Source: Selenobaculum gibii (GTDB lineage: Bacteria; Bacillota; Negativicutes; ICN-92133). From it: DNA of 64,000 nucleotides. The notes under the pieces were generated by a model that saw only the letters and a list, made by a program, of their open reading frames with translations, was not told where the DNA came from and made no database searches. Every line of letters starts with the position of its first letter. Position 1 is the stretch's first letter. The DNA lies in contig NZ_CP120678.1 in NCBI RefSeq assembly GCF_030273445.1, positions 2,519,501 through 2,583,500 on the forward strand. The letters run 5' to 3'. Made by a program: the position numbers and the translations under genes. Below, one piece after another: positions 1-64,000 of this stretch.

Positions 1-2591
1 ATCATTGCCGGAATTGGCACCATCATAAATTCAATAGATTTATCGCTACTTTCTAACGCACCTGCTGACTCAATTGTATACCCCGGTGGCAGATTATCTT
101 GAAGCCCTTTTATTTTTTGTAAAATTTCATTCGCAACGTCATTTCCTGTTACGCCATCGATAATATTTGCTCCAAGTGTAATTGCCGGTTTCAAATCACG
201 CCTTGCAATTTTTCCATCTTCTGCTGAATAGCTGACTTTTGCAATTTGTTCTAATGGAACATAACGGTTTCCAATATAAATCGGCATATCTTTAATTTTT
301 GATAAATCTCCACGTGCATCGCTACTCATTCTAAAAACGATATCCACTGTTTTGTCGCCTTCGTAATATTCAGCTATCGCTGCACCTGACAATTGCGTTT
401 GCAAGCTAAGTGAAAAAGTTTTTGCATCAATACCCAAATTTCTTAATTTATCTTGATCTAAATCAAGATGCATAACTTTGCTCTTTTCTTTCCAATTAAA
501 CTTTACTTCTTTTACTTTATCATTTGTAACCATAATATTAGAAACTTCATCGGCTATTTCACGAACTTTTTCGTGTTCATATCCACTAACTCTAAACATT
601 ACTGGATACTCCGCTGGTGGTCCAGTTTGAATCAACCGAATATTCCCAATGACATTTGAAAACTCCTCTGAAAATGATTGTTGGAACTTTGCAATAAGCT
701 TTTCTCTTGCTTCATTGTCTTTCGCAACAACGATAAATTGTGCAAAATTCGTCGCCGGCAATTCCGGTGTCATTGTTAGAACAAATCGTGGAGATCCCTC
801 ACCTGCATAATAACTATAATTTTCAATGCCATCCAATCCGTCAAGCATCGCAGCAAAACGATTTGCTGTCATATCCGTAGCTTTCATTGACGCCCCCTCT
901 GGCAAAGTCAAAGAAACGATAATCTCCGGACGCGTTGAAGGCGGGAAAAATTCTTGTTTTACAAGTTTTAATAAGCCAATCGACCCAATAAAGCAAATAA
1001 TCGTACACCCTATGACTAGTACGCGATGACGCAAACACCAAGTCAATAGATTGCGAAAGAATTTATAAAATTTACTTTGATAAGGGTCTTTATCTTCTTG
1101 ATGCACTTTTACTCGAATTAAGTAATAGCCAAATAATGGCGCTACCATAACAGAAACAATCCATGAAATAATGAGCGCAATAGAGATTACGGGGAATAGC
1201 GAAGAAGTAAATTCTGCTGACATTCCTTTAGAAAAGCCTACGGGAATAAACCCTGCACAAGTAATCAACGTTCCTGTAAGCATTGGAACAGCAGTTACCG
1301 TATAGGCATAGCAAGCTGCTTCAAATCGTTCATACCCTTGTTCTAATTTCACTGCCATCATTTCCACGGCAATAATCGCATCATCAACTAAAAGTCCCAA
1401 TGCAATAATAAGCGCCCCCAACGAAACTTTATGTAACGAAATATTAAGCATATACATTGCTAAAAATACACCAGCAATAACTAAAGGGATACAGCCAGCT
1501 ACAACAAGACCAGTACGTACTCCTAAGCTTAGAAAGCTTACAAGTAAAACGATTGCAATCGCTTCCAAAAGAGTTCTGACAAATTCGCCAATCGAATTTT
1601 TTACTACTTTCGGTTGATTCGAAACTTGATTCAACTCTAATCCAAGCGGCAAATCTTTACTAATTTGATCTACTGTTTTAGAAAGATCATCGCCCAGCTT
1701 TAGAATATTACCACCTTCTGACATCGAAAGCGCAATCCCAATTGCTGGGTGTCCGTTAAAATACATTTTGGGTTCTGCCGGCTCTACATATTTTCTTTCT
1801 ACGGTTGCAATATCCCCAAGACGAAACGTCTTGCCATTGGCACGAATCGCTAGGTTTTGAATTGCTTCAACGCTATCAAACTGACCAGTCACACGCATAT
1901 AAACATCATCGGTCTGAGTTTCCACCATCCCGGCCGGATTCATGGCATTTTGATTTTTTAAAACGGAAGCGATTAAGTCAGGTGAAATTCCAAGCTGCGC
2001 TAATTTACTCGTTTCAACTTCTACATATATTTTCTCCGGTTGTTCGCCAATGAGTTCAACTTTCTTTACATTATTCAAATTCAATAAAGTACGTCGAATT
2101 CGCTCTGCCTCTACCCGCATTTCCTCATACGAATATCCGTCTCCCGTCAAAGCATAGATTGACCCAAATACATCATCAAAACTATCATTAAAAAATGGAC
2201 CGACAACACCTTCTGGCAGGTCAACTTTGATATCATTTACTAAATTTCTCGCATTGAACCAAGAAGATTTTATTGATTCTTTCGGAAAATCCTCAACAAG
2301 TGTTACATAAATAACCGCCTTGCCCGGATAAGATTTACTCTCTAGATAATCAAGTCCAGGAATATCCTGCAATTTCTTCTCCAATTTATCGGTAACTTGT
2401 TCTTCAACTTCCCTGGCACTTGCGCCAGGCCAAGCAACAGATACTACCATTTGCCGAATGACAAAGTCAGGGTCCTCCATTCGCCCTAATTTTTCATACG
2501 AAAAAATCCCCATAATAAAAGTTACGATAATGAAATAATAAACGAGCGATTTATTTTTTAAAGCGATTTCTGTTAAGTTAAATCCCTTCAT
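1..2591 (-). CDS. RND-family efflux transporter permease (partial, C-terminus beyond window)
   Basis: This is an inner-membrane proton-driven efflux pump of the AcrB/MexB type. Translation from the ATG at 2591 runs open to base 1, about 863 codons; the family is usually 1,020-1,050 residues, so roughly the last sixth lies outside the window. Visible marks are an N-terminal membrane helix, the early motif GRMEDPDF typical of the family, two large periplasmic blocks, and the helix-4 motif LGLLVDDAIIAVE with the paired aspartates of the proton relay. The ATG overlaps the adaptor stop codon (ATGA), so the two genes are translationally coupled. The substrate cannot be told from sequence. Confidence 0.93.
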   Translation of the reverse strand, partial: MKGFNLTEIALKNKSLVYYFIIVTFIMGIFSYEKLGRMEDPDFVIRQMVVSVAWPGASAREVEEQVTDKLEKKLQDIPGLDYLESKSYPGKAVIYVTLVEDFPKESIKSSWFNARNLVNDIKVDLPEGVVGPFFNDSFDDVFGSIYALTGDGYSYEEMRVEAERIRRTLLNLNNVKKVELIGEQPEKIYVEVETSKLAQLGISPDLIASVLKNQNAMNPAGMVETQTDDVYMRVTGQFDSVEAIQNLAIRANGKTFRLGDIATVERKYVEPAEPKMYFNGHPAIGIALSMSEGGNILKLGDDLSKTVDQISKDLPLGLELNQVSNQPKVVKNSIGEFVRTLLEAIAIVLLVSFLSLGVRTGLVVAGCIPLVIAGVFLAMYMLNISLHKVSLGALIIALGLLVDDAIIAVEMMAVKLEQGYERFEAACYAYTVTAVPMLTGTLITCAGFIPVGFSKGMSAEFTSSLFPVISIALIISWIVSVMVAPLFGYYLIRVKVHQEDKDPYQSKFYKFFRNLLTWCLRHRVLVIGCTIICFIGSIGLLKLVKQEFFPPSTRPEIIVSLTLPEGASMKATDMTANRFAAMLDGLDGIENYSYYAGEGSPRFVLTMTPELPATNFAQFIVVAKDNEAREKLIAKFQQSFSEEFSNVIGNIRLIQTGPPAEYPVMFRVSGYEHEKVREIADEVSNIMVTNDKVKEVKFNWKEKSKVMHLDLDQDKLRNLGIDAKTFSLSLQTQLSGAAIAEYYEGDKTVDIVFRMSSDARGDLSKIKDMPIYIGNRYVPLEQIAKVSYSAEDGKIARRDLKPAITLGANIIDGVTGNDVANEILQKIKGLQDNLPPGYTIESAGALESSDKSIEFMMVPIPAM

Positions 2592-3673
2592 TTGGTCTCA
2601 CCTGCCAACCGAACTTCCTGGCCTTCATGCAATTTATGCACACCTGCGGTTACAATAACATCTCCAGCATGTAGACCTCCTGTAACTTTCACTGCGTTAT
2701 CAGCAAAATTTTCAATGACTACCGCCTGTAATTTCACTTGATTATCTTTAATAATCCAAACTTTCGGACTATCATCCGTTTGATAAATCGCAGATAAAGG
2801 AACAACATAATAATTTACATCCGTGTCTACATTATTTAATCTTGCACTGGCTGTCATACCTAAACTTATAGTATCCGGCAAATTTAATAGCGTAATTCGA
2901 ACTTTATAAGTTCGCGCAACAGGATCCGCAATTGGAGAAATCTCTCGAATCGTACCGCTGACAACCACATTGTTTAACGCCCAAAAGGAGATTGTTGCTG
3001 ATTCACCCACCTTAACATCCTTTATTCGACCTTCCGGGATATTAATTTCAACTTCCAATTCTCCATCCTTCACCAGAGTAACCATGCTCTGGCCTGCAGC
3101 TACCACTTGTCCTACTTCCCCTTGGATCGCTGCGATTACACCATCTGCATCGGCTAAAAGCTGACTATATTCTAGTGCATTACTGCCTTGCGCTGCTTGT
3201 GCCTGTGCTTGCTTTAATGTAGCTAGCGCTGACTCATAAGTTGTTTTATATTGCTCATATTGTGCAAGGCTAATTGCTGCTTGTTCATAAAGTTGACGAT
3301 AGCGCGCTAAATTTGCCTCCGCTAAAGCTAATTGTGCACGGGCCGATTCCACTTGTGCAGCCCCAATATTTGCTGTCTGTACAACGTCCTTGGCATCAAT
3401 CGCCATTAGCAAATCCCCTTTGCTGACGCGTGTCCCTAAATCAATATTACGAGTAATGATTTTCCCTCCAACTTGAAAAGCAAGCTGACTTTCATAACGT
3501 CCTTTAACTTCTCCAGCATAAACAGACGAATCATTTTTATCGGTCATCCCTACAACCATCGTTTTCACAACGGGAGCATTTTCCTTAAGTTGCGAATTTT
3601 TATCACAACCTGTGATGAATAGAGAAATAAAGATACATCCAATAAATAAAATAAATAACTTACTGTGCCGCAT
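2588..3673 (-). CDS. RND efflux periplasmic adaptor (membrane fusion) lipoprotein
   Basis: 361 residues. A signal peptide ends in a lipobox (FITGC, Cys23), so the mature protein is probably lipid-anchored in the periplasm. Then follow a biotinyl-lipoyl-like half motif (VGGKIITRNIDLGTRVSKGDLL), an Ala/Gln-rich alpha-hairpin (about residues 95-165), the second lipoyl half and beta-barrel domains. This is the HlyD/AcrA order. It bridges the pump encoded directly downstream to an outer-membrane channel, which is not in the window. The start is supported by GGAGG seven bases upstream. Confidence 0.93.
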   Translation of the reverse strand: MRHSKLFILFIGCIFISLFITGCDKNSQLKENAPVVKTMVVGMTDKNDSSVYAGEVKGRYESQLAFQVGGKIITRNIDLGTRVSKGDLLMAIDAKDVVQTANIGAAQVESARAQLALAEANLARYRQLYEQAAISLAQYEQYKTTYESALATLKQAQAQAAQGSNALEYSQLLADADGVIAAIQGEVGQVVAAGQSMVTLVKDGELEVEINIPEGRIKDVKVGESATISFWALNNVVVSGTIREISPIADPVARTYKVRITLLNLPDTISLGMTASARLNNVDTDVNYYVVPLSAIYQTDDSPKVWIIKDNQVKLQAVVIENFADNAVKVTGGLHAGDVIVTAGVHKLHEGQEVRLAGETK

Positions 3674-3711
3674 TTTTCAAACCTCCAAATCCGTCCATAA
3701 TAATTAACCCG

Positions 3712-3720
3712 ATTATACCA
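3712..3720 (-). promoter_or_regulatory. Extended -10 promoter of the adaptor-pump operon
   Basis: On the minus strand the bases read TGGTATAAT, a perfect extended -10 element, about 40 bases upstream of the adaptor start. The -35 at 17 bp spacing is poor (TTTATC). Assignment is by consensus only. Confidence 0.5.
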
Positions 3721-3770
3721 TGTCTTTTAGACCGGATAAAGTAACCCTCTTATAAAATATTCCCTTAATC

Positions 3771-4205
3771 CTAGATCTGTGCATTAGTCAACGATCGATG
3801 CGCCAGCCCTACACACAGCTCATTTAGATTCAATATACCGACGCCCATATAAATCGCTACACACAAATGTTCATCGTAACGCGCAATTCCAATTTTTCCG
3901 CCTACATTAAATCCAATCGCTTTTGTTTTAACTTGTTCTAATGCCGCAGCTGCCGCACCTGCGACAGCCCCCGCACCAACATGATTATTTGGAACTAAAC
4001 CTTGCCTTTGCGCAGCTACAACTGCCCGCTCAACAATTTTCCCAATGGAATGTACAAATTCACCACCAAAATCTACAGCAGTCGCTTGAATCCCCTGCGT
4101 ATTCAATATCCGTTTTACTTCATTTTCTTCTATGCGACTTGCTGTGACGGCAATTTTTAATGCTGCTCTGCCAATATCAATGCTCGTATATCCAGAATCG
4201 TCCAT
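3771..4205 (-). CDS. HutP-family protein
   Basis: 144 residues. The C-terminal part (HLCVAIYMGVGILN...CVGLAHR) has the pattern of HutP, the histidine- and Mg-dependent RNA-binding antiterminator of the Bacillus hut operon, whose end reads similarly (GVGINH). The middle contains an alanine-rich segment (GAGAVAGAAAAALEQ). No histidine-utilisation gene is nearby, so the classical hut role is not supported by context and the target is unknown. The ribosome site is weak (GTGAGTG). It is separated from the pump operon by 97 bases. Confidence 0.75.
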   Translation of the reverse strand: MDDSGYTSIDIGRAALKIAVTASRIEENEVKRILNTQGIQATAVDFGGEFVHSIGKIVERAVVAAQRQGLVPNNHVGAGAVAGAAAAALEQVKTKAIGFNVGGKIGIARYDEHLCVAIYMGVGILNLNELCVGLAHRSLTNAQI

Positions 4206-4358
4206 TTTTTTGCACTCACTTTCCTATTTAAAGTATTCATAAAATCTCCCGAATATGGCTATTTTATCACTAAGAAGGTTTATCGCCAATAAAAAATACC
4301 AAATATTACTCTTGATTAGCCTAGCAAAAATAAAATATAATAATTATCTGTGTGCAAA

Positions 4359-4387
4359 TTGACAAAGCCTGTTGAAAGCTATAGTAT
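4359..4387 (+). promoter_or_regulatory. Sigma-70-type promoter for the PHP-dcu pair
   Basis: TTGACA (4359-4364), 17-bp spacer, TAGTAT (4382-4387), about 57 bases before the PHP start. Near-consensus, read directly from the sequence. Confidence 0.65.
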
Positions 4388-4444
4388 CTTTTTAGACAAT
4401 ATTTACACTTATAAAAAAAGAATTCACGCAAAGGATGAATCACT

Positions 4445-5161
4445 ATGAAAGATATTTTAGATATGCATACTCATACAATTGCCAGTGGGCATGCTTATAA
4501 TACAATTCGTGAAATGGCACTTGCTGCAAAAGCCAAAGGATTAGAAATCTTAGGAATTGCTGAACATGCACCAAACATGCCCGGCACGTGCCATCCATTT
4601 TATTTTTATAACCTTGAAGTTATCGACCGCAGTGCTTATGGCATTGAACTATTCCTCGGGGCAGAATTGAATATTCTCGATGAACAAGGCAGCATTGACT
4701 TGCCAGAAGAGCTATTATCGCGGATTGACTATGCAATTGCCAGCTTTCATGAAATGTGCTGTCCGCCTACAAATAAAGAACAAAACACCAAAGCAATGAT
4801 TAATGCAATGAAAAATCCATATGTGAACATCATCGGTCATCCCGATAATGGGAATTATGAATTAGACTATGAAGCCATCGTTCTCGCAGCAAAAAAATAT
4901 AACGTTTTACTTGAAATCAATAATAGTTCTATGCGTCCAACGAGCAATCGTCCAGGCGCTTTAGAAAATAATCGAAGAATACTTACATTATGTCAAAAAC
5001 ACAATGCATCGGTTATTTTAGACAGCGACGCACATTCCGAAATGGGTGTAGGCAATCATCAATATGCTTGGCAATTAATTGAAGAGCTAAACTTTCCTCA
5101 GGAGCTAATTGTCAATGATTCACGCGAAAAACTGATGCGTTTTCTAAAAAAACGCGGTTAA
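4445..5161 (+). CDS. PHP-domain phosphoesterase (YcdX-like)
   Basis: 238 residues. The metal ligands of the PHP phosphoesterase fold are visible in order: HTH near the N-terminus (His8, His10), GIAEHAP, ASFHEM, IIGHPDNG and DSDAHS. The short length and these motifs fit the YcdX-like stand-alone phosphatase group rather than DNA polymerase PHP domains. The substrate is unknown; histidinol-phosphatase-like annotation is an alternative. The stop is 26 bases before the Dcu gene, so the two are probably co-transcribed. Confidence 0.85.
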   Translation: MKDILDMHTHTIASGHAYNTIREMALAAKAKGLEILGIAEHAPNMPGTCHPFYFYNLEVIDRSAYGIELFLGAELNILDEQGSIDLPEELLSRIDYAIASFHEMCCPPTNKEQNTKAMINAMKNPYVNIIGHPDNGNYELDYEAIVLAAKKYNVLLEINNSSMRPTSNRPGALENNRRILTLCQKHNASVILDSDAHSEMGVGNHQYAWQLIEELNFPQELIVNDSREKLMRFLKKRG

Positions 5162-5187
5162 ATCGATATCCATAGGGAGGAACTTTT

Positions 5188-6519
5188 TTGATCACTTTAC
5201 AACTCTGTGTAATACTTGCCTGTCTAGTCGTCGGTACTAGGTTTGGCGGTATCGGACTCGGACTGATTAGTGGGTTCGGAATCTTTACCCTTACCTTTGG
5301 GTTTGACATGCAGCCTGGCAAACCACCTGTTGATGTAATCTTAACAATTTTAGCCGTAATCAGTGCTGCTTCCATCTTGCAAACTGCCGGTGGACTAAAC
5401 GTACTGCTTCAATACGCTGAACATTTGCTAAGACGCCATCCTTCGTATATAACAATCTTAGCTCCATTAACTACATGGCTATTAACAATACTTTGTGGTA
5501 CAGGGCATGTTGTTTACACAATGTTTCCAATTATTTATGACATCGCAATCAAACAAGGAATTCGCCCCGAACGACCAATGGCTGTAGCTTCTATAGCCTC
5601 TCAAATTGGGATTGCGGCATCCCCTGTATCCGTTGCAGTCGTTTCAATGATCTCTATTTTTGCTGCAAATGGAATTGAAGGAATTGGCATCTTACAATTA
5701 TTATCCATCTCTGTTCCGGCTACATTCATCGGTATTTTTGTGGCAGGCTTGTGGAGCATGAGGCGCGGTAAAGATTTATCTATCGACCCCGATTTTCAGG
5801 CAAGAATCGCAGACCCAGAAGAAAGAAAATTCATTTTTGGCGATACAACAAGTCTATTGGGGAAAAAGTTGCCAAAAGAATCTTATCTTTCAATAGGAAT
5901 CTTCTTTCTGGCAATTTTAGTCGTTGTTATCTTTGGTGCTATGCCAGAACTTCGCCCGATTTTTAGCGATTCTGGAAAACCACTATCAATGAATCTAGTC
6001 ATTCAAATGCTTATGCTAATGGCAGGAGCTTTAATTTTAATGACTTGTAAAGTAAAGCCTACAGATATTTCTCACAGCAATATCTTTCAAGCAGGCATGA
6101 TTGCTATTGTATCCATCTACGGGATTGCTTGGATGGCTGATACATTTTTTTCGGCACATTTTACTTTACTCAAAACGAATTTAGCCGATTTCATTGTCGG
6201 GCATCATTGGGCATATGCACTCGTATTATTCATCGTCTCGCAATTGGTCAACAGCCAAGCTGCAGCGTTAACAGCAATTGCTCCAATGGCGTTGCATCTC
6301 GGCGTGGAACCCAAGATTATGGTTGCATTTTTCTCCGCTTGTTACGGGTACTTTATCTTACCTACTTATGCAAGTGATCTTGCCTGCATTGGATTTGACC
6401 GTTCTGGCACAACGAGAATCGGTAAATTCGTAATCAATCATAGCTTTATCATGCCCGGCATTATTTCTGTTGGAACAAGCTGTATTATCGGATATATTTT
6501 AGCAATGTTATTTTTGTAA
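5188..6519 (+). CDS. Anaerobic C4-dicarboxylate transporter, DcuA/DcuB family
   Basis: 443 residues, the usual family length, almost entirely hydrophobic with about ten or more membrane spans. Segments such as LTILCGTGHVVYTMFPIIYD and SQIGIAASPVSVAVV are family hallmarks. It exchanges fumarate, malate or aspartate for succinate across the inner membrane during anaerobic growth. Translation starts at TTG, chosen because GGGAGG lies seven bases upstream. DcuA and DcuB cannot be separated by eye. Confidence 0.93.
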   Translation: MITLQLCVILACLVVGTRFGGIGLGLISGFGIFTLTFGFDMQPGKPPVDVILTILAVISAASILQTAGGLNVLLQYAEHLLRRHPSYITILAPLTTWLLTILCGTGHVVYTMFPIIYDIAIKQGIRPERPMAVASIASQIGIAASPVSVAVVSMISIFAANGIEGIGILQLLSISVPATFIGIFVAGLWSMRRGKDLSIDPDFQARIADPEERKFIFGDTTSLLGKKLPKESYLSIGIFFLAILVVVIFGAMPELRPIFSDSGKPLSMNLVIQMLMLMAGALILMTCKVKPTDISHSNIFQAGMIAIVSIYGIAWMADTFFSAHFTLLKTNLADFIVGHHWAYALVLFIVSQLVNSQAAALTAIAPMALHLGVEPKIMVAFFSACYGYFILPTYASDLACIGFDRSGTTRIGKFVINHSFIMPGIISVGTSCIIGYILAMLFL

Positions 6520-6526
6520 AAAGCAC

Positions 6527-6558
6527 AAAATGCACCTCAAAGTGAGGTGCATTTTTTA
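6527..6558. terminator. Bidirectional terminator between dcu and the H-NOX receptor gene
   Basis: A 13-bp perfect stem (AAAATGCACCTCA / TGAGGTGCATTTT) with a 3-base loop, followed by T-runs on both strands. It lies between two convergent genes. Confidence 0.85.
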
Positions 6559-6576
6559 TTTATCTATGTAAAAACT

Positions 6577-8367
6577 CTAAACTTTATATTGCTCAATTCC
6601 TTTAATAAAATGCTGCGTCATCTTTTTAAATTCCGTGATTTTTTCCATCATGTCATGCAATTTTTCATTATAAACATGTACAGATGCGCTAACTTCCTCT
6701 GTAGCCGCAGAATTCTCTTCTGAAATAGCTGCAATTGACTCAATTTTGCTATAAACAGCATGAATTCCCTGCATCTCTTGCTCAAGCTTATCAATCATAT
6801 CCACAATGTTATCCGAAACTCCACGAACATTTTTTAAGCACCGCATATTATCGTCAACCACGCCCATTAGCTGACTACTTTCCTGCGCTAGGACTTCATA
6901 CTCTGTATCGACATGGCGCACAACGTCTTCAATTGTATGCGTAATCACCTGAACATCCGCAGAAATAATTTTTGACTGTTCTTGTGACTGCTCTGCTAGC
7001 ATTCTAACCTCTTCGGCAACAACGGCAAAGCCCTTGCCTTGTTCGCCCGCCCGCGCTGCTTCAATAGCCGCATTTAGCGCTAAAAGATTCGTTTGTCCCG
7101 CAATAGATGCAACGGTGTTTGTGATCATTGTGATTTTTTTCGCTTGCGTACGCAATCCCTCTACAGATTGTTTTACCAATGCAAAATTGTCCATGCTTTC
7201 ATTAAGTTTATTACTGGAATTTCTTACATTTGAAAATCCATGATCAATTTCTAGAACAGCCTCTTTTAGCTGTTTATTATTTTCAATTTGTTCTTTAACT
7301 ACATCTTTAAAGGTTTCAATATTCCCATTTAAAATTCCAACTGCTTCGGTTGTATTTTCAGCCTCATGCATTGCTGAAGCCGCTACGTCATTTACCACCT
7401 TTGTGATTTCATCAGAAGTCCCACTCATCTTCTCCGCTAAAGCATTAAATGCATCGCCATATCTATCTAGTTCATCCCCCGTCCCTTTAAATCCAGTAAA
7501 CTCACGACGTATTGTTTGCTTATATGTATTGATTTTATTTCCTATCCGCTCAAAAGCATCACCCGTTTTTATCTGCATTAAGGAAGAATACTGATGCTGT
7601 AAGAGTTGATCCACCTCATTTTCAATATCCTGTAACGGACGTGCAACCAACCAACATCCTATAAATGCCGCTAAACCTGCTGGCAAAGCTGCCCATAAAG
7701 GAATAGAATTCGTCAAAAACTGTAACGGTAATAGTGCAATAAATGCAATTGCCACTGTCAATAATCCACATTTCGAAGCTAGCCCGGGTAAAAATTTTAA
7801 AGCATAATTCATTTCATATGCTTTTATACGATGAATCTCATAGGGAAAGCGAAGTTTCAATTCTAACTCTTCACGTTCCTTTTTCAACACCGTAATCCCA
7901 ATCTTTTCATTATAATGCTGTGCTGCGCCTTCTAAAAGCCCCCGAAAATAATCGAACATCGCTCGCTTTGATTTATAACTAAAAATCGCTTCATTTCCTG
8001 AAACAACATGCATTCTCAGATCAGGCGGCTTTGCCCCAGGAATAATCCGCATAACTTCAATATGTACATCATACATAGATTCTAAAAAGGCATACAAATT
8101 ATTTCGTTGAAAAAAAGCCGGATATGCTTCAAAAAAAGTTTTTATATTATCTTTCCCTATTGCATGCCATACATCACTTATTGGCAAGCTCATCTTTTGT
8201 GAAATTAAATGTATCATTTTTTGAGGTATGTGATCCTCTATATCCTCCGTCGGTAAAAAGACATGATCTGATCCATAGCCAATTTGTCGCAAAACTTCAC
8301 TAACTAGACTTTCTCCCCATAACTTTCTTGCTGTACGTACCCATGTTGCTACAATTGTCCCCTTCAT
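6577..8367 (-). CDS. H-NOX (heme gas sensor) methyl-accepting chemotaxis protein
   Basis: 596 residues. Residues 1-185 form an H-NOX domain with the proximal heme ligand His102 (YDVHIEV) and the YxSxR motif at 131-135. Trp9, Asn74 and Tyr140, the distal triad that holds O2 in the Thermoanaerobacter H-NOX, are all present at the same numbering. Two membrane helices (about 190-245) follow, then a HAMP-like linker and a cytoplasmic signalling domain with the hairpin core [20 protein letters not shown]. It is inferred to be an aerotaxis receptor steering an anaerobe away from O2. The ribosome site is GGAG, seven bases before ATG. Confidence 0.93.
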
Positions 8368-8404
8368 TCTTTCACTCCATTCTGACTAAGCATCCATTTC
8401 CTAA

Positions 8405-8433
8405 ATTATACACTTTTCTTTCTCATTCGTAAA
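8405..8433 (-). promoter_or_regulatory. Promoter of the H-NOX chemoreceptor
   Basis: Minus strand TTTACG, 17-bp spacer, TATAAT. The -10 is perfect and the -35 matches 4 of 6. It lies 38 bases upstream of the start codon. Confidence 0.55.
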
Positions 8434-8478
8434 TAAGAATTATTATTTATAAAACGTTATTTTATTATATTTTTTAAA

Positions 8479-8943
8479 TTAACAACTTTGTTCTTCCAGC
8501 TTTAAATGCAAAATAGGAAAAGCCCTCCCCTGTTCATCTAGTTCAGACCTACTTTCTACCTTAAATCCAACACTAAGATAAAACTCATATGCTTGCGGAT
8601 TCTGCTCATTGACATCTACGCTCGTTACCTTGCATTTACGAATCGCATAGTTGACTAGCCCTGTACCAATTCCGCGTCTGAAAAAATCGGGATGAAGAAA
8701 CAGCATCTCGATTTTTTCTTTTTCTATTCCCATAAAGCCAACCACCTTAGTATCTTGACTTTGTACTATAATTAACGTTTCAATTCCCATGATCCCCATC
8801 TTTACATAAGGGATTAACTCATAAACATCTTTTTCTGTTAAAAACAAATGCGTTGCTTCCACGGATTTCTGCCATACTTGAAGCAACTCACAAACTAACT
8901 TTTCATCTCGTTTTTTTACTTCTTTTAAATGGTATTCGTTCAT
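8479..8943 (-). CDS. GNAT-family N-acetyltransferase
   Basis: 154 residues. It shows the GNAT core: LIIVQSQDTKVVGFMGIEKEKIEMLFLHPDFFRRGIGTGLVN carries the acetyl-CoA pyrophosphate loop (RRGIGTG), and NPQAYEFYLSVGF is the usual C-terminal motif. The start at 8943 is preferred over 8976 because GAGGAG lies six bases before it and the gene then begins just after the cdd stop. It is probably the last gene of the deoC-pdp-cdd operon. The acceptor substrate is unknown. Confidence 0.85.
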   Translation of the reverse strand: MNEYHLKEVKKRDEKLVCELLQVWQKSVEATHLFLTEKDVYELIPYVKMGIMGIETLIIVQSQDTKVVGFMGIEKEKIEMLFLHPDFFRRGIGTGLVNYAIRKCKVTSVDVNEQNPQAYEFYLSVGFKVESRSELDEQGRAFPILHLKLEEQSC

Positions 8944-8951
8944 ATTTCTCC

Positions 8952-9377
<426 letters not shown>

Positions 9378-10706
9378 TCAAGAATGAAATTTTTCTACTT
9401 TACCTTTCTCAACGCGAGCAAAAATCAAAGGTTCCTTCGCTGGCTTATGCGTGCCAATCGTTAAAGCTTCCTTATATAAAGATTCTGCATCCGCAAGTAC
9501 CCCCTTTTTCGAAGTATAAAACACAGCCAACACATCACCAACTTTGACATAATTGCCAACTTTTTTTCGCATGATGATTCCAGCTGAAAAATCAATCACA
9601 CTTTCTTTCGTTTCTCTGCCCGCACCTAGAATCACTGAAACAATACCACACTTTTCAGTATCCATTTTTTCGATATATCCCTCTTGCTGAGCAATCACTT
9701 CATGTAAATAAGGCGCCTTAACAAATTTCTCTGTGTTAAGAATTACCCCTGTATCTCCACCTTGAGCATCTACCATTGCAACAAGTTTATCAAAGGCCGA
9801 ACCGTCTCGGAGTGATTTTTCCGCCATTTTCTTGCATTCTTCCAGACTTCCTTTTCCCGATAAATACAGCATATTTTGAGCCAACGTCAAACAGACTTCC
9901 GTCAAATCCTCCGGCCCTTTTCCTTTCAATGTATCGACAACTTCAATAATTTCTAAAGAATTTCCAATCGCATTTCCAAGCGGAATATCCATATCCGTAA
10001 TCAAAGCAACTGTGCGTTTTCCGGCCGCCGCTCCAATTGACACCATTTTTTCTGATAATTCAATCGCATCATCAATCGTCTTCATAAATGCGCCACTGCC
10101 TTTTTTGACGTCGAGCAGAATACAATCGCTTCCTGCAGCTAGCTTTTTACTCATAATGGATGCCGCGATTAGAGGAATGCTACTTACCGTTGCCGTTACA
10201 TCCCGCAATGCATACAATTTTTTATCAGCAGGTGCAAGATTTCCCGTCTGCCCGATTACACTAAGCCCATGTTTATTCACAATATCAAAGAATTCTTGCT
10301 CTTTAAGTGCGGTCCGCATATGTGGAATCGCTTCCATTTTATCAACCGTCCCACCCGTATGCCCAAGTCCACGCCCTGACATCTTCGCAACTTTACCTCC
10401 ACAGGCCGCAACAATCGGCGCAATCACAAGCGTTGTCTTGTCTCCTACACCACCAGTACTATGCTTGTCCACTTTGACTCCTTCGATTCCAGATAAATCA
10501 ATGCAATCTCCGGAGCGCGACATGTAATCAGTAAGTATAGCTAACTCTTTATCACTCATCCCATTGAGATAGATTGCCATAAGCATTGCTGCCATTTGAT
10601 AATCTGCAATACTTCCTGCGACATATCCGTCAATCATAAATGCAATCTCTTTATCATTTAAAGCAAAATTATCACGTTTTTTTGCAATTAAATCATACAT
10701 TCTCAC
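9378..10706 (-). CDS. pdp: Pyrimidine-nucleoside phosphorylase
   Basis: 442 residues, typical of the thymidine/pyrimidine phosphorylase family. The signature KVDKHSTGGVGDKTTL binds phosphate, and the C-terminal lobe (FSAGIIMRKKVGNYVKVGDVL) is the family's barrel-sandwich domain. It splits uridine, deoxyuridine and thymidine to base plus (deoxy)ribose-1-phosphate. GTG at 10706 is kept as the start because GGGGGA lies six bases upstream; an in-frame ATG two codons later is the alternative. Neighbours cdd and deoC complete a salvage pathway. Confidence 0.95.
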   Translation of the reverse strand: MRMYDLIAKKRDNFALNDKEIAFMIDGYVAGSIADYQMAAMLMAIYLNGMSDKELAILTDYMSRSGDCIDLSGIEGVKVDKHSTGGVGDKTTLVIAPIVAACGGKVAKMSGRGLGHTGGTVDKMEAIPHMRTALKEQEFFDIVNKHGLSVIGQTGNLAPADKKLYALRDVTATVSSIPLIAASIMSKKLAAGSDCILLDVKKGSGAFMKTIDDAIELSEKMVSIGAAAGKRTVALITDMDIPLGNAIGNSLEIIEVVDTLKGKGPEDLTEVCLTLAQNMLYLSGKGSLEECKKMAEKSLRDGSAFDKLVAMVDAQGGDTGVILNTEKFVKAPYLHEVIAQQEGYIEKMDTEKCGIVSVILGAGRETKESVIDFSAGIIMRKKVGNYVKVGDVLAVFYTSKKGVLADAESLYKEALTIGTHKPAKEPLIFARVEKGKVEKFHS

Positions 10707-10766
10707 TAGGCATCCCCCTAAAATAATTAATTTCTACTGTCCACACACCACTAATACTTACTATTG

Positions 10767-11435
10767 CTACTTTTCATCCCAAGCTTCTTGACTGCGAAAC
10801 AGTTGAACCGCAGAACTCGTCCCAATCCTGTCGCAACCTTCACCGATAAAAGCCTCTAAATCCTCGATTGACCTTATACCACCAGCTGCTTTAATCCTTA
10901 CATTCTTGCCAATATTCTGCTTAAATAAGCGAATATCATTAAGTGTAGCTCCACCTATGCCAAAACCAGTCGAGGTTTTAATAAAATCCGCTTCCGCCTC
11001 AGTGACTGCTTTGCACATTGCAATCTTTTCCTGCTCTGTTAAAGAGCACGTTTCAATAATCACCTTGAGAACTTTAGTTCCAACAGCTTTTTTTAACGTT
11101 CTAATTTCTTCTGTAACCTTATCATAATCACCATTTTTTACATCTGTGAGGTTAATTACCATATCAAATTCATTCGCTCCATCAGCTAAAGCCTGTTCAA
11201 CTTCCGTCAACTTAGCCTTAGTAGTGCTATAGCCAAGCGGAAATCCAATAACCGTACAAATATTAATTTTATCCCCATATTTATTATGAATTCTTTTTAC
11301 ATAGGATGGAGGTACGCAAACAGAAGCAGTCTTATATGTAATCGCCTCTTCACATAATTTCTCGATATCTTCCCAAGTTGCAACTGCTTTTAATAATGTA
11401 TGATCTATCCGTCTCAAAATTTCCGATTCTGTCAT
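10767..11435 (-). CDS. deoC: Deoxyribose-phosphate aldolase
   Basis: 222 residues, the normal length. The Schiff-base lysine lies in KVIIETC and the second active-site lysine in FIKTSTGFG; AAGGIR is the phosphate-binding loop. It cleaves 2-deoxyribose-5-phosphate to glyceraldehyde-3-phosphate and acetaldehyde. It is the first gene of the operon deoC-pdp-cdd-GNAT. A deoxyribomutase is not present here. AAGGAAG precedes the ATG. Confidence 0.95.
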   Translation of the reverse strand: MTESEILRRIDHTLLKAVATWEDIEKLCEEAITYKTASVCVPPSYVKRIHNKYGDKINICTVIGFPLGYSTTKAKLTEVEQALADGANEFDMVINLTDVKNGDYDKVTEEIRTLKKAVGTKVLKVIIETCSLTEQEKIAMCKAVTEAEADFIKTSTGFGIGGATLNDIRLFKQNIGKNVRIKAAGGIRSIEDLEAFIGEGCDRIGTSSAVQLFRSQEAWDEK

Positions 11436-11467
11436 TTTATCATCTTCCTTCTCGCTTTATTAAGCTC

Positions 11468-11496
11468 ATACTAACATAAAAAAAATTGTATCTCAA
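11468..11496 (-). promoter_or_regulatory. Promoter of the deoC-pdp-cdd operon
   Basis: Minus strand TTGAGA, 17-bp T-rich spacer, TAGTAT, 33 bases before deoC. Inferred by consensus only. Confidence 0.5.
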
Positions 11497-11718
11497 TAAG
11501 ATAAAATAAGACTTGATTTCGGTGAAGTTTTCACTCCGGCTGAATCTTAGACGCTCTTATTTAGGAAATTAACCAATCTTAGCTTAATATACCCTCAAAA
11601 TAGCAAATTCATCATTTAATTGCGCTAACAAAGATTTTATTTCCTTTGAAGTAGTAAATATTTTTAGAGCCACAAAAAAATATATAAATTCACAAAAAAA
11701 TATATTTTCTCCAATTTT
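11497..11718. other. Intergenic region with a possible degenerate interspersed element
   Basis: 222 bases with no gene seen. Around 11512-11570 a block pairing CGGTGAA with TTCAC is followed by GAATCTTAGACGC; a loosely similar layout occurs at about 50922-51000. The rest is AT-rich tract. Confidence 0.3.
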
Positions 11719-11747
11719 TTGACATGTTTTTTCTTATTTTCTATAAA
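11719..11747 (+). promoter_or_regulatory. Promoter of the histidine kinase gene
   Basis: TTGACA, 17-bp spacer, TATAAA: near-perfect sigma-70 consensus. It ends 85 bases before the kinase start and rules out an upstream in-frame start that would fall inside it. Confidence 0.7.
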
Positions 11748-11832
11748 TCGGGCAGGAAATGTTTATTTTATCAAGAAGTTTATAACACTGGTACAACTTC
11801 ATAAAATTTTACAAATACACTTAGGAGTTTAT

Positions 11833-13494
11833 ATGGAGACTATAAATATTCCCGTGATAACCTCATTAGCAGGTACAGCCATGATTGTCGTTATATATAT
11901 CTATCTTTACTTTCTCTATGAGGAACGCTGCATTGGTATTTGGGCAATTGCCTGGACTACTCTCTTTTCTCGTTACGTTTTTTTTGATTCCGGATTATTA
12001 ACCTGGCAAGACTCCTTCTTCAATTTTTTTGTATTTCAATCTCTTATTATCGCTAGTTGTCTCTTGCTGGTTCGTGGTATATACGACTTTATGGGGAAGC
12101 CTTTTGACAAACAAAAACTATTTGGTGGTATTATCCTGCTAACAGTTTTAAATACATTTACCGATGTGATTGCTCCTTCACCACAAATCAAACTTTTATT
12201 TCCGCTAATTGTCGGCAGCTCTATCGGCCTATGGATGGGCGTAATTTTTATTCGATTAAAGAATCTTCAAGGAATCGGACACCTTTTTACTGGATTTGCC
12301 TATATCGCATGGAACCTCTTTAATTTATCATATCCATTTAATATTTTTTCACCCCTTATCGCCAATTACAGCTATATTATTGGGGGAACGCTTCGCCTCT
12401 GCATTGGAATTGGAACTTTACTCGTTTATTTCGAAAAAGTTCGCAATGATTTAATAAAAAAGGAGCATGAAGCACGCCTATTTGCAGAAAATGCATCGGA
12501 TATTATTTATTATGTTGAAATGTATCCAACCTTTAAAATTAATTATATTAGTCCTGCTGTTCTTCAAGTAACCGGCTACACAGTTCAGGACTTTATGAAA
12601 AACCCAACCTTTTATTTAAAAGTCATCCACCCTGAAGATAGAAAATTAATAGAAAGATTTATTCGTTCAGCCCCAGACAATATTCAGGATACATTACTGT
12701 TACGAATTTTTGATAAAAACAAAAAAATTATTTGGCTAGAACAAAAAGTTGTCCCTGTTTATCATAGAAATAATCAATTTATCGGAATCCAAGGGATTAT
12801 TCGCGATATTTCTGAGCGAAAAAACCTAGAAAGACTTTCATCAGTTCTTGATAAAATGAGTGCTGTCCGCAATATGGCTGCAACAGTAGCCCATGAAATT
12901 CGCAATCCGATGACAACAGTTAAGGGATATCTTCAGCTTATGTCGCGAAAAAATAAATATCAAAGCGACCATGATAAATTCAAACTTATGATTGATGAAT
13001 TAAATCGAGCAAACCTTATCATCTCCGAATATTTATCCGCATCACGAGAAAAAGTAATTCTTCTTAAACCGTGTGTACTAAATGATATTATTCTTACTAT
13101 ATTACCGCTACTTGAAGCTACAGCAAAAGATAATTTTGTAACAATAAAAACAAAATTATCCGAATTACCAAAAATTCCGTTAGATGAAAATGAAATTCGC
13201 CAACTTATTTTAAACATTGTTCGCAATGGAGTTGAAGCTATGCAAAATGGTGGTTTTTTACACATAGAAACCGTTTACAACAAAAATCAAGTAGTTTTAT
13301 CCATTCACGATCACGGAACCGGAATCCCAGAGGAAATATTAAACAATATTGGCACTCCTTTTTTTACTACAAAAGACACTGGTACCGGTTTAGGACTATC
13401 CGTATGTTATCAAATTGCTGCTCGGCATAATGCCAATATAAAAATTGATACTAGCAACCTCGGTACTACATTTCATATCTGCTTTGACCTTTAG
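11833..13494 (+). CDS. Membrane PAS-domain sensor histidine kinase
   Basis: 553 residues. The first about 200 residues hold roughly seven hydrophobic spans. A PAS domain follows (IIYYVEMYPTFKINYISPAVLQVTGY...GIIRDISERK), then the HisKA box with phospho-acceptor His354 (AHEIRNPMTTVKGYL) and the ATPase domain (NIVRNGVEAM, DHGTGIP, GTGLGLSVCYQI). The arrangement resembles sporulation-type KinA/B-like kinases; no response regulator is adjacent, so it is an orphan in this window. The start ATG is chosen because TTAGGAG precedes it and the longer frame would begin within the promoter. Confidence 0.88.
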   Translation: METINIPVITSLAGTAMIVVIYIYLYFLYEERCIGIWAIAWTTLFSRYVFFDSGLLTWQDSFFNFFVFQSLIIASCLLLVRGIYDFMGKPFDKQKLFGGIILLTVLNTFTDVIAPSPQIKLLFPLIVGSSIGLWMGVIFIRLKNLQGIGHLFTGFAYIAWNLFNLSYPFNIFSPLIANYSYIIGGTLRLCIGIGTLLVYFEKVRNDLIKKEHEARLFAENASDIIYYVEMYPTFKINYISPAVLQVTGYTVQDFMKNPTFYLKVIHPEDRKLIERFIRSAPDNIQDTLLLRIFDKNKKIIWLEQKVVPVYHRNNQFIGIQGIIRDISERKNLERLSSVLDKMSAVRNMAATVAHEIRNPMTTVKGYLQLMSRKNKYQSDHDKFKLMIDELNRANLIISEYLSASREKVILLKPCVLNDIILTILPLLEATAKDNFVTIKTKLSELPKIPLDENEIRQLILNIVRNGVEAMQNGGFLHIETVYNKNQVVLSIHDHGTGIPEEILNNIGTPFFTTKDTGTGLGLSVCYQIAARHNANIKIDTSNLGTTFHICFDL

Positions 13495-13510
13495 ACTCAC
13501 AAAAATTAAT

Positions 13511-13557
13511 AAAAAGCTCATGTTTTCGCTTGAACAAAAGCGAAAGCATGAGCTTTT
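13511..13557 (+). terminator. Terminator after the histidine kinase gene
   Basis: A long stem (AAAAAGCTCATG...CATGAGCTTTTT, about 19 bp with small mismatches) followed by a T-run. Confidence 0.85.
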
Positions 13558-13635
13558 TATTTTTTATCCGATAATTAACCTACGCTAGCCTCTCATCTGC
13601 TATAAGTGAAAGTAAAAAAGGATATCCCTTTAAAT

Positions 13636-13694
13636 AAAATGCGACTAGGATTCAGGTGATATTTTTATTCCATCTGAATCCTAGTCGCATTTTA
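13636..13694. repeat. 20-bp perfect inverted repeat in the leader of the FeeM-like gene
   Basis: AAAATGCGACTAGGATTCAG at 13636-13655 is the exact reverse complement of 13674-13693, with an 18-base AT-rich loop. A T7 run follows eight bases later (13701 onward). It may be a terminator or an attenuator for the gene starting at 13823. Confidence 0.7.
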
Positions 13695-13750
13695 CACCCC
13701 TTTTTTTGTTAATACAAGGATTATTTTTCCATACCCATAATCAAACAATT

Positions 13751-13769
13751 GGAGGTGGTGAAAATGTAA
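13751..13769 (+). promoter_or_regulatory. Ribosome site followed by ATG-TAA (start-stop) in the leader
   Basis: GGAGGTGG at 13751-13758 precedes ATG at 13764, which is followed at once by TAA. An in-frame GTG upstream would give only a four-residue peptide. It sits 54 bases before the next gene and could hold a ribosome in the leader; function is inferred. Confidence 0.35.
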
Positions 13770-13822
13770 CTTTAACTTTTATACAACTATCAAAAAAATT
13801 TTATTAACAAAGGGGTATTCAT

Positions 13823-14986
13823 ATGCAAAAAAATCAGAATTTATTAACAAATGATGAATCAACAATTTTATTAAAGGTAGCACAAACTAACGCTGAAAAA
13901 GAGGCCGTTTACAATTTTCGCTATAACGTTTACGTTGAAGAAATGGATAAACATCGTATTGACGCAGATCTAAATCACAAAATGATTTCGGATCTTTTTG
14001 ACGATTGGGCTATCAATATCTACGCTGAGAAATCTGGCAAAATCGTTGGCGTCAACCGCCTAAATATTGCCCCAGCGAATAAATTTCCTAAAGATATCAT
14101 TCAAACTCTCGATTTAAAAAGATTTATTCAATTAGGGGGATTAGAAGAAAATGAAAATATAACCCTAATGACAAAATTAATGGTAGACAAAGCTTTTCGC
14201 AACTCACCTCTTCTCTATTTATTAATGAAAAAATCATATGAACTCTTCGCTGAATATGATATTCAATTCGGGTTTGGTGGCTGCAACCTGCATTTATTAC
14301 GTCTCTATGAACAAATGGGACTGCACCGCTATGCAGAAAACTTTATTGATGGTGGCTATGGACTATTATTTCCTATTGTTATGCTGGCTGACGATGTTGA
14401 CCACTTCCGTCGTGTTCGTTCGCCTTTATACCGTCTAGCACGCAAAAGAACAAATAAAAATTTAGATAAAGTTACTTGGTTTCACGAAACTTTTCAAAAT
14501 AATTCAAATATTATGAATAGCCAAATAATTAGTGCCGACGCACTCTGGGATTTTCTTTGCCGAACGTTAAAAGCCTCACCAACAAATATTTTACCAATCC
14601 TTGATGGCTTATCGGTTGAGGAGGCAAAAATATTTGTTCATAGCTGCGGAATTATCATTCAATGCCAACCAAATAATTTGCTCACACTCCAAGGCGAAGT
14701 CAGTTATTCTCATACAATTTTATTGAGCGGGAAACTACAATCTAAAACAATAATAAAGCCCCAAAAACATTACCTACCTGGAGATTACTTCGGCGCAAAC
14801 GGATTAACAGAGCAAAACAAACATATTGAAGATATTGTTGCCATCGCTCCTTCTCAAATTTTAGTCTTAACCGGGCTTGGATTTCAGCGTTTTAGTAACA
14901 GTAACTTTGAAATTGCTCATAAAATAGTGAAAAACTGTCGTCAAATAAGTTATCATTCTCCCTATAAATTAACCGTTAACGAATAG
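13823..14986 (+). CDS. FeeM-like GNAT acyltransferase fused to a cNMP-binding-like domain
   Basis: 387 residues. Residues about 10-215 resemble the N-acyl amino acid synthase (FeeM)/autoinducer-synthase branch of the GNAT fold: EKEAVYNFRYNVYVEEM near the N-terminus, then NRLNIAP, ITLMTKLMVDKAFRNSPLLYLLMKKSYEL and FGFGGCNLHLLRLYEQMGLHRY. Residues about 235-375 look like a cyclic-nucleotide-binding beta-roll (NNLLTLQGEVSYSHTILLSGKL...YLPGDYFGANGL). An N-acyl product synthesised under ligand control is inference. AAAGGGG precedes the ATG. No partner gene is adjacent. Confidence 0.7.
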   Translation: MQKNQNLLTNDESTILLKVAQTNAEKEAVYNFRYNVYVEEMDKHRIDADLNHKMISDLFDDWAINIYAEKSGKIVGVNRLNIAPANKFPKDIIQTLDLKRFIQLGGLEENENITLMTKLMVDKAFRNSPLLYLLMKKSYELFAEYDIQFGFGGCNLHLLRLYEQMGLHRYAENFIDGGYGLLFPIVMLADDVDHFRRVRSPLYRLARKRTNKNLDKVTWFHETFQNNSNIMNSQIISADALWDFLCRTLKASPTNILPILDGLSVEEAKIFVHSCGIIIQCQPNNLLTLQGEVSYSHTILLSGKLQSKTIIKPQKHYLPGDYFGANGLTEQNKHIEDIVAIAPSQILVLTGLGFQRFSNSNFEIAHKIVKNCRQISYHSPYKLTVNE

Positions 14987-15114
14987 AAAAAGTAAATCTT
15001 AGCCTTTTGCCAGTCCCCTCCTATAGGTATAAATGTAAAACCACGAAACAAAATCTTTGATTTTGTGTGAGGAATTTATTTCTCTAGATGAGATAATTGT
15101 TATCAGAGAAAATT

Positions 15115-15151
15115 AGAAGCCCATTTCTCGCTAAGCGGGAGATGGGCTTCT
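15115..15151. terminator. Terminator of the collagen-like gene
   Basis: Stem AGAAGCCCAT..CTCGC / GCGGGAG..ATGGGCTTCT with a short loop, 19 bases beyond the stop codon at 15170. T-richness is modest on both sides. Confidence 0.65.
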
Positions 15152-15169
15152 ATTAATTAAAGTTTAGCT

Positions 15170-16035
15170 TTAAAATTCTAATACTGTAATATTAACATCA
15201 GCAAAATTTACTCTTTCATTCGTACAATTGACTAACGCTAATTTCTTCTGATGATTCCCCGTTTGCACAATTGCTGTACCCGCTAAAGTTACATAATCTT
15301 TACAACATCCCATCGTCTCTGTACTCATACCTGGATATATCCTATCATCTACTAAAAATTTTACTGCAATATCCTTAGAACATCCATGGCTGCAAATCGT
15401 AGCAGTAATATTACAATTAATTAAATATGATTTATGGGCCGCCAAATGAATAATCGGTTGCCCTTCCGTATGCTGAATAGATGTACCTCTTTTTACCACA
15501 TTGTTTTCTAATGGTACTAACTCACGGGCTTCTACAGAAATGCACTCTAAGCTATTGGCAAATAAATAATCATGCTCACAATCTTTACCTGTAGGCCCTG
15601 TGGATCCGGTAGCTCCGGTGGCTCCGGTAGCTCCTGTGGCTCCTGTTGCTCCTTTTGCTCCGGTTGCACCTGTTGCTCCTGTAGCACCTGTTGCTCCTGT
15701 TGCTCCTTTTGCTCCGGTTGCCCCTGTTGCACCTGTTGCTCCTGTAGCACCTGTTGCTCCTGTAGCACCTGTTGCTCCTGTAGCACCTGTTGCTCCTGTT
15801 GCTCCGGTTGCTCCTGAGGCTCCTGTAGCTCCTGTAGCACCTGTTGCTCCTGTAGCTCCTGTGGCACCAGTGGCTCCTGTAGCTCCTGAGGCTCCTGTTG
15901 CACCGGTGGCTCCTGTTGCTCCTGTAGCTCCTGAGGCTCCTGTAGCACCTGTAGCTCCTGAGGCACCTGTTGCTCCTGTAGCTCCTGAGGCACCTGTTGC
16001 TCCTGTTGCTCCTGTTGCACCGGTGGCTCCTGTAG
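15170..16035 (-). pseudogene. C-terminal fragment of a collagen-like GXY surface protein, cut off by the prophage
   Basis: The minus strand reads about 148 residues of Gly-Ala-Thr/Ser triplets, then a 138-residue Cys-containing C-terminal domain (starting KDCEHDYLF, ending NITVLEF) that may be a jelly-roll like those capping BclA-type filaments. There is no proper start: the open frame continues upstream only through six codons made of the target duplication and phage DNA, beginning with TTG at 16048 and without a ribosome site. The nearest ATG (16070) is in another frame. Joined to the fragment at 47023-49071 the frame is continuous, so this is the severed 3' part of that gene. Confidence 0.88.
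16031..16035. repeat. Prophage target-site duplication, left copy (TGTAG)
   Basis: TGTAG here and at 47023-47027 are the only bases shared at the two junctions. Five base pairs is the duplication made by Mu-type transposition. Confidence 0.88.
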
Positions 16036-16058
16036 TATAAGCGCGCAAATAGTTCCGG
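16036..16058 (+). repeat. Left terminal inverted repeat of the prophage
   Basis: Starts TATAAGCGCGCAAATAGTT. It matches the inverted right end at 15 of 23 positions. Confidence 0.7.
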
Positions 16059-16108
16059 AAAATTTCTCATTTGGTTTTAAAAAAAATTTTTAAACTTTTA
16101 TATTTTAG

Positions 16109-16154
16109 AAAACCCATTTTAAAAGGTCTTAGAAACCTCTTTAAAATGGGTTTT
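16109..16154 (-). terminator. Terminator at the end of the phage late operon
   Basis: Stem AAAACCCATTTTAAA / TTTAAAATGGGTTTT (15 bp) with an inner GGT/ACC pairing, just past the last late gene. It probably keeps late transcripts out of the host fragment. Confidence 0.75.
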
Positions 16155-16158
16155 AATA

Positions 16159-16281
16159 TTATTTTTTCTCTTGCGAATCTTCTGTTGTTTCTGCTTTGTA
16201 GTCAATGCATTTCTCATTCTTGCAAACATTGTCTACGAGTTTGTGTGCGCAAAAACTACACCGTTTCGGTACTTGCAACAT
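16159..16281 (-). CDS. 40-residue zinc-ribbon-like phage protein
   Basis: A short gene reading MLQVPKRCSFCAHK and then VCKNEKC: a CxxC...CxxxxC pattern that could bind zinc. AAGGAGGAG lies seven bases before the ATG, inside the end of the preceding gene, which it overlaps by 26 bases. It is the last gene of the late operon. The role is unknown. Confidence 0.65.
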   Translation of the reverse strand: MLQVPKRCSFCAHKLVDNVCKNEKCIDYKAETTEDSQEKK

Positions 16282-16648
16282 TCTCAATCTCCTCCTTTTC
16301 AGTTTGATAGGATGCTTGTAACTCTGCAAAATCATTTCGTATATCGGCGATAAGTGCTATATCATTGCGTAGTTGTGCGATGTTCAATGATTTTTGCAAT
16401 TCGGCTACTGCTGTTTGGTAGTCGGATTCTAACTTTGCTAGTTGTTGCTGCTTTTGGTGTTCTGCCTGCTGTGCTTTGTACTCGGCTGATTGAATGAGTG
16501 CGTTATAATCGGATTGCAGGTATAATTTTCCGTCGTACATGATTGGTTCTGTCTTGGTCTGACCTGTCCATTCATATTTTTTCGCTAGCTTTGCATTGTT
16601 GGTGTATCTGCCGATTGTGCCGTCAGACAACCTTTCACAATAAAACAT
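16256..16648 (-). CDS. Coiled-coil protein next to the tail fibre (possible fibre assembly protein)
   Basis: 130 residues. The N-terminal half (MFYCERLSDGTIGRYTNNAKLAKKY) is followed by a charged, Gln-rich coiled coil from about residue 50 onwards (YKAQQAEHQKQQQLAKLESD). It begins one base after the fibre gene stop, with AAGGGG upstream. In Mu the fibre gene is followed by an assembly protein; that role here rests on position only. Confidence 0.6.
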   Translation of the reverse strand: MFYCERLSDGTIGRYTNNAKLAKKYEWTGQTKTEPIMYDGKLYLQSDYNALIQSAEYKAQQAEHQKQQQLAKLESDYQTAVAELQKSLNIAQLRNDIALIADIRNDFAELQASYQTEKEEIENVASTETV

Positions 16649-16649
16649 T

Positions 16650-17888
16650 TTATATTTCCCCTTCCGCGTAAATAAATTTAATAGTTAATCCTGTATAAAC
16701 GGGGTCATGACTAATTGTGACAACATCGTTTTTTAAAACAGGTATATATGTGCTAGCATCAGAAGATGTGTGGTAGTAATTAGACATACTTCCTAATTTG
16801 CTACTACTAATAGAAACAAACCTATTTTGAGTAGTTGCACCCGTATTCGTTGCAATTTTTGCGCACACATACCCATTTGCAGGAGCCGTATAGGTAGTTG
16901 TTGCGCCTGCATCTACAATAGTTTCAAACGTTGATGACGGCATACTCATACTAGCTATGATTTTTTTGCCTGCTGACGTAATATTTGATAAGTCAGTAGC
17001 TGCTTTCGTAACTAAATCCGCTGCTAGCTGTGCCATATCAAGATTGCCCACGTTTGAATTTGTACCGAATGCTTGGACTACCCAAAGGCGACATATTGAC
17101 TGCGGTTGTACGGTTGTTGATTTTCCGTAGATGGCGTTTGATAGTGATGCATCAAAGTTGATTTTTTGTGCATAATTGTAGCTCCCTGTACCCACATTAC
17201 CACGGGTACCAGTTGTAACTACATCGGAGAATGCCCCTTCTGTTGCATTCGTCATGAAATTGGATGCCGTGCCAGTAATATTCGGCAAACCAGCTTCAAG
17301 CACAGTACCTACTTCATCAACACTACTTGCACCACGCACCCACGTAGTCATGAGTGGCACCCTAAAATAAGTATCATCCACATCTGCATAGAACGGTACT
17401 TCACGACCGCCGCTTGCAGTAGATATTGCTTGCCATTCTGTTTCGGTTTTTATCAGCGACGGATGGGTTTGTACCCATTTCCATAAGTCTTCAAATGTTG
17501 ATTTGGGATATTTGCCACCTAAAAGAGGTAATTGACCTGGCTGTAGTTCGGTATATGGAATTGTATATTCAAATCCGACTGGAAGTCCTGCTTTTTTCGT
17601 TGCTTCTGTAATTGCCGTTCGAATATCTTCGTGTGAATCTGAATCTGTGTTGTGTTTATTAAATGCATTTTGATGTGCATATTCATCCTGATTATGATTT
17701 TCAACAGTATCCATTTTTGAAATTTCTTCTGCCAACTTTTCTATTTTCAACTTCAAAAATTTAGTTCTATTAGCTAATTCTTTATGCGGTCTATTATCAA
17801 CACCATCCGCGCCACCCATGACTGGATCATCTTCTTCAAGCTGATAAATTCCTTCAATCCACTCATTTACTTCAGCTAAATTTGCCAT
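16650..17888 (-). CDS. Phage tail fibre protein
   Basis: 412 residues. The N-terminal segment (EWIEGIYQLEEDDPVMGGADGVDNRPHKEL) is a common tail-fibre start that docks to the baseplate. A short coiled coil follows, then a collar-like region (PVGFEYTIPY...GQLPLLGGKYPKSTFEDLW and FRVPLMTTWVRG) and a variable C-terminal tip. It determines host range as the Mu gpS counterpart. AGGAGG precedes the ATG. Confidence 0.85.
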   Translation of the reverse strand: MANLAEVNEWIEGIYQLEEDDPVMGGADGVDNRPHKELANRTKFLKLKIEKLAEEISKMDTVENHNQDEYAHQNAFNKHNTDSDSHEDIRTAITEATKKAGLPVGFEYTIPYTELQPGQLPLLGGKYPKSTFEDLWKWVQTHPSLIKTETEWQAISTASGGREVPFYADVDDTYFRVPLMTTWVRGASSVDEVGTVLEAGLPNITGTASNFMTNATEGAFSDVVTTGTRGNVGTGSYNYAQKINFDASLSNAIYGKSTTVQPQSICRLWVVQAFGTNSNVGNLDMAQLAADLVTKAATDLSNITSAGKKIIASMSMPSSTFETIVDAGATTTYTAPANGYVCAKIATNTGATTQNRFVSISSSKLGSMSNYYHTSSDASTYIPVLKNDVVTISHDPVYTGLTIKFIYAEGEI

Positions 17889-17901
17889 TTAAAAACCTCC
17901 T

Positions 17902-18603
17902 TTATGTACCTTGTACTTTTAAATTTACTTTACCATTTGCAATATCATAATAAGGTTGCAATGAAATACGTTTCGGATCATGTTGAATCTCTCCACTATA
18001 TCGCTTTAACCCATTATGCTTAAACTCAAAAGATTTATATTCAAGAATCAAATTTCTTGGTTTTGCATGACCAGCTTTAGATTTCATAATAACATCAATT
18101 AATATCATAAAATCTACTGGCGCAAACTGTCTTCCTGCTTCAAGCGATATCGTAATGTCAAATTCAGCCCAATGTGTATTTGTACCAGCATGACGACATA
18201 CTCCGTTATATCTTTTTCTTCCATCATGAAAAGCTCTTTCAACAATAACTTCATAAATAACTGTATCTGGATAACCGATTTTGCTAAGTGTATTCTTTAC
18301 ACCCGGATTCGTGCCACCTTCTAAATAAGTTATATATGCACTTTGTACCCTTCGCCGATAATACTTATTTTGTTCTTCTGGATACCGTGAAATACCACGA
18401 TCATTCCCATGTAAATCAATTGCCTTATCGTTGCAGGTTGCAACAATCCTATTTCGTCTAATTTGAAATATTGCTATTTTAATACCATCTAATATAGAAC
18501 CTAACATATTAGTCCACAACTCTACATCAGAAACTTGTCCGCTTTGATTAATTTTAAAAGGGCGATTAATCAGTTTATATAAATATTCACTAAAATTACT
18601 CAT
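17902..18603 (-). CDS. Baseplate/tail protein (Mu gp48 position)
   Basis: 233 residues. It lies between the gpJ-like baseplate protein and the fibre, where Mu encodes gp48, and connects baseplate to fibre in contractile tails. The N-terminus (YKLINRPFKINQSGQVSDVELWTNMLGSIL) and C-terminal beta-rich part are consistent with this, but I see no unique motif. ATG overlaps the preceding stop (ATGA). Confidence 0.7.
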   Translation of the reverse strand: MSNFSEYLYKLINRPFKINQSGQVSDVELWTNMLGSILDGIKIAIFQIRRNRIVATCNDKAIDLHGNDRGISRYPEEQNKYYRRRVQSAYITYLEGGTNPGVKNTLSKIGYPDTVIYEVIVERAFHDGRKRYNGVCRHAGTNTHWAEFDITISLEAGRQFAPVDFMILIDVIMKSKAGHAKPRNLILEYKSFEFKHNGLKRYSGEIQHDPKRISLQPYYDIANGKVNLKVQGT

Positions 18604-19751
18604 GTTAAATTCACTCTTTTTACAGTAATATTTATCTCATTTCTGCTGATTAAATCACCACTTTCTACTAATACATCATCTACGGGCGAAGCAATAACAA
18701 CATTAAAAACCGAATCAATCCCCATTAAATATTTATTTAATCTAGCATTATAAAAGCCTCTGCCTATCTTTTGAATTGAAATATCTTTTTTATCTTCATC
18801 TGGTACAAACATTGCCTGAGTAACTTTTACCCCCTCTGCAATTGTTTCTTCGGTATCCCCCTCATCAATTGGTAGCCAGAGTTCTACAGTTATATTAATT
18901 GGAATCAAATTTGGCTCTTTTACTAATACATCTGAACATTGTGGTCGTTTTGTTTCTATGTAATCTAACACCGCTTTTTTTAATGCTTCCGTTGGCACAC
19001 CATCCGAAGAGGTAATAATTACATCAACCGTTCCCTGCCCTCTTGGATGCATATCATTAACAGCAACATCTAAAACGCCAGTGACACTTCTTGCCCAGGA
19101 CTTATAAGCTAATGCAGTTGAACCAGTCGAAAGCTCATTCCATCTAAGAAAATAACGTTCCCTTAAGGATTCATCATCCTCCTCATTCGTCCCCTCATTA
19201 ACTACCCAATCAGCATCATTTGAAACGGATATACCATTAATATGTGTTACCAATATACTAATTGTTCCCTGCCCTACGTTATATTCTGCTCCTTCAAATT
19301 CAGCTTGGCATTTTACTGCAATCTCATTACAAGATTCTTCAAGTATTACCTCTTCAATAACGAAATAACGTAATTCTTCTCCTTTTGCTGTCATAGGTGT
19401 TTTTACAATTGAGCCACTTTCTATCTTTATCGCACCAGTAACAGCTTCATTTCTTATAAATTTAACATTACCTATTGTCTTTGTTGCCAAATGTCGTTGT
19501 ACATCAACATCTTCAGCTATAAAATCCAGCCATTTTCCTTTCGCTGTTTTCGCATAAGAGTTAGGTAAAATTGTTTCATAAATCAATTTATATAAATCAG
19601 CTAATCCTTGCATACATAGTGCTGCTAAATTTTTAAAAACCCCACCCGTATTCCAGTTAGTTATACTACTTTCAGACATCTTTTCTCTTGCTTGTGTCAT
19701 TAATTCCTCAAAACTTTTTGCTCCTATTAGCGATTTAAAATCTACATTCAT
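18600..19751 (-). CDS. Baseplate J-like protein (Mu gp47)
   Basis: 383 residues. Typical baseplate-J features include the N-terminal helix, GKWLDFIAEDVDVQRHLATKTIGNV, the domain ending VVNEGTNEEDDESLRERYFLRWN, and the RGQGTVDVII segment followed by the C-terminal EAL(x)-rich repeat. It is a wedge component of the contractile tail. Its ends overlap both neighbours by a few bases. Confidence 0.9.
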   Translation of the reverse strand: MNVDFKSLIGAKSFEELMTQAREKMSESSITNWNTGGVFKNLAALCMQGLADLYKLIYETILPNSYAKTAKGKWLDFIAEDVDVQRHLATKTIGNVKFIRNEAVTGAIKIESGSIVKTPMTAKGEELRYFVIEEVILEESCNEIAVKCQAEFEGAEYNVGQGTISILVTHINGISVSNDADWVVNEGTNEEDDESLRERYFLRWNELSTGSTALAYKSWARSVTGVLDVAVNDMHPRGQGTVDVIITSSDGVPTEALKKAVLDYIETKRPQCSDVLVKEPNLIPINITVELWLPIDEGDTEETIAEGVKVTQAMFVPDEDKKDISIQKIGRGFYNARLNKYLMGIDSVFNVVIASPVDDVLVESGDLISRNEINITVKRVNLT

Positions 19752-20161
19752 TAACTCACCTCCCCCTCAAAAGCATTCGGACTATAACCCAAAACCATAT
19801 TTAAGCGGTTGCTTCCATCAATAGGCTGACAAGATGCTTTTACCTTTACACTATGTAAATCCCATTCAACAACTTTTGCAATCGCACTATTCGCCACAAC
19901 TCGTGGATCAGCTTCAATCGTTAAGACAATTTCAAGTTCAAGCGACAGGCGATTTACTTCATTTATTTCATTTTTTAGATATTTATAAATATCTACTCCA
20001 TACGTTGGCTCATACCATAAATCACCTTTGGGAGTAGTTAAAGCATGACGTAAATCTTGTGCTAAACAATTTCTACCGCTTACTATCGCGGTATCGCCAG
20101 TAGCTAAAGTTTGAAATTGGGTTGAAAATGCCATATCTTTTCCCAAATAACCAGTATCCAT
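19751..20161 (-). CDS. Baseplate wedge protein, GPW/gp25 family (Mu gp46)
   Basis: 136 residues. LAQDLRHALTTPKGDLWYEPTYGVDI is the hallmark region of the T4 gp25/GPW family, and the C-terminal strands follow. It links the baseplate to the sheath. It is translationally coupled to the gpJ-like gene. Confidence 0.85.
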   Translation of the reverse strand: MDTGYLGKDMAFSTQFQTLATGDTAIVSGRNCLAQDLRHALTTPKGDLWYEPTYGVDIYKYLKNEINEVNRLSLELEIVLTIEADPRVVANSAIAKVVEWDLHSVKVKASCQPIDGSNRLNMVLGYSPNAFEGEVS

Positions 20162-20172
20162 AACGCTTCCTC

Positions 20173-20784
20173 CTATCCAGTGAATACTTGTTTAGAATCA
20201 TGCCCATCCATCTGTTGGCTTGGTACACCGCTTTCGCCGTGTGGTGTTGGATGGGTATGACTATCAAATATACTTTTCACAATATCTGCAAAAGCTACAG
20301 GATGACTGCCTGATACTAAAAATATCTTTTCCATTGTCTTTATGTGGATATTTGAATTTTTATCAACCTCAATCCTAACACCGTCTTTTTGCTGAATAAT
20401 TAAAGAACCTAAAGCATGCTTCGGTACTTGAAAGCCTTCTCCTAAAATAGCATCTACATATGGATGCGAGGGATCATTATAATAGTAAGCAATTCTGACT
20501 GTTGCCCCAACCTCTGGCAAACAGAAAATTCCTCTCTGATTGCCAGCCCAGCAAACAGGTATTTCGACATCAGGTATAGTTGGATTTTCGTCATCAATAC
20601 TCCCATCTGCTTTTAATGGTTGCACATCAACACTATAAACTTTATGAAATGCGTCAATATTTCCACCCGCCTCATTTACTTTTACCACTTTAGCTTTTAA
20701 CGGAAAGTTGTATCCATTTAATTCTGGAAAAAGTTCTTTTATAATCGTCTTTAATGTAGTTGCTAACTCCTGAGTATTCGCCAT
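20173..20784 (-). CDS. Baseplate assembly protein V / tail spike (Mu gp45)
   Basis: 203 residues. An OB-like N-terminal segment (VEIPVCWAGNQRGIFCLPEVGATVRIAYY) is followed by repeats of beta structure and the C-terminal SHTHPTPHG motif, whose histidines commonly bind a metal at the spike tip. It pierces the host envelope. It overlaps the upstream hub gene. Confidence 0.85.
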   Translation of the reverse strand: MANTQELATTLKTIIKELFPELNGYNFPLKAKVVKVNEAGGNIDAFHKVYSVDVQPLKADGSIDDENPTIPDVEIPVCWAGNQRGIFCLPEVGATVRIAYYYNDPSHPYVDAILGEGFQVPKHALGSLIIQQKDGVRIEVDKNSNIHIKTMEKIFLVSGSHPVAFADIVKSIFDSHTHPTPHGESGVPSQQMDGHDSKQVFTG

Positions 20785-21554
20785 TGTGCTTCAACTCCTG
20801 TCCTACCTTCACCATGTTCATAAGTTATACGTTCAATTTTAGCTAGAACCTCATTATCCCAAAAACGACTATCTCTTAAAATTACAATTTGAGAATGCCG
20901 AATAAAAGGTAATAAAAAGGTTTTTAAAGTTCCTGTTTCTTTATCTGAAGGCTTCAATTCTAATAAACTAATGCCATATTCTAATGTAGCAATTGGACTG
21001 CCTCCATTATAGCGATTTGATTTCTCCCATAAACCCCAGTAAAAATTACCTTCTGGCTCAAAATAATACTTCCAGTCAAGTCCCCATGATTGATTTATAT
21101 ACTTGATTAATTGAATTACATTGAGATTTTTAACAACAAAATGATGTTTTAGTGGAAGCTGCGTGTTATCCAATATAAAATTGCTAATGCCAGCTTTCAT
21201 TAATGCATATTTAACAATTTCTTGCGGGCTAGCATCTACAAATGATTTTGTAATTGTAGTTTTTTTTAGAAATTCCATCATATCTTTAGCATAAATAACT
21301 ACATTACGCCCCCATGATATATCAAATACTTTTCCCGCAAATACTGGCCATGTTCCTTTTTCTCTATACCCCATAAAAGTAATGACATTCATGTCTTTTA
21401 CTATTGAAGAAACTTCAACCCCTTCAGCTGGTATTGATATTTCTGCGGTATCTACAGGATTTATACTAGAAGAAATTACTTTGACCTTACCGGTCTTGTT
21501 CGTCGTCCATGGGCCAACTGTTACATTGACAAAAGGAGCAATATATTCATACAT
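20763..21554 (-). CDS. Tail hub protein (Mu gpP / gp44 position)
   Basis: 263 residues, mostly beta-strand. The region SPQEIVKYALMKAGISNFILDNTQ and later VIQLIKYINQSWGLDWKYYFEPEGNFYWG is like the XkdQ/gpD tail-hub proteins of contractile phages. It lies between the tape-measure-associated protein and the spike, the expected place. Confidence 0.8.
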   Translation of the reverse strand: MYEYIAPFVNVTVGPWTTNKTGKVKVISSSINPVDTAEISIPAEGVEVSSIVKDMNVITFMGYREKGTWPVFAGKVFDISWGRNVVIYAKDMMEFLKKTTITKSFVDASPQEIVKYALMKAGISNFILDNTQLPLKHHFVVKNLNVIQLIKYINQSWGLDWKYYFEPEGNFYWGLWEKSNRYNGGSPIATLEYGISLLELKPSDKETGTLKTFLLPFIRHSQIVILRDSRFWDNEVLAKIERITYEHGEGRTGVEAQWRILRS

Positions 21555-21569
21555 ATAATCACCACCATA

Positions 21570-22169
21570 CTAATCATCATCAATAGCTGGGCTATCTATA
21601 TATTCACTCTTTTTTAAATCACCCATTGAAGAATATGTATTATAGTCAGCTTTCTTAAAATCTGCCATTGTTACTTGTGAAACTTCGGTTGTTTTATCAG
21701 GAATAACTACATTTGAATTTGTCGGTGGAATATATGCTTTAGCTTCTGCTTCGACTAATGCAGGCTTATATTCTACAAAAGAAAGCGCAGCTTCAATTGT
21801 GTTATCTTGATTGGTTTCTGATGTTCTCAGTTCTGAAAACAACACCTCTCGAATATTCCATTTTGTTACGTGTCGATTTACAATTCGATATACATAAGGT
21901 TTTGCACTATTGTCTATATTATGAAAAAGGCTTGTTAACACATCTAATTTTTCATAACAATCTGAATTATCATCAGTTAAAAGTCTTATGCTAAGCGTAA
22001 TCTCTGCATCTTCATATCCTAAGGGCTGCTTTCTTTTTCCCGATGAACCTGGAACATCTTTTTCATCAAAACGTAATTTCCCGCCAACTTCCATTCGTAT
22101 AAATGTGCCCGGTAAAAGCGTATCATTTAATTTAATATCTCCTGCCTCATTCGTAATAACTTCCATCAT
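21570..22169 (-). CDS. Tail/baseplate protein at the Mu gpN position
   Basis: 199 residues. The first part (GTFIRMEVGGKLRFDEKDVPGSSGKRKQPLGYEDAEITLSIRL) looks like a baseplate adaptor domain of Firmicute phages (XkdP/DUF-type), while the C-terminal tail is low complexity and acidic. Mu has the DNA-circularisation protein N here, but I do not see that domain clearly. ATG overlaps the tape measure stop. Confidence 0.65.
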   Translation of the reverse strand: MMEVITNEAGDIKLNDTLLPGTFIRMEVGGKLRFDEKDVPGSSGKRKQPLGYEDAEITLSIRLLTDDNSDCYEKLDVLTSLFHNIDNSAKPYVYRIVNRHVTKWNIREVLFSELRTSETNQDNTIEAALSFVEYKPALVEAEAKAYIPPTNSNVVIPDKTTEVSQVTMADFKKADYNTYSSMGDLKKSEYIDSPAIDDD

Positions 22170-24415
22170 CCACCAACCTCATCCGCAAATTGCTTCAATG
22201 CTCCAAAAAAATCATCTGGTTTATTCATGTTCTCAACTTCTATTGTAATTGGGCCTTGGAAAACGATACTTTTGCCACTTCCTCCTTGCCCACCTTTAGG
22301 TGGTTTTGGGAATAAATCATCAATATCTAAACCATCTCCAACAGCATCATGCAATTTAGGTGCTTCAATAGTTACCCCTTCAGCAATTGTAGACATTAAT
22401 TTTTTCCCGTTGTGGGTAAGCTGGGAAAGCGGGCCTTCTTTTGCATCTGAAAAAGGAAGCATATTTCTAATCCATTGCAACCCTTCTTTTACTGCTTCAG
22501 CCGGGCCGGAAAGTGCTGACCGAATACCGCCAGTAAACGCTTCCCAAAGTGCTGCTCCACTATTAAAAAAGGTTGTCATCATATTATCTATCCATGCCAA
22601 AGCTCCGTTAATGCCTTCTTTTATACAAGATAAACCGCTTTGAAATACTTCGACAATTACATTCCAAGCATTTTGTGCTGCAAGCGAGATAATATCCCAG
22701 TTTTTCGCACAATAATATATAGCTAAAGCCAAGGCTGCAATACCAAGTACAATCCATGTAATTGGATTTGCTAGTAATGCTATAGTAAACGACCAAACGG
22801 CAGCAATCATTGCCGGGATTGCCGTAACCGCTGTCATAATTGCCTGCCGTGCCATCATTGCTAGTCCTATCGTCATTTGCTTTAAACCTTGCGCTCCTGC
22901 CATAGCTGCCGCTGCCGAAGCACGCCACATTGAAAGAATAAAAGTTTGCATTGAAGCAGCACATCTAACTACCGCTGCTCGTCCTGACATAAATGCACTA
23001 ATTAACTTTATCTTTAAATTTAATAAATACGTAATGACCGCTTCACTACGTAAGAGATTAAAAAACCACTTTGTTCCTTGTCCAATTTTTACAATTGCTC
23101 CAAGTCCACTACCCGCTAAAGTTAACACCCCACCTATAATGGCTATTACTGGAGCAATCGCACCTAAAGCAACTGCACCTAATACCGTAAAAAGAACTAT
23201 ATTCTGTGTCATCTGTGGATGAAGCTCCATAAATGAAGTTGCTAGATTACCAATCCATTCAACATTATTCATAATTCCTGGTAAAATTTCTTCCATCAAT
23301 GTTTTGTTTCCTAGAATTTTTTCACCAAATTGTATTTTCATAGCTTCTAATTTATTCATAGCAACTTGCATCCTTGCACTACCAGTATCCTCTAATATTG
23401 CTAATGCCTTTGCAGTTTCACCTGTTGCCCCCGTCACCTCTTGTAATGCAGATTTCATCCCATCCGTTTGATCCATTAGTAATCCAATAGCTCTTAATCC
23501 TTCATCACCAAAAGCCGATTGGAAAGCCATTTGTTGTTCTTGAGTCATACTAGAGAAATCACCATATTTATTTTTAATGTTTACTATAGTTTCAGTAAGA
23601 TTAATTCCCCCATCGGCAGTACGGGCAATTGAAAATCCTAAATCTTGAGAAGCTTTATTCATCTGCCGTAAAGTCGCTGAAAAAGCTGTTCCCGCTGCAC
23701 TTCCCGTAATACCTAAATTATTCAATTGCCCAATAACCATATTTAATTCTTCAACAGAAACCTTATAGTTTTTTGCTGATGACATCGCAGCAGCCAGCCC
23801 TTCACCTAATGCCCCTAAATTTTTCACTTGGTAAAGTTGCATAGTCTTTGTCATAACATCGCTAAGATGAGTCATTTCTTGATTTGCATCACGTGTTTTA
23901 TCACCCATATTATTATAAATTTGTGATAAAAGTTCTGCTGCGCTTCCCGCTTCCCCCATATTTGCTTTTGCAAGAGCTAAAGCTGACGATGTACCTGCAA
24001 TTGCCTGTATATCATTTAACCCTGCCGAAGCCATCTTTGTAGTTGCTTGTAAGTAGCTTTCAGCTGAATCAGTATGCGACTTCGACCAATTAATAGCTGC
24101 CTGTTGTGTAGCCTTTAAAGATTTTTGCATACTTCCCATTGTAGAAGTCGTAACCGTTTGAAGTTGCGCTGTTGCATCTTCTATTTTTGAATAAGGTTCT
24201 GCTATACTTAAAATTCCAGACTTCATCTTATCAGCAGCTACACCAATTGCAGCTGCACCAACGCCCATTTTCATTCCATAGTTTTGCATACCATTTGCTT
24301 TGTTTAGCATTTTTTCAAAGTTTATCACCGAACCAGACATTTTTTTAACCGGTCCAGTTAATTTATCTACAACAGAATAAATTGCTGCTAGCTTAAATAT
24401 TGCCTCCATTGACAA
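22166..24415 (-). CDS. Phage tail tape measure protein
   Basis: 749 residues. An N-terminal helical ruler contains the TP901-type core (AEELLSQIYNNMGDK..., SVEELNMVIGQLNNLGITGSAAGTAFSATLRQM), hydrophobic helices fill about residues 395-600, and there is a C-terminal FSDAKEGPLSQLTHNGKK motif. Its length sets tail length. Start TTG is chosen because AAGGAG lies six bases upstream; an ATG two codons later is less well placed. The start codon overlaps the -35 element of the opposite-strand moron gene. Confidence 0.92.
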   Translation of the reverse strand: MSMEAIFKLAAIYSVVDKLTGPVKKMSGSVINFEKMLNKANGMQNYGMKMGVGAAAIGVAADKMKSGILSIAEPYSKIEDATAQLQTVTTSTMGSMQKSLKATQQAAINWSKSHTDSAESYLQATTKMASAGLNDIQAIAGTSSALALAKANMGEAGSAAELLSQIYNNMGDKTRDANQEMTHLSDVMTKTMQLYQVKNLGALGEGLAAAMSSAKNYKVSVEELNMVIGQLNNLGITGSAAGTAFSATLRQMNKASQDLGFSIARTADGGINLTETIVNIKNKYGDFSSMTQEQQMAFQSAFGDEGLRAIGLLMDQTDGMKSALQEVTGATGETAKALAILEDTGSARMQVAMNKLEAMKIQFGEKILGNKTLMEEILPGIMNNVEWIGNLATSFMELHPQMTQNIVLFTVLGAVALGAIAPVIAIIGGVLTLAGSGLGAIVKIGQGTKWFFNLLRSEAVITYLLNLKIKLISAFMSGRAAVVRCAASMQTFILSMWRASAAAAMAGAQGLKQMTIGLAMMARQAIMTAVTAIPAMIAAVWSFTIALLANPITWIVLGIAALALAIYYCAKNWDIISLAAQNAWNVIVEVFQSGLSCIKEGINGALAWIDNMMTTFFNSGAALWEAFTGGIRSALSGPAEAVKEGLQWIRNMLPFSDAKEGPLSQLTHNGKKLMSTIAEGVTIEAPKLHDAVGDGLDIDDLFPKPPKGGQGGSGKSIVFQGPITIEVENMNKPDDFFGALKQFADEVGG

Positions 24416-24437
24416 ATCCGCTCCTTTCTGTTAATTT
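24409..24437 (+). promoter_or_regulatory. Promoter of the inverted moron gene
   Basis: TTGACA at 24409-24414, 17-bp spacer, TAATTT at 24432-24437, on the strand opposite to the late genes. The -35 overlaps the tape measure start codon. Confidence 0.6.
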
Positions 24438-24474
24438 AGAAATAAATAGAAACGAATAAAAAGAGGTGTTAAGC

Positions 24475-24669
24475 ATGACTTCTGCTTTGGCTTTTTTCGG
24501 TCTAGGTTCAGTAATTGGAATTACATTTGTACTTCTATTAGTTGTGCCGCTTTTTCTTTATATTCTTTATCAAATCGGATACACTCTTTATATCTGGAGT
24601 TACGTTCTATTTCGCGGAATTGACCCACGTACTGGAAAACCTCCAAAAGTAATTGAAAAAACCTCATAA
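24475..24669 (+). CDS. Small membrane protein, phage moron
   Basis: 64 residues with two close hydrophobic stretches (ALAFFGLGSVIGITFVLLLVVPLFLYILYQIGYTLYIW) and a short basic tail. It runs against all surrounding late genes and has its own promoter, a GAGGTG ribosome site before the ATG and its own terminator, the layout of a lysogenic-conversion moron. It could act in superinfection exclusion at the membrane; this is inferred from layout only. Confidence 0.7.
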   Translation: MTSALAFFGLGSVIGITFVLLLVVPLFLYILYQIGYTLYIWSYVLFRGIDPRTGKPPKVIEKTS

Positions 24670-24688
24670 AATATAACTTTTTAAAATT

Positions 24689-24720
24689 AGGACGGCAAAT
24701 CTGCCGTCCTTTTTATTTTT
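24689..24720 (+). terminator. Terminator of the moron gene
   Basis: Stem AGGACGGCA / TGCCGTCCT with a 4-base loop, then TTTTTATTTTT on the plus strand. Confidence 0.85.
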
Positions 24721-24937
24721 CAAATACCTTTTCTAACGCCAATAATATACCAGTTTTAATATTTTCAGCGACTTTCTTTTCTAAGAAATACGCTTTAGCA
24801 GCTATATCATAAAACTGTTCATCAGGCAAAGCATCAATTTCTGTCTGCGATAACCCAAAGTGCTTTGCAACAAAAATTTCAGCCTGCTCTATACCATTTT
24901 TCTCAATATCCTCAAGACGGCTTACAATTTCTTTGCT
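24713..24937 (-). CDS. Frameshift extension of the tail assembly chaperone (-1 frame)
   Basis: Entering the -1 frame at AGC (24937) gives 74 residues (SKEIVSRLEDIEKNGIEQAEI... to LLALEKVFEK) ending at TAA 24713-24715. There is no start codon with a ribosome site of its own. As in Mu gp41/gp42 and lambda G/GT, it is expected only as a fusion of 205 residues made by slippage at 24937-24943. Confidence 0.75.
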   Translation of the reverse strand, partial: SKEIVSRLEDIEKNGIEQAEIFVAKHFGLSQTEIDALPDEQFYDIAAKAYFLEKKVAENIKTGILLALEKVFEK

Positions 24938-25329
24938 AAAAAACTGTTATTTGTACCTACGATTTCTTGTAATTGCGTTCCAATCGGTACAATTAATCCT
25001 GGCTTTTCTGTCAAAAGTGGCGCAATTGCTGCCATATCAGGATAAATTAAAGTATCTTGTACAAGATTATGCATTGCCTTTAAAGAGTCGCCCATGACAG
25101 ACTTAGTAAATCTGCTTAAATGTTGTCTTAATGGCTTTCTAAAATATAAAGTTAATTCCAAATCATCGTTATCTGAACTAATTTTATAAACCTCTCCATA
25201 CTGTGCTTTCCATTGATTAATCTGCTCTGTAATCGGTTCTGGAATCTCTGCTGCTAATTCTTTATTTACAGCTTTAGCATTTACGACTGTAGCAGCTTCT
25301 ACAATTTCAACTTCTGTATTTTTAGTCAT
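24922..25329 (-). CDS. Tail assembly chaperone (Mu gp41 position)
   Basis: 135 residues. The segment ELTLYFRKPLRQHLSRFTKSVMGDSLKAMHNL is typical of tail chaperones that load the tape measure. It follows the tube gene and precedes the tape measure, the fixed place of such genes. Near its 3' end lies a TTTTTTA slippery heptamer in the right frame, giving a longer fusion product. Confidence 0.82.
   Translation of the reverse strand: MTKNTEVEIVEAATVVNAKAVNKELAAEIPEPITEQINQWKAQYGEVYKISSDNDDLELTLYFRKPLRQHLSRFTKSVMGDSLKAMHNLVQDTLIYPDMAAIAPLLTEKPGLIVPIGTQLQEIVGTNNSFLAKKL
24937..24943 (-). promoter_or_regulatory. Programmed -1 frameshift site TTTTTTA
   Basis: The minus strand reads T TTT TTA with TTT (24942-24940) and TTA (24939-24937) as zero-frame codons, the exact X XXY YYZ pattern. 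The -1 frame is open for 74 codons and the zero frame ends five codons later. Confidence 0.78.
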
Positions 25330-25349
25330 ATGTATCTACCCCTTTAAAT

Positions 25350-25787
25350 TTAATAATCACAAGCTTTTAATCCGTCATACTCAATCGGATCAAGTATAAT
25401 CCCAGAGAATTCCGTTGCTATTCCCTTGTCACCCTGTTTTGCCGAATTTTTTCTTTCCGTTATTTTTACACTTGGAAGAACATCTGTTAATGTACGTTCA
25501 TCTTCATTTGCATAACTGACTACTATTGGGAAAGGTTTATGCCGATAAAATGCCGGATAAAGTTTCATTGCATCGTTAAATTTCTTTGCTTCTTCAAGAA
25601 GTAATGTAAACTTAACTTCCGCAGAATAATTTCCTTCTGAATATCCTATAGGCACTGATCCTTTTCCATATTCGGCATTTGTTTCTTTTTTATCCGAATA
25701 CTCAATATCTTGAATGCCAATTAAAACCCCATGCGGTAAAGTAATCGTAATATCTTCCCAAGAGTACGCTTTTCCATTAATTGACAT
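25350..25787 (-). CDS. Tail tube protein (Mu gpM)
   Basis: 145 residues following the sheath gene, with the beta-rich tube fold signature at the start (GKAYSWEDITITLPHG) and YGKGSVPIGYSEGNYSAEVKFTL. It polymerises into the inner tube of the contractile tail. Overlaps the sheath stop by one base. Confidence 0.85.
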   Translation of the reverse strand: MSINGKAYSWEDITITLPHGVLIGIQDIEYSDKKETNAEYGKGSVPIGYSEGNYSAEVKFTLLLEEAKKFNDAMKLYPAFYRHKPFPIVVSYANEDERTLTDVLPSVKITERKNSAKQGDKGIATEFSGIILDPIEYDGLKACDY

Positions 25788-27196
25788 TACTCTGTCCCTC
25801 CTGTTAAAAACGGATTTACTAATCCAATTTCAATGTCAATATTACGCATGATTCCAATCGGTTGTACGCCAATTTTCACCCTAATTCTCGAAGTTGCTAA
25901 AATATCTTGTCCCGCTGGAATAGTAACAGACCCATCCGTTATTTCCTTTGCACCTTTCATAATTGATAACGGTTGATTTAAATGCGCTTGCAGGGCTTTT
26001 ATCCCCTCATCACTTGCCTCATAATTTTTAAACTTTAACCCGGCAGTGCGGACAAGTTTACAGGCTTTATCCATTACACGGCGATATTCACCATATTGAT
26101 AATCACTAACAGCTTCCGCCATTAACCGAAACTCCGTAATATAAAAACCATTGAGCCCTTCGTACCGTCTCGCTGTTATATATCTTGCTGTATCTAGTGC
26201 TTCAATATGACCGTCATTGATACCTGACGGAAGCAAGCTAACTACACCAGGCAAACTTCCGAGTATAACTTTACCCGCAGATTCTTGTACTTTTAAAGTG
26301 CTAATGCGCCCTGCAATAACCCCCGCCATATTTCTTTCAACAATATTTCCTGTCAAAGAATCCGTCAGTTTCGCAAATGCACTGCAAACTCCAACCCGAT
26401 CACTTGCAAAAGTTGATGATTCATTCACTCGTTTAGTCATCCACTCATTAATATCTTTTTCACTGGAGCTTTTAGCTTCAGCTAAAAAGTAAATATATCT
26501 AAATTTTGTTTCTGCTTCTAAAGCTCTCGTAGCTAAAGCAACCCATAAAGATTTTTCTGATTCACCACAAATATGTATACCTTCATAAGTCAAATTAGTA
26601 TCTAGCAAGATGTCTATTGCCTCATTGATAGATGCAATACTTGCTGTTGGTGCTTCTGTTGTAAAACTATACTTGTCATTGGCGATAAATGAATTTTCTA
26701 CGTCTTCATTTCCGGCACTAAAAGCCAAAACTAACCCTGTCCCACTTAATTCATAGATTCCTGTAACCGGAACGGTAATCCGTCTTGAATATGAATTACC
26801 ATTATCTGTTGAATATTGAAATGCTGCACTATTTAAAGTGCCTGTATCAGTAACTAAGATAATTACCTGATACGCATCTAACGGTTTTCCGCTTACTGTG
26901 ATATTTCCAGTTCCTGATTTCACTGATTTAATTGCAGAGAAAGTGCCATCAATTGTTGCTGCTGCTCTTACCGCATAGATTGTTTCTGCGCCTCCCATTA
27001 AGCTATCCGCAATTGCATTAGAAAGCGGGCCAGTCCCAATTGTACCTTTTATTTGGTCTTTATCCGTAAAAGACATAATCTGATTTTCTTTTCCCAGACT
27101 ACTTACTCCAACTTTGCAAATAATGCCTGTACCAGTACCAGGCTGAATACCTAGCCCACCATTGATTATATTGATATTTACATTTGAAAGAGCCAT
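25787..27196 (-). CDS. Tail sheath protein (Mu gpL)
   Basis: 469 residues. The N-terminus (NINIINGGLGIQPGTGTGIICKVG) and the C-terminal domain (TARYITARRYEGLNGFYITEFRLMAEAVSDYQYGEYRRVMDKACKLV) match Mu-type contractile sheath proteins. It proves a myovirus-type tail. Confidence 0.92.
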   Translation of the reverse strand: MALSNVNINIINGGLGIQPGTGTGIICKVGVSSLGKENQIMSFTDKDQIKGTIGTGPLSNAIADSLMGGAETIYAVRAAATIDGTFSAIKSVKSGTGNITVSGKPLDAYQVIILVTDTGTLNSAAFQYSTDNGNSYSRRITVPVTGIYELSGTGLVLAFSAGNEDVENSFIANDKYSFTTEAPTASIASINEAIDILLDTNLTYEGIHICGESEKSLWVALATRALEAETKFRYIYFLAEAKSSSEKDINEWMTKRVNESSTFASDRVGVCSAFAKLTDSLTGNIVERNMAGVIAGRISTLKVQESAGKVILGSLPGVVSLLPSGINDGHIEALDTARYITARRYEGLNGFYITEFRLMAEAVSDYQYGEYRRVMDKACKLVRTAGLKFKNYEASDEGIKALQAHLNQPLSIMKGAKEITDGSVTIPAGQDILATSRIRVKIGVQPIGIMRNIDIEIGLVNPFLTGGTE

Positions 27197-27197
27197 A

Positions 27198-27401
27198 TTA
27201 TCCCTTCTTTCCTGACATAGAACCCTTCAACCAATCTTCTACTGCCTTTTTAAACTCTGATTCTGCTAATACTTTTCCTTCTGCCCAGTTATTTGCAGTT
27301 TTTACTCCTGCAAAAACCCACGCTTTTAATCCATTTTTCTTTGCTAACTCTTCAATTGTTTTTAGTTCTGCTTCTTGCGTTTCCTTTGCCACATTATCCA
27401 T
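27198..27401 (-). CDS. Small phage protein at the Mu gp38 position
   Basis: 67 residues, charged, helical (TQEAELKTIEELAKKNGLKAWVFAGVKTANNWAEG). It sits directly between gp37-like and sheath genes, overlapping the former by 8 bases and ending two bases before the latter. No recognised domain. Confidence 0.65.
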   Translation of the reverse strand: MDNVAKETQEAELKTIEELAKKNGLKAWVFAGVKTANNWAEGKVLAESEFKKAVEDWLKGSMSGKKG

Positions 27402-27903
27402 CCCCTTTTTTCAGAATAGAAGTTTCCGTATCTATACCAGTTAACAATCTTACCTGTCTAGTAACAAAAACTCCGCCACTAAACCTAATATCAACTTCAT
27501 ACCCCATCCCACTAGTTAAAAGTGATTTATCTTGAATATAACGTAAATCAACAGCCTCAACAGCAATACGATAATTTTCTTCATTTGTAAAACTTGAGGA
27601 AAGTAGAGCTAAGAACCTATCTTTAAGCCCAACAACTCTCACATCATCTTTTCCTATCAATCGAACTGTTAAAGTCAGCGCAGTTTTATATCGCCGAATG
27701 TGATAAGTCCTAATTCCATTTACAAAATCATCACTATAAGCAACTTTATTCCCATCATAATCAACAGTTTCTTTTTCCGCTGTTAAAATCAAGGCATACT
27801 CAGAGCCTTTAAATGCAGTGACATCAGATTCTTTATCGTATATTTTTTTAAGTCCAATATCTCTTAAAATACCTTTTAGGAATTCTATACAATCAAGAAT
27901 CAT
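27394..27903 (-). CDS. Mu gp37-like protein (DUF1834 type)
   Basis: 169 residues. It occupies the tail-terminator position between the gpG-like protein and the sheath and has the mixed alpha/beta layout of this family (IRTYHIRRYKTALTLTVRLIGKDD). Coupled to the upstream gene by a 4-base overlap. Confidence 0.75.
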   Translation of the reverse strand: MILDCIEFLKGILRDIGLKKIYDKESDVTAFKGSEYALILTAEKETVDYDGNKVAYSDDFVNGIRTYHIRRYKTALTLTVRLIGKDDVRVVGLKDRFLALLSSSFTNEENYRIAVEAVDLRYIQDKSLLTSGMGYEVDIRFSGGVFVTRQVRLLTGIDTETSILKKGDG

Positions 27904-28376
27904 TTCAAAGCCTCCTTAATATGCTGAGTGACAATTGCCTTTATTTCGGTTTGATCATCACTGGATATCCCGATAAAAGGACGTGCAGGGATTTTCACCT
28001 GCTTTACTTGTGCAAATCCCTTCCCCACGGCAAATTTTAAGAATTTGCCTTTTGCCTTAATCGTCATACCATCTTGATGCACACTTGCATATTTAACATT
28101 TGTTCCTACTGCAACGCCCTCTGGTTTTGCTTTATAAGTGATGGATGTTTTTAACCTAGAGCTATCAGTTAGCGTTTGACCGCTTTCCTCTTTGGCACGA
28201 ATAGATTTTTCCCACGACTTCCCATCAGGGGATTTTTCATCTTCAAATCGCTTCTGCGTAGAAGATACCAAAGCTTCGCCAATCTCCTCATGTATTGAAG
28301 TAAAGTTTAAATTTATCATTTTATTTAAATGCTGTTCAAACTTTGACCAATCACCCTCAATTTTCACACCACTCAT
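27900..28376 (-). CDS. Virion morphogenesis / tail completion protein (Mu gpG-like)
   Basis: 158 residues. The segment RFEDEKSPDGKSWEKSIRAKEESGQTLTDSSRLKTSI and the C-terminal ARPFIGISSDDQTEI are hallmarks of the phage virion morphogenesis (tail_S) family. It joins heads and tails. Confidence 0.85.
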   Translation of the reverse strand: MSGVKIEGDWSKFEQHLNKMINLNFTSIHEEIGEALVSSTQKRFEDEKSPDGKSWEKSIRAKEESGQTLTDSSRLKTSITYKAKPEGVAVGTNVKYASVHQDGMTIKAKGKFLKFAVGKGFAQVKQVKIPARPFIGISSDDQTEIKAIVTQHIKEALK

Positions 28377-28378
28377 TT

Positions 28379-28822
28379 TTAATAGCCTCGCATTTTCGTT
28401 CTAGTAAATATACGTGCTTCGTTTTTAATCGTAGCAGCTGTTAATTGACTCATATTAGTTGTAGCTGACTCTCCAACTTCTGCTGCTCCAATCTGCACAA
28501 TCCCTTTTGCTAGATTTTCCAAGAATTTAATTGCTGCCTTATACCTTAAAATAATAACTTCATCTTGTGTATCTTCTGAAAAGCCACGCCTGGAAAAAAG
28601 ATTATAAAGTGCAATATCTACAGCAAATTTACGAATTACCGCAGGAACATTTTTAAATGGAACTTTATATTGTTTTGCTGCATAACCATCAATTTCAGCC
28701 CCTGCATCTAAAATTGCTTTATCGGTAACCTCTGTATCAATTTCATCATCCTCTGTAGATGTTAGGCTTAAAATCGTTTCTACCGGTAATTGCTTTGTTA
28801 AGTCCTCCAGTGTGCAATACAT
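28379..28822 (-). CDS. Mu gp36-like head-tail connector (DUF1320 type)
   Basis: 147 residues. It starts MYCTLEDLTKQLP and continues with AILDAGAEIDGYAAKQYKVPFKNVPAVIRKFAVDIALYNLF, the usual pattern for this Mu family. It lies directly after the major head gene. Confidence 0.85.
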   Translation of the reverse strand: MYCTLEDLTKQLPVETILSLTSTEDDEIDTEVTDKAILDAGAEIDGYAAKQYKVPFKNVPAVIRKFAVDIALYNLFSRRGFSEDTQDEVIILRYKAAIKFLENLAKGIVQIGAAEVGESATTNMSQLTAATIKNEARIFTRTKMRGY

Positions 28823-28837
28823 TAAAGCACCTCTTTT

Positions 28838-29752
28838 CTATGCACTTGCACCAGTAGAGCCAAAGGCAAGCTGCCAAAGTCCATATCCACCATTACCTCG
28901 TGCATCAACGCCATACATATATTCCTTACGCATAAATACATTTTCACTATGAGGGTCATTAATCGTAATAAATTCTGGTTTTTTACGTTCCTGATACACG
29001 AGTGGCTTAATTGCTCTTGACGTATCAAGTAAAAACCATGCTGTAGGCGATGATGCAAGTTCAGGCACAACTAAAAGCTCTGCACTATCTTTATAGATGT
29101 TTTCTACCAATACATCATTTTCGCCAACTTTATCCACAAAATTACTTGCTTTTAAAATTTTTCTGCCCTTTTCTTCAAGTTGTGGTGGAATAACTAAAAG
29201 ATTCGGTACAATACCAAGTGGTTTCTTCGCACCATCCGTCAAAGACATCATTTTCATTCTTGCAGCAGCATAACTTTCAAATGACAATTTTTGTGTTCCT
29301 AAGTTGGATTGTTTCAATCTGCCATCATCTGAATGATTACTATCGAAATAAGGTTTACCATCATAGCACTTTTCCATAAAACCTTTTTGAAGTAACGTAA
29401 AAATAATATCATCCGGTAAAATCGCTGCACTTCTGCCCATTTCTTCAATCATAGGAGCATAAATACCATAAGTATCATCTTCGATATCGTTTCTGGAGAT
29501 TGATACCGTTGCTTCAAAATCTTTATTTTTCACTGTATAGCCATGTGCCAATAACTTATTAATCGTTCTGTCTCCAACCCACTCCCGCATTCGCGGAAAA
29601 CTGCCAAGCCATGCATAAGTTTCTTCCTTTGCCGAAGATGGTACACTCATTGCAATCTGTTGCCATTTAGGTTGTGACCCTTGAAAAGCCTTATTAAAAA
29701 GCACCCGAAAACTTGTATAAATTCCTGCTAACGCATTTGAACTAACTAACAT
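28838..29752 (-). CDS. Major head protein (Mu gpT-like)
   Basis: 304 residues. The N-terminus (ALAGIYTSFRVLFNKAFQG) and YAWLGSFPRMREWVGDRTI...NDIEDDTYGIYAPMIEEMGRSAA are distinctive of gpT. It forms the capsid shell together with the scaffold and protease encoded upstream. Confidence 0.93.
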   Translation of the reverse strand: MLVSSNALAGIYTSFRVLFNKAFQGSQPKWQQIAMSVPSSAKEETYAWLGSFPRMREWVGDRTINKLLAHGYTVKNKDFEATVSISRNDIEDDTYGIYAPMIEEMGRSAAILPDDIIFTLLQKGFMEKCYDGKPYFDSNHSDDGRLKQSNLGTQKLSFESYAAARMKMMSLTDGAKKPLGIVPNLLVIPPQLEEKGRKILKASNFVDKVGENDVLVENIYKDSAELLVVPELASSPTAWFLLDTSRAIKPLVYQERKKPEFITINDPHSENVFMRKEYMYGVDARGNGGYGLWQLAFGSTGASA

Positions 29753-29768
29753 AAATAAAATCGCCTCC

Positions 29769-30191
29769 TTAAATTGCTACCCAAACTCCGTCATCATCCA
29801 CATCAAATATTTTACCTGCTAAACTTCGTTTCTTAGCAGTGTCTACTGTTGTACTTCCATCGGTTAATGCTACTGTATCATCATCGACGATATAGCAAAA
29901 ATCACCGATATTTTTTCGTGAGATTTCATCGTCTCCAGAAGAGTTATTAAAAGCAAAAATCCCAAGTTTAACTTTTACATCAATAGCTCCAGCAACCTCA
30001 CTGATATTAATTGCTCTTTCATCGGCACACCCAATCGCCGTTAACCCTAAAGCCGTTTTCCCTGCAACTGCATATCCATCTGCATTAATCGTGACAATTG
30101 CCCCACCATAAATTTTTTCACTTCCGGCAACAGGCAATACCAACAAATTTCCTTCACGCTCTTTTCTATTTACATCCATGCTTAAAGCCAT
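29769..30191 (-). CDS. Head decoration / small capsid protein
   Basis: 140 residues, Gly/Ala/Val-rich beta protein between protease-scaffold and major head genes. NLLVLPVAGSEKIYGGAIVTINADGYAVAG resembles the decoration or cement proteins found at this site in Mu-like phages. Assignment is by position and composition. Confidence 0.65.
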   Translation of the reverse strand: MALSMDVNRKEREGNLLVLPVAGSEKIYGGAIVTINADGYAVAGKTALGLTAIGCADERAINISEVAGAIDVKVKLGIFAFNNSSGDDEISRKNIGDFCYIVDDDTVALTDGSTTVDTAKKRSLAGKIFDVDDDGVWVAI

Positions 30192-30203
30192 GTTATAGCC
30201 CCC

Positions 30204-30725
30204 TTAAACACTATACTTTTTAAATTCTTCCGCACTAATTCCAATTGCCTTATTGATTGACAATTGCATTTCATCTGATATATCTAACCCCTTTGGATCT
30301 GCACCACCTGCAATTTCTTTAAACGCAATAACAACAGGAGCATCTTTTAAAAATGCATTAAACCCTACAGGGTCTTTTAAAGCGTATTCTTCAGCCCAAG
30401 ATTTTTGGGCTGGTGCTACTTTCCCCGATTTTAAAGCCATTTCGACTAATCCATCACGCTCTTTTAATTCAAGCTTTTCTTTAAGTGCTTTAAATTCTTC
30501 GGCTTTTACATAGCCACTTGGATTTTTAAGTCCAATAATATTCCCCTTCACTTCATCTAGTTTTGCATCTTCTTTTAAGCCCAAAAGCTCTAAAACTTCC
30601 TTATTAGCAACAATTTCTTTCGATTGCTTACTGCAAGCATTTGTAATTGCCTCTGTGATTTCATCTTCCGTAGCTGTTTCCGCTAGTCCTAACATCTTAG
30701 CAAGTTTTTTTAAAAATTCTTCCAT
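30204..30725 (-). CDS. Nested scaffold protein from an internal start (Mu gpZ-like)
   Basis: A GAGGAGGAG run sits seven bases before an in-frame ATG at 30725 within the protease gene, giving a 173-residue scaffold (MEEFLKKLAKMLGLAE...). Mu makes its scaffold gpZ in the same nested way. The ribosome site is stronger than that of the full-length gene. Confidence 0.72.
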   Translation of the reverse strand: MEEFLKKLAKMLGLAETATEDEITEAITNACSKQSKEIVANKEVLELLGLKEDAKLDEVKGNIIGLKNPSGYVKAEEFKALKEKLELKERDGLVEMALKSGKVAPAQKSWAEEYALKDPVGFNAFLKDAPVVIAFKEIAGGADPKGLDISDEMQLSINKAIGISAEEFKKYSV

Positions 30726-31190
30726 TTCTTTCTCCTCCTCATCTAGACCAAGTTTACACACAATCGGCTCCATTCCATCAATTGCAGGAGTGTTAGTAAG
30801 TGCCGCAGAGTGTAAACCTATGGCTCTTTTTTCTTTATTTAACAAAATCACCGGTGATAAATACTGGTATTCTTTATTTCGAATAAACGTGGCTGCTTTG
30901 TCCGTCCATTCAACCTTTCCCCAAAGCCCTGCTTCCCCTTTATCAACTAATTCTTTTATCCAACCAGCAGCTGGGGCGATCACATCTTTTAGGGTTTGAT
31001 GTTCATAATCAATAACCAAATCATTTTTTTCTTTACTAAAAGCATCTAATATACTTTTTATTGATAAAGCATCTACTTCAAAGCAGCCTTTTTTACTTTT
31101 AACTTTACCAAAGGGTAAAAGCTGAATTTCTTTATTTGAAATTCCATCTAAACTACAGGCGATAATTATGTATTGATTTTTCTTTTTCAA
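30204..31190 (-). CDS. Head maturation protease with scaffold (Mu gpI-like)
   Basis: 328 residues. The first about 155 form the protease (LVIDYEHQTLKDVIAPAAGWIKEL, then HSAALTNTPAIDG), whose His and Ser segments are conserved in Mu gpI. The rest is a helical scaffold rich in Glu and Lys. Start TTG at 31190 follows GTGGTG. An internal start produces the scaffold alone. Confidence 0.87.
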   Translation of the reverse strand: MKKKNQYIIIACSLDGISNKEIQLLPFGKVKSKKGCFEVDALSIKSILDAFSKEKNDLVIDYEHQTLKDVIAPAAGWIKELVDKGEAGLWGKVEWTDKAATFIRNKEYQYLSPVILLNKEKRAIGLHSAALTNTPAIDGMEPIVCKLGLDEEEKEMEEFLKKLAKMLGLAETATEDEITEAITNACSKQSKEIVANKEVLELLGLKEDAKLDEVKGNIIGLKNPSGYVKAEEFKALKEKLELKERDGLVEMALKSGKVAPAQKSWAEEYALKDPVGFNAFLKDAPVVIAFKEIAGGADPKGLDISDEMQLSINKAIGISAEEFKKYSV

Positions 31191-31298
31191 TTTACATTCA
31201 CCACACTATTTAATACCTTTTAAAAATCTTCAAAATCCCTTTAAAAACATTTTAAAAACTGTCCTAATATATTTGCCTATGTCGCCATCTTAAAGCGC

Positions 31299-32021
31299 TT
31301 ATAAACGATTTTTCTTTTCTTGATATGCAGCTTGCAATTTATCATCATATTTACTCATATCAAGCTTCCATCCTTTTGCTGGATTTGTATCAAATCCGAT
31401 ATCTGGAGTTATACTTACCACTTGTCCATCCGTAGTAGAACGGACATCAGGCGCATCGCCTGTTTCAACTTTTATTCCATCCCGCTCCACTTCGCGCATG
31501 GAAGCTGTACGAACACTACACCTGCATCGATACCCATTAGGCGGATACCAGGTTTCCCAAAAAGGATCGTCAAATCTTCTTGCTACACCATGCAACGCCC
31601 TATGTGCCGGACGTGTTCGACTGTCATTGACCGCACTATATATCCAGATTGGTCGATTCTTCGTAATCAATGGCTTCATCTGTTGCTTATATCTGCCTGC
31701 ATTATAAGCAGTTTGAATATTTGTTCTAAAAATGTTATCTGTTCTATATGCCGACAATCCTGTATATCCTTTATCTTCAATATACGTATTGATGTTATTT
31801 TGAAACTCTTTTAACGTGCCACCGTTTTCAATTGTTTCTAAAAGTTCATCATAGATATTTTGAATAATGTCTAAGGTTGCAACATTAGTAACGGTGAACG
31901 CTCGCGTTTTCATTTCATCCTTTAACCACGCCCAAGCTTTTGGCTCCATTACAATCTTTTTCTTGAAAAATTCAATAGCTTCTTCAAAACTCAATGGCTC
32001 TAAATCAACTTGCTTATCCAT
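31299..32021 (-). CDS. Phage head morphogenesis protein (Mu gpF-like)
   Basis: 240 residues from the ATG at 32021. Core motif FRTNIQTAYNAGRYKQ, then SRTRPAHRALHGVARRFDDPFWETWYPPNGYRCRCSV, typical of the gpF/SPP1 gp7 minor head family, with its His/Cys metal-like cluster. The start overlaps the portal gene end; an in-frame ATG at 32039 is the alternative. Confidence 0.9.
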   Translation of the reverse strand: MDKQVDLEPLSFEEAIEFFKKKIVMEPKAWAWLKDEMKTRAFTVTNVATLDIIQNIYDELLETIENGGTLKEFQNNINTYIEDKGYTGLSAYRTDNIFRTNIQTAYNAGRYKQQMKPLITKNRPIWIYSAVNDSRTRPAHRALHGVARRFDDPFWETWYPPNGYRCRCSVRTASMREVERDGIKVETGDAPDVRSTTDGQVVSITPDIGFDTNPAKGWKLDMSKYDDKLQAAYQEKKNRL

Positions 32022-33555
32022 CAGCAGACCACCGACCATACAAATCAGCAACAAACATTGCTTTTGCAGTTAAATCTTCTAACCTTTGAGTATCAATCTC
32101 TGGATAAACATTGAGAAGTTTTTCTTTCAATGCTTCTAAGTTTTCAGCTTCAGCAACTACTTTTAAAATTGGCGCAATCATCGTCTCAATGATTGGTATA
32201 CCCTCTTTAAATGCACAATCCGCTAAATGCTCAATACTTTGTTGACTAGGTGTAAATCTATTTGACTGAGCTTTTAGTGCTAACGTGTTAGATGAAACTG
32301 CTGGCTGAGCCTGTACCTGTGGTTTTAAGATTTCATCACCATCTTCTGGTTTTGGGATCCCAAATCGTTCATAAACATGCTGTGTAGCAATCGGCAACCC
32401 CATATTAGAAAGTGCTTGATAGACTTTTGATGATTTTTCCTGGTCTTCTGGTTTCTCACAAGCAAATTTAAACACCGGCAATCTTTTTAAATACGCTTGA
32501 CCATAATTGTAAAGAACCATTGGGCGAATTAATTGACTTTGAATTCTTTTAGAAAGTGCTTTACAATCTGCTTCTAAAATATCTTGTCGAACAGTTTCAT
32601 GCACTTTACTTGATGCCAAGCTTCCTGATGCAGCAACCTCACTCGTTTGGGTTTGTCCTAAAATCGCCTTACTAATTTCAGCATTGCAAAACTTTGCTAG
32701 TGATTCATAAATATCACCGTCTGTTTTCATTGCTTGTACAAATTCAATTTTTGTACTTTCAGGAATAATAGCAGCCGCATCACTGCCAATTTGAAGAATT
32801 GCATTAATCAACGTTTCTTTTTCATCTTCAGATGCACTCGGTTCATATTTACCAATTCTAATTGGCATTCCATACACTTCGGAAAAAGCAACCCAGTCCT
32901 TGATAGTATAGTTCTTGAACAGATACATCCACACACAAGTTCTAAAAACTCCAGCCCTTGAATTATAGCCACTACGCGCTTTATAGCGATGAACAATAAA
33001 TTTATTTTCTGGCAGTTCTAGTCCTGGATACATATTTATATCAGTAATAAGCCTCAAATTATCTAAATCGTCATAACGAAACTTCTTTTGATGTCTCCAT
33101 TTAAGCTCATTTGGAACTACTTGCCCATTTTCAATCCCCCACATAATTTCAGTGACTGCGAATCCTTTGCCAATTGCATCTAATAATGTCATTAATGCAT
33201 CATCAAAATCTTCAAGATTGTATAATGCATCACCAATAAACTTTGCAATCTCCTGATCAAGCGCATCATCGGAATAAGAAATCACTTCATAATCACAACC
33301 AAGCACCGCATTTTTACGCGTCCCCATGACGCTCATGAGGTGCAGGTCTTTTTCCTCAATCTCCTCAAAAAGCTCCATCTGACGATAAATATCTCCGCTA
33401 TCAGCTTCCTTAAGAATACGTGCCAATTTTTCAGGAGTAAGCCCATTACTTGGATATGTACTATATTTATCCCTTATGCTCGCAACTGCAATTTCATCTT
33501 TTATCGGACGCATACCACTTGTTTTAATTGGTTTGCCAAAACTATCTAAAATCAA
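32014..33555 (-). CDS. Portal protein (Mu gp29-like, DUF935 type)
   Basis: 513 residues. The start (LDSFGKPIKTSGMRPIKDEIA) and the body (MGTRKNAVLGCDYEVIS, GKGFAVTEIMW, GQTQTSEVAASGSLASSKVHETVRQDILEAD) are hallmarks of the Mu portal family. It forms the DNA entry ring of the head. It begins one base after the terminase stop. Confidence 0.92.
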   Translation of the reverse strand: MILDSFGKPIKTSGMRPIKDEIAVASIRDKYSTYPSNGLTPEKLARILKEADSGDIYRQMELFEEIEEKDLHLMSVMGTRKNAVLGCDYEVISYSDDALDQEIAKFIGDALYNLEDFDDALMTLLDAIGKGFAVTEIMWGIENGQVVPNELKWRHQKKFRYDDLDNLRLITDINMYPGLELPENKFIVHRYKARSGYNSRAGVFRTCVWMYLFKNYTIKDWVAFSEVYGMPIRIGKYEPSASEDEKETLINAILQIGSDAAAIIPESTKIEFVQAMKTDGDIYESLAKFCNAEISKAILGQTQTSEVAASGSLASSKVHETVRQDILEADCKALSKRIQSQLIRPMVLYNYGQAYLKRLPVFKFACEKPEDQEKSSKVYQALSNMGLPIATQHVYERFGIPKPEDGDEILKPQVQAQPAVSSNTLALKAQSNRFTPSQQSIEHLADCAFKEGIPIIETMIAPILKVVAEAENLEALKEKLLNVYPEIDTQRLEDLTAKAMFVADLYGRWSADG

Positions 33556-34863
33556 TTAATATGCCCCCTTTCGCTTAAATCGTTTTTTAGCAACACTTTT
33601 ATACTCAACCGGTACAAATTCTGCCTGTCCTGCATGAAGTCCTAAAGCTGCTGCCCAAAACCTATCCGCATGACCGTTTTCGTTGCGATCAGCATCATAA
33701 CGAATATTACCCGCTGCCGTAACAAGTTTCTTTACACTATGCAAATCGTTTCGGATTGCTTTTACAACTGGAATTCTTGCTTGCTTATCCTCAAAAATCT
33801 GCTTCATATTAACGGCCATTTGTGCCTTTGATGCTGAGGTAAATGTTACCTGCTCTACTCTTGATTTTCCAAAATCAAGCTGTGCATCTTCTGCCAAGTT
33901 TGCTCCAATCCCCGTACAATCAATACATGCACGACGAAGTTTGAGCAAACGTAGATATTCATACAAAATCTTTTTCTGTGACCGAAATTTCATTTTTACT
34001 AACTCATGAACAGCTCTTGTATAAAACACATCACCAAGCTTCTCCCAAAGCCAGATTACTGATAAATCTTTTTTTCTCCCAATATCTAATCCTAAGAAAA
34101 GGTCTCCAAAAGGATTAAAAAACTCCGGTAAAATGATGGATGTTTCTTTTTCGCATTCACACCCTGCAATAAGTTCATAGGTAAGATAAGCACTTGCTTC
34201 ATCAAGAAATTCGCAACAATACTCTTGTAGCCAGTCATCTTCACTATCGCAACCTTCTCTAAGTTCCTCAATGTCGATTGGTAGCCCATCTGCAACTGCT
34301 TTATAAATATCTACTTCGTGCTTGCTCCAGCGGTTATCACCGCTCCATAGCTCGTAAAACTTTCCGCTTTTACCATTTGGCGTAGAGATTACACGAATTT
34401 TATACCCTCTTGTAATTGTCGGATAAAGTGCTGTCCAAATCTTACGGCTGTCTCTGTGAAAGGCAAATTCATCTAATACGACATTTCCTGAAAATCCTCT
34501 TGCTGTATCAGGATTTGCAGGAAGTCCAATGATTTTTGAACCATTTGGCAAATTAAGTTCCAGCATTTTATATGCACGATTATCATCAATCTGAAATTCA
34601 TCTTCGATAACCTCACATACATGTCCAATCGCCTTTGCGTGCATCTGTACCTTTTCCATGAGCTCCTTAGATTGCCGTTCACCACGGCTTAAAAGCACCC
34701 ATAAGGTTTTATGCTCAACTGCATCGAGTACAACCTCTAAAGCTACACCAAAAGAAAATCCCGTCTGCCTGCCCTTGTTTGCAATTTTGAAACGACTCTT
34801 ATCGCTGATCCACTCTTTTTGATACTGATAAAGCGGAACAAGACCACTAAGTTGTGATGCCAT
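33556..34863 (-). CDS. Terminase large subunit (Mu gp28-like)
   Basis: 435 residues. An ATPase half contains QTGFSFGVALE (Walker A-like), VVLDEFAFH (Walker B) and RVISTPNGKSGKFYELW. The nuclease half has LFLGLDIGRKKDLSVIWLWEK and CIDCTGIGANLAEDA with the acidic residues. It packages DNA by the headful mode after replicative transposition. AAGGA precedes the ATG. Confidence 0.92.
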   Translation of the reverse strand: MASQLSGLVPLYQYQKEWISDKSRFKIANKGRQTGFSFGVALEVVLDAVEHKTLWVLLSRGERQSKELMEKVQMHAKAIGHVCEVIEDEFQIDDNRAYKMLELNLPNGSKIIGLPANPDTARGFSGNVVLDEFAFHRDSRKIWTALYPTITRGYKIRVISTPNGKSGKFYELWSGDNRWSKHEVDIYKAVADGLPIDIEELREGCDSEDDWLQEYCCEFLDEASAYLTYELIAGCECEKETSIILPEFFNPFGDLFLGLDIGRKKDLSVIWLWEKLGDVFYTRAVHELVKMKFRSQKKILYEYLRLLKLRRACIDCTGIGANLAEDAQLDFGKSRVEQVTFTSASKAQMAVNMKQIFEDKQARIPVVKAIRNDLHSVKKLVTAAGNIRYDADRNENGHADRFWAAALGLHAGQAEFVPVEYKSVAKKRFKRKGAY

Positions 34864-35374
34864 AAATCTGTTCCTTGATATATGATAATGTTTCCGGATC
34901 TAAATTTTTCTTTCCAGCCGTTTTAGATTCAATATTTCTCATTGCTTCATCCGCTTTACGTTTTGCTTCAAGTTTGAGCTTTTCACGCTGTACTGCCGAT
35001 CGTTCCAAAAGTGCTAACGCCTTTAAAATTTCACCGGTCTTTGTATCATCAAGATTTTCAGTCAAAACTAATTTTTCCATGATTAGTTGTAAGGCAAGCT
35101 GCGTTGCTGCTTCGGTCATTTCCAAACTTGGACCATCTTTAGATTCCGTAACAATCGTTTTAGCCTGTTCACGCACGATTTTTAGTCGTTCCAGTTTTGT
35201 TAAAAATGTTTTACCATAACGCCCAACACTAGATTTACTAATCTCATGCCCTTCACCGCGAACATAGACTGCAATCTGCTCGTATGTTTCACCATTAACC
35301 AATCTTTGATTAATTGCTTCAACAAGTTCCGCTGGTAAAATACTTGTGATTTTACTATGAGTCCGCCTAGCCAT
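34847..35374 (-). CDS. Terminase small subunit (Mu gp27-like, DUF3486 type)
   Basis: 175 residues. MARRTHSKITSILPAELVEAINQRLVNGETYEQIAVYV is the DNA-binding region of this family; a helical middle and C-terminus follow. It overlaps the large subunit by 17 bases. Confidence 0.87.
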   Translation of the reverse strand: MARRTHSKITSILPAELVEAINQRLVNGETYEQIAVYVRGEGHEISKSSVGRYGKTFLTKLERLKIVREQAKTIVTESKDGPSLEMTEAATQLALQLIMEKLVLTENLDDTKTGEILKALALLERSAVQREKLKLEAKRKADEAMRNIESKTAGKKNLDPETLSYIKEQIYGITT

Positions 35375-35669
35375 CTAAATCCACTCCTGGATCAGCGTCA
35401 ATGCTTCCTTCTAGCAAATCTTTTCCTTTCGCAGTTAATTTAACTAAGCACCTTGTAATTCCAACCTCTGGTGAATTAACATCCTTCATTTCCACATAAC
35501 CCTTTTCTGCTAAATAGGCTAAATACGTTTTCACTTGTGGCGGTGAACAACAATACTGCACATCAGTCAAAATTTCAGATATCAAATGATCACCTGTAAG
35601 ATTTGGATAGTTGATATCTAAAATTTTCATAATGCGACCACGAATTTCTCTTGCTACATGACCCCTCAA
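35367..35669 (-). CDS. Winged-helix protein (Mu gp26-like)
   Basis: 100 residues with a predicted winged helix (LISEILTDVQYCCSPPQVKTYLAYLAEKGYVEMKD). Located between the gp25-like and gp27-like genes, overlapping both by 4-8 bases. Function in Mu-like phages is unclear. Confidence 0.75.
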   Translation of the reverse strand: MRGHVAREIRGRIMKILDINYPNLTGDHLISEILTDVQYCCSPPQVKTYLAYLAEKGYVEMKDVNSPEVGITRCLVKLTAKGKDLLEGSIDADPGVDLDG

Positions 35670-35965
35670 CCTCTTTCACCACCCGATAACAATTTTGCTA
35701 CATTTTCATTAATATGAGATACATCCGTTGTTAAACGATCAACTTTAGTATCTAAATTAGATATGGCACGCAGGAAATCATCACGAAAAACATAAGTATG
35801 CGGAAGCTGATTTTTCATCTTTTCCAAATTTTCTTGTGTCTTTTTTATTTCTTCGTGATTTTCTTTCATTTTTTCTTTTATGCTACTTTGTAAATCCCGA
35901 AGAAAATAACCAATACATCCTATTGCACCAACCAAAACAGACATAATCAAATCTTGCACACTCAT
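35666..35965 (-). CDS. Mu gp25-like membrane-anchored coiled-coil protein (DUF2730 type)
   Basis: 99 residues: an N-terminal membrane helix (LIMSVLVGAIGCIGYFL) and a coiled coil of about 60 residues. It starts at the stop of the preceding gene. The match to DUF2730 is from layout and position. Confidence 0.7.
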   Translation of the reverse strand: MSVQDLIMSVLVGAIGCIGYFLRDLQSSIKEKMKENHEEIKKTQENLEKMKNQLPHTYVFRDDFLRAISNLDTKVDRLTTDVSHINENVAKLLSGGERG

Positions 35966-36582
35966 TAGAATTTCACCTCAACCCCTGCGCCATAGAATTC
36001 TTTGATTTTAGGGACTTTGCCAATGAGTTTGTATTCAATATTTCCATGATTGCGAATAACGCCAGCACTTGCCACAAACCCTTGATTGGTTAGATATCCA
36101 CCAATTAAAATATTTTTCTCATTTTCAGCTAACCGATAATTTACTTCGTGATTGACTAAATCCGTAACATCAATAGTTGCATTCGTAGAAACGCTGCCAA
36201 CTAATTTTCCATCTTCAAATTTAGTCGTTTCGCCTTTAAGTCCATCAAGCTTGTAATCATTACCGTTATATTTCATTGAAATACTTGGTGGCGAAACGGC
36301 AAGGTCAATGTCCGTTTGTTCCTTTGCCGTGACTTCATTCCCAGCCGAATCCCGATAAATAATCGTTTCTTTCGGCACATACTGAATTTTTGTTTCTGTC
36401 ACCGTATCAGTGAGGATAGTTGGTGACTTATTTTTTTCCTGATTAAATTTATCCTGTAATGCTAAATAATTTGCATTTAAACCTTGTAACTTTTCAACAT
36501 ATTGATGCGAAAGGTACAAATAGCAACCAATCGCACCAGCAATACCAATAAGAAAAAGTAAGACTACTTTTCTTTTATCCAC
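35965..36582 (-). CDS. Membrane-anchored phage protein, possible spanin-like component
   Basis: 205 residues from a GTG at 36582, chosen because GGGAGGG lies seven bases upstream. One N-terminal membrane helix (VVLLFLIGIAGAIGCYLYL) is followed by a short coiled coil and a beta-rich domain that probably faces the periplasm. It lies in the lysis region of a phage whose host has an outer membrane, so a spanin-type role is plausible but not shown by motif. Confidence 0.6.
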   Translation of the reverse strand: MDKRKVVLLFLIGIAGAIGCYLYLSHQYVEKLQGLNANYLALQDKFNQEKNKSPTILTDTVTETKIQYVPKETIIYRDSAGNEVTAKEQTDIDLAVSPPSISMKYNGNDYKLDGLKGETTKFEDGKLVGSVSTNATIDVTDLVNHEVNYRLAENEKNILIGGYLTNQGFVASAGVIRNHGNIEYKLIGKVPKIKEFYGAGVEVKF

Positions 36583-36605
36583 TGCCCAGCCCTCCCAACT
36601 ACTCT

Positions 36606-36779
36606 TTAAAGTAATTTTGTTACGCCAAATCCAACTAACACGCCAACCCCAAAGCAAACAATAGCTGTCTTTTTTACTTGACGATTTGCGTATTTTTCAA
36701 CCTCATTACGCGTTTTCTGATTAAATTGATTTAAACTTTTTTCTGCACTAAGCAAAAATGTAATTGCTTTGTTAAACAT
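36606..36779 (-). CDS. 57-residue membrane protein in the lysis region
   Basis: Reads MFNKAITFLLSAEKSLNQF..., then a C-terminal hydrophobic segment (TAIVCFGVGVLVGFGVTKLL) preceded by basic residues. GAGGG precedes the ATG by seven bases. It stands between amidase and the spanin-like gene. A holin partner or antiholin is possible. Confidence 0.65.
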   Translation of the reverse strand: MFNKAITFLLSAEKSLNQFNQKTRNEVEKYANRQVKKTAIVCFGVGVLVGFGVTKLL

Positions 36780-36794
36780 ATAAATCCCTCACTT

Positions 36795-37283
36795 TTAATT
36801 ATTTTGATACCAGATTGCCTTGCCACGGATTGTTTGCAATAACGCATACAAGTTGTCTCCTGGACATGCTGTACAATTCGTATCACGATGTCCAACTACA
36901 AATTTCTCTGTAATATCTAGCCCATATTCCATACAAAGTTTAGCCAACAGCAAGGCTGTACTTTCAATCTGTTCTGGTGTTGGATTTCCCACATCGAAAT
37001 CACCGCTTACATGAATACCAATACTTCGGCTATTCGTTTGATCATCATGCGCACCAACGCACCAATGTGGTCTTCCCACTTCAATAGTGCCATCTTTTGA
37101 AATTACATAATGATAGCCACATCCACTCCACCCCTGATTAAGATGCATTTTATGAATGTCAGTAGCATGGTAATCTCTATCTACGCCATCTCCCGTGTGA
37201 TGAATCACAATTAAATTTGTTTTTGTACGATCTGTTAGACTTTTAAAATTCAACCCAAAATCTTTGATTTTTACATCACGCAT
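36795..37283 (-). CDS. N-acetylmuramoyl-L-alanine amidase (endolysin)
   Basis: 162 residues of the amidase_2/PGRP fold. Zinc ligands appear in IVIHHTGDG (first His), and in VVGHRDTNCTACPGDN (second His and the Cys). SGCGYHYVISKDG is the substrate groove. There is no signal peptide, so a holin would release it. It cuts the stem peptide from MurNAc. Confidence 0.93.
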   Translation of the reverse strand: MRDVKIKDFGLNFKSLTDRTKTNLIVIHHTGDGVDRDYHATDIHKMHLNQGWSGCGYHYVISKDGTIEVGRPHWCVGAHDDQTNSRSIGIHVSGDFDVGNPTPEQIESTALLLAKLCMEYGLDITEKFVVGHRDTNCTACPGDNLYALLQTIRGKAIWYQNN

Positions 37284-37286
37284 AGA

Positions 37287-37538
37287 TTAAATTCCTCTCC
37301 TTTCCGATTGTTCCGATTGTATTTTGTTCCCGTTTAAATACTTGTCCCCAACCTTTCCCACTGTCGCACAAGTAATCGTGAAAGATGCGAAAATGGAATA
37401 CCCTCCCCAATCAATGTTTAAACAAGCTAAATACATACTGACAATTGCAAATGTAATAAATGAACAAAATGAAATTGTGTTCACTAGACTTGCCTTGCCA
37501 TCATAGCCATACAAACAATCCTTAAAAAATTCTTTCAT
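37287..37538 (-). CDS. Putative holin
   Basis: 83 residues, two hydrophobic segments (NTISFCSFITFAIVSMYLACL and YSIFASFTITCATVGKV) with short ends. It sits right before the amidase, with GGTGGTGAGGGA upstream. It is the first gene of the late operon. Confidence 0.75.
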   Translation of the reverse strand: MKEFFKDCLYGYDGKASLVNTISFCSFITFAIVSMYLACLNIDWGGYSIFASFTITCATVGKVGDKYLNGNKIQSEQSERRGI

Positions 37539-37565
37539 TCCCTCACCACCTCCCAGATAAAATAA

Positions 37566-37605
37566 AAAATCCTAGTACGAACTTTTCAGTTCATACTAGG
37601 ATTTT
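37566..37605 (-). terminator. Terminator after mor
   Basis: Stem AAAATCCTAGTA / TACTAGGATTTT extended by CGAAC/GTTCA, loop TTTTCA, then a T-run on the minus strand. It lies between mor and the first late gene. Confidence 0.85.
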
Positions 37606-37627
37606 ACTTGTTTATTTATAAAGCATC

Positions 37628-37633
37628 ATTATA
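37628..37633 (-). promoter_or_regulatory. Candidate activator-dependent late promoter -10
   Basis: The minus strand carries TATATAAT with no recognisable -35 at 16-18 bp, just past the mor stop. This is what a Mor/C-activated promoter would look like. Transcripts from it must pass the hairpin at 37566-37605. Confidence 0.35.
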
Positions 37634-37653
37634 TAGCACTTTAGAAATTTACT

Positions 37654-37983
37654 TTACAGATTTACTTTATCTTGAAAAAGGGATATTTGATTTTTTTCTA
37701 GCTGTTCTTTTGTGATAATATTTCTAATCCACATTTCCGACAAATTATATTGTAGAGCCAGCTCCTTATAATTATTTCCGTTAAATTGTTTTACGATTAT
37801 CCTGTCACGCGCTCTGGCAATGACATTATCAAACTTGGGAACGTAAAACGATGTTCCACCTAATTCATCACTTAACCTGACAAATGCCTCTATTCCCATT
37901 ATGTTAGCAGCATCAAGACAATATGGTGGCAAATCGCTCATTGTCATTTCTTTAATTAACGCTTTGCGACCTTCGCTATTCAT
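37654..37983 (-). CDS. mor: Mor-family transcription activator
   Basis: 109 residues. GGTSFYVPKFDNVIARARDRIIVKQFNGNNYKELALQYNLSEMWIRNII is the Mor/C family pattern with a helix-turn-helix at the end. It activates phage middle or late transcription. Only one Mor/C-type gene is present, so it may drive late genes directly. Confidence 0.9.
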   Translation of the reverse strand: MNSEGRKALIKEMTMSDLPPYCLDAANIMGIEAFVRLSDELGGTSFYVPKFDNVIARARDRIIVKQFNGNNYKELALQYNLSEMWIRNIITKEQLEKNQISLFQDKVNL

Positions 37984-37998
37984 TTTTACCTCCCAATT

Positions 37999-38445
37999 CT
38001 ACAACGATTTTTTCTTTCTTGCAAGCATTGCTTTCAATCCTTCTATCACTTTGCTCGTCTCATCACGCGTTTGTGGCCACGGCTTTTTAATCACTCGTCT
38101 GCAAAAACCTTGCTGACGTTCAGGTTCTAACATTTCCATATCTATAAACAATTGATTGACCTTATTAAGTTGCGCTGGATAAGGAAGACCATTTGGATCA
38201 GCGTATAAAGGTTTATTTTTTTGATATACTCTTTTCGCTTTATTTTTAAAACCAATCTTTTCAAGGTAAGCCATGACACTTTTAAATCCATCCGCTGTAA
38301 GATTTTTAGCAGACTCTACGCCTCCATATAAATCTAGTACACTCCTGTAATCCATATCATCTAACCCAAGCTGACTTTTAGCAATATGTAGTAAAGCTAA
38401 CTGCTTTGACGTGATTTTTTCTTTTGAATTTTTTAATGCCCCCAT
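37999..38445 (-). CDS. GemA-like regulatory protein (Mu gp16, DUF1018 type)
   Basis: 148 residues. KQLALLHIAKSQLGLDDMDYRSVL and VESAKNLTADGFKSVMAYLEKIGF are the core of the family. Mu GemA modulates host gene expression and DNA supercoiling. It is directly before mor. Confidence 0.88.
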   Translation of the reverse strand: MGALKNSKEKITSKQLALLHIAKSQLGLDDMDYRSVLDLYGGVESAKNLTADGFKSVMAYLEKIGFKNKAKRVYQKNKPLYADPNGLPYPAQLNKVNQLFIDMEMLEPERQQGFCRRVIKKPWPQTRDETSKVIEGLKAMLARKKKSL

Positions 38446-38448
38446 AAC

Positions 38449-39132
38449 TTATCCCGCCTTATTAGAGTTAAGCGTAAGACTAAGCGATTCTTCTAGCCAA
38501 ATTGCTTTTTTAATTTCTTCAACATTCAACTTTTCTAAATCAAAAAATCTAGCAATTAAATCATAGTTTTTAGCTTCTTTTATTGCATCCAGTTCTTCTT
38601 CTAATTCGCCAGGGCAGCCAAAACTTTCAAGCAAATTCTTATCCGACGCATAATCACCCTTCAATTTTTTCTTAGCTACTTTGGCTGCTTTATCGTCTAA
38701 CCCTAAGCTAATTAAAATATTGTGAATATTATGCTGTTTGTAATCACCCTTGCAAATTGCAATTAAAGCCTGTTTAAACCGCGTTTCAACATCATATTTT
38801 ACCTCTAATTTTCTCATAATTTTATCTTCAGCTAAGGTCGAATCCGTGTCATTATCCAAAACATTTTTAAGTTTTTCGTAATTATCCACTTCAAATTTAG
38901 TCTTATACGATACTTCGCAACTGCCAGAATCAGAAGCAAATTTGACATATTTGATATTTTTATTCTCAATATCTGCAATTGCTTTGCTCTGAAGCTTTGC
39001 TTTCACCATATCCAGCATTTTTTTATGATTTTTGTTCACTCCATCAAGCATAATTGCTACATTAACTAACTTCTCTACATCTTCACATTGATTTATATAG
39101 TCAGAAAAACTCTCAACGTTAGTAAAATCCAT
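38449..39132 (-). CDS. Phage early protein of unknown function
   Basis: 227 residues, Lys/Asp-rich, helical, with alternating basic and acidic tracts. No domain recognised; a Gam-like DNA-end protector would be expected in this region but the sequence does not clearly show that coiled-coil protein. It begins three bases after the AbrB-like gene. Confidence 0.7.
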   Translation of the reverse strand: MDFTNVESFSDYINQCEDVEKLVNVAIMLDGVNKNHKKMLDMVKAKLQSKAIADIENKNIKYVKFASDSGSCEVSYKTKFEVDNYEKLKNVLDNDTDSTLAEDKIMRKLEVKYDVETRFKQALIAICKGDYKQHNIHNILISLGLDDKAAKVAKKKLKGDYASDKNLLESFGCPGELEEELDAIKEAKNYDLIARFFDLEKLNVEEIKKAIWLEESLSLTLNSNKAG

Positions 39133-39135
39133 ACC

Positions 39136-39384
39136 CTACGCCTCCCATACTTTCAATAATTCAAGCGTACATTTACGGCAAAGATACCGACCTTGATACA
39201 TTTTCACATTATCACTGCATCCACAAAAAATGCAATTACCTTCCGTCCGCTTCATGACGATGCTCCCCTCGTCATTCACGCTCACATTAAATTTGTCCCC
39301 TGCTTCCATTCCATAATCACGGCGAAGAGCAGCAGGAACGGAAATCCCGCCTGCTCTCGTCATTTTTTTATTGAAATCCATCAA
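39136..39384 (-). CDS. AbrB-like DNA-binding protein with C-terminal zinc finger
   Basis: 82 residues. The first about 45 form a SpoVT/AbrB swapped-hairpin motif (MTRAGGISVPAALRRDYGMEAGDKFNV), followed by a four-cysteine ribbon (CIFCGCSDNVKMYQGRYLCRKC). It is probably a transition-type regulator made early in phage growth. It overlaps the upstream gene by four bases. Confidence 0.83.
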   Translation of the reverse strand: MMDFNKKMTRAGGISVPAALRRDYGMEAGDKFNVSVNDEGSIVMKRTEGNCIFCGCSDNVKMYQGRYLCRKCTLELLKVWEA

Positions 39385-40064
39385 TATTCCTCCTCTTCGC
39401 TAGCATATTCAAGTACTATATTATGGTCATCGAGAACCAATTTAGCCCCTGTTGTATAAAGCTTAAATAAAGTTGCTTCAACTCCATATAATCCACCCAT
39501 GATTGTACGATTGTTAAACTCACAATCTCTAATCCTAACACTTGTAACTATACCCTCTTTATTTACAGTTAACCTATATTTGCATCTATATTCCTCAACA
39601 TCTTCTTTTGGATCGAAACAAATAAATATTAAGATACCATTAGGGTCTGAGCAATGGAAAGACATCTCTTTTCCCCAATAATCATCGTCATATTCTGTAA
39701 CATGATCTTTCATTTCTCTAATGATCTCCGATAACTTATATTCAGTTTTGGTATCGCATAACAAAGCATTCATTTCATTCTTTATTTTTTCGATTCCACA
39801 TATACTAACCTCTTCTTGTAAATAATCGTTAATTGCGTTCATCACCATTACGTTGTAACTACTAATATTTAATTCTTCTAAATTAATATTAAGTTTTTCT
39901 TTAATTTTAGACTCTAAATCTTTACTAAAATCACTATAGGAAGAAAATAGATCAGAAACAACACTCGAAATTGTTTCCTTTAGTCTTTTTTCAACAACTT
40001 CTTCAAGATACCCGTCGGCTTCAATTTTAGCCAATTTATCATTTACGATTTTATTTAAATCCAT
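39381..40064 (-). CDS. Phage early protein of unknown function
   Basis: 227 residues from the ATG at 40064, which has AGGGGG upstream; an open frame extends further but lacks a ribosome site. The N-terminal half is helical and charged (KLAKIEADGYLEEVVEKRLKETISSVVSDLF); the C-terminal half is mixed alpha/beta with a conserved-looking FICFDPKEDVEEY. Function unknown. Confidence 0.68.
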   Translation of the reverse strand: MDLNKIVNDKLAKIEADGYLEEVVEKRLKETISSVVSDLFSSYSDFSKDLESKIKEKLNINLEELNISSYNVMVMNAINDYLQEEVSICGIEKIKNEMNALLCDTKTEYKLSEIIREMKDHVTEYDDDYWGKEMSFHCSDPNGILIFICFDPKEDVEEYRCKYRLTVNKEGIVTSVRIRDCEFNNRTIMGGLYGVEATLFKLYTTGAKLVLDDHNIVLEYASEEEEY

Positions 40065-40078
40065 TAATAATCCCCCTT

Positions 40079-40183
40079 CTACTTGAATAGCAACCTTTTC
40101 ACCCAACCAATAAATCCTTTTCGCCTAGCTCCCATATGCAAATTTTCTATACTATAGCCGTTTTTCGTAAGTTTCTTCATCAT
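40079..40183 (-). CDS. 34-residue basic micro-ORF coupled to the B ATPase
   Basis: Reads MMKKLTKNGYSIENLHMGAR and ends WVKRLLFK. Its ATG overlaps the ATPase stop (ATGATGA), so translation could be coupled. Strongly basic. Only position and coupling support it. Confidence 0.45.
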   Translation of the reverse strand: MMKKLTKNGYSIENLHMGARRKGFIGWVKRLLFK

Positions 40184-41115
40184 ACGCTGATAATCACTTT
40201 CTTAGCTGAACGTATATGCTCAATTGCTATAGCTTCCTTACATTGATTTGCAATTGTCCAAGCAAAAAGAAATAATTTGACCATGATTCTAAATGCCCCA
40301 ATAGAATTTGCCACCTTGTAAAGCTCGTTTAAACAATCTTCGTCAAGCTCAACTCCATTTTGCAATACAATTGCCTTTACATCTTCCATTTTTACCTTCA
40401 TATCTAACGCAATTCGTACTGCACGACTGAAAAATTGACCAGTGATTGTTTTATTTCGTTCTGTAATACTTTCCATAATTGCAGGATTTCCAACTAAAAC
40501 AAGTGGACATTTCGTTGCATCATAGATACGTCTAAGCGTTTCAAGTCCATCTAAGCGTAAAAAATGTGCTTCATCAATGAGAATCGGTCTATTTGTATTT
40601 TTAAGAATAGCAATAATGTTCTTTTCAAGGCTTTTATTACGACCTTCAGCTTTTTTATTGAGAGCTTCCAATATTTCTTCCATCACATCACGACCACTGC
40701 GAATATTAGGACTTGCAGTGAAAAATAAGCTATTAGGATTTTCCGCAACCCATTTATTTATCGTCACTGTTTTTCCAATGCCTGGCGCACCGTAGATTAC
40801 AATTACATCATTTCTATCATTTGCATATTGAAGACCAAACCACATTTCTTTCATCACTGCCGTCACTACGCGTTCAGGTTCTTTTACCGAAAACACTGCT
40901 TCTTTACGTGTTTCCTCAATTCCAAGCACTGCCATAATCTTTTTCGCTACATTTTCAACGCGTCCATGGTATTTATTTGCTAAGAAACTAGATAATGAAC
41001 CGCCTGAAATTCCTGCCATCTTAGCAAATTTCTCCTGAGAAATTTCTTTATGCATATCTAAATAAGCATTCACTTTTTCTATGATGATAGAAATATCTAA
41101 CTCTTGATTTTCCAT
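40180..41115 (-). CDS. Transposition ATPase, MuB-like
   Basis: 311 residues. An N-terminal helix-turn-helix (SQEKFAKMAGISGGSLSSFLANKY) precedes the AAA+ domain with Walker A (VIYGAPGIGKTVTI) and Walker B (RPILIDEAHFL). It selects target DNA and activates the transposase, and gives target immunity in Mu. It starts one base after the transposase stop. Confidence 0.93.
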   Translation of the reverse strand: MENQELDISIIIEKVNAYLDMHKEISQEKFAKMAGISGGSLSSFLANKYHGRVENVAKKIMAVLGIEETRKEAVFSVKEPERVVTAVMKEMWFGLQYANDRNDVIVIYGAPGIGKTVTINKWVAENPNSLFFTASPNIRSGRDVMEEILEALNKKAEGRNKSLEKNIIAILKNTNRPILIDEAHFLRLDGLETLRRIYDATKCPLVLVGNPAIMESITERNKTITGQFFSRAVRIALDMKVKMEDVKAIVLQNGVELDEDCLNELYKVANSIGAFRIMVKLFLFAWTIANQCKEAIAIEHIRSAKKVIISV

Positions 41116-41116
41116 A

Positions 41117-43081
41117 CTAAAAATCCCCTTTCCGCTTTTCTATTTTTGCCTTTGCCATAATCTCAAATGGATTTATATCATCCGTTCCTGTCGCTTTCAT
41201 TGCCCGAACTGCCTCTCTACCTGCTTGCGGTAATGGAACCATTTCAACAACTTTATTTGGTGTAACATCAGCAGCAATATTGCCATATAGCTTGTAAAGT
41301 TCAGTAATATCAGCCGGTGCAAGCGGTTTTACTTTCTTTGTCGCTTGATAAGACGGATGATTTAACACTGCTTTTTTCTCAATTGCTTTACGTGCCATTT
41401 CCGCGCCCAATACTTCTTTATCTGCATTAATCGCAGCTATCGCCTCAATTCTATTTGCTTCACCCAAATATTCATCCTTCGTTGTATATAACCAAATCTT
41501 ACTTAAATCTTCCTCACGATACCGCACGTAAACAGCTTGTCCTTTTTTGAGAATCGAATCTTTTAAGTAGTATTCACTACCTTTGAAGGCAACACCGTTA
41601 CGTCCAATCTTGAATGGATTCGTTGATTTCATGAAAAATAACCGCATTACACTTGGATCAGCTGTACGCATTGGAAGTCGCGTCCGCATAAAGGTTGCAT
41701 CTGGACATTCCCCTTCACGCCCTTTACCTTGCGAAACCTGTTTATTTAGTACGTTTTTCGCCCAATCATTAAAGATTTGCTTGAACTCATCCAAGCTAAC
41801 TCCGTATTTTTTCGGCTGTTTGAGTTTCTTTTCTAAATCGTCAGGACGCTCTTTTGCATTACGTCCGCAATAGGTCGGAAAAGGCTTGGAAAACCATTCG
41901 ACAACGTTTCTAAATTCACGTTCAACTACTTTCGCCCTTGCATTTTCAACTATGGCAAAATGCGTTTTTACTTTTAGTCGTTCCATGAGCGTTGCCGTTC
42001 GTTTCCCTTCTTCGATCAGCAATTCCTTATCTTCTTCGGTTAGCTTTTTCCCCCGATTGCCCCGGCCTGCAAATTTATGCGAACAATAATCACGTCCGTT
42101 ATCTATATAGATATCTCGTGGCAAGCCAATCGCTGGATCAAGTGCAGCATTTGCAAAAGCTGCAATAATTTCATCCGTGCATGGGGAAAGATTTACCGTC
42201 CAGCCAACTAGCTTCCGACTTCTCATATCCATCCAAGCCGTCAGCCAAGGTCTTGTCCATTTTGGCTTTTCAACTGAACCTGTATTAATAAATAAATCAA
42301 ACACATGATGATCACCGACAAAAACCTCACCTGCTGAAATGCTTTCATAGTCACGCTGCGTATATGCTTGGCTGTTATCATAGAAGTTCTTTTCTCCGAA
42401 GCGTTTGAGTCTGCGAACCGCTTCGGGAATATCCTGCTTTGCCATGCGTGCTACCGTCTTCAAAGAAGGAATCTCCCAGCTTTCTTTTTTCGCTTCAAGT
42501 TCAAGTAACCGATAACAAAAACCAATACTAGGTCTTGTTAGTTGTAGATACTGTCCGCAGAAAAAATCCCATGCGTTAGCATCTATTGCCCGTTGCTCTT
42601 TTCGCTTGCCGTAGCCTGTGAGTAGTCCCATCAAGCCATCTTTTTTATATTGACGACCCCAATTATACAGCGTTGATTTAGATATCACTTCATCTGGATG
42701 CGCTTCGTTCCACACCGTTACAAAGTTGTCCGTCAATACCGTTTTCTTACCAGCCACGGCGATATATGCTTCATATTGCTTTAGAATTTGATATCTACGA
42801 TTTGCTATATCTCGTTGCCACTGCGCCGCAGTATCATATTCGTTTGATACTACGCGTTCTGGTTCATCAATTAGCTTATTAGCTACCATATACTTAGTTT
42901 GTGCTTCAAGTTTCAAGCTAGATAGTGCTATTTTAGCTATTTGTCCGCTTTTTCCACCCCGTACCCCCTCAACATATTGAACATTTTCATATTTTCCTGA
43001 CGAAATATTCTTTTGAACAGCCCGCTCGCTTATCCCAAGTAATTCAGCAGTTTCAGCTGTATTTAAAAAGTATTCAGCCAT
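41117..43081 (-). CDS. Transposase A, MuA-like
   Basis: 654 residues, close to Mu A (663). The N-terminus is a winged helix (TAETAELLGISERAVQKNISSGKYENV), then further DNA-binding domains and the DDE core: Asp in EVFVGDHHVFDLF, Asp in DIYIDNGRDYCSHKF and Glu in KVVEREFRNVVEW. A Mu-type C-terminal beta-barrel follows. It carries out integration and replicative transposition. Confidence 0.95.
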   Translation of the reverse strand: MAEYFLNTAETAELLGISERAVQKNISSGKYENVQYVEGVRGGKSGQIAKIALSSLKLEAQTKYMVANKLIDEPERVVSNEYDTAAQWQRDIANRRYQILKQYEAYIAVAGKKTVLTDNFVTVWNEAHPDEVISKSTLYNWGRQYKKDGLMGLLTGYGKRKEQRAIDANAWDFFCGQYLQLTRPSIGFCYRLLELEAKKESWEIPSLKTVARMAKQDIPEAVRRLKRFGEKNFYDNSQAYTQRDYESISAGEVFVGDHHVFDLFINTGSVEKPKWTRPWLTAWMDMRSRKLVGWTVNLSPCTDEIIAAFANAALDPAIGLPRDIYIDNGRDYCSHKFAGRGNRGKKLTEEDKELLIEEGKRTATLMERLKVKTHFAIVENARAKVVEREFRNVVEWFSKPFPTYCGRNAKERPDDLEKKLKQPKKYGVSLDEFKQIFNDWAKNVLNKQVSQGKGREGECPDATFMRTRLPMRTADPSVMRLFFMKSTNPFKIGRNGVAFKGSEYYLKDSILKKGQAVYVRYREEDLSKIWLYTTKDEYLGEANRIEAIAAINADKEVLGAEMARKAIEKKAVLNHPSYQATKKVKPLAPADITELYKLYGNIAADVTPNKVVEMVPLPQAGREAVRAMKATGTDDINPFEIMAKAKIEKRKGDF

Positions 43082-43178
43082 TTACAGCACGTCCTTTAAC
43101 AAAAGACTGCCGAATATAAGCTTTACCGTCCATGATATACTTGATTTTCTTTATTCCGTTGATAATAGAACAAACCAT
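43074..43178 (-). CDS. 34-residue micro-ORF upstream of the transposase
   Basis: Reads MVCSIINGIKKIKYIMDGKA and ends GRAVNG. It begins eight bases after the preceding stop and its end overlaps the transposase ATG by eight bases. No clear ribosome site. Possibly a coupling leader for the transposase. Confidence 0.4.
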   Translation of the reverse strand: MVCSIINGIKKIKYIMDGKAYIRQSFVKGRAVNG

Positions 43179-43186
43179 GATTACTT

Positions 43187-43678
43187 TCACTGTACATCAC
43201 CCCGCAAACCATTCCATTCATTTGTAAGTTGACGCTTCTTTTTTTGTATCGCCTTTTCTGCCTGGGACAATCGCCCAAGTTCTAATAGATAGATTTCATC
43301 TGATTTCACCATTCGTCCACCCGATGCAGAAACTAAGATATCCAGCATGGTATAGTCCTTCGTTATCTTGCAAAAAATCGGGAAGTATTCGGCAGGCATC
43401 CGATACCCTTCTTTTGATTCTGCCGTATAGGCATTTAGCATACTTTCTGTTATCTCCATGCCCAAGTATTCTGACATTCTCCCTGCAATTTCATATCGCT
43501 TTAACCCGCAGTTTTTAATTGCTTCTGAAATTGCATCCTTTATCCGTAAGCCCAACGGCTTAGTTTCTTTTTGATAATCTTCTTTAGCAAATTTTTTAGG
43601 ATTGATTTCTTCAATCATTTCAAATAAATTTAGCTGATTTTCTTTAGCCACATCTATTTTTGTTTTACGTTTTGCCAT
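43187..43678 (-). CDS. Phage early protein of unknown function
   Basis: 163 residues from the ATG at 43678. The middle (KPLGLRIKDAISEAIKNCGLKRYEIAGRMSEYLGMEITESMLNAYTAESKEGYRMP) suggests a helix-turn-helix-like domain; the C-terminus is a basic helix. It is regularly found near ner in Mu-like phages, but I cannot name its role. Confidence 0.65.
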   Translation of the reverse strand: MAKRKTKIDVAKENQLNLFEMIEEINPKKFAKEDYQKETKPLGLRIKDAISEAIKNCGLKRYEIAGRMSEYLGMEITESMLNAYTAESKEGYRMPAEYFPIFCKITKDYTMLDILVSASGGRMVKSDEIYLLELGRLSQAEKAIQKKKRQLTNEWNGLRGDVQ

Positions 43679-43712
43679 TTTCAAAACCGCCAATCTAAGG
43701 TATACTTTGTTT

Positions 43713-43788
43713 AAAGTAATTTATTCAATTACTTTATTGTAGTGAATGTAAAGTAACATGCGTCCAAACATACGTACTTTACATTCAC
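43713..43788. repeat. Two inverted repeats built on AAAGTA/TACTTT between ner and the next gene
   Basis: A 14-bp perfect inverted repeat (GTGAATGTAAAGTA at 43742-43755 and its complement at 43775-43788, 19-base spacer) overlaps the ner stop. An 8-bp inverted repeat (AAAGTAAT / ATTACTTT, 43713-43735) follows. Shared AAAGTA cores suggest regulator-binding sites. Confidence 0.6.
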
Positions 43789-43982
43789 GCTACATAAGAT
43801 GACCAAATTTCATCAATGTCCTTGCCAAGGATTCTAGCAATTTCTTCTTGAATCCGACGGCTCTTCGACCGTCCATGAATAACTTGATGTATCATCACAT
43901 GAGATACATCAAACTTACGAGCAATAGACATCTGCGTAACCCCCTTTAACCGAAACACCGCCAAAATTTCATTTGCCGTCAT
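43785..43982 (-). CDS. Ner-like DNA-binding regulator
   Basis: 65 residues, a single lambda-repressor-like helix-turn-helix (MSIARKFDVSHVMIHQVIHGRSKSRRIQEEIARIL) ending DIDEIWSSY, as in Mu Ner (IWPSRY). In Mu, Ner dampens early and repressor transcription during lytic growth. It precedes the transposition operon. Confidence 0.82.
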   Translation of the reverse strand: MTANEILAVFRLKGVTQMSIARKFDVSHVMIHQVIHGRSKSRRIQEEIARILGKDIDEIWSSYVA

Positions 43983-44084
43983 ACTACCACCTTCTTATTA
44001 AAATTTTCTTTGCTATCCACTCTACTCCATCGAACTTTTTATATGCGTACTATTTTCTACCTATAATTATATTTGGAGAATAAA

Positions 44085-44744
44085 ATGAAAACAGAATCAA
44101 AACCTACAAAAATTAAACTTCCACCCGTCAGATTAGACGTTGAAACCTTGTTCAACATTGAAGAACTTGCAAATAAATACTACAAAAAAATAACATTCAA
44201 ATTAGAGAATACAACTCATACATATTCTTTTAACTCCATAACAGAGATAAACTCTATAAAAGACTATCGTTTTCACAACATGTATATCACTTTTGATGAA
44301 TATCCTCATCCAATATCAATTAATCTTTCTAATTTACATGGTGAAATTATCATCTCTACAGATTCACCCCAAGACTTAGGTACAGCTGCAAAATTGAAAG
44401 CATTATTCACCGATACTTCTTCAATATTTATAAAACTTCTTTATCACAATGAAAGTATAATTTTTATACCTCTACTTTTTGCTTGTTTGTCTTTAATTTC
44501 TTGTTATCTATTTTTTTCTACACAAACCATAATCTCTATTTCATCATTCGTATACTTACTAACTACGATGATTATCACTATAAAGACTGTAAAATTTCCC
44601 AATTATTCTATAATATATATTAGAAAAAAGCCTCTTACTTTTATGCAACTTATAAAAATAGAGAAGAAAACATTAATAATATATTTTATTTTTCCTATAG
44701 TAATTGCAGTACTTAGTTTTTTATTGGGCAAACTTTTTAAATAA
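44085..44744 (+). CDS. Cargo membrane protein of unknown function
   Basis: 219 residues from the ATG at 44085 (GGAG seven bases upstream). A soluble N-terminal part of about 125 residues is followed by three or four hydrophobic helices (SIIFIPLLFACLSLISCYLFF; IISISSFVYLLTTMIITI; TLIIYFIFPIVIAVLSFLL). It is oriented against the phage early genes. It is very AT-rich. The module position between repressor and ner suggests lysogenic cargo. Confidence 0.65.
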   Translation: MKTESKPTKIKLPPVRLDVETLFNIEELANKYYKKITFKLENTTHTYSFNSITEINSIKDYRFHNMYITFDEYPHPISINLSNLHGEIIISTDSPQDLGTAAKLKALFTDTSSIFIKLLYHNESIIFIPLLFACLSLISCYLFFSTQTIISISSFVYLLTTMIITIKTVKFPNYSIIYIRKKPLTFMQLIKIEKKTLIIYFIFPIVIAVLSFLLGKLFK

Positions 44745-44910
44745 AATTTTTTAGCATAACTACTATAGCCCAAGAAATAATTATTGATATTAATGGAATA
44801 ATTATAAAAAAACTAATAAATTCCTCACTGGTTTGTAAATATTTAAAATCTGAACCAATCCAAGAAAAACTACAAGAAACTAACCACATAAAAATTATTT
44901 TTTTTAACAA
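44737..44910 (-). CDS. Small cargo membrane protein
   Basis: 57 residues from TTG at 44910, chosen because AAAGGTG lies six bases upstream. Two hydrophobic stretches (KIIFMWLVSCSFSWIG; FISFFIIIPLISIIISWAIVVML). It converges on and overlaps the end of the larger membrane-protein gene by eight bases. Confidence 0.5.
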   Translation of the reverse strand: MLKKIIFMWLVSCSFSWIGSDFKYLQTSEEFISFFIIIPLISIIISWAIVVMLKNFI

Positions 44911-45034
44911 ATGTATCACCTTTCCAAAACTTTAACTTACACTTCCATACATTCAACAACCCCCAATTTTTAAACCTACCGCCGACACAAATTTCACTCT
45001 AATTTTTTGCCCGTAGATGTAAAAATTCAGAAAG

Positions 45035-45733
45035 GTGCTGATTGTCATAGAATATATACAAGATAAAGAATTTTTTCATATCAGCGTACCAAAATTTTAT
45101 TCTCAATTTCCAGAATGGTCTCTTAATGAGACTCGATTTATTGGGAAAACTACTAATCCCTTTTTTTCTTATTATGATAAAACAAGCTATCAAGTTCTAG
45201 ACAAAACCAAGACTACTGCTTATCCATTTAATAAAATTGCAAATGTAATGAATGAAATTATATCCGGACGAACCCAAATACCACATGATTTACCGAACTT
45301 TTATCACTGCAATCCCAATCGCTGTTTTTCTGAACTTTACAGTTATTTCAAAGATTATCTACTCTTAACGAGGGAATGGATATATGAAGAAGTACGGAAA
45401 GAATCGTTTCCACATCTACCTTCAAGGCAAAAAGGCCTTTGGGTTATTCCTATAAACGAAAGTCTTAAAGCTTCCTTAACCTTCTGGGAAAAAAACCTAG
45501 TCTCTAATGAAAATGCTAAATTTTTAAAATTAAAATTAACTGGAAAATTACACTTAACTAGTGAAGAGTTTCTTTTAAGTGACTCACTATCTTTAGATCA
45601 ATTTCGACAAACTGCATTTAAATACTGGCTTGGTTGTAATAATCCTAAAAATCCAGAACAATTAGAATGTATTTTTGAAGGTTTTGCCTCTGTAACCCAT
45701 ATCTATGACTCCCTAGAAGAAATTAATTTTTAA
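45035..45733 (+). CDS. Soluble cargo protein of unknown function
   Basis: 232 residues. The order of motifs (KTTNPFFSYYDKTSYQ; LYSYFKDYLLLTREWIYEEVRKESFPHLPSRQKGLWV; EFLLSDSLSLDQFRQTAFKYWLG) is reminiscent of DUF2441-type proteins, which may have an ADP-ribosyltransferase-like fold; this is a tentative impression. The start is uncertain: GTG at 45035 or a downstream non-ATG codon after AAAGGTG. It lies in the cargo block beside the repressor. Confidence 0.65.
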   Translation: MLIVIEYIQDKEFFHISVPKFYSQFPEWSLNETRFIGKTTNPFFSYYDKTSYQVLDKTKTTAYPFNKIANVMNEIISGRTQIPHDLPNFYHCNPNRCFSELYSYFKDYLLLTREWIYEEVRKESFPHLPSRQKGLWVIPINESLKASLTFWEKNLVSNENAKFLKLKLTGKLHLTSEEFLLSDSLSLDQFRQTAFKYWLGCNNPKNPEQLECIFEGFASVTHIYDSLEEINF

Positions 45734-45743
45734 TATTAATTTC

Positions 45744-45905
45744 TTAAACACTATGATTATTGTTAGAAATATCTGTCCGTTTTAAAGCTTCTTGAAAAGA
45801 TATCGATGGTTTATTTTCCATCTCTACTATAACAGGCAGAATCTGTTTTATAACTTCCGCAGTAATCAACGATGCAATTTTTACAATTCTATTTTCTTCT
45901 ATCAC
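45744..45905 (-). CDS. Small phage protein near the repressor
   Basis: About 53 residues from GTG at 45905, preceded by GAAGGG. Sequence IEENRIVKIASLITAEVIKQILPVIVEMENKPSISFQEALKRTDI; helical, no recognised domain. It is the first gene downstream of the early promoter. A longer TTG start at 45944 has no ribosome site. Confidence 0.45.
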   Translation of the reverse strand: MIEENRIVKIASLITAEVIKQILPVIVEMENKPSISFQEALKRTDISNNNHSV

Positions 45906-46109
45906 ATTATCATCCCTTCGCCTATTATTTTGTGCTATATTCAATTTTCAGTAAGCCAACCCACTTCTCCACTCTGCCGACGCGTATTAAAAATTTTCCG
46001 TCCATTTGGACAAGCTTCAGTTATACAATTATTTTTTTCCCTTGCCCTGCACCGTTTCAAAGTTGGGCTTTATGGGAATACTTAACTTATATATTCAACT
46101 TACATTTTT

Positions 46110-46138
46110 ATTCTACTCTAATATATGAGTAAAGTCAA
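46110..46138 (-). promoter_or_regulatory. Phage early promoter
   Basis: Minus strand TTGACT (46138-46133), 17-bp spacer, TAGAAT (46115-46110), near consensus. It overlaps both operators, so the repressor would block it. Confidence 0.65.
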
Positions 46139-46153
46139 CTCTTTTATATGAGT
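46115..46153. promoter_or_regulatory. Two repressor operator-like dyads (ACTC-N8-GAGT)
   Basis: ACTCTAATATATGAGT at 46115-46130 and ACTCTTTTATATGAGT at 46138-46153: same arms, centres 23 bp apart (about two helical turns). They cover the early promoter and the region just upstream of the repressor start. Confidence 0.7.
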
Positions 46154-46165
46154 GAGGTGATTTAT

Positions 46166-46576
46166 TTGCAAATTACAAATGAAAATAAGATTATAATAGA
46201 TAGGATTCGTGATTTACGTATAAAAAACGGACTATCCCAAGCTAAATTTGCTCAATTAATTAATGTATCATCTGGCAATGTAGGTTCATGGGAAACATAT
46301 AAAACTCTCCCCGGTGCTATTGCTTTAAAAAACATTGCTCTAAAATTAGAGTGTTCGTTAGATTGGCTTATATTAGGCAATGAAGAAAAAAAACTTATTT
46401 TACCAGAACAAAAAAACGAGGTCATTTTCGACCCCGAGCTAAAGCGTATGATAGACATTTTAAAAGAATTAATGACAAATGAAAATCCACATATGAGAAG
46501 TTGGGCAATTATCCAATTTGAAAAAGCCTTCTCCGAAGTTTGTGCAACTTACGACGAAAAAAAACAACACGCTTAA
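46166..46576 (+). CDS. Phage repressor, XRE family
   Basis: 136 residues from TTG at 46166, chosen because GAGGTG is correctly spaced and the ATG at 46148 lies within an operator. The helix-turn-helix is RDLRIKNGLSQAKFAQLINVSSGNVGSWETYKTLPGAIALKNIALKLECSLDWLI. The C-terminal part is short, unlike autocleaving LexA-type repressors. It maintains lysogeny as Mu c does, divergent from the early genes. Confidence 0.87.
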   Translation: MQITNENKIIIDRIRDLRIKNGLSQAKFAQLINVSSGNVGSWETYKTLPGAIALKNIALKLECSLDWLILGNEEKKLILPEQKNEVIFDPELKRMIDILKELMTNENPHMRSWAIIQFEKAFSEVCATYDEKKQHA

Positions 46577-47022
46577 TGCTTTTTCTGTACAACAAAATAG
46601 ACAGACCCGCCCCGCCTATCTTCAATTAATTAAATAATATATTACATAAAAGTAAAAATAAAGTGGTTCGTCAATCAGTCTTGCTAAAAATGACTTTAAA
46701 TCCTTGTTCTGCCTAGCTTTATCCACATTTTATAAAAGTTCGTCAATAGGTTCGTCAATTGACTTATCGTGTGCGCATGTAGTGTACACGTTTTTTTATT
46801 TTAAAAGCCTTTGAAAGCAATTCCGAAGGGCATTTGAAGGTTTTGAAAACGACAACTTTTAAAAAGCCGAAATTATCCCCAAATGTTTTTCAAACGACTT
46901 TTTCCAAAACTAACTTGCTGAACTTATCCACACGAAAAAATCCCCATCAAGCTAGATAAAACATGATGTCTCGGGTTATCCCGTTTAATCCCTGTTTTTC
47001 CTAAACTAAATGGGGTGTTATA
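46577..47022. other. Non-coding phage end with GTTCGTCAAT repeats
   Basis: 446 bases without a gene between repressor and phage end. GTTCGTCAAT occurs at 46666-46675, 46738-46747 and 46750-46759. The last 23 bases form the right terminal repeat. Transposase end-binding sites are expected here. Confidence 0.5.
47000..47022 (-). repeat. Right terminal inverted repeat of the prophage
   Basis: Minus strand starts TATAACACCCCATTTAGTTT, matching the left end at 15 of 23 positions. Confidence 0.7.
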
Positions 47023-47027
47023 TGTAG
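47023..47027. repeat. Prophage target-site duplication, right copy (TGTAG)
   Basis: Second copy of the five bases at 16031-16035. It lies within the GXY-repeat coding sequence. Confidence 0.88.
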
Positions 47028-49071
47028 CTCCTGAGGCACCTGTTGCACCTGAGGCACCTGTTGCTCCTGTTGCTCCTGTTGCTCCTGTTGCTCCTGTTGC
47101 ACCGGTGGCTCCTGTAGCTCCTGAGGCACCTGTTGCACCTGAGGCACCTGTAGCACCTGAGGCTCCTGTAGCTCCTGTTGCACCTGTAGCTCCTGAGGCT
47201 CCTGTTGCACCTGTAGCTCCTGTTGCACCTGTAGCTCCTGAGGCACCTGTTGCTCCTGTTGCTCCTGTTGCACCGGTGGCTCCTGTTGCTCCTGTTGCTC
47301 CTACACCTGTAGCACCTGTTGCGCCTGTAGCTCCGGTAGCACCTGTTGCGCCTGTAGCTCCGGTAGCACCTGTTGCTCCTGTCGCACCTATACCTGTAGC
47401 GCCTGTAGCTCCGGTAGCACCTGTTGCGCCTGTAGCTCCGGTAGCACCTGTTGCGCCTGTAGCTCCGGTAGCACCTGTTGCGCCTGTAGCTCCGGTAGCA
47501 CCTGTTGCGCCTGTAGCTCCGGTAGCACCTGTTGCTCCTGTACCCGTTGCACCTGTTGCACCTGTTGCCCCTGTTGCGCCTGTCGGTCCAGTGGGGCAAA
47601 TTGTACAAATCGAGTTTATAACAATAGTATCAACTGAATTACTTACTGTCGTAATATTTCTAATATTTCCTTCTACATCTCTAAACTTATACTGGAGTGC
47701 TCCCGTATTTTCAATACTTGTTCCATTTTCGACATTATCATTGATTGTCGCCCGAAACTTAATTGTAACTGATTTATTCGCCTCAACATCGGCAATTTTA
47801 ACTCCAGATCCAATTATTCTTTCATCGGCCTGCAAATTATTAACGATCAGAGAATTTTTTTCAATTGTAAGATAGCTTGGAAGTTGATCTTTAAATTCTA
47901 CGTTTGTCAAAACTTGATTACTTGTGTTTTTAAAAGTAATTGTATATGTTAATACATCTCCTGGTTCGGCAACTACTTTGCTTACCTTTTTATCAATACT
48001 TATAACCGGGGTCCCTTCTAATTCATAAAGTCTTATATCATCAATTAAATAATCATTCCCATTCGCTGGTCCACCTTCACTAATAAAGCTTACTGTTAAG
48101 GATTTATGATCACCACTATTAAACATTGCTCCCACCTGCTTCCATGTTGGAATTTTCGTTGTACCTAAATCGTTATTTAATAACTGATCGAACAATGCAG
48201 TTGCTCCCTCTACCAATACACGTAATTGTGGTAACACCTGCCCCTGCCTTGAATCAACATTCATCACCCATGTTGAAAATACATAATCGGTATTTGGCCT
48301 AACATTAACATTTGCGGTAAATATATATTGCTTTGGATAACTTCCATTGACAATCATCATTCGCCCATTTTCATCCCCAGTAGTATGGTCAGCAACATTA
48401 AACCAGGTACGAAAATTTGTATTTGTTATTATATTAGCAATTGAATATTGCCCATCTGTCGGATACCCAGTTTGATAACGAACATAACTAAAGTTTGTTT
48501 GAAAATCATTATATGGAGGATTTAAAGTTGGTTGACTAGTTTGCACCGCTGTCCCATTTGCTAATGCCCCAAAGGATCCATTACTACCCGCTTTAATTAA
48601 ATTATCACCAATTGTTACATAATGATTTAAATCTAATTCAATATCCTGCGCAGGTGCATCGACAAATTGAATGTTTGTAACATTACTAAAAGCAACCGAT
48701 ACATAAACAGTATTTGGAGATAGAGAATTTACCCGATTCGCTTCACTTGGCGGCGATGTTATAGTTGCTATTGCAGGATCAGCTGGCGTAACTATAATCT
48801 TCTGCGCATTGCCCCAATCTCCACTGGTAGATATCGTTCCCATATAACTAGCAGCTTCTACCACACGGTACTTTCCTTGTGGTACAGAAGTAAATTTGAA
48901 TTTTCCCGAACTATCTGTTTTTACAACGATTCCCTTCCCCTCAAACGTACCGATGACAGTTTTAGTCCCCTCAACTTGCAATGCAACAGGTATATTTTTT
49001 ATTGGCTGATTTCCCGATAATTGACTGGGCTGACTATTGATGTTAAACACAATACTCCCTGATATATCCAT

Positions 49072-49324
49072 ATGCCCTCCTAAAAAATTATTTAATTTAC
49101 TAAGATTTCTTTAATGAAATTTAGAAATTTAGAAATAATCAATAGTATATTTCTATGTGCTTCTTTACATAATACAAGAACTCAAAATCATAGCATAATA
49201 CAATATATGAATTGCAATAAAATTATGGAACGCTATAATATCGTCTTCTTACAAGTAAAGCGTTTTCAATTACTTATATAACCGCTTTATTTACTTTACA
49301 TAATTTATATAAATCTACATAAAA
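49072..49324. other. Upstream region of the collagen-like gene
   Basis: About 250 AT-rich bases, no gene seen. It should hold the promoter for the collagen-like gene, but I see no convincing consensus. Confidence 0.35.
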
Positions 49325-49355
49325 ACAGCCCTCACGCTAATTCCGTGAAGGCTGT
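49325..49355 (-). terminator. Terminator of the FAD oxidoreductase gene
   Basis: Stem ACAGCC.TCACG / CGTGA.GGCTGT, loop of about 7, with a TTTTTAT run on the minus strand. It lies 80 bases past the stop. Confidence 0.75.
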
Positions 49356-49435
49356 CTTTATGTGTAACTTTTTAATCATTAAAACTCTATTTTCTTTTTA
49401 TAATATCACCGTATTTATTAATATAAAAATTCTAT

Positions 49436-50881
49436 TTAATGAATTTTCGTTATATCTAAACGCTTTACTCTTGTTACTATTTCTTCGAATCTATTTACCC
49501 TGCCTTTTATTTCATCAGGTTCTACATTAAGCTCACGAGCAAGAATTTTTCTTACTCTCGGACCACAAAATGCTCCTTGACATGGCCCAAAACCAGCTCT
49601 AGTTCGCCGTGCCACACCATCTAAGGTATTTACTGGTAACCCTCGATGAAGCGCATCCATAATTTCCGCTTCCGTTACAGATTCACACCGACATATGATA
49701 TGCAGATTAGGATCTTTGGAATCTATACTTCCTTTAAAATCAGCAGTTTTTTTCTTTATAATTGGGGCCCGATAGGAACGAAACTCTGTTTTTGGTAGCA
49801 AGTTTAATCCACTTACTTTTAAAATTTCTACTACTTTTAATGCGATAGCTGGTGATGAAGTTAATCCTGGAGAATCTATTCCAATAAGATTAATAAATCT
49901 TTTTACCCTGCTCTCCTCAATTACCCAATCCTTTTTATTCGATTTAGGTCTATTCCCCGCAAATGATTTTAATGCCCTTTTTAAAGATATCTCAGGTACC
50001 GATTTTTTCGCTAATTCAGCAATATGAATTAAAGCATCCTCATCTGTACTTAAATCTTCTTTGTCGTTAATTTCTTCAGCATTTGGTCCAATTAAAAGAT
50101 TTCCATGATACGTAGATGTCACTAAAATTCCCTTTCCTAATTTGGTTGGGACTTGGAATATGACCGCATTCGCTAAATTATTCTGTGTTTTATCTAAAAT
50201 AATATACTGTCCTCTTGAAGCATGAATGTCGTATTCATCTATTCCAGCCATTTTAGCAATAGCATCACTATAAATTCCCGCTGAATTAATTACATACTGG
50301 CTTTTTATTATTTCCTTTTGGTTTATTTCAACTTCAAAATATTCTTCTTTTTGTACTATCTTCGTTACTTCACTATTTAATTTTATCTCTACGCCATTAG
50401 CAATAGCATTTTCAGCCAAGGCAATAACAAATTCATAAGGCGATGTTACACCCGCATTTTCACAGTATAATGCTTTTGTTACCGTTTCACTTAAATGAGG
50501 TTCCATTTGCCTTGCCTTGTCTCCATCTATAATCTCTAGCCCTTCGACTCCATTTTTTATCCCTTTATGATATATCTCATCTAATTTTTCATTTTCTTCC
50601 TCATTAAATGCCAAAACAAAAGAACCCGTTTTTCGATAACCGAAGTTTAGTTCTTTTTCCATTTGTTCATACATTCGATTGCCCTTTACACATAGCTCGG
50701 CTTTTATCGTTCCAGGTTCATCTGAATATCCACCATGTACAATTCCACTATTTGCTTTAGAACAACCACAGCCAACATCTCCCAATTTTTCAATTACACA
50801 TACTTTTAGTTCATACTTTGCCAATTCACGTGCAATATTTGTTCCAACTACACCTGCACCAATAACACAAATATCATACAT
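49436..50881 (-). CDS. GlpA-like FAD-dependent oxidoreductase with BFD-type iron-sulphur domain
   Basis: 481 residues. A dinucleotide-binding motif starts the protein (YDICVIGAGVVGTNIARELAKY); the DAO body contains SGIVHGGY and YVINSAGIYSD. The C-terminus carries a BFD-like [2Fe-2S] domain with paired cysteines (ICRCESVTEAE and GFGPCQGAFC). This is the architecture of anaerobic glycerol-3-phosphate dehydrogenase subunit A and relatives. The usual GlpB-like and small partner genes are not adjacent, so it may be a stand-alone relative with an unknown substrate. GGGAGG precedes the ATG. Confidence 0.85.
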   Translation of the reverse strand: MYDICVIGAGVVGTNIARELAKYELKVCVIEKLGDVGCGCSKANSGIVHGGYSDEPGTIKAELCVKGNRMYEQMEKELNFGYRKTGSFVLAFNEEENEKLDEIYHKGIKNGVEGLEIIDGDKARQMEPHLSETVTKALYCENAGVTSPYEFVIALAENAIANGVEIKLNSEVTKIVQKEEYFEVEINQKEIIKSQYVINSAGIYSDAIAKMAGIDEYDIHASRGQYIILDKTQNNLANAVIFQVPTKLGKGILVTSTYHGNLLIGPNAEEINDKEDLSTDEDALIHIAELAKKSVPEISLKRALKSFAGNRPKSNKKDWVIEESRVKRFINLIGIDSPGLTSSPAIALKVVEILKVSGLNLLPKTEFRSYRAPIIKKKTADFKGSIDSKDPNLHIICRCESVTEAEIMDALHRGLPVNTLDGVARRTRAGFGPCQGAFCGPRVRKILARELNVEPDEIKGRVNRFEEIVTRVKRLDITKIH

Positions 50882-51526
50882 CTAAAAACCTCCCTATATT
50901 TTTATATTTTGATGAAGTAATCCTGAATTCCGTGGAATTTCAACTCTATATGAATCTTATTCATATCTATCCGGAGCTTAGCGTTTCTAAATTCCCTTTT
51001 ATAGAAGATAGTAATTCTATCAACAGAGAAATAAAATCTTTGCTTTTGTCAGAATTGCTATTACGTTAGATAAGTGGGGCAATCATTAGCTAAACGCGAA
51101 ATATAAAATATTCATTTTATATTTTGTCCAAGATAAACATTAATTTGCAATTGATATCCACGATATTCTGTTATTTTCCCTTACATAATAATCAACTTCT
51201 CTTTATCTTAGATTATCATAATATTTAACATTTTTAAAGGCAAAATATTTTCACCTAATTTTCATACTTCCTTTTTTTATTTAGCGACAAAGAAAGAAAT
51301 TTATATAATAATCATTCTAAATCTTTATTGAAAATATATTATTGAGGGATTACGCTTATCTAGCGCCATTGATAGTGCAATTTATGTCCATACAAACCAA
51401 ATTTAAAAGCAATAAAAGATTATTTTTTATCCGTACAAATCATCCTTTTTGCAATTGTTATATTTCATCAAAGAATTCTTTTATTGAAAGACTCATATTT
51501 TTACTTAAGTTAACAAAATACAAGGT
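50882..51526. other. Long intergenic region
   Basis: About 645 AT-rich bases with no supported gene. A segment around 50922-51000 (GAATTCCGTGGAATTTC, later CCGGAGCTTAGCG) loosely resembles that at 11512-11570 and may be a degraded interspersed element. Short open frames here lack ribosome sites. Confidence 0.35.
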
Positions 51527-51555
51527 TTGACAGAAAAATTTCTCTGTTATATATT
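51527..51555 (+). promoter_or_regulatory. Promoter of the nitroreductase gene with an operator-like dyad
   Basis: TTGACA, 17-bp spacer, TATATT. The spacer and -35 contain the near-palindrome CAGAAAAATTTCTCTG (51531-51546), a likely regulator site. Confidence 0.65.
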
Positions 51556-51603
51556 TAAAGCGTAAATAGTAAGTATGATTAAATGAAGAAAGAAGGCATT
51601 AAA

Positions 51604-52200
51604 ATGAAGTGTTTTCAGGAATCGGTTATTCACCGTCGTACAAACTATGCATTAGGAAAATCAATTCCAGTATTGCCATCGCAAATTATTGCTGTAGTAG
51701 AGCGTATGACCCGAGAGGTTCCATCAGCTTTCAATATGCAATCGGCACGTGTGATAGTGGCTATGGGAAAACATCACAAAAAAATTTGGCAGATAACAAA
51801 GGAAACATTGAAGAAAATTGTTTCTCCAGAAAGTTTCTCAGCAACAGAAACTAAGATCGATGGTTTTTCGTCTGCCTATGGCACGGTGCTTTTCTTTGAA
51901 GAAATGAACATCATAAAAGATATGCAGGAAAAGTTTGCAGCTTATGCGGATAATTTTCCGGTTTGGGCACAACAAGCGAATGGAATGCTGCAATTTTCCA
52001 TTTGGACAGCTCTTGACGATATCGGAATTGGCGTAAATCTTCAACATTACAATCCATTAATTGATGCTGAGATTAAAGAATATTTTACTGTACCGGATAG
52101 TTGGAAACTCATTGCACAGATGCCTTTTGGAGAAATAAAACAGCCTCCAATGCCAATAGAAAAAATCTCTATAAGTGAACGGGTAAAAGTATTTAGTTAA
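51604..52200 (+). CDS. Nitroreductase-family protein
   Basis: 198 residues. The N-terminus (FQESVIHRRTNYALG) and SAFNMQSARVIVAMGKHHKKIW bind FMN; FPVWAQQANGMLQFSIWTALDDIGIGVNLQHYNP is characteristic of the short HBN1/Frm2-like branch. It is a cytosolic FMN-dependent reductase, often induced by oxidative or fatty-acid stress. The start at 51604 is chosen for AGAAGG seven bases upstream. Confidence 0.87.
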   Translation: MKCFQESVIHRRTNYALGKSIPVLPSQIIAVVERMTREVPSAFNMQSARVIVAMGKHHKKIWQITKETLKKIVSPESFSATETKIDGFSSAYGTVLFFEEMNIIKDMQEKFAAYADNFPVWAQQANGMLQFSIWTALDDIGIGVNLQHYNPLIDAEIKEYFTVPDSWKLIAQMPFGEIKQPPMPIEKISISERVKVFS

Positions 52201-52246
52201 TATTTCAACAAGCCATTATTTAAACATTTTTATTATAACCATTAAA

Positions 52247-52279
52247 AAGAGTTGCAAAAACAGCAACTCTTAATTTTTT
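52247..52279 (+). terminator. Terminator of the nitroreductase gene
   Basis: Stem AAGAGTTGC / GCAACTCTT with a 7-base loop and a T6 run. Confidence 0.85.
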
Positions 52280-52373
52280 AAAGAAAATCCTCGGAATTGG
52301 GCTGTTCTCTATCTTTTGAGAAGCTGATGCTCTATTCAACCCACATTCTCCACGATAGTGCAGACACGCAAAA

Positions 52374-52398
52374 AAGCCCTCACAGAACGTGAGGGCTT
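52374..52398 (-). terminator. Terminator of the former tRNA-Gly gene
   Basis: Stem AAGCCCTCAC / GTGAGGGCTT, 5-base loop, and a T6 run on the minus strand. It follows the CCA end of the tRNA fragment by 10 bases. Confidence 0.8.
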
Positions 52399-52408
52399 GT
52401 ATTCTCTA

Positions 52409-52452
52409 TGGAGCGGGCGAAGGGAATCGAACCCTCGTATTCAGCTTGGGAA
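52409..52452 (-). pseudogene. 3' fragment of tRNA-Gly(CCC), attachment-site scar
   Basis: The minus strand reads from the anticodon loop (TTCCCAA) through GCTGA, the T arm (GAGGGTTCGATTCCCTT) and acceptor half (CGCCCGC) to an encoded CCA. The T stem and acceptor order are intact. The 5' half is missing; upstream sequence is unrelated AT-rich DNA. It is the copy left on the host side when an element integrates into the 3' end of a tRNA gene. Confidence 0.82.
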
Positions 52453-52499
52453 AACTATTATTTTAAAAATCACTATTTTAATAACATTTAAATAAAGAT

Positions 52500-52531
52500 G
52501 CTATAGCCCTTGATATATCAAGGGCTATAGC
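52500..52531. repeat. 32-nt perfect palindrome
   Basis: GCTATAGCCCTTGATA followed at once by its exact reverse complement. It lies between the tRNA scar and the first element gene, and could be a terminator without a T-run or a protein-binding site. Confidence 0.65.
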
Positions 52532-52663
52532 TTATTGAGCAGTTACTTTACATTCCATTTATTTTCCAATATTTTATTATTTTATGCCTTATTTTTTATC
52601 ATTTTTACCGCGATAAGGTGCAAATAAGGTGCAGCACCTCATTTACTATTTTAAATAAAACGA

Positions 52664-53362
52664 TTATTCTATCCCATCCTTTTTTATCGTTATTTTAACT
52701 TTAATACAATCCGCATTGTAGTTATTCTCCACAACTTGGCAGATAACATTCTTATTTTTAACCAATAAGTAACTGATATCCTTAGATAAATATCTCGGCA
52801 GATAACCGAATAATTGATTACTTTGTGTTAATACTTGCACTGCATATTCATCATATTGATTATTAGGTTCCATTTTAAAAATTAAAATATCTCCTTTTAA
52901 TACTCTTATCGCCTGACTACAATGTTCTAAATCACCTTTGCAACCTAAATGAAAACTTGTTCCCGCTATATATACGTCGCGCTTCTGCTCAGCATCATCT
53001 AGTATTGGATCAATAAATTCTAATTTATCAATAGGAAGTCTAGCCCCACTCTTCTTTAAAAGCTCATATGCATTATATTCTTGCAAATTATACTTTTTTA
53101 AAATTTTATCAATTCCTTTACGCTTAGGATCAGGCAGTCGACTAGCAAATACCGAAAATAAAGCTTCACTTTCATATATTTTATCTATATCAGGGAACTC
53201 AATTAAAGGTTCAAACCCAGCTAACATTGCTAATTTAATCTCATGTCCATATTGAAATCTATATTTTGCATTTTTTGATAATTCAGCAACAGTATATCTT
53301 CTTTTGCTTTCTTGCTCTTTCCAAATCAGATATAAATAATCACGACCATCTTTTAAAGACAA
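52664..53362 (-). CDS. HIRAN-domain protein
   Basis: 232 residues. The C-terminal about 95 residues are a HIRAN domain (TSFHLGCKGDLEHCSQAIRVLKGDILIFKMEPNNQYDEYAVQVLT...LFGYLPRYLSKDISYLL), found in proteins that meet damaged or stalled DNA. The N-terminal part is helical (RYTVAELSKNAKYRFQYGHEIKLAMLAGF). It starts at TTG with GAGGAGG seven bases upstream, at the stop of the upstream gene. Confidence 0.8.
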   Translation of the reverse strand: MSLKDGRDYLYLIWKEQESKRRYTVAELSKNAKYRFQYGHEIKLAMLAGFEPLIEFPDIDKIYESEALFSVFASRLPDPKRKGIDKILKKYNLQEYNAYELLKKSGARLPIDKLEFIDPILDDAEQKRDVYIAGTSFHLGCKGDLEHCSQAIRVLKGDILIFKMEPNNQYDEYAVQVLTQSNQLFGYLPRYLSKDISYLLVKNKNVICQVVENNYNADCIKVKITIKKDGIE

Positions 53363-53364
53363 TG

Positions 53365-53661
53365 CTAATCCTCCTCTCCTTTATCTAGTTGATACATTAG
53401 CTTGACCTTTTCTGCTAAAAATTTCTTTATTAGGATCTTTTTATTATTGTTTAATATATCTTTTGGATATTTACTTAAAATTTTATTTACCGTCGTTTCA
53501 TTTATTTCTACTTTTATTAGCTCTACAAAACCCGCTATCTCTTTATTATAATTCTTCCATATATAAGATAATACTTCGTAATGTCTCGGAGTCCTTTTTG
53601 CTTTTTTATCCAATCGTAGAATAGACCTTGGGTTTGTATCCACTAAAGACTTATTATTCAT
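53365..53661 (-). CDS. Hypothetical protein paired with the HIRAN gene
   Basis: 98 residues, very basic and helical, with no recognised domain. It ends two bases before the HIRAN start, so the two form an operon. The ribosome site is weak. Confidence 0.6.
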   Translation of the reverse strand: MNNKSLVDTNPRSILRLDKKAKRTPRHYEVLSYIWKNYNKEIAGFVELIKVEINETTVNKILSKYPKDILNNNKKILIKKFLAEKVKLMYQLDKGEED

Positions 53662-53764
53662 AATACCATTTAAAATTTTATTAACAATCGCGGCTATTAA
53701 TAAACTTGCTATTTACTAATAATCTATGTCCATAAAAACGCATCCTTTAAAACCACTACAATGA

Positions 53765-54385
53765 CTATGCAACAACCCTTCCATTATTTAATTTTTGACA
53801 CTTCATACAAAGCGGTACACCATGTTTACTTAGCGAATATTTATAAACCTTCTCCGTCAGTTTATCTTTACATTTTTTGCAGAGATATTCATTAGCTACA
53901 ACATTATTCGTTGCGGCTTTATTTTTTGTCGATTTTACCCTATTCTCTTCATGTATTACATTAGATTCATCCGTATTACTATCTGCTTCTGGATCATCGC
54001 CGGTAGCAATGGCAAAACTCATCATATACGCATATTTAATTCCTGCTGTTTGTGCTTTCATTATTGCTTTATCTCCTGAATCTTGACCACTTCCAAGTCC
54101 TATAAAGCTAACAGTTTCCCCACTATCCCCATCTACCAGCATGACGTCTACTTTTACTGTGGCTAAATGCTCAATACTTCCTTTTACCGTTGTTACTTCA
54201 TCCATTCTCAGTAATTCAGATAATACAACGGAACATAGATTCTGTTTTACTAAGGCTTGATTTATTTTTTCTAATACATCAGCACTTGTTGCATAGGAAT
54301 AATTATGAAAGGTATTTCTGCCTTTCTTTTCTATATAGGACACTTCTTTCATGATTTCTACTAGTTTTTTTGCAATCTTTTGCAT
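53765..54385 (-). CDS. ERF-family single-strand annealing recombinase
   Basis: 206 residues. The ERF core is visible: NTFHNYSYATSADVLEKINQALVKQNL, then SIEHLATVKVDVMLVDGDSGETVSFIGLGSGQDSGDKAIMKAQTAGIKYAYMMSFAIATGDDPEAD. A C-terminal four-cysteine ribbon (YLCKKCKDKL...PLCMKCQKL) is added. Such proteins anneal DNA ends during phage or plasmid recombination. GAGGTGG precedes the ATG. Confidence 0.88.
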   Translation of the reverse strand: MQKIAKKLVEIMKEVSYIEKKGRNTFHNYSYATSADVLEKINQALVKQNLCSVVLSELLRMDEVTTVKGSIEHLATVKVDVMLVDGDSGETVSFIGLGSGQDSGDKAIMKAQTAGIKYAYMMSFAIATGDDPEADSNTDESNVIHEENRVKSTKNKAATNNVVANEYLCKKCKDKLTEKVYKYSLSKHGVPLCMKCQKLNNGRVVA

Positions 54386-54400
54386 AATATAAGACCACCT

Positions 54401-55135
54401 CTACTTGCAAAGCTTGCATTCATCACATTTTCTACGGAAATATTGTCCATCATCATCTACATCAATACATTCTGTCTCTCCCCAGCATTTTTCATAGATT
54501 TGATAGGCTTCGGAACTAAATCCTTCTACGGTATCTGGTTCAATTATTTCACCTGCTAAATAAGTTTGCTTACCTGTATTTGCTCCTATATCTTCATCTG
54601 CCCATAGGTGATGAATTGTTATCGTCGGAAACATTGCAGATAGCTTCATCATTACAGGAAACGGTGCAGTCCATGCAGTATCAAAGTCTATTTCATTTTC
54701 GTTAATTTTCTCTGCTACCATTGCATTCCACTTGGTTCCCCACATTTTTCTAGACCAGTCATACCAATCTTTATATCCGTATTTTTCGACGTTTTTATAT
54801 ACTTGCTCACCTAAAGATAAATTTAAATAATAATTTTTTTGCAGATATTCTTCAAATCCTGTATCGGATAAATTTTCTTTATTTGCTTCACATTGATTAA
54901 CGTACCTTTGATAAAGTCTTGTAAGATTATCTGACATTTTTTTAGATTTTAAATAAACGATATAATCATAAGATACTTCACTACTAGAGCCACTTTCTAT
55001 ATTTAAATTTTCGGGCATAGGGATAATAGTATTAAAATCAAAATCAGCTTCTTTCGTTTTTACTGTTTTAAATAGTTTTTCAATGGTTTGACTATCACCG
55101 GTAAAAGTTAAGATATTTTTCACATAGTTTGGCAT
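54401..55135 (-). CDS. api92-like / DUF1281-type protein
   Basis: 244 residues. The start (MPNYVKNILTFTG) and DFNTIIPMPENL with GYKDWYDWSRKMWGTKWNA are hallmarks of the api92-like family, which is common on plasmids, ICEs and phages and has no known function. The C-terminus has a small Cys cluster (RRKCDECKLC). GGAGG precedes the ATG. Confidence 0.83.
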   Translation of the reverse strand: MPNYVKNILTFTGDSQTIEKLFKTVKTKEADFDFNTIIPMPENLNIESGSSSEVSYDYIVYLKSKKMSDNLTRLYQRYVNQCEANKENLSDTGFEEYLQKNYYLNLSLGEQVYKNVEKYGYKDWYDWSRKMWGTKWNAMVAEKINENEIDFDTAWTAPFPVMMKLSAMFPTITIHHLWADEDIGANTGKQTYLAGEIIEPDTVEGFSSEAYQIYEKCWGETECIDVDDDGQYFRRKCDECKLCK

Positions 55136-55157
55136 TCTTTTTTCCTCCTAAATATAG

Positions 55158-55192
55158 AAAACTCCTGTAACTGATAATAGCTACAGGAGTTT
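55158..55192 (-). terminator. Terminator of the 55.2-56.0 kb operon
   Basis: Stem AAACTCCTGTA / TACAGGAGTTT with an AT-rich loop, then TTTTCTAT on the minus strand. Confidence 0.75.
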
Positions 55193-55223
55193 AATTTTGT
55201 TTTAATTTTGTTTTTATTTTGCT

Positions 55224-55409
55224 TTAATTTACTTTTCCATATAAATCATCTACATAATAAAGGCAGGTAATCGGATTAAATATTGCTGTACAGGTTATTC
55301 CTTCATATTCAGCAATATATTTATTTCCGTCTACCTGCCTAATTAATGTTGCGACTGCAAAATCTCGTTTACTATGGATAAAGGCTCTTACTTTTTGATT
55401 TTCTTTCAT
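55224..55409 (-). CDS. Small hypothetical element protein
   Basis: 61 residues, probably a small beta protein (VRAFIHSKRDFAVATLIRQVDGNKYIAEYEGI). Its ATG overlaps the preceding stop (TGATG), indicating coupling. No function recognised. Confidence 0.6.
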   Translation of the reverse strand: MKENQKVRAFIHSKRDFAVATLIRQVDGNKYIAEYEGITCTAIFNPITCLYYVDDLYGKVN

Positions 55410-55717
55410 CAGCCTACTTTCCTTTCTTTCGTTGGTAACTCATAGGATTGGTTTGAATCTAACAAGATTTTCTCTAAGTAGCTAAATTCAACAGCAATGC
55501 TGCCAACATATTCTGTATCTATTTTTTCAATATCCGTATGGGATAACATTGCATAAATGCTATCTGTTAATTCTTTTATTTGAGCGTAGCTTAATGTAAG
55601 TAATAATTCTGTATTTTTTGATTTATTGTTTAGCATAATGCCAATAGATTGCTTGTTTTGCATAAGTTTTGCCTGTACTTCACTATAGGTCATAACTACA
55701 TTGATAGTGCAACACAT
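55409..55717 (-). CDS. Hypothetical element protein
   Basis: 102 residues, helical, with AAGGAGG seven bases before the ATG. First gene of a coupled pair. No recognised domain. Confidence 0.65.
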   Translation of the reverse strand: MCCTINVVMTYSEVQAKLMQNKQSIGIMLNNKSKNTELLLTLSYAQIKELTDSIYAMLSHTDIEKIDTEYVGSIAVEFSYLEKILLDSNQSYELPTKERKVG

Positions 55718-55761
55718 AATAGATCCTCCTTTTGCTTTAAATTTAATTTTTTTTAATTATT

Positions 55762-56034
55762 TTAGGCAATAGAATCATCCCCTAATCTATATTGACGTTT
55801 ATATTCGTCAAGTTCACTTATTTCAAAGATTCCATGACACCAATCTAAACAGGTACGTAAATCTTTAAAGTTTTCAACGAAACATTCTCCTTCGGTGTTG
55901 TCAATGCCAATAAACATGCCTTGATAACGGTAGTAAAAACATTGACGAGGAATAAATTTTCTTTGGATCCATCTTTGCATTAATTTTTGTGCTTTGTGGT
56001 GGCTGATTTTCATTATGTCCATCATATCTGCCAT
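55762..56034 (-). CDS. Hypothetical element protein
   Basis: 90 residues. The N-terminal part (MKISHHKAQKLMQRWIQRKFIPRQ) could be a small DNA-binding helix pair. GGAGAGAG precedes the ATG. Function unknown. Confidence 0.6.
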   Translation of the reverse strand: MADMMDIMKISHHKAQKLMQRWIQRKFIPRQCFYYRYQGMFIGIDNTEGECFVENFKDLRTCLDWCHGIFEISELDEYKRQYRLGDDSIA

Positions 56035-56064
56035 TACACTCTCTCCTTATCTTGCAATGAAATA

Positions 56065-56102
56065 GAAAAAGCAGATAGACTCTATATTCAGCCTATCTGC
56101 CT
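56065..56102 (-). terminator. Terminator of the zeta-like toxin operon
   Basis: Stem GCAGATAG / CTATCTGC with a 14-base loop and a T5 run on the minus strand, just after the toxin stop. Confidence 0.8.
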
Positions 56103-56112
56103 TTATGGAAAT

Positions 56113-56676
56113 TTATTTTAAATTTAATTTTACTAAATCTTCTATATTATTTCTATCCCAAAATTCATTTTCCCAATAAGAGTATTGATCTTTACGCTTT
56201 TTTAAAATCCTAAAAGGTGTATCAGAATTATCGTATACATGACATATATCACAAACTTTTAACAACTCTGGCAGTAAATTCATGCACCGTTCATAACGTT
56301 TAATAATTTTATCTGTTGCTACATCATGCCCACCAGATGCTTTTCTTGATTTTACTCGTAATACATTAATATTATAATCTGCCGTTAAAACATAAATGCA
56401 TCGAATGAAAAACCCTTGCTGTTTTGCTATCTTTAACATATCCAATTTTCTTTCTGTTGATAATACTGTTTCAAAAGTAAAGCTTTTACTTTCAGAAATA
56501 AATTGATATCTCATTTTATCCGCTAATTGTGCAGCTTCTAAATCCGTGCAATGGTTTGTTCTTTTTATATCATCTGCATTTACATAGGGCTCTATAATAT
56601 TCGCCATTTTTGTTATTGTACTTTTTCCGCTACCATTTGGTCCTGCAAATACAATAATTTCAGGCTTTTTCAACAT
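56113..56676 (-). CDS. Zeta-toxin-like P-loop kinase
   Basis: 187 residues. Walker A is IVFAGPNGSGKSTITK; the zeta core continues with PYVNADDIKR, KSFTFETVLS and VRSRKASGGHD-type residues (here KSRKASGGHDVATDKIIKRYERCM). Zeta toxins phosphorylate UDP-N-acetylglucosamine and block wall synthesis. It overlaps the small upstream gene by 17 bases, and GGGAG precedes its ATG. A non-toxic kinase role is also possible. Confidence 0.82.
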   Translation of the reverse strand: MLKKPEIIVFAGPNGSGKSTITKMANIIEPYVNADDIKRTNHCTDLEAAQLADKMRYQFISESKSFTFETVLSTERKLDMLKIAKQQGFFIRCIYVLTADYNINVLRVKSRKASGGHDVATDKIIKRYERCMNLLPELLKVCDICHVYDNSDTPFRILKKRKDQYSYWENEFWDRNNIEDLVKLNLK

Positions 56677-56857
56677 ATTCTTTTCTCCCGTCAGGATATT
56701 CTAAATACGGTGCTTTTTTCGCAAAATCATATTTTGCGATTGGTAAACCTTTAATTTTTTTTATTTCATTTTCGATTCTAACCGCTTCTTGAAATCGCTT
56801 CGTCAATTCTTCATCCGAAAGACCACAAGTGGAATCTAATTCATTTTGCCGTATCAT
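56660..56857 (-). CDS. Small partner of the zeta-like protein (putative antitoxin)
   Basis: 65 residues, helical and acidic in the first half (LSDEELTKRFQEAVRIENEIKKIKGLPIAKYD). The order small gene then toxin with overlap is typical of toxin-antitoxin pairs, but it has no clear similarity to epsilon. GGGGG precedes the ATG. Confidence 0.65.
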   Translation of the reverse strand: MIRQNELDSTCGLSDEELTKRFQEAVRIENEIKKIKGLPIAKYDFAKKAPYLEYPDGRKEYVEKA

Positions 56858-56950
56858 AATAATCCCCCTTTGTTATAAGTATATGTAAATATATTGATTT
56901 TTACAAGCTATTTCATGACTATCATATTTTATAAAAATTTCCCTTCCTCC

Positions 56951-58093
56951 TTATCTTGCAATAGAAAGTACATTTTTATTTTTCATCGGTGTGACGTTTT
57001 TCATGGAGTGAACTATATCATTATTAACTTTATGGTAATCTGCTGCTACCAATTGATTCTTTATCGGTAATGCAAGTAGTTCTCCGCCTAATCTTTCTAA
57101 TTCTGTAGCACGGTTATAATCTTCTATATCTTGGCTAGATCTTGTGATTGCATTGATTAAACCAAATCTTGAGTTATCTCCTGCCATAATAAAATGTCTT
57201 AGTATACTGCCTCGTTCATTTTGATTGAGTATATATTTATCTGCTAATATTTCTACCGTTTTAATCGGATCATCACCTGTAGATTCTTGTTTTGTTTGAC
57301 GAAGCTTATCTACAGATAACATAAATTTCGCTTCATCTACGGCACATCTTACGGTATCTTGGACTTTCATAAAGAAGGCTTTATCATCGGCTTCTAAGGT
57401 TTCATCTCGATAGATTTCATAGGCAAATTCTTCGCTTTCTACCTGCTTCCCTACATGGTATCTCTTTTGCGCATAATCTTTGACAATTAAGCCATTTTTA
57501 CAAACTAAGCGGTAAATTAATGGCTCTACTTTTAAACTACCTAAGCCAACTTCGCTATTTGAAATAACAATCCCAGCTTGTACTACGTCGTTTACTGCAA
57601 CTTCGGCTTTTAGCTTTTTGTTAATTACCTTGATATACATGTGAGTATCGGTAATATCTGCGGAAACGATTTCTCCCCCTTTCATTTCTTTAATAATCGG
57701 CAGTACTGCTTCGGCTAATTCTAGGTTATCTAATCTACGGTAACGGTCGGATAAAAAGGCTCTGATATTCGTATCTAAGGTACGAAGCATTCTGCGTTCA
57801 CCATTTTTGTTAAACCAGCTATTAATATTTTCATCTAATAGCGATGGATATTCCAGTCGCATTTTCTGATAATACTTCAATGGAATCTGTAATCGACTGG
57901 CAATTTGCTGATGGGCGAGGTCATTAACATTAAAGATTTGATTTGTATTTCCTAGGTCTACATCTAATTGGCTTTGTCCGTGGTCGTTGGTGGTAATCAT
58001 AAGGCTACGGGTATCGGCAATAAAATCTTTTCTTGCCATGCGTTGACGTTCTAATTCTTTGCATAATTCGATTAATGTTTTTCCTTGTTTCAT
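56951..58093 (-). CDS. DUF932-domain protein
   Basis: 380 residues. The pattern DLAHQQIASRLQIPLKYYQKMRLEYPSLLDENINSWF...RTLDTNIRAFLSDRYRRLDNLELAEAVLPII is the hallmark of the plasmid/ICE-associated DUF932 family, which has no settled function. GAGG precedes the ATG. It fits a mobile-element backbone. Confidence 0.87.
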   Translation of the reverse strand: MKQGKTLIELCKELERQRMARKDFIADTRSLMITTNDHGQSQLDVDLGNTNQIFNVNDLAHQQIASRLQIPLKYYQKMRLEYPSLLDENINSWFNKNGERRMLRTLDTNIRAFLSDRYRRLDNLELAEAVLPIIKEMKGGEIVSADITDTHMYIKVINKKLKAEVAVNDVVQAGIVISNSEVGLGSLKVEPLIYRLVCKNGLIVKDYAQKRYHVGKQVESEEFAYEIYRDETLEADDKAFFMKVQDTVRCAVDEAKFMLSVDKLRQTKQESTGDDPIKTVEILADKYILNQNERGSILRHFIMAGDNSRFGLINAITRSSQDIEDYNRATELERLGGELLALPIKNQLVAADYHKVNNDIVHSMKNVTPMKNKNVLSIAR

Positions 58094-58207
58094 GGTAAAT
58101 TCCTCATTTCTTTATTATTTTATTGTGAATAAGTGGATTACTTTGTTGATAAATACCCATAAAAATAGCGGATAAGCTTTTTATTGCTTATCCGCTAAAA
58201 TTTATAT

Positions 58208-58612
58208 CTATTGCATTTCATATAAAATGTGTTTTACCTCATTTATTTTTTCTTTTTTTACTACAATTGTATAAGTATCTTTAAGTGTACTTATATGTAT
58301 TACATTGTCATGATTTCCTGCATAGTTTATTGACTGAATATTTTTTATTGGAAATTCATGTACTAATGTTCCCAAAAGTCTCTTTAATAAAATAATAATT
58401 CTCTTATCCGTTACAATTAACATATCATCACTAAACAGGCATACTGCCAATGGGTCTTTTGTATATGTAGCAAAATCAAGAAATAATATCTTTTCTTTTT
58501 CAAATAAAATTTTTTCAGCCTTAGGAAGTCCTCCATATTTTAATATTTTGTTAATTTCTATATCTGAATAATTTAATTCTTCTAGTTGATATTTAATCAT
58601 TTCTTTTAACAT
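58208..58612 (-). CDS. Bacterial PH-domain-like protein (YokE-like)
   Basis: 134 residues. An N-terminal helical part precedes a PH-like beta domain (DDMLIVTDKRIIILLKRLLGTLVHEFPIKNIQSINYAGN). AAGGAAA precedes the ATG. Role unknown. Confidence 0.7.
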   Translation of the reverse strand: MLKEMIKYQLEELNYSDIEINKILKYGGLPKAEKILFEKEKILFLDFATYTKDPLAVCLFSDDMLIVTDKRIIILLKRLLGTLVHEFPIKNIQSINYAGNHDNVIHISTLKDTYTIVVKKEKINEVKHILYEMQ

Positions 58613-58649
58613 AAAATCATTTTCCTTTTATATAAAATTAATTCTCTTC

Positions 58650-58853
58650 TTATTTATCAATATTAAAATAATTTGCAAACCAAACACTATCCCAATGACT
58701 TGCTACCATCCATAAACAAATTAATGTTATCCCTATGCGTACAGGCTTAGGAAACTTTGCCCCTGCCCACATTAAAATAATACCTACTGGTGGGATTATA
58801 ATAAGCATTAATATAATAAACCACGTTGAGTAGTACCACTTTTTCTTTTCCAT
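58650..58853 (-). CDS. Small membrane protein
   Basis: 67 residues with two hydrophobic helices (TWFIILMLIIIPPVGIILMWAG and RIGITLICLWMVASHW). Reminiscent of small Pro-Pro membrane proteins found beside zinc-ribbon genes. Function unknown. Confidence 0.65.
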   Translation of the reverse strand: MEKKKWYYSTWFIILMLIIIPPVGIILMWAGAKFPKPVRIGITLICLWMVASHWDSVWFANYFNIDK

Positions 58854-58891
58854 AACTACACATCTCCATTTTACTAAAATATAATTTCACT

Positions 58892-59104
58892 TTATGAACT
58901 TTGCTTTCCTACCCCACATATTCTTAAAATAATTGCAAGTGGGATAGTAATCCAGCCTAAAATAAATGCCATTATGATTTTTTCTAATATAAATTTTTGC
59001 AGATTAAATACATATGCTGTTTGCATTTTTAAAAGATTATGTTTCAAATAAGAATTTGCCATTGCTCCTGCCCAAATATAAATTCCAACAATAATTAAAT
59101 CCAT
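58892..59104 (-). CDS. Small membrane protein
   Basis: 70 residues, two hydrophobic helices (LIIVGIYIWAGAMANSYL and IIMAFILGWITIPLAIILRI). GAGGAAA precedes the ATG. Function unknown. Confidence 0.65.
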   Translation of the reverse strand: MDLIIVGIYIWAGAMANSYLKHNLLKMQTAYVFNLQKFILEKIIMAFILGWITIPLAIILRICGVGKQSS

Positions 59105-59175
59105 TATTTCCTCACTCTTTCACTATGTAACATTAGAGCTAAAATATTATGTTATGAACTGCATTGTTTTGCAGA

Positions 59176-60129
59176 TCATTGAATACCTTCATCAATACAA
59201 TCAAACGCGCCTTTATTATCATCCCATTCTAAACGATAAACTTGTTTCTTCGTTCTTACGCCATCTTGCTGATAAGTCAAATACAACCTCCCATTTATAG
59301 CACTAATCCACGGTTCACCATTAACCGTATTCTCGTAACTATCTGAACTAACATAAATATTCCAGCTATTATTTTTTTCATCATATCCCATTAGTAATGA
59401 ATTTTTCATCATATCAACGATAAAAAATTCTCGTTGCGAATGATTTTCTTTGATTCTAAAAATTCGATATCCTTGTTCATTAGAAATTCTTTGATTATAT
59501 ACACTACTTTCATCTTTAGTAATGGTAAGGAAATCATCGGTATTGGTTATTTTTCTTACTGCAACACCTATTTTGTGATTGTTCACTATATACTGACGTT
59601 CATCTACATTTTTTTGATTTACATTTAAGGAATCGTCATTTAAAACTTCAAATAAGTTTTCCACAAGATTTGCTGATTTCTTATTTTCTTGTTTCTCACT
59701 AGACTTTTTTAAATCAGTAGGCAGTTGCTTGTTTTCATATGCAGCAAAAACCGTAGAAATTAAAGCACTATTTATTAATTCAATCTGTGGAACATCATTA
59801 AAGGATAATGCTCCTGCCTCAAAAGTGTCATCAGTATGAAGAATAAACTGTTCTCTAACATTCACGTCTGCATTTCTAAATTGACATCCACCGGAAAACT
59901 CAACAACTTCTGTTCCATCATCACTTTTGAAGTATTTCCATTGTGGATTCGAAAAGAATGCATCATATGCATCGCCTATTTTTATATTGGGATAATCGTG
60001 AAAATGACCATCTCTTATTATATTAGTACGTGGATCCATGCTTGTTATCATATTTGCTTTACCACCACAACCTACTATTACTAGACAAAATACAATTAAG
60101 CACAATAAACTTATCGTCCGTTTTTGCAA
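59176..60129 (-). CDS. Lipoprotein of unknown function
   Basis: 317 residues from TTG at 60129, chosen because GAAGGGA lies five bases upstream. A signal peptide ends in a lipobox (VIVGCGG). The N-terminal domain (IRDGHFHDYPNIKIGDAYDAFFSNPQWKYFKSDDGTEVVEFSGGCQFR) resembles proteins found next to zinc-ribbon regulators; the C-terminal half is a separate beta domain. Function unknown. Confidence 0.7.
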   Translation of the reverse strand: MQKRTISLLCLIVFCLVIVGCGGKANMITSMDPRTNIIRDGHFHDYPNIKIGDAYDAFFSNPQWKYFKSDDGTEVVEFSGGCQFRNADVNVREQFILHTDDTFEAGALSFNDVPQIELINSALISTVFAAYENKQLPTDLKKSSEKQENKKSANLVENLFEVLNDDSLNVNQKNVDERQYIVNNHKIGVAVRKITNTDDFLTITKDESSVYNQRISNEQGYRIFRIKENHSQREFFIVDMMKNSLLMGYDEKNNSWNIYVSSDSYENTVNGEPWISAINGRLYLTYQQDGVRTKKQVYRLEWDDNKGAFDCIDEGIQ

Positions 60130-60163
60130 GCGAATCCCTTCTTTCTTACTCTTAAAATTAGAA

Positions 60164-60769
60164 TTAATCAATTCTGATATCTATATTTGAATTAATTCTT
60201 TTTAGATGTTTCGTTAATTCTTTTACTTCATCCATAACTGTTGCGCTACAGGAAAAAGCAATCTGTCCTACTTTGGAAAAAATGACAACCTTTTTTTGTT
60301 TTATGAAAAGCAGCGCCATAATTGCTAGTATAGCTGCCACCAAGTTTCCGCCTGCTACTGTTGCAAGTAATCCAACAACCCCCAGTATAACCCATTTCCA
60401 AGAAAAAACTTTTTCTACAGATACTCCAGTGATATCATTAACGCTTAAATCTAAATTTTTCTTTGAATATTTTATAAACATAACCTCGTTATGTTGTCTT
60501 GAAGATAGGTCATTCCCTTTAATGGTTATACAGGTACGTTCCCTTTTCGGCATTACCCAAAGAAATACAAATCCTTCTTTATCGAATTTATACTCTTTTA
60601 CTTCTTGGACTTCTAGTGAATTTAAATTGTCTACACTTGAATCCAACTCATTTTCCCTGATTTCTTCTATCACACTATTTACATTCCCCTTTTCAACTTT
60701 CCTAGCTCCACACTTCGCACAAAAATTCATATCCTCAGCTATTTCTTTTCCGCAATTCTCACAAAACAT
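60164..60769 (-). CDS. Zinc-ribbon membrane protein
   Basis: 201 residues from the ATG at 60769. It begins with a double-CxxC ribbon (MFCENCGKEIAEDMNFCAKCG), then a PH-like or short beta region and two close hydrophobic segments (WVILGVVGLLATVAGGNLVAAILAIMALLFI). Probably a membrane-anchored partner of the neighbouring lipoprotein. Function unknown. Confidence 0.68.
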   Translation of the reverse strand: MFCENCGKEIAEDMNFCAKCGARKVEKGNVNSVIEEIRENELDSSVDNLNSLEVQEVKEYKFDKEGFVFLWVMPKRERTCITIKGNDLSSRQHNEVMFIKYSKKNLDLSVNDITGVSVEKVFSWKWVILGVVGLLATVAGGNLVAAILAIMALLFIKQKKVVIFSKVGQIAFSCSATVMDEVKELTKHLKRINSNIDIRID

Positions 60770-60816
60770 CTTCTCATTTTCCTTTCCACATATCAATTTT
60801 CAATGCTAAATTCACA

Positions 60817-61062
60817 TCATTTATTAGATAAATCTTTAAACTTAAATAATTCCTCAATTTTTATTTCTAAAGCATCCGCTATTGCCATAAGCACAGGTAA
60901 TGAAACAGCATTTTTTACTAATCCACGCTCAATTTGGGATAAATAACAACTACTAATGCTTACCTGTTCTGCTAATTTTGTTTGTGTTAATTTTCTATAT
61001 CTCCGATAGTAGCAAACATTTAACCCTATTTGACGCATTTGCTCTTTATATGCTGATTTCAT
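60817..61062 (-). CDS. XRE-family transcription regulator
   Basis: 81 residues, almost only a helix-turn-helix (TQTKLAEQVSISSCYLSQIERGLVKNAVSLPVLMAIADAL). It may control the zinc-ribbon/lipoprotein genes downstream or the element. Ribosome site GAGGTG is somewhat far from the ATG. Confidence 0.8.
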   Translation of the reverse strand: MKSAYKEQMRQIGLNVCYYRRYRKLTQTKLAEQVSISSCYLSQIERGLVKNAVSLPVLMAIADALEIKIEELFKFKDLSNK

Positions 61063-61200
61063 TGTAAAATTTTCTCACCTCACTCCATCTAAATTATCTC
61101 ATAATTTGGCATTTATTCGCTTTAGAGAATAGTTATAATACTTTAACTACACCTTATATTTTTCAGTTTTTAAAATTATTTTTTTAATTACTAATAAAAA

Positions 61201-61228
61201 CAGCAACTAAAATTTTTATTAGTTGCTG
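61201..61228 (-). terminator. Terminator overlapping the radC stop
   Basis: Stem CAGCAACTAA / TTAGTTGCTG with an 8-base loop, T5 run on the minus strand. The arm contains the stop codon of the RadC gene. Confidence 0.78.
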
Positions 61229-61830
61229 CCCATTAAATCTTGCTCCTTAAAGCTAAAATATGTATTTTTACCAATTATCACATGGTCGAGAACTTTGATA
61301 TTTACAATATCTCCTGCTTTTACGACAACTTCTGTCATCCGTTTATCTTCCGCACTTGGGGACGGTTCTGAACTAGGATGATTATGGACTAAGATAATAT
61401 GACTTGCCATGAGTTTTATTGCCGGGGAAAAGATTTCTCTAGGTGATGCTAAACTCGCATTGATTGTGCCTTTAGATATAAGTCTTTGACCAATAATATG
61501 ATTTTTTGTGTTTAGCATAAGTATGCGAAATTCTTCTTGCTGTAAATCTTCCATATCGCTAAAATAGTCTGCAATATCTTGTGGTGATGAGATTTTTGTA
61601 ATTTGTTTAGATTGCCCCTTTTGCACACGTGATAAAAGCTCTTTAATACATGCTAATTTGTGTAGCTTACTTTGTCCTAATCCTTTTGTATTTTTTGCAT
61701 CTACCGCTGATGTGTGCATGACAACACCATATATCGTTTGATATTCTGCAATAAGCTGATTTGCCGTAGATTCTTGGATGAAGGTACTTAACAATTCTTC
61801 ATCTGACAATTTTTCTAAATCTGATTCCAT
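61219..61830 (-). CDS. RadC-like JAB-domain protein
   Basis: 203 residues. The JAMM metal motif is complete (HNHPSSEPSPSAED), after a helix-hairpin region (GLGQSKLHKLACIKELLSR). RadC relatives are common on ICEs, plasmids and phages; the DNA-repair label is historical. GGGAGG precedes the ATG. Confidence 0.87.
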   Translation of the reverse strand: MESDLEKLSDEELLSTFIQESTANQLIAEYQTIYGVVMHTSAVDAKNTKGLGQSKLHKLACIKELLSRVQKGQSKQITKISSPQDIADYFSDMEDLQQEEFRILMLNTKNHIIGQRLISKGTINASLASPREIFSPAIKLMASHIILVHNHPSSEPSPSAEDKRMTEVVVKAGDIVNIKVLDHVIIGKNTYFSFKEQDLMGSN

Positions 61831-61857
61831 TTTTTAAATCCTCCCCAAAATAGAATT

Positions 61858-61885
61858 GGCACTAGCTAAATCAATAGCTAGTGCC
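61858..61885. terminator. Hairpin between radC and the permease gene
   Basis: Stem GGCACTAGCTA / TAGCTAGTGCC, 6-base loop. The T-runs are short, so termination strength is uncertain. Confidence 0.5.
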
Positions 61886-61978
61886 TTTATGTATGTTCCT
61901 ATGTTCCTTTGCAAGGGCTCCTCGTTATATGCGAAGGCTTGCAAGTTATTCATGGTTATAATATATAATTGAAACAGT

Positions 61979-62977
61979 TTATAATAACGACGATGAAAAA
62001 GCATTGAAAAAATATCCAATGATCAAGATTCCCACTGCTACAATTCCAACAAATACCCCTAATAATTTAGGTTTAAGCACATTACTAAGCATAATAATAG
62101 ATGGCAAAGATAATGCTGTAACTGCCATCATAAAGGCAAGTATCGTACCTGCTGGTACTCCTGCTAAATAAAGAGCTTCAGCTATCGGCAATGTTCCAAA
62201 AATATCAGCATAAATCGGCACACCAATCATTGTTACAATCAACACCCCAAATGGATTATCATCGCCAAGAACCGCTAGTATCATCTCTTGTGGTACCCAA
62301 TTATGAATCAATGCACCTACCCCAACCCCAACTAAGATATATTGATAAACATTCTTTACGATTAACATCGTATCCGTTTTCGCATACTCAAGGCGTTGTC
62401 GTTGATTAAACTCTTCTGATTCACTATATAACTCACGAACCGGCTGCGTATATTCTCTCATTTCTTGATCAAGTTTCAACATACTAATCAAAATTCCACC
62501 AATCACAGCTAAAACCAAACCAACCACTACATACGCAATCGAGAAGTTCACCCCAAAGAACGACATTAACATCAGCATTGATGCTAAATCAACGAGTGGC
62601 GAAGAAATCAAAAATGAAAACGTCAGCCCCATCGGAAGTCCCGCTCTAGTAAAGCCAATAAAAATTGGTACACTTGAACAAGAACAAAATGGCGTAACTG
62701 TACCTAATAAAGCTGCGATAATATTTCCTGTAATACCATCAAATTTAGACAAAATCTTCTTTGTCCGTTCTGGTGGAAAATACGATTGAATATACGTGAT
62801 CATAAAAATCAGAGTAAATAGCAGCAGCATGATCTTGATTGTATCATAAATAAAGAAATGTACACTCCCCCACAACGGTTCCATAACATCAAGACCTAAG
62901 TTGCTTATCATGATATTGCTAATAAAATTTGCTAGCCACTTCATGCCTAGCACTTGTTCAATAAAAAAATCAAACAT
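61979..62977 (-). CDS. Permease of the ArsP / SO_0444 (DUF318) type
   Basis: 332 residues from the ATG at 62977 with AGGAGG seven bases before it. About eight membrane helices; the cysteine motif TPFCSCSSVPIFIGFTRAGLP is the hallmark of this family, which exports (organo)arsenic or other metal(loid)s. It ends the arsR-arsC-permease operon, so arsenic export is likely. Confidence 0.85.
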   Translation of the reverse strand: MFDFFIEQVLGMKWLANFISNIMISNLGLDVMEPLWGSVHFFIYDTIKIMLLLFTLIFMITYIQSYFPPERTKKILSKFDGITGNIIAALLGTVTPFCSCSSVPIFIGFTRAGLPMGLTFSFLISSPLVDLASMLMLMSFFGVNFSIAYVVVGLVLAVIGGILISMLKLDQEMREYTQPVRELYSESEEFNQRQRLEYAKTDTMLIVKNVYQYILVGVGVGALIHNWVPQEMILAVLGDDNPFGVLIVTMIGVPIYADIFGTLPIAEALYLAGVPAGTILAFMMAVTALSLPSIIMLSNVLKPKLLGVFVGIVAVGILIIGYFFNAFSSSLL

Positions 62978-63087
62978 GAAATTACCTCCTAAGTAACACA
63001 TCAAAAAAATTTGTTTTGTAAATTCAAATTAAAAGCGCGTTTTTACGCGCACCTTTATATTCACTTTTCTTGGTTTAGCAATTATTT

Positions 63088-63486
63088 TTATAACTTCTCT
63101 AATTTTATTTTTGCAACCAATTCTTCAATTTTCAATTTAATCAAGTTTCTTGTTTTTCGAAATTCCTCATCACCTTTACCCGATGGATCATCTAAGCCCC
63201 AATCTTCACGATGACTGCATTTTACCATCGGACAATTTACATTACACCCCATTGTAATCACAATATCCACTTCTGGAATATCCGTTAATAGCTTTGAACG
63301 TTGACTAATCTCCATATCAATACCTATTTCCTTCATGATGCGTACTGCATCTTGGTTAATCTGGGGTTTTGTTTCCGTACCAGCCGAAAAACTTTCCATA
63401 ACTTCTAACCCCAATACTTTTCCAAATGCCTCTGCCATCTGCGACCTACAAGAATTATGTACACAAATAAAAGCTACTTTTTTCAT
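63088..63486 (-). CDS. arsC: Arsenate reductase, thioredoxin-linked type
   Basis: 132 residues. The phosphatase-like loop is CVHNSCRSQMAEAFG (C-X5-R); further cysteines lie in GCNVNCPMVKC, and WGLDDPSGK follows, all as in plasmid pI258 ArsC. It reduces arsenate to arsenite. Start ATG at 63486 is preferred since GGGGAG is eight bases upstream; the GTG three codons earlier overlaps that site. Confidence 0.9.
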   Translation of the reverse strand: MKKVAFICVHNSCRSQMAEAFGKVLGLEVMESFSAGTETKPQINQDAVRIMKEIGIDMEISQRSKLLTDIPEVDIVITMGCNVNCPMVKCSHREDWGLDDPSGKGDEEFRKTRNLIKLKIEELVAKIKLEKL

Positions 63487-63512
63487 TTCTGACACTCCCC
63501 ATTTTATTGCGA

Positions 63513-63827
63513 TTAATCATTACACTTAACCGTATTTCCTAGCTTACTAAAGCCATATTGTGAATCAACATCCTCTAATAATTGCACTAAAAACGGATAT
63601 TTATCGTAAATATGCCCAGCGATTTGATAATACACCCATTGTCCTTTTTTTTCTGCATAAATTAAACCAAGCAATCGTAATCTATTTAACTGCTTCGATG
63701 TCGCCGACTGGGATATTTTAAGCAAATTTTCAATCTCACATGCACATTTACTGCCATTTCGCAAATAGCATAAAATTGCTAATCTATTGGCATCCGCTAA
63801 ACCTTTTAATATATCAACATATTCCAT
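63513..63827 (-). CDS. arsR: ArsR-family metalloregulator
   Basis: 104 residues. Winged helix of the ArsR family (LADANRLAILCYLRNGSKCACEIENLLKISQSATSKQLNRLRLLGLI). The ELCVCxx-type metal site appears here as KCACEIE. It represses the ars operon and is released by arsenite. First gene of the operon. Confidence 0.9.
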   Translation of the reverse strand: MEYVDILKGLADANRLAILCYLRNGSKCACEIENLLKISQSATSKQLNRLRLLGLIYAEKKGQWVYYQIAGHIYDKYPFLVQLLEDVDSQYGFSKLGNTVKCND

Positions 63828-63904
63828 CCGTAATTCACCTACTACAATAACAGTTTCTCCACTATAATCACTATTTGTAAATTTATTATATCATATTACT
63901 AAGC

Positions 63905-63943
63905 AAAAATTAGATGTACAAAATATTGCACATCTAATTTTTT
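63905..63943 (-). terminator. Terminator of the gene at the right window edge
   Basis: Stem AAAAATTAGATGT / ACATCTAATTTTT with T-runs both ways; downstream of the partial gene. Confidence 0.8.
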
Positions 63944-63948
63944 CATTA

Positions 63949-64000
63949 CTACTCATGAATCAATTCTACTAATTTATCCCCTTTGATTTCTTCCCCTTTC
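63949..64000 (-). CDS. C-terminal end of an unidentified protein (partial)
   Basis: The last 16 codons read KGEEIKGDKLVELIHE then TAG. Too short to identify. A terminator follows, which supports a real gene end. Confidence 0.45.
   Translation of the reverse strand, partial: KGEEIKGDKLVELIHE

Follow-up and report, generated by a model that had tools for sequence, protein, structure and literature searches.

Insertions of phage Mu have been described as 'extremely stable', reverting only rarely, and the original Mu junctions as still intact late in lytic growth (PMC3562280, in the sections cited here). The Faecalibacterium phage FP_Mushu (Mushuvirus mushu) uses transposition to replicate, its host flanks vary and a 5-bp repeat is formed, according to the parts of its description used here (PMC5883640). 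In Leptospira, transposable prophages of the WETA1 group are described, in excerpts of PMC8705779, as carrying TA at both ends and not TG-CA. In the literature on TA-TA ends in transposable prophages this was the only paper found, and Toussaint 2013, on Mu-like phages of Firmicutes, may hold an earlier mention. Our literature search returned no report joining a Mu-like prophage insertion with a collagen-like gene.

Here we describe such an arrangement in a 64,000-nucleotide stretch, referred to as the window, which covers positions 2,519,501-2,583,500 of the single-contig genome of Selenobaculum gibii (2,679,003 bp). The GC content of the window is 35.8%, and 35.5% is given for the host genome (CP120678, strain ICN-92133) in the part of PMC10491768 cited here. 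We propose, with high confidence, that a Mushu-like phage inserted at an arbitrary place in a collagen-like gene and produced a stable knockout in which the junction has been left in place.

A Mushu-like prophage with TA ends

The prophage occupies 16036..47022 of the window (30,987 bp), with its tail-gene end at 16036 and its repressor end at 47022, and lies between two copies of a target-site duplication, TGTAG, at 16031..16035 and 47023..47027. Recomputation returned the same boundaries and the same duplication as the preliminary description, and the length of 5 bp is that of Mu-like phages. The two ends both read 5'-TATAA, and the terminal 32-mers are identical at 19 of 32 positions, a score reached by 28 of 200,000 random 32-mer pairs drawn from the phage. 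The end scan gave four other pairings tied at 19, all inside GXY repeats; our choice among them follows the ends of two near relatives, G026 and G010 (MuA identities of 46% and 44%), which take the same form. A bounded Mu-like prophage from a gut bacterium is now delimited.

The Pfam or PHROGs scans covered 34 distinct prophage proteins, several small ORFs lying outside them; for some of the 34 there was no match, or the family matched had no known function. The MuA-type DDE transposase (654 aa; 41117..43081, minus strand) contains a Mu DNA-binding domain, and its residues D257, D327 and E387 align with MuA residues that we take to be the catalytic ones. Adjoining it is a MuB-type AAA+ transposition protein (40180..41115), and further family matches identify a repressor-type HTH regulator (46148..46576), a GemA family protein (37999..38445), the terminase large subunit (33556..34863), the portal protein (32014..33555), the sheath of a contractile tail (25787..27196) and, near the phage end, a tail fibre-like protein (16650..17888), with the regulator on the plus strand and all the others on the minus strand. 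The major head protein (28838..29752, minus strand) shares 48.8% identity with its Mushu counterpart along its full length, and protease, tape measure and baseplate genes were also recovered by the family scans. The prophage thus combines a MuA-type transposase and a MuB-type neighbour with head, portal, terminase and tail genes as in tailed phages, and no broken key gene was seen in it. One MuA match was obtained in the host genome, and a MuA scan of a collection of genome contigs gave two distant loci. Judged from its genes, the element is a complete-looking, Mu-type, Mushu-like transposable prophage, and it may be able to replicate, activity being suggested by the intact-looking genes.

The likeness to Mushu extends to the order of the regulator, transposase, transposition protein, terminases, portal, head, sheath, tape measure and baseplate genes and to the 5-bp repeat, and one Mushu end has GCGCGACACGA and TTTGAGAA in common with the corresponding end of G010. 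Mushu differs, however, in that it ends in TG (with one extra base before the TG at one end of the record), whereas the window phage ends in TA, and in carrying a diversity-generating retroelement, while no reverse transcriptase was found among the 34 scanned proteins of the window phage. Within the phage collection, MuA found its best-placed match in Bacillus phage BalMu-1 (30.9% over 82%), which also gave a MuB match but has TG at both ends and a Bacillus host.

In place of the TG...CA termini usual for Mu-like phages, TA ends were found here, and for this reason we place the element among the Mu-like phages as one whose ends are variant. A TATA start is present at 6/6 ends of the window phage and its near relatives G026 and G010, the boundary of G026 being ambiguous by one base. 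The ends of Mushu, BalMu-1 and two more distant prophages, G058 and G146, start with TG, the scan of the latter two having allowed only T[A/G]T. In the transposase tree, which has a midpoint root and weaker deeper forks, the TA-ended members form a single supported group (100/99), which also takes in one IMG/VR contig that is not counted as TA-ended. A box-like motif (at most 2 mismatches) occurs at position 17 of all six TA ends, at position 39 of each tail-side end (three in all) and at positions 111, 113 and 132 on the repressor side, with a few further matches, and this spacing resembles the uneven end sites of Mu itself. The Leptospira prophages share TA at both ends with the window phage but have a B3/Tn552-type transposase and a 6-bp duplication, in contrast to the Mu-type transposase and 5 bp seen here (PMC8705779, as excerpted). 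TA-TA ends in Mu-type phages bear, as a small point, on what the transposase needs at the phage ends.

The collagen-like gene flanking the prophage

The prophage is flanked by two minus-strand coding regions. The 5' part of the host gene (47028..49071) encodes an N-terminal region, a DUF11 domain and the start of a GXY stalk, in total 683 native residues including the second copy of the duplication, and its frame continues for 32 codons into the phage before reaching a stop (ORF 46924-49071), which gives a predicted truncated product of 715 residues. The 3' part (15170..16035) encodes the remaining GXY stalk and a C-terminal domain, 286 residues in all, and has no start codon in host DNA. Joining the flanks with a single TGTAG reproduces the 969-residue minus-strand frame (683 + 286) that had been claimed for this locus. 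The domain composition given in the preliminary description stands for DUF11 (37.7 bits against a Pfam cut-off of 24.6) and is weaker for the Cna-B-like region, where only a sub-threshold SpaA match was obtained (20.3 against 23.1 bits).

The flanks are very probably the halves of one gene. This is argued by the 5-bp duplication with phage-type ends, by the distribution of collagen-family matches in the genome, all ten of which fall at three places, i.e. the two flanks and one other locus, and by the intact paralogue at that other locus, where the order DUF11, GXY stalk, C-terminal domain is held in one protein. The paralogue is an open frame of 501 aa, in which the DUF11-like region is 28% identical to the host-gene 5' part over 142 columns and the C-terminal domain is weakly related to that of the 3' part (23% over 111 residues, with E 9e-06 when the two sequences alone are compared and 2.8e-5 in the genome search). 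Present ORF calls do yield two frames, as would be expected if two separate collagen-like genes had a prophage between them; with the 5' frame stopping inside the phage, the 3' frame lacking a host start, the 5-bp duplication marking an insertion and the intact paralogue carrying both ends in a single protein, we regard two genes as extremely improbable. The earlier proposal that naive ORF calling displays one collagen-like gene as two is supported, and a likely annotation error is corrected, the two collagen-like genes being very probably one broken gene.

A search for orthologues of the host gene brought no match to either part among 199 other genomes of the class; the 200 genomes searched were drawn from a larger group, and the window's own genome was the sole match. 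Similarly, the C-terminal part has no match among the viral contigs. The comparison comprised one host genome and 100 relatives, none of them closer to the host than the same class.

The C-terminal domain and location of the protein

The sequence family search returned no Pfam match for the C-terminal domain. A structure model of low confidence (mean pLDDT 57.7) predicts it to be all-beta, and the top structural match of this model is the sugar-binding domain of EclA, on which it superposes poorly (TM 0.38-0.40); many TNF- and C1q-like domains come next, and at rank 17 stands 3twi, the structure of a Bacillus anthracis spore glycoprotein, presumably BclA; among the 1570 structural matches, one reached E ≤ 0.001. 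The C-terminal domain of BclA nucleates the trimer, and if the domain at this locus acts in the same way, the truncated 5' product should form no proper stalk. The host protein resembles the BclA-like collagen proteins of the exosporium in having a GXY stalk followed by a predicted all-beta domain with weak TNF/C1q-like structural matches, as judged from the low-confidence model, but differs from them in its large N-terminal region with DUF11 and in a C-terminal domain without a Pfam match.

No signal peptide was evident by eye in the host protein. The surface location given in the preliminary description is putative, and a location on the spore is as plausible, since the genome contains a SpoIVA gene (ATPase match, E 8.5e-121); the collagen-like gene is thus possibly spore-associated. 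The paper describing the species, however, does not use the word 'spore' in its main text (0 occurrences; PMC10491768).

Insertion site, stability and possible loss of the prophage

The sites occupied by four other Mu-like prophages, all from the same class, were compared, with target genes named by eye from their translations, and proved to be unrelated. The prophage of G026 (37,645 bp, duplication AGCAC) parts the receiver half of a response regulator from its HTH half and that of G010 (33,652 bp, CTCGG) splits a TrmB-like regulator gene, and in both cases the flanks rejoin in frame. In the more distant G058 the prophage (44,258 bp, TAAAC) is located a short distance upstream of a histidine kinase, and in G146 (39,454 bp, TTTGA) it lies in a short frame resembling a group II intron reverse transcriptase. 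For these two, the end scan was restricted to ends starting with T[A/G]T. The pair chosen for G058 came first of 225; the one chosen for G146 was tied for the top score of 269, the tie being settled by a left end matching that of G058. From these five sites, the position of the window phage is most likely arbitrary, a matter of chance targeting.

We also considered a preference for collagen genes, which these data do not support: a GXY gene is hit by one of the five prophages with set ends, that of the window. No run of at least 12 GXY triplets was found in 34 other loci, many of which are viral contigs that possibly have no host flank, with the G058 and G146 stretches left out; these loci are not all independent, L003 overlapping or repeating L010, and L004, L021 and L038 overlapping or repeating L012. 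A further relative from IMG/VR (L020, MuA identity 64%) is represented by a contig that begins inside the phage.

We read the locus as, most likely, the ordinary inactivation of an uncommon gene by a prophage. According to the proposed sequence of events, the Mushu-like phage would have entered the host gene by Mu-type transposition, duplicating 5 bp, at a point that happened to fall within the GXY stalk. The gene would thereby have been knocked out, leaving a 5' product without the C-terminal domain and a 3' half without its own start, and replication would copy the prophage elsewhere while the original junction stays, so that a stable loss of host-gene function is to be expected.

The preliminary description had called the insertion 'frame-perfect' and held that prophage activity would turn a truncated surface protein into a whole one and back. 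The rejoining is indeed in frame, but the special meaning attached to it is lost, because any insertion that duplicates its target site in an open frame leaves an empty site that reads through, as also happens in the unrelated genes of G026 and G010. Precise excision and re-insertion of the prophage, toggling the protein between its two forms, would agree with the exact rejoining of the flanks and with the intact-looking transposase; since that rejoining is automatic, however, and no site-specific recombinase was found among the 34 scanned prophage proteins, we consider it very improbable. Moreover, Mu keeps its original junction and precise loss is rare (PMC3562280, in the sections cited here), which speaks against the switch as it had been put forward. 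Such a switch would require frequent precise excision driven by the phage, for which nothing was found here, and it is not supported. As this locus shows, flanks that rejoin in frame say little in favour of a phage switch.

A different route to loss of the prophage would depend on the host. A 59-bp GXY-coding repeat at 15975..16033 has an exact copy at 47228-47286, and an exact 43-bp pair lies at 15993-16035 and 47075-47117; ten exact repeat pairs of at least 25 bp link the two GXY arms, every one of them in register, and these two are the longest. Recombination at the 59-, 43- and 35-bp pairs is predicted to remove the prophage and to yield open genes of 882, 939 and 945 residues, respectively. 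Homologous recombination between GXY repeats could hence delete the prophage and leave an open gene with a shorter stalk, and lysogens could in this manner regain a stalk-length variant. The consistent register and the three open products favour this scenario; no such allele was observed, however, 31 kb separate the repeats, and repeats this short (up to 59 bp) recombine inefficiently in many bacteria, so that we judge it decidedly unlikely.

The chance knockout remains our preferred reading, and the repeat-flanked position and the TA ends are two side points of interest worth following. Taken together, they would suggest that recombination between GXY repeats removes the prophage in frame to generate stalk-length variants, so that lysogeny would lock a spore-surface collagen in a semi-reversible way, and that this phage clade, while keeping a Mu-type (5-bp) transposase, has exchanged TG-CA ends for TA-TA, a second origin of such ends; this joint proposal is speculative and on the whole unlikely.

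Two minor observations concern the DNA around the 3' half of the host gene. A strong hairpin at 16109..16154 lies between the late genes and the 3' half, and 0/200 shuffles fold as well; it is possibly a terminator, which the terminator scan did not list. Near the 3' half, 6 promoter matches at consensus level were found against 1.8 expected, five of the six on the plus strand, the host gene being on the minus strand.

Termini of the Mu-type prophages

In three Mu-type prophages, namely that of the window and two near relatives, TA replaces TG/CA at the ends, each element being accompanied by a 5-bp duplication. The TA-type ends lie at 16036-16065 and 46993-47022 in the window phage, and at L010 7619, L018 5263, L012 5392 and L013 19043 in the loci of the relatives. 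In contrast, all four other Mu-like phages compared (Mushuvirus mushu, BalMu-1, G058 and G146) end in TG.

Possible accessory genes and a reverse-transcriptase-like frame

The stretch of the window phage that separates the repressor from the early operon holds two plus-strand ORFs (44073-44744 and 45035-45733), both possible accessory genes; one lacks any Pfam or PHROG match and one matches DUF2441. No reverse transcriptase was detected among the 34 window phage proteins scanned. In the related G026 prophage (L018, G026:C8, approximately 695-3411), inspection by eye shows a frame resembling a reverse transcriptase not far from one of formylglycine/C-type-lectin-like character, as occurs in diversity-generating retroelements.

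Surroundings of the collagen-like genes

Adjoining the split collagen-like gene, a single protein (13823-14986) combines a FeeM/GNAT-type acyltransferase-like domain and a cNMP-binding domain (sub-threshold). Close to the intact Thr-rich GXY paralogue (L017), a glycosyltransferase-like frame was noted by eye, possibly in keeping with a glycosylated stalk.

Follow-up and report, generated by a model that had tools for sequence, protein, structure and literature searches.

The interval between the repressor and the Ner-like gene of a Mu-like prophage, located in the window analysed here (the whole 64-kb stretch of DNA), very probably holds swappable accessory (moron) cargo, and the longest gene within it encodes a protein of the DUF2441 family, classified with the ADP-ribosyltransferase fold, for which a part in the exclusion of other phages can be tentatively proposed. 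From the end of ner (43982) to the repressor frame (46148) the block measures 2165 bp with 29% G+C and comprises four frames on alternating strands, the two long genes on the repressor strand (+) and the two short ones on the early strand (-) (Table 1). All of them lie where the first-pass annotation had placed four frames between the repressor and the Ner-like gene, and the end point which it gave to the block is GTG 45905, one of two possible starts of the small early-strand gene (53 aa from this codon, behind AAGGGATGAT, or 66 aa from TTG 45944). The start of the 219-aa gene is an ATG preceded by the ribosome-binding site TTGGAGA, that of the 57-aa frame a TTG preceded by AAAGGTGAT. When the 2165-bp interval was shuffled 1000 times with dinucleotides preserved, the longest frame reached a median of 62 aa and at most 156 aa; the observed 232 aa exceed this maximum and the long cargo frames are thus not a product of chance. 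The earlier description of the genes as AT-rich is borne out by G+C contents of 26.1, 19.9, 31.0 and 29.9% for the 219-, 57-, 232- and 66-aa genes, as compared with 36.1% for the whole prophage. The same annotation had regarded the proteins as unrecognised, which holds for the 219-aa protein, with no family match in Pfam, PHROGs, PADLOC or NCBIfam, but not for the 232-aa protein, identified here as DUF2441. PADLOC models matched none of the four cargo proteins, and a DNA-level search of the cargo region against the phage collection returned no match.

Table 1. Features of the early and control regions of the Mu-like prophage (window coordinates).
Feature	Position	Strand	Basis or remark
MuB-type ATPase	40180..41115	-	family match and comparison with relatives
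MuA-type transposase	41117..43081	-	family match and comparison with relatives
phrog_2345 transcriptional regulator, early operon	43190..43678	-	PHROGs E=3e-33
Ner-like regulator, 65 aa	43785..43982	-	Pfam, PHROGs, NCBIfam
219-aa protein, soluble N-terminal part and transmembrane segments	44085..44744	+	ORF list, hydrophobicity
57-aa hydrophobic small protein	44737..44907	-	convergent with the 219-aa gene, slight overlap
DUF2441 (BC2332-like) protein, 232 aa, soluble	45035..45733	+	Pfam, profile, fold match
Small early-strand gene, 66 aa	45744..45944	-	ORF list; 53 aa if GTG 45905 is the start
Putative early promoter and candidate operators	46110..46153	.	promoter overlaps two tandem palindromic sites
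Putative early promoter TTGACT-17-TAGAAT	46138-46110	-	consensus match; best minus-strand promoter-like site
Repressor, HTH_3, DicA/RstR-like	46148..46576	+	Pfam, PHROGs, NCBIfam

The element that carries the block is a complete-looking Mu-like prophage of 30,987 bp (16036-47022). It is flanked by a 5-bp target duplication, TGTAG (16031-16035 and 47023-47027), and its flanks, when joined in silico, give a single 969-aa collagen-like open frame. Family models recognised MuA and MuB domains, an HTH_3 repressor and a Ner-like protein, and the combination of MuA/MuB, the 5-bp duplication and divergent repressor and ner genes places the element among the Mu-like (transposable) phages. Its termini read TATAA...TTATA (16036-16040, 47018-47022), with terminal dinucleotides TA...TA in contrast to the TG...CA ends of Mu. 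The gene split by the insertion is a collagen-like (GAT-repeat) gene (15170-16035 and 47028-49071), so that at this site the lysogen has no uninterrupted gene for that protein. The repressor itself may be translated from an alternative start, TTG 46166 behind GAGGTGAT.

To check for swapped cargo, as the first-pass annotation had suggested, the same repressor-ner interval was compared in five Mu-like relatives, every one of which has other genes there or none, so that the contents are not constant and the cargo genes of the window prophage recur in none of them. Two relatives have a short interval devoid of genes (L009, 122 bp; L028, 219 bp), L025 carries a single 132-aa gene on the repressor strand within 752 bp, L026 a 153-aa gene and a 106-aa gene within 1.2 kb, and L027 two Bro-N genes plus small frames within 3.1 kb. 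The flanking regulators are conserved, with identities to L025 and L026 of 44% and 56% for the repressor, 45% and 41% for Ner, and 74% and 58% for the phrog_2345 regulator. Since the contents differ in five relatives between conserved regulators, the repressor-ner interval is a swap site, and together with the deviating composition of its genes (20-31% G+C vs 36%) it has the features of a moron region. The earlier reading of the block as cargo is thereby upheld: it is AT-rich, absent or replaced in all five relatives, and has its two long genes on the repressor strand, which makes the accessory nature of the block the well-supported part of our account. As for the cargo of the two nearest relatives, the 132-aa (L025 9496-9894) and 153-aa (L026 6968-7429) proteins are distantly related to each other (37% over 81 aa) and represent an orphan family on the repressor strand of the interval, without a family match above a cut-off. 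Early-strand frames of 63 aa, unrelated, occupy the place of the 66-aa gene in both L025 and L026.

The 232-aa protein is a member of DUF2441 (Pfam PF10386, E=1.4e-8, 35.3 bits against a cut-off of 25) and also matches phrog_9842 (E=8e-22). A three-sequence profile retrieved PDB 2AUA (BC2332 of Bacillus cereus, E=2.9e-12), and structure prediction, advocated for this protein in the first-pass annotation, yielded an AlphaFold model (pLDDT 74, pTM 0.71) which Foldseek matched to the same structure with E=7.5e-10, probability 1.00 and TM 0.66. A structure of the family has been available since 2005. Pfam places DUF2441 in the ART clan (PMC7955679), the SCOP code d.166.1.6 'BC2332-like' stands among the listed ADPRT families (PMC3000352), and ProFunc template matching related 2AUA to the NAD+-site residues of ADP-ribosylating toxins (PMC3024214). 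An ADP-ribosyltransferase fold is assigned to the 232-aa protein through this published classification of DUF2441; Foldseek gave no significant match to ADP-ribosyltransferases other than DUF2441 (RES E=1.9, cholera A1 E=3.6), and Pfam no RES domain match. Across six diverse sequences H15 and E211 do not vary, nor do S130-R131, W136 and Y197-W198. H15 is located in the first predicted strand (6-17) and E211 at the beginning of the last (210-224), an arrangement which, in the model, suits the H...E pattern of the ADP-ribosyltransferase superfamily, and conservation marks H15, S130/R131 and E211 as candidate active-site residues. In the six-sequence alignment the closest relatives that were found are 26-41% identical to the protein; it has in common with the DUF2441 family and 2AUA the sequence family, the fold and the invariant residues, and it differs in some 45 inserted residues (at roughly 52-98), absent from two Pectinatus copies and from the viral contig L035, and in its residence in a Mu-like prophage. 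Our search of the literature found no demonstrated activity for any DUF2441 protein.

DUF2441 is rare. Of 381 genomes in the class it was found in 3, counting the window's own genome and one whose match falls below the curated cut-off; it was found further in one other genome among 200 of the phylum, and in one phage, deposited twice, among 50,697 phage records. With the 232-aa protein as the sole query nothing was found in the viral contigs and genome contigs; an alignment query recovered one viral and one genome locus from these same contigs, the six-sequence alignment being too diverse to be used for such a scan. A Pectinatus haikarae prophage (L036) bears two copies near its repressor, on the strand opposite the early genes, a viral contig (UViG, L035) has the gene after the integrase, Cronobacter phage phiES15 between Rz and the terminase, and a further one is found on a Pseudomonas plasmid. 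These positions are typical of accessory genes. Use of DUF2441 in lysogeny only is not general, because the phiES15 copy stands among late genes on the lytic strand. The two Pectinatus genes (8001-8555 and 10161-10700 of L036) are different from each other; their ribosome-binding sites and start regions are nearly identical. In phiES15 a putative protein kinase and a serine/threonine phosphatase (L034 4997-6516) lie a few genes before DUF2441. A 92-aa frame with the C-terminal part of DUF2441 alone, just downstream of an IS21-like transposase pair in a further genome of the phylum (L046 6773-7051), is probably a remnant.

How this cargo might be switched is suggested by the control region. The putative early promoter lies beside the repressor and is overlapped by the tandem palindromic sites ACTCTAATATATGAGT and ACTCTTTTATATGAGT, which may be taken as putative repressor operators; the palindrome ACTCTNNNATATGAGT has just two exact matches within the window, both at this promoter. 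TTGACA-type sites occupy the same position in L025 and L026, next to their repressors. Shuffled sequence yields at least as many matches to the promoter consensus as this region does. The 219-aa gene is the sole cargo gene with a good promoter-like site (TTTATA-18-TATAAT, 44038-44067), and no clear promoter was found upstream of the DUF2441 gene. From the early promoter a single lytic transcript would cover both short early-strand genes and continue into ner-A-B, antisense to the 219-aa and DUF2441 genes. Being on the opposite strand, these two would be free to be expressed in the lysogen, in which the repressor shuts the early transcript, and would come under antisense transcription on induction, which would help to silence them. 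We infer further that in the lysogen the DUF2441 protein would use NAD+, either to transfer ADP-ribose to a target or by hydrolysing it, and that this would lead to the exclusion or abortion of infection by other phages or otherwise be of benefit to the lysogen. The 219-aa protein is plausibly the product of a separate, unrelated accessory gene that also serves exclusion. The whole account, i.e. independent lysogeny cargo, an antisense switch and NAD+-using exclusion by the DUF2441 protein, is offered as a serious possibility that falls a little short of being probable, and the NAD+-dependent exclusion by this protein with a little more reserve. That DUF2441 represents an undescribed class of prophage-borne ADP-ribosyltransferase exclusion effectors, antisense-switched here and accompanied by the 219-aa protein as a second exclusion protein, is a bolder proposition which we think rather improbable.

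Independent lysogeny cargo with an NAD+-using exclusion effector is favoured because of three precedents. In the transposable phage Fc02 two control-region genes, one on the repressor strand and one on the reverse strand, each exclude superinfecting phages (PMC9936078), prophage ADP-ribosylation systems were proposed by Iyer et al. to abort superinfection during lysogeny (PMC9503650), and CmdT is an ADP-ribosyltransferase able to stop a phage (PMC11618068). The Pseudomonas phage Fc02 (olg1/gene 10) is also alike in layout, a transposable phage whose repressor-ner region carries additional genes on either strand, and has repressor-strand transcription in the lysogen, as we would expect of the prophage described here; however, its repressor-ner gap is 106 bp, with olg1/olg2 overlapping ner and gene 10, whereas the cargo here takes up 2.2 kb (PMC9936078). 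CmdTAC (PMC11618068) and RES-Xre resemble the present case in an effector of the ADP-ribosyltransferase fold in defence or addiction, but no antitoxin or chaperone partner was recognised in our block, nor any RES or PADLOC match. The Mu-like phages of P. aeruginosa have nine regions of genomic plasticity, in which low-G+C accessory genes are swapped at fixed places as they are here, although both the phage group and the cargo are different (PMC4378225). For a transposable phage to carry accessory exclusion genes in its control region is hence nothing new in kind. The members found here are new, since the literature yielded neither a tested function for DUF2441 nor a paper tying it to phage conflict.

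Phage-borne ADP-ribosyltransferase toxins are classic conversion genes, which counts for a lysogenic conversion of another kind, with the DUF2441 protein altering host physiology or hitting competitors rather than phages. The resemblance of the 2AUA site to ADP-ribosylating toxins by template matching (PMC3024214) speaks for this as well; yet inspection of the window frame showed that it starts right at the domain, with no obvious secretion signal or delivery domain, and the moron-like placements of DUF2441 suit phage-phage conflict at least equally, so this reading strikes us as unlikely. The cargo genes might otherwise be decaying or idle passengers without present function, in keeping with orphan neighbours, the missing clear promoter and a non-standard DUF2441 start. 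Both Pectinatus copies have a TTG or GTG start nine bases behind the ribosome-binding site; in the start region of the window gene (45035-45050) the position used by these relatives has ATA (45047), and the in-frame GTG 45035 overlaps the ribosome-binding site, for which reasons the gene may be poorly translated. Judged from these letters, weak translation, a rare start codon or decay under way may each apply. Nonetheless, for DNA of 29% G+C the two long frames have stayed open much further than chance would allow and the DUF2441 protein retains the family-invariant residues, and we hold the loss of function to be quite unlikely.

ADP-ribosyltransferase toxins are known in the toxin-antitoxin systems RES-Xre and CmdTAC, and on this ground an addiction-like unit can be imagined with the DUF2441 enzyme as the toxin and, as its antidote, either a small neighbour gene or the early transcript running antisense. 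A small opposite-strand gene does lie downstream of DUF2441 in the window, in L036 and in L035; but these neighbours look unlike each other on inspection and, being on the opposite strand, do not form a two-gene operon, which renders such a unit decidedly unlikely. No RES-Xre was detected in the window genome by family search.

The first-pass annotation had seen in the two long genes a membrane effector paired with a soluble sensor or enzyme. They are adjacent, on the same strand and both AT-rich, which speaks for a two-gene defence or exclusion system, but an opposite-strand gene lies between them and the 219-aa protein stands beside none of the five other DUF2441 genes (two in L036 and those of L035, phiES15 and the Pseudomonas plasmid). 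The 219-aa protein consists of some 120 soluble residues followed by three hydrophobic segments (about 122-145, 148-168 and 192-218), and searches of phages, plasmids, viral contigs and about 600 genomes turned up no credible relative. Without co-occurrence, we rejected the pair as a single system and consider it very unlikely. Having its own good promoter-like site and its own ribosome-binding site, the 219-aa gene fits a stand-alone gene, and the cargo genes are better regarded as separate units. Three genomes gave weak matches to the 219-aa protein (E 2e-4 to 8e-4), which were set aside as noise because the matched stretches are mainly hydrophobic and interrupted by two to five stop codons; a model predicted from the single 219-aa sequence proved unreliable (pLDDT 53, pTM 0.36).

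A role in lytic takeover of the host, as played by the T4 Alt/Mod ADP-ribosyltransferases of the same fold class, would accord with the late-region copy of phiES15, but it is highly improbable given that takeover enzymes are expected early or packaged and that DUF2441 is antisense to the early transcript in the window and L036.

For the preferred reading, exclusion of other phages by an NAD+-using DUF2441 protein, the recurrence of this family as cargo of mobile elements (twice in Pectinatus, in the Mu-like prophage, in the UViG and in phiES15) leads to the hypothesis of a function in phage-phage conflict, for the testing of which DUF2441 genes offer compact constructs. Likewise, in Mu-like phages of this bacterial class the stretch between repressor and ner is a place to seek more accessory genes.

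Apart from the operator pair and the GGTTCGTCAAT triplet, the direct and inverted repeats of the region have the look of chance matches in AT-rich DNA. Three copies of (G/A)GTTCGTCAAT lie between the repressor and the left end (46665-46759), and are possibly sites for the transposase or a host factor.
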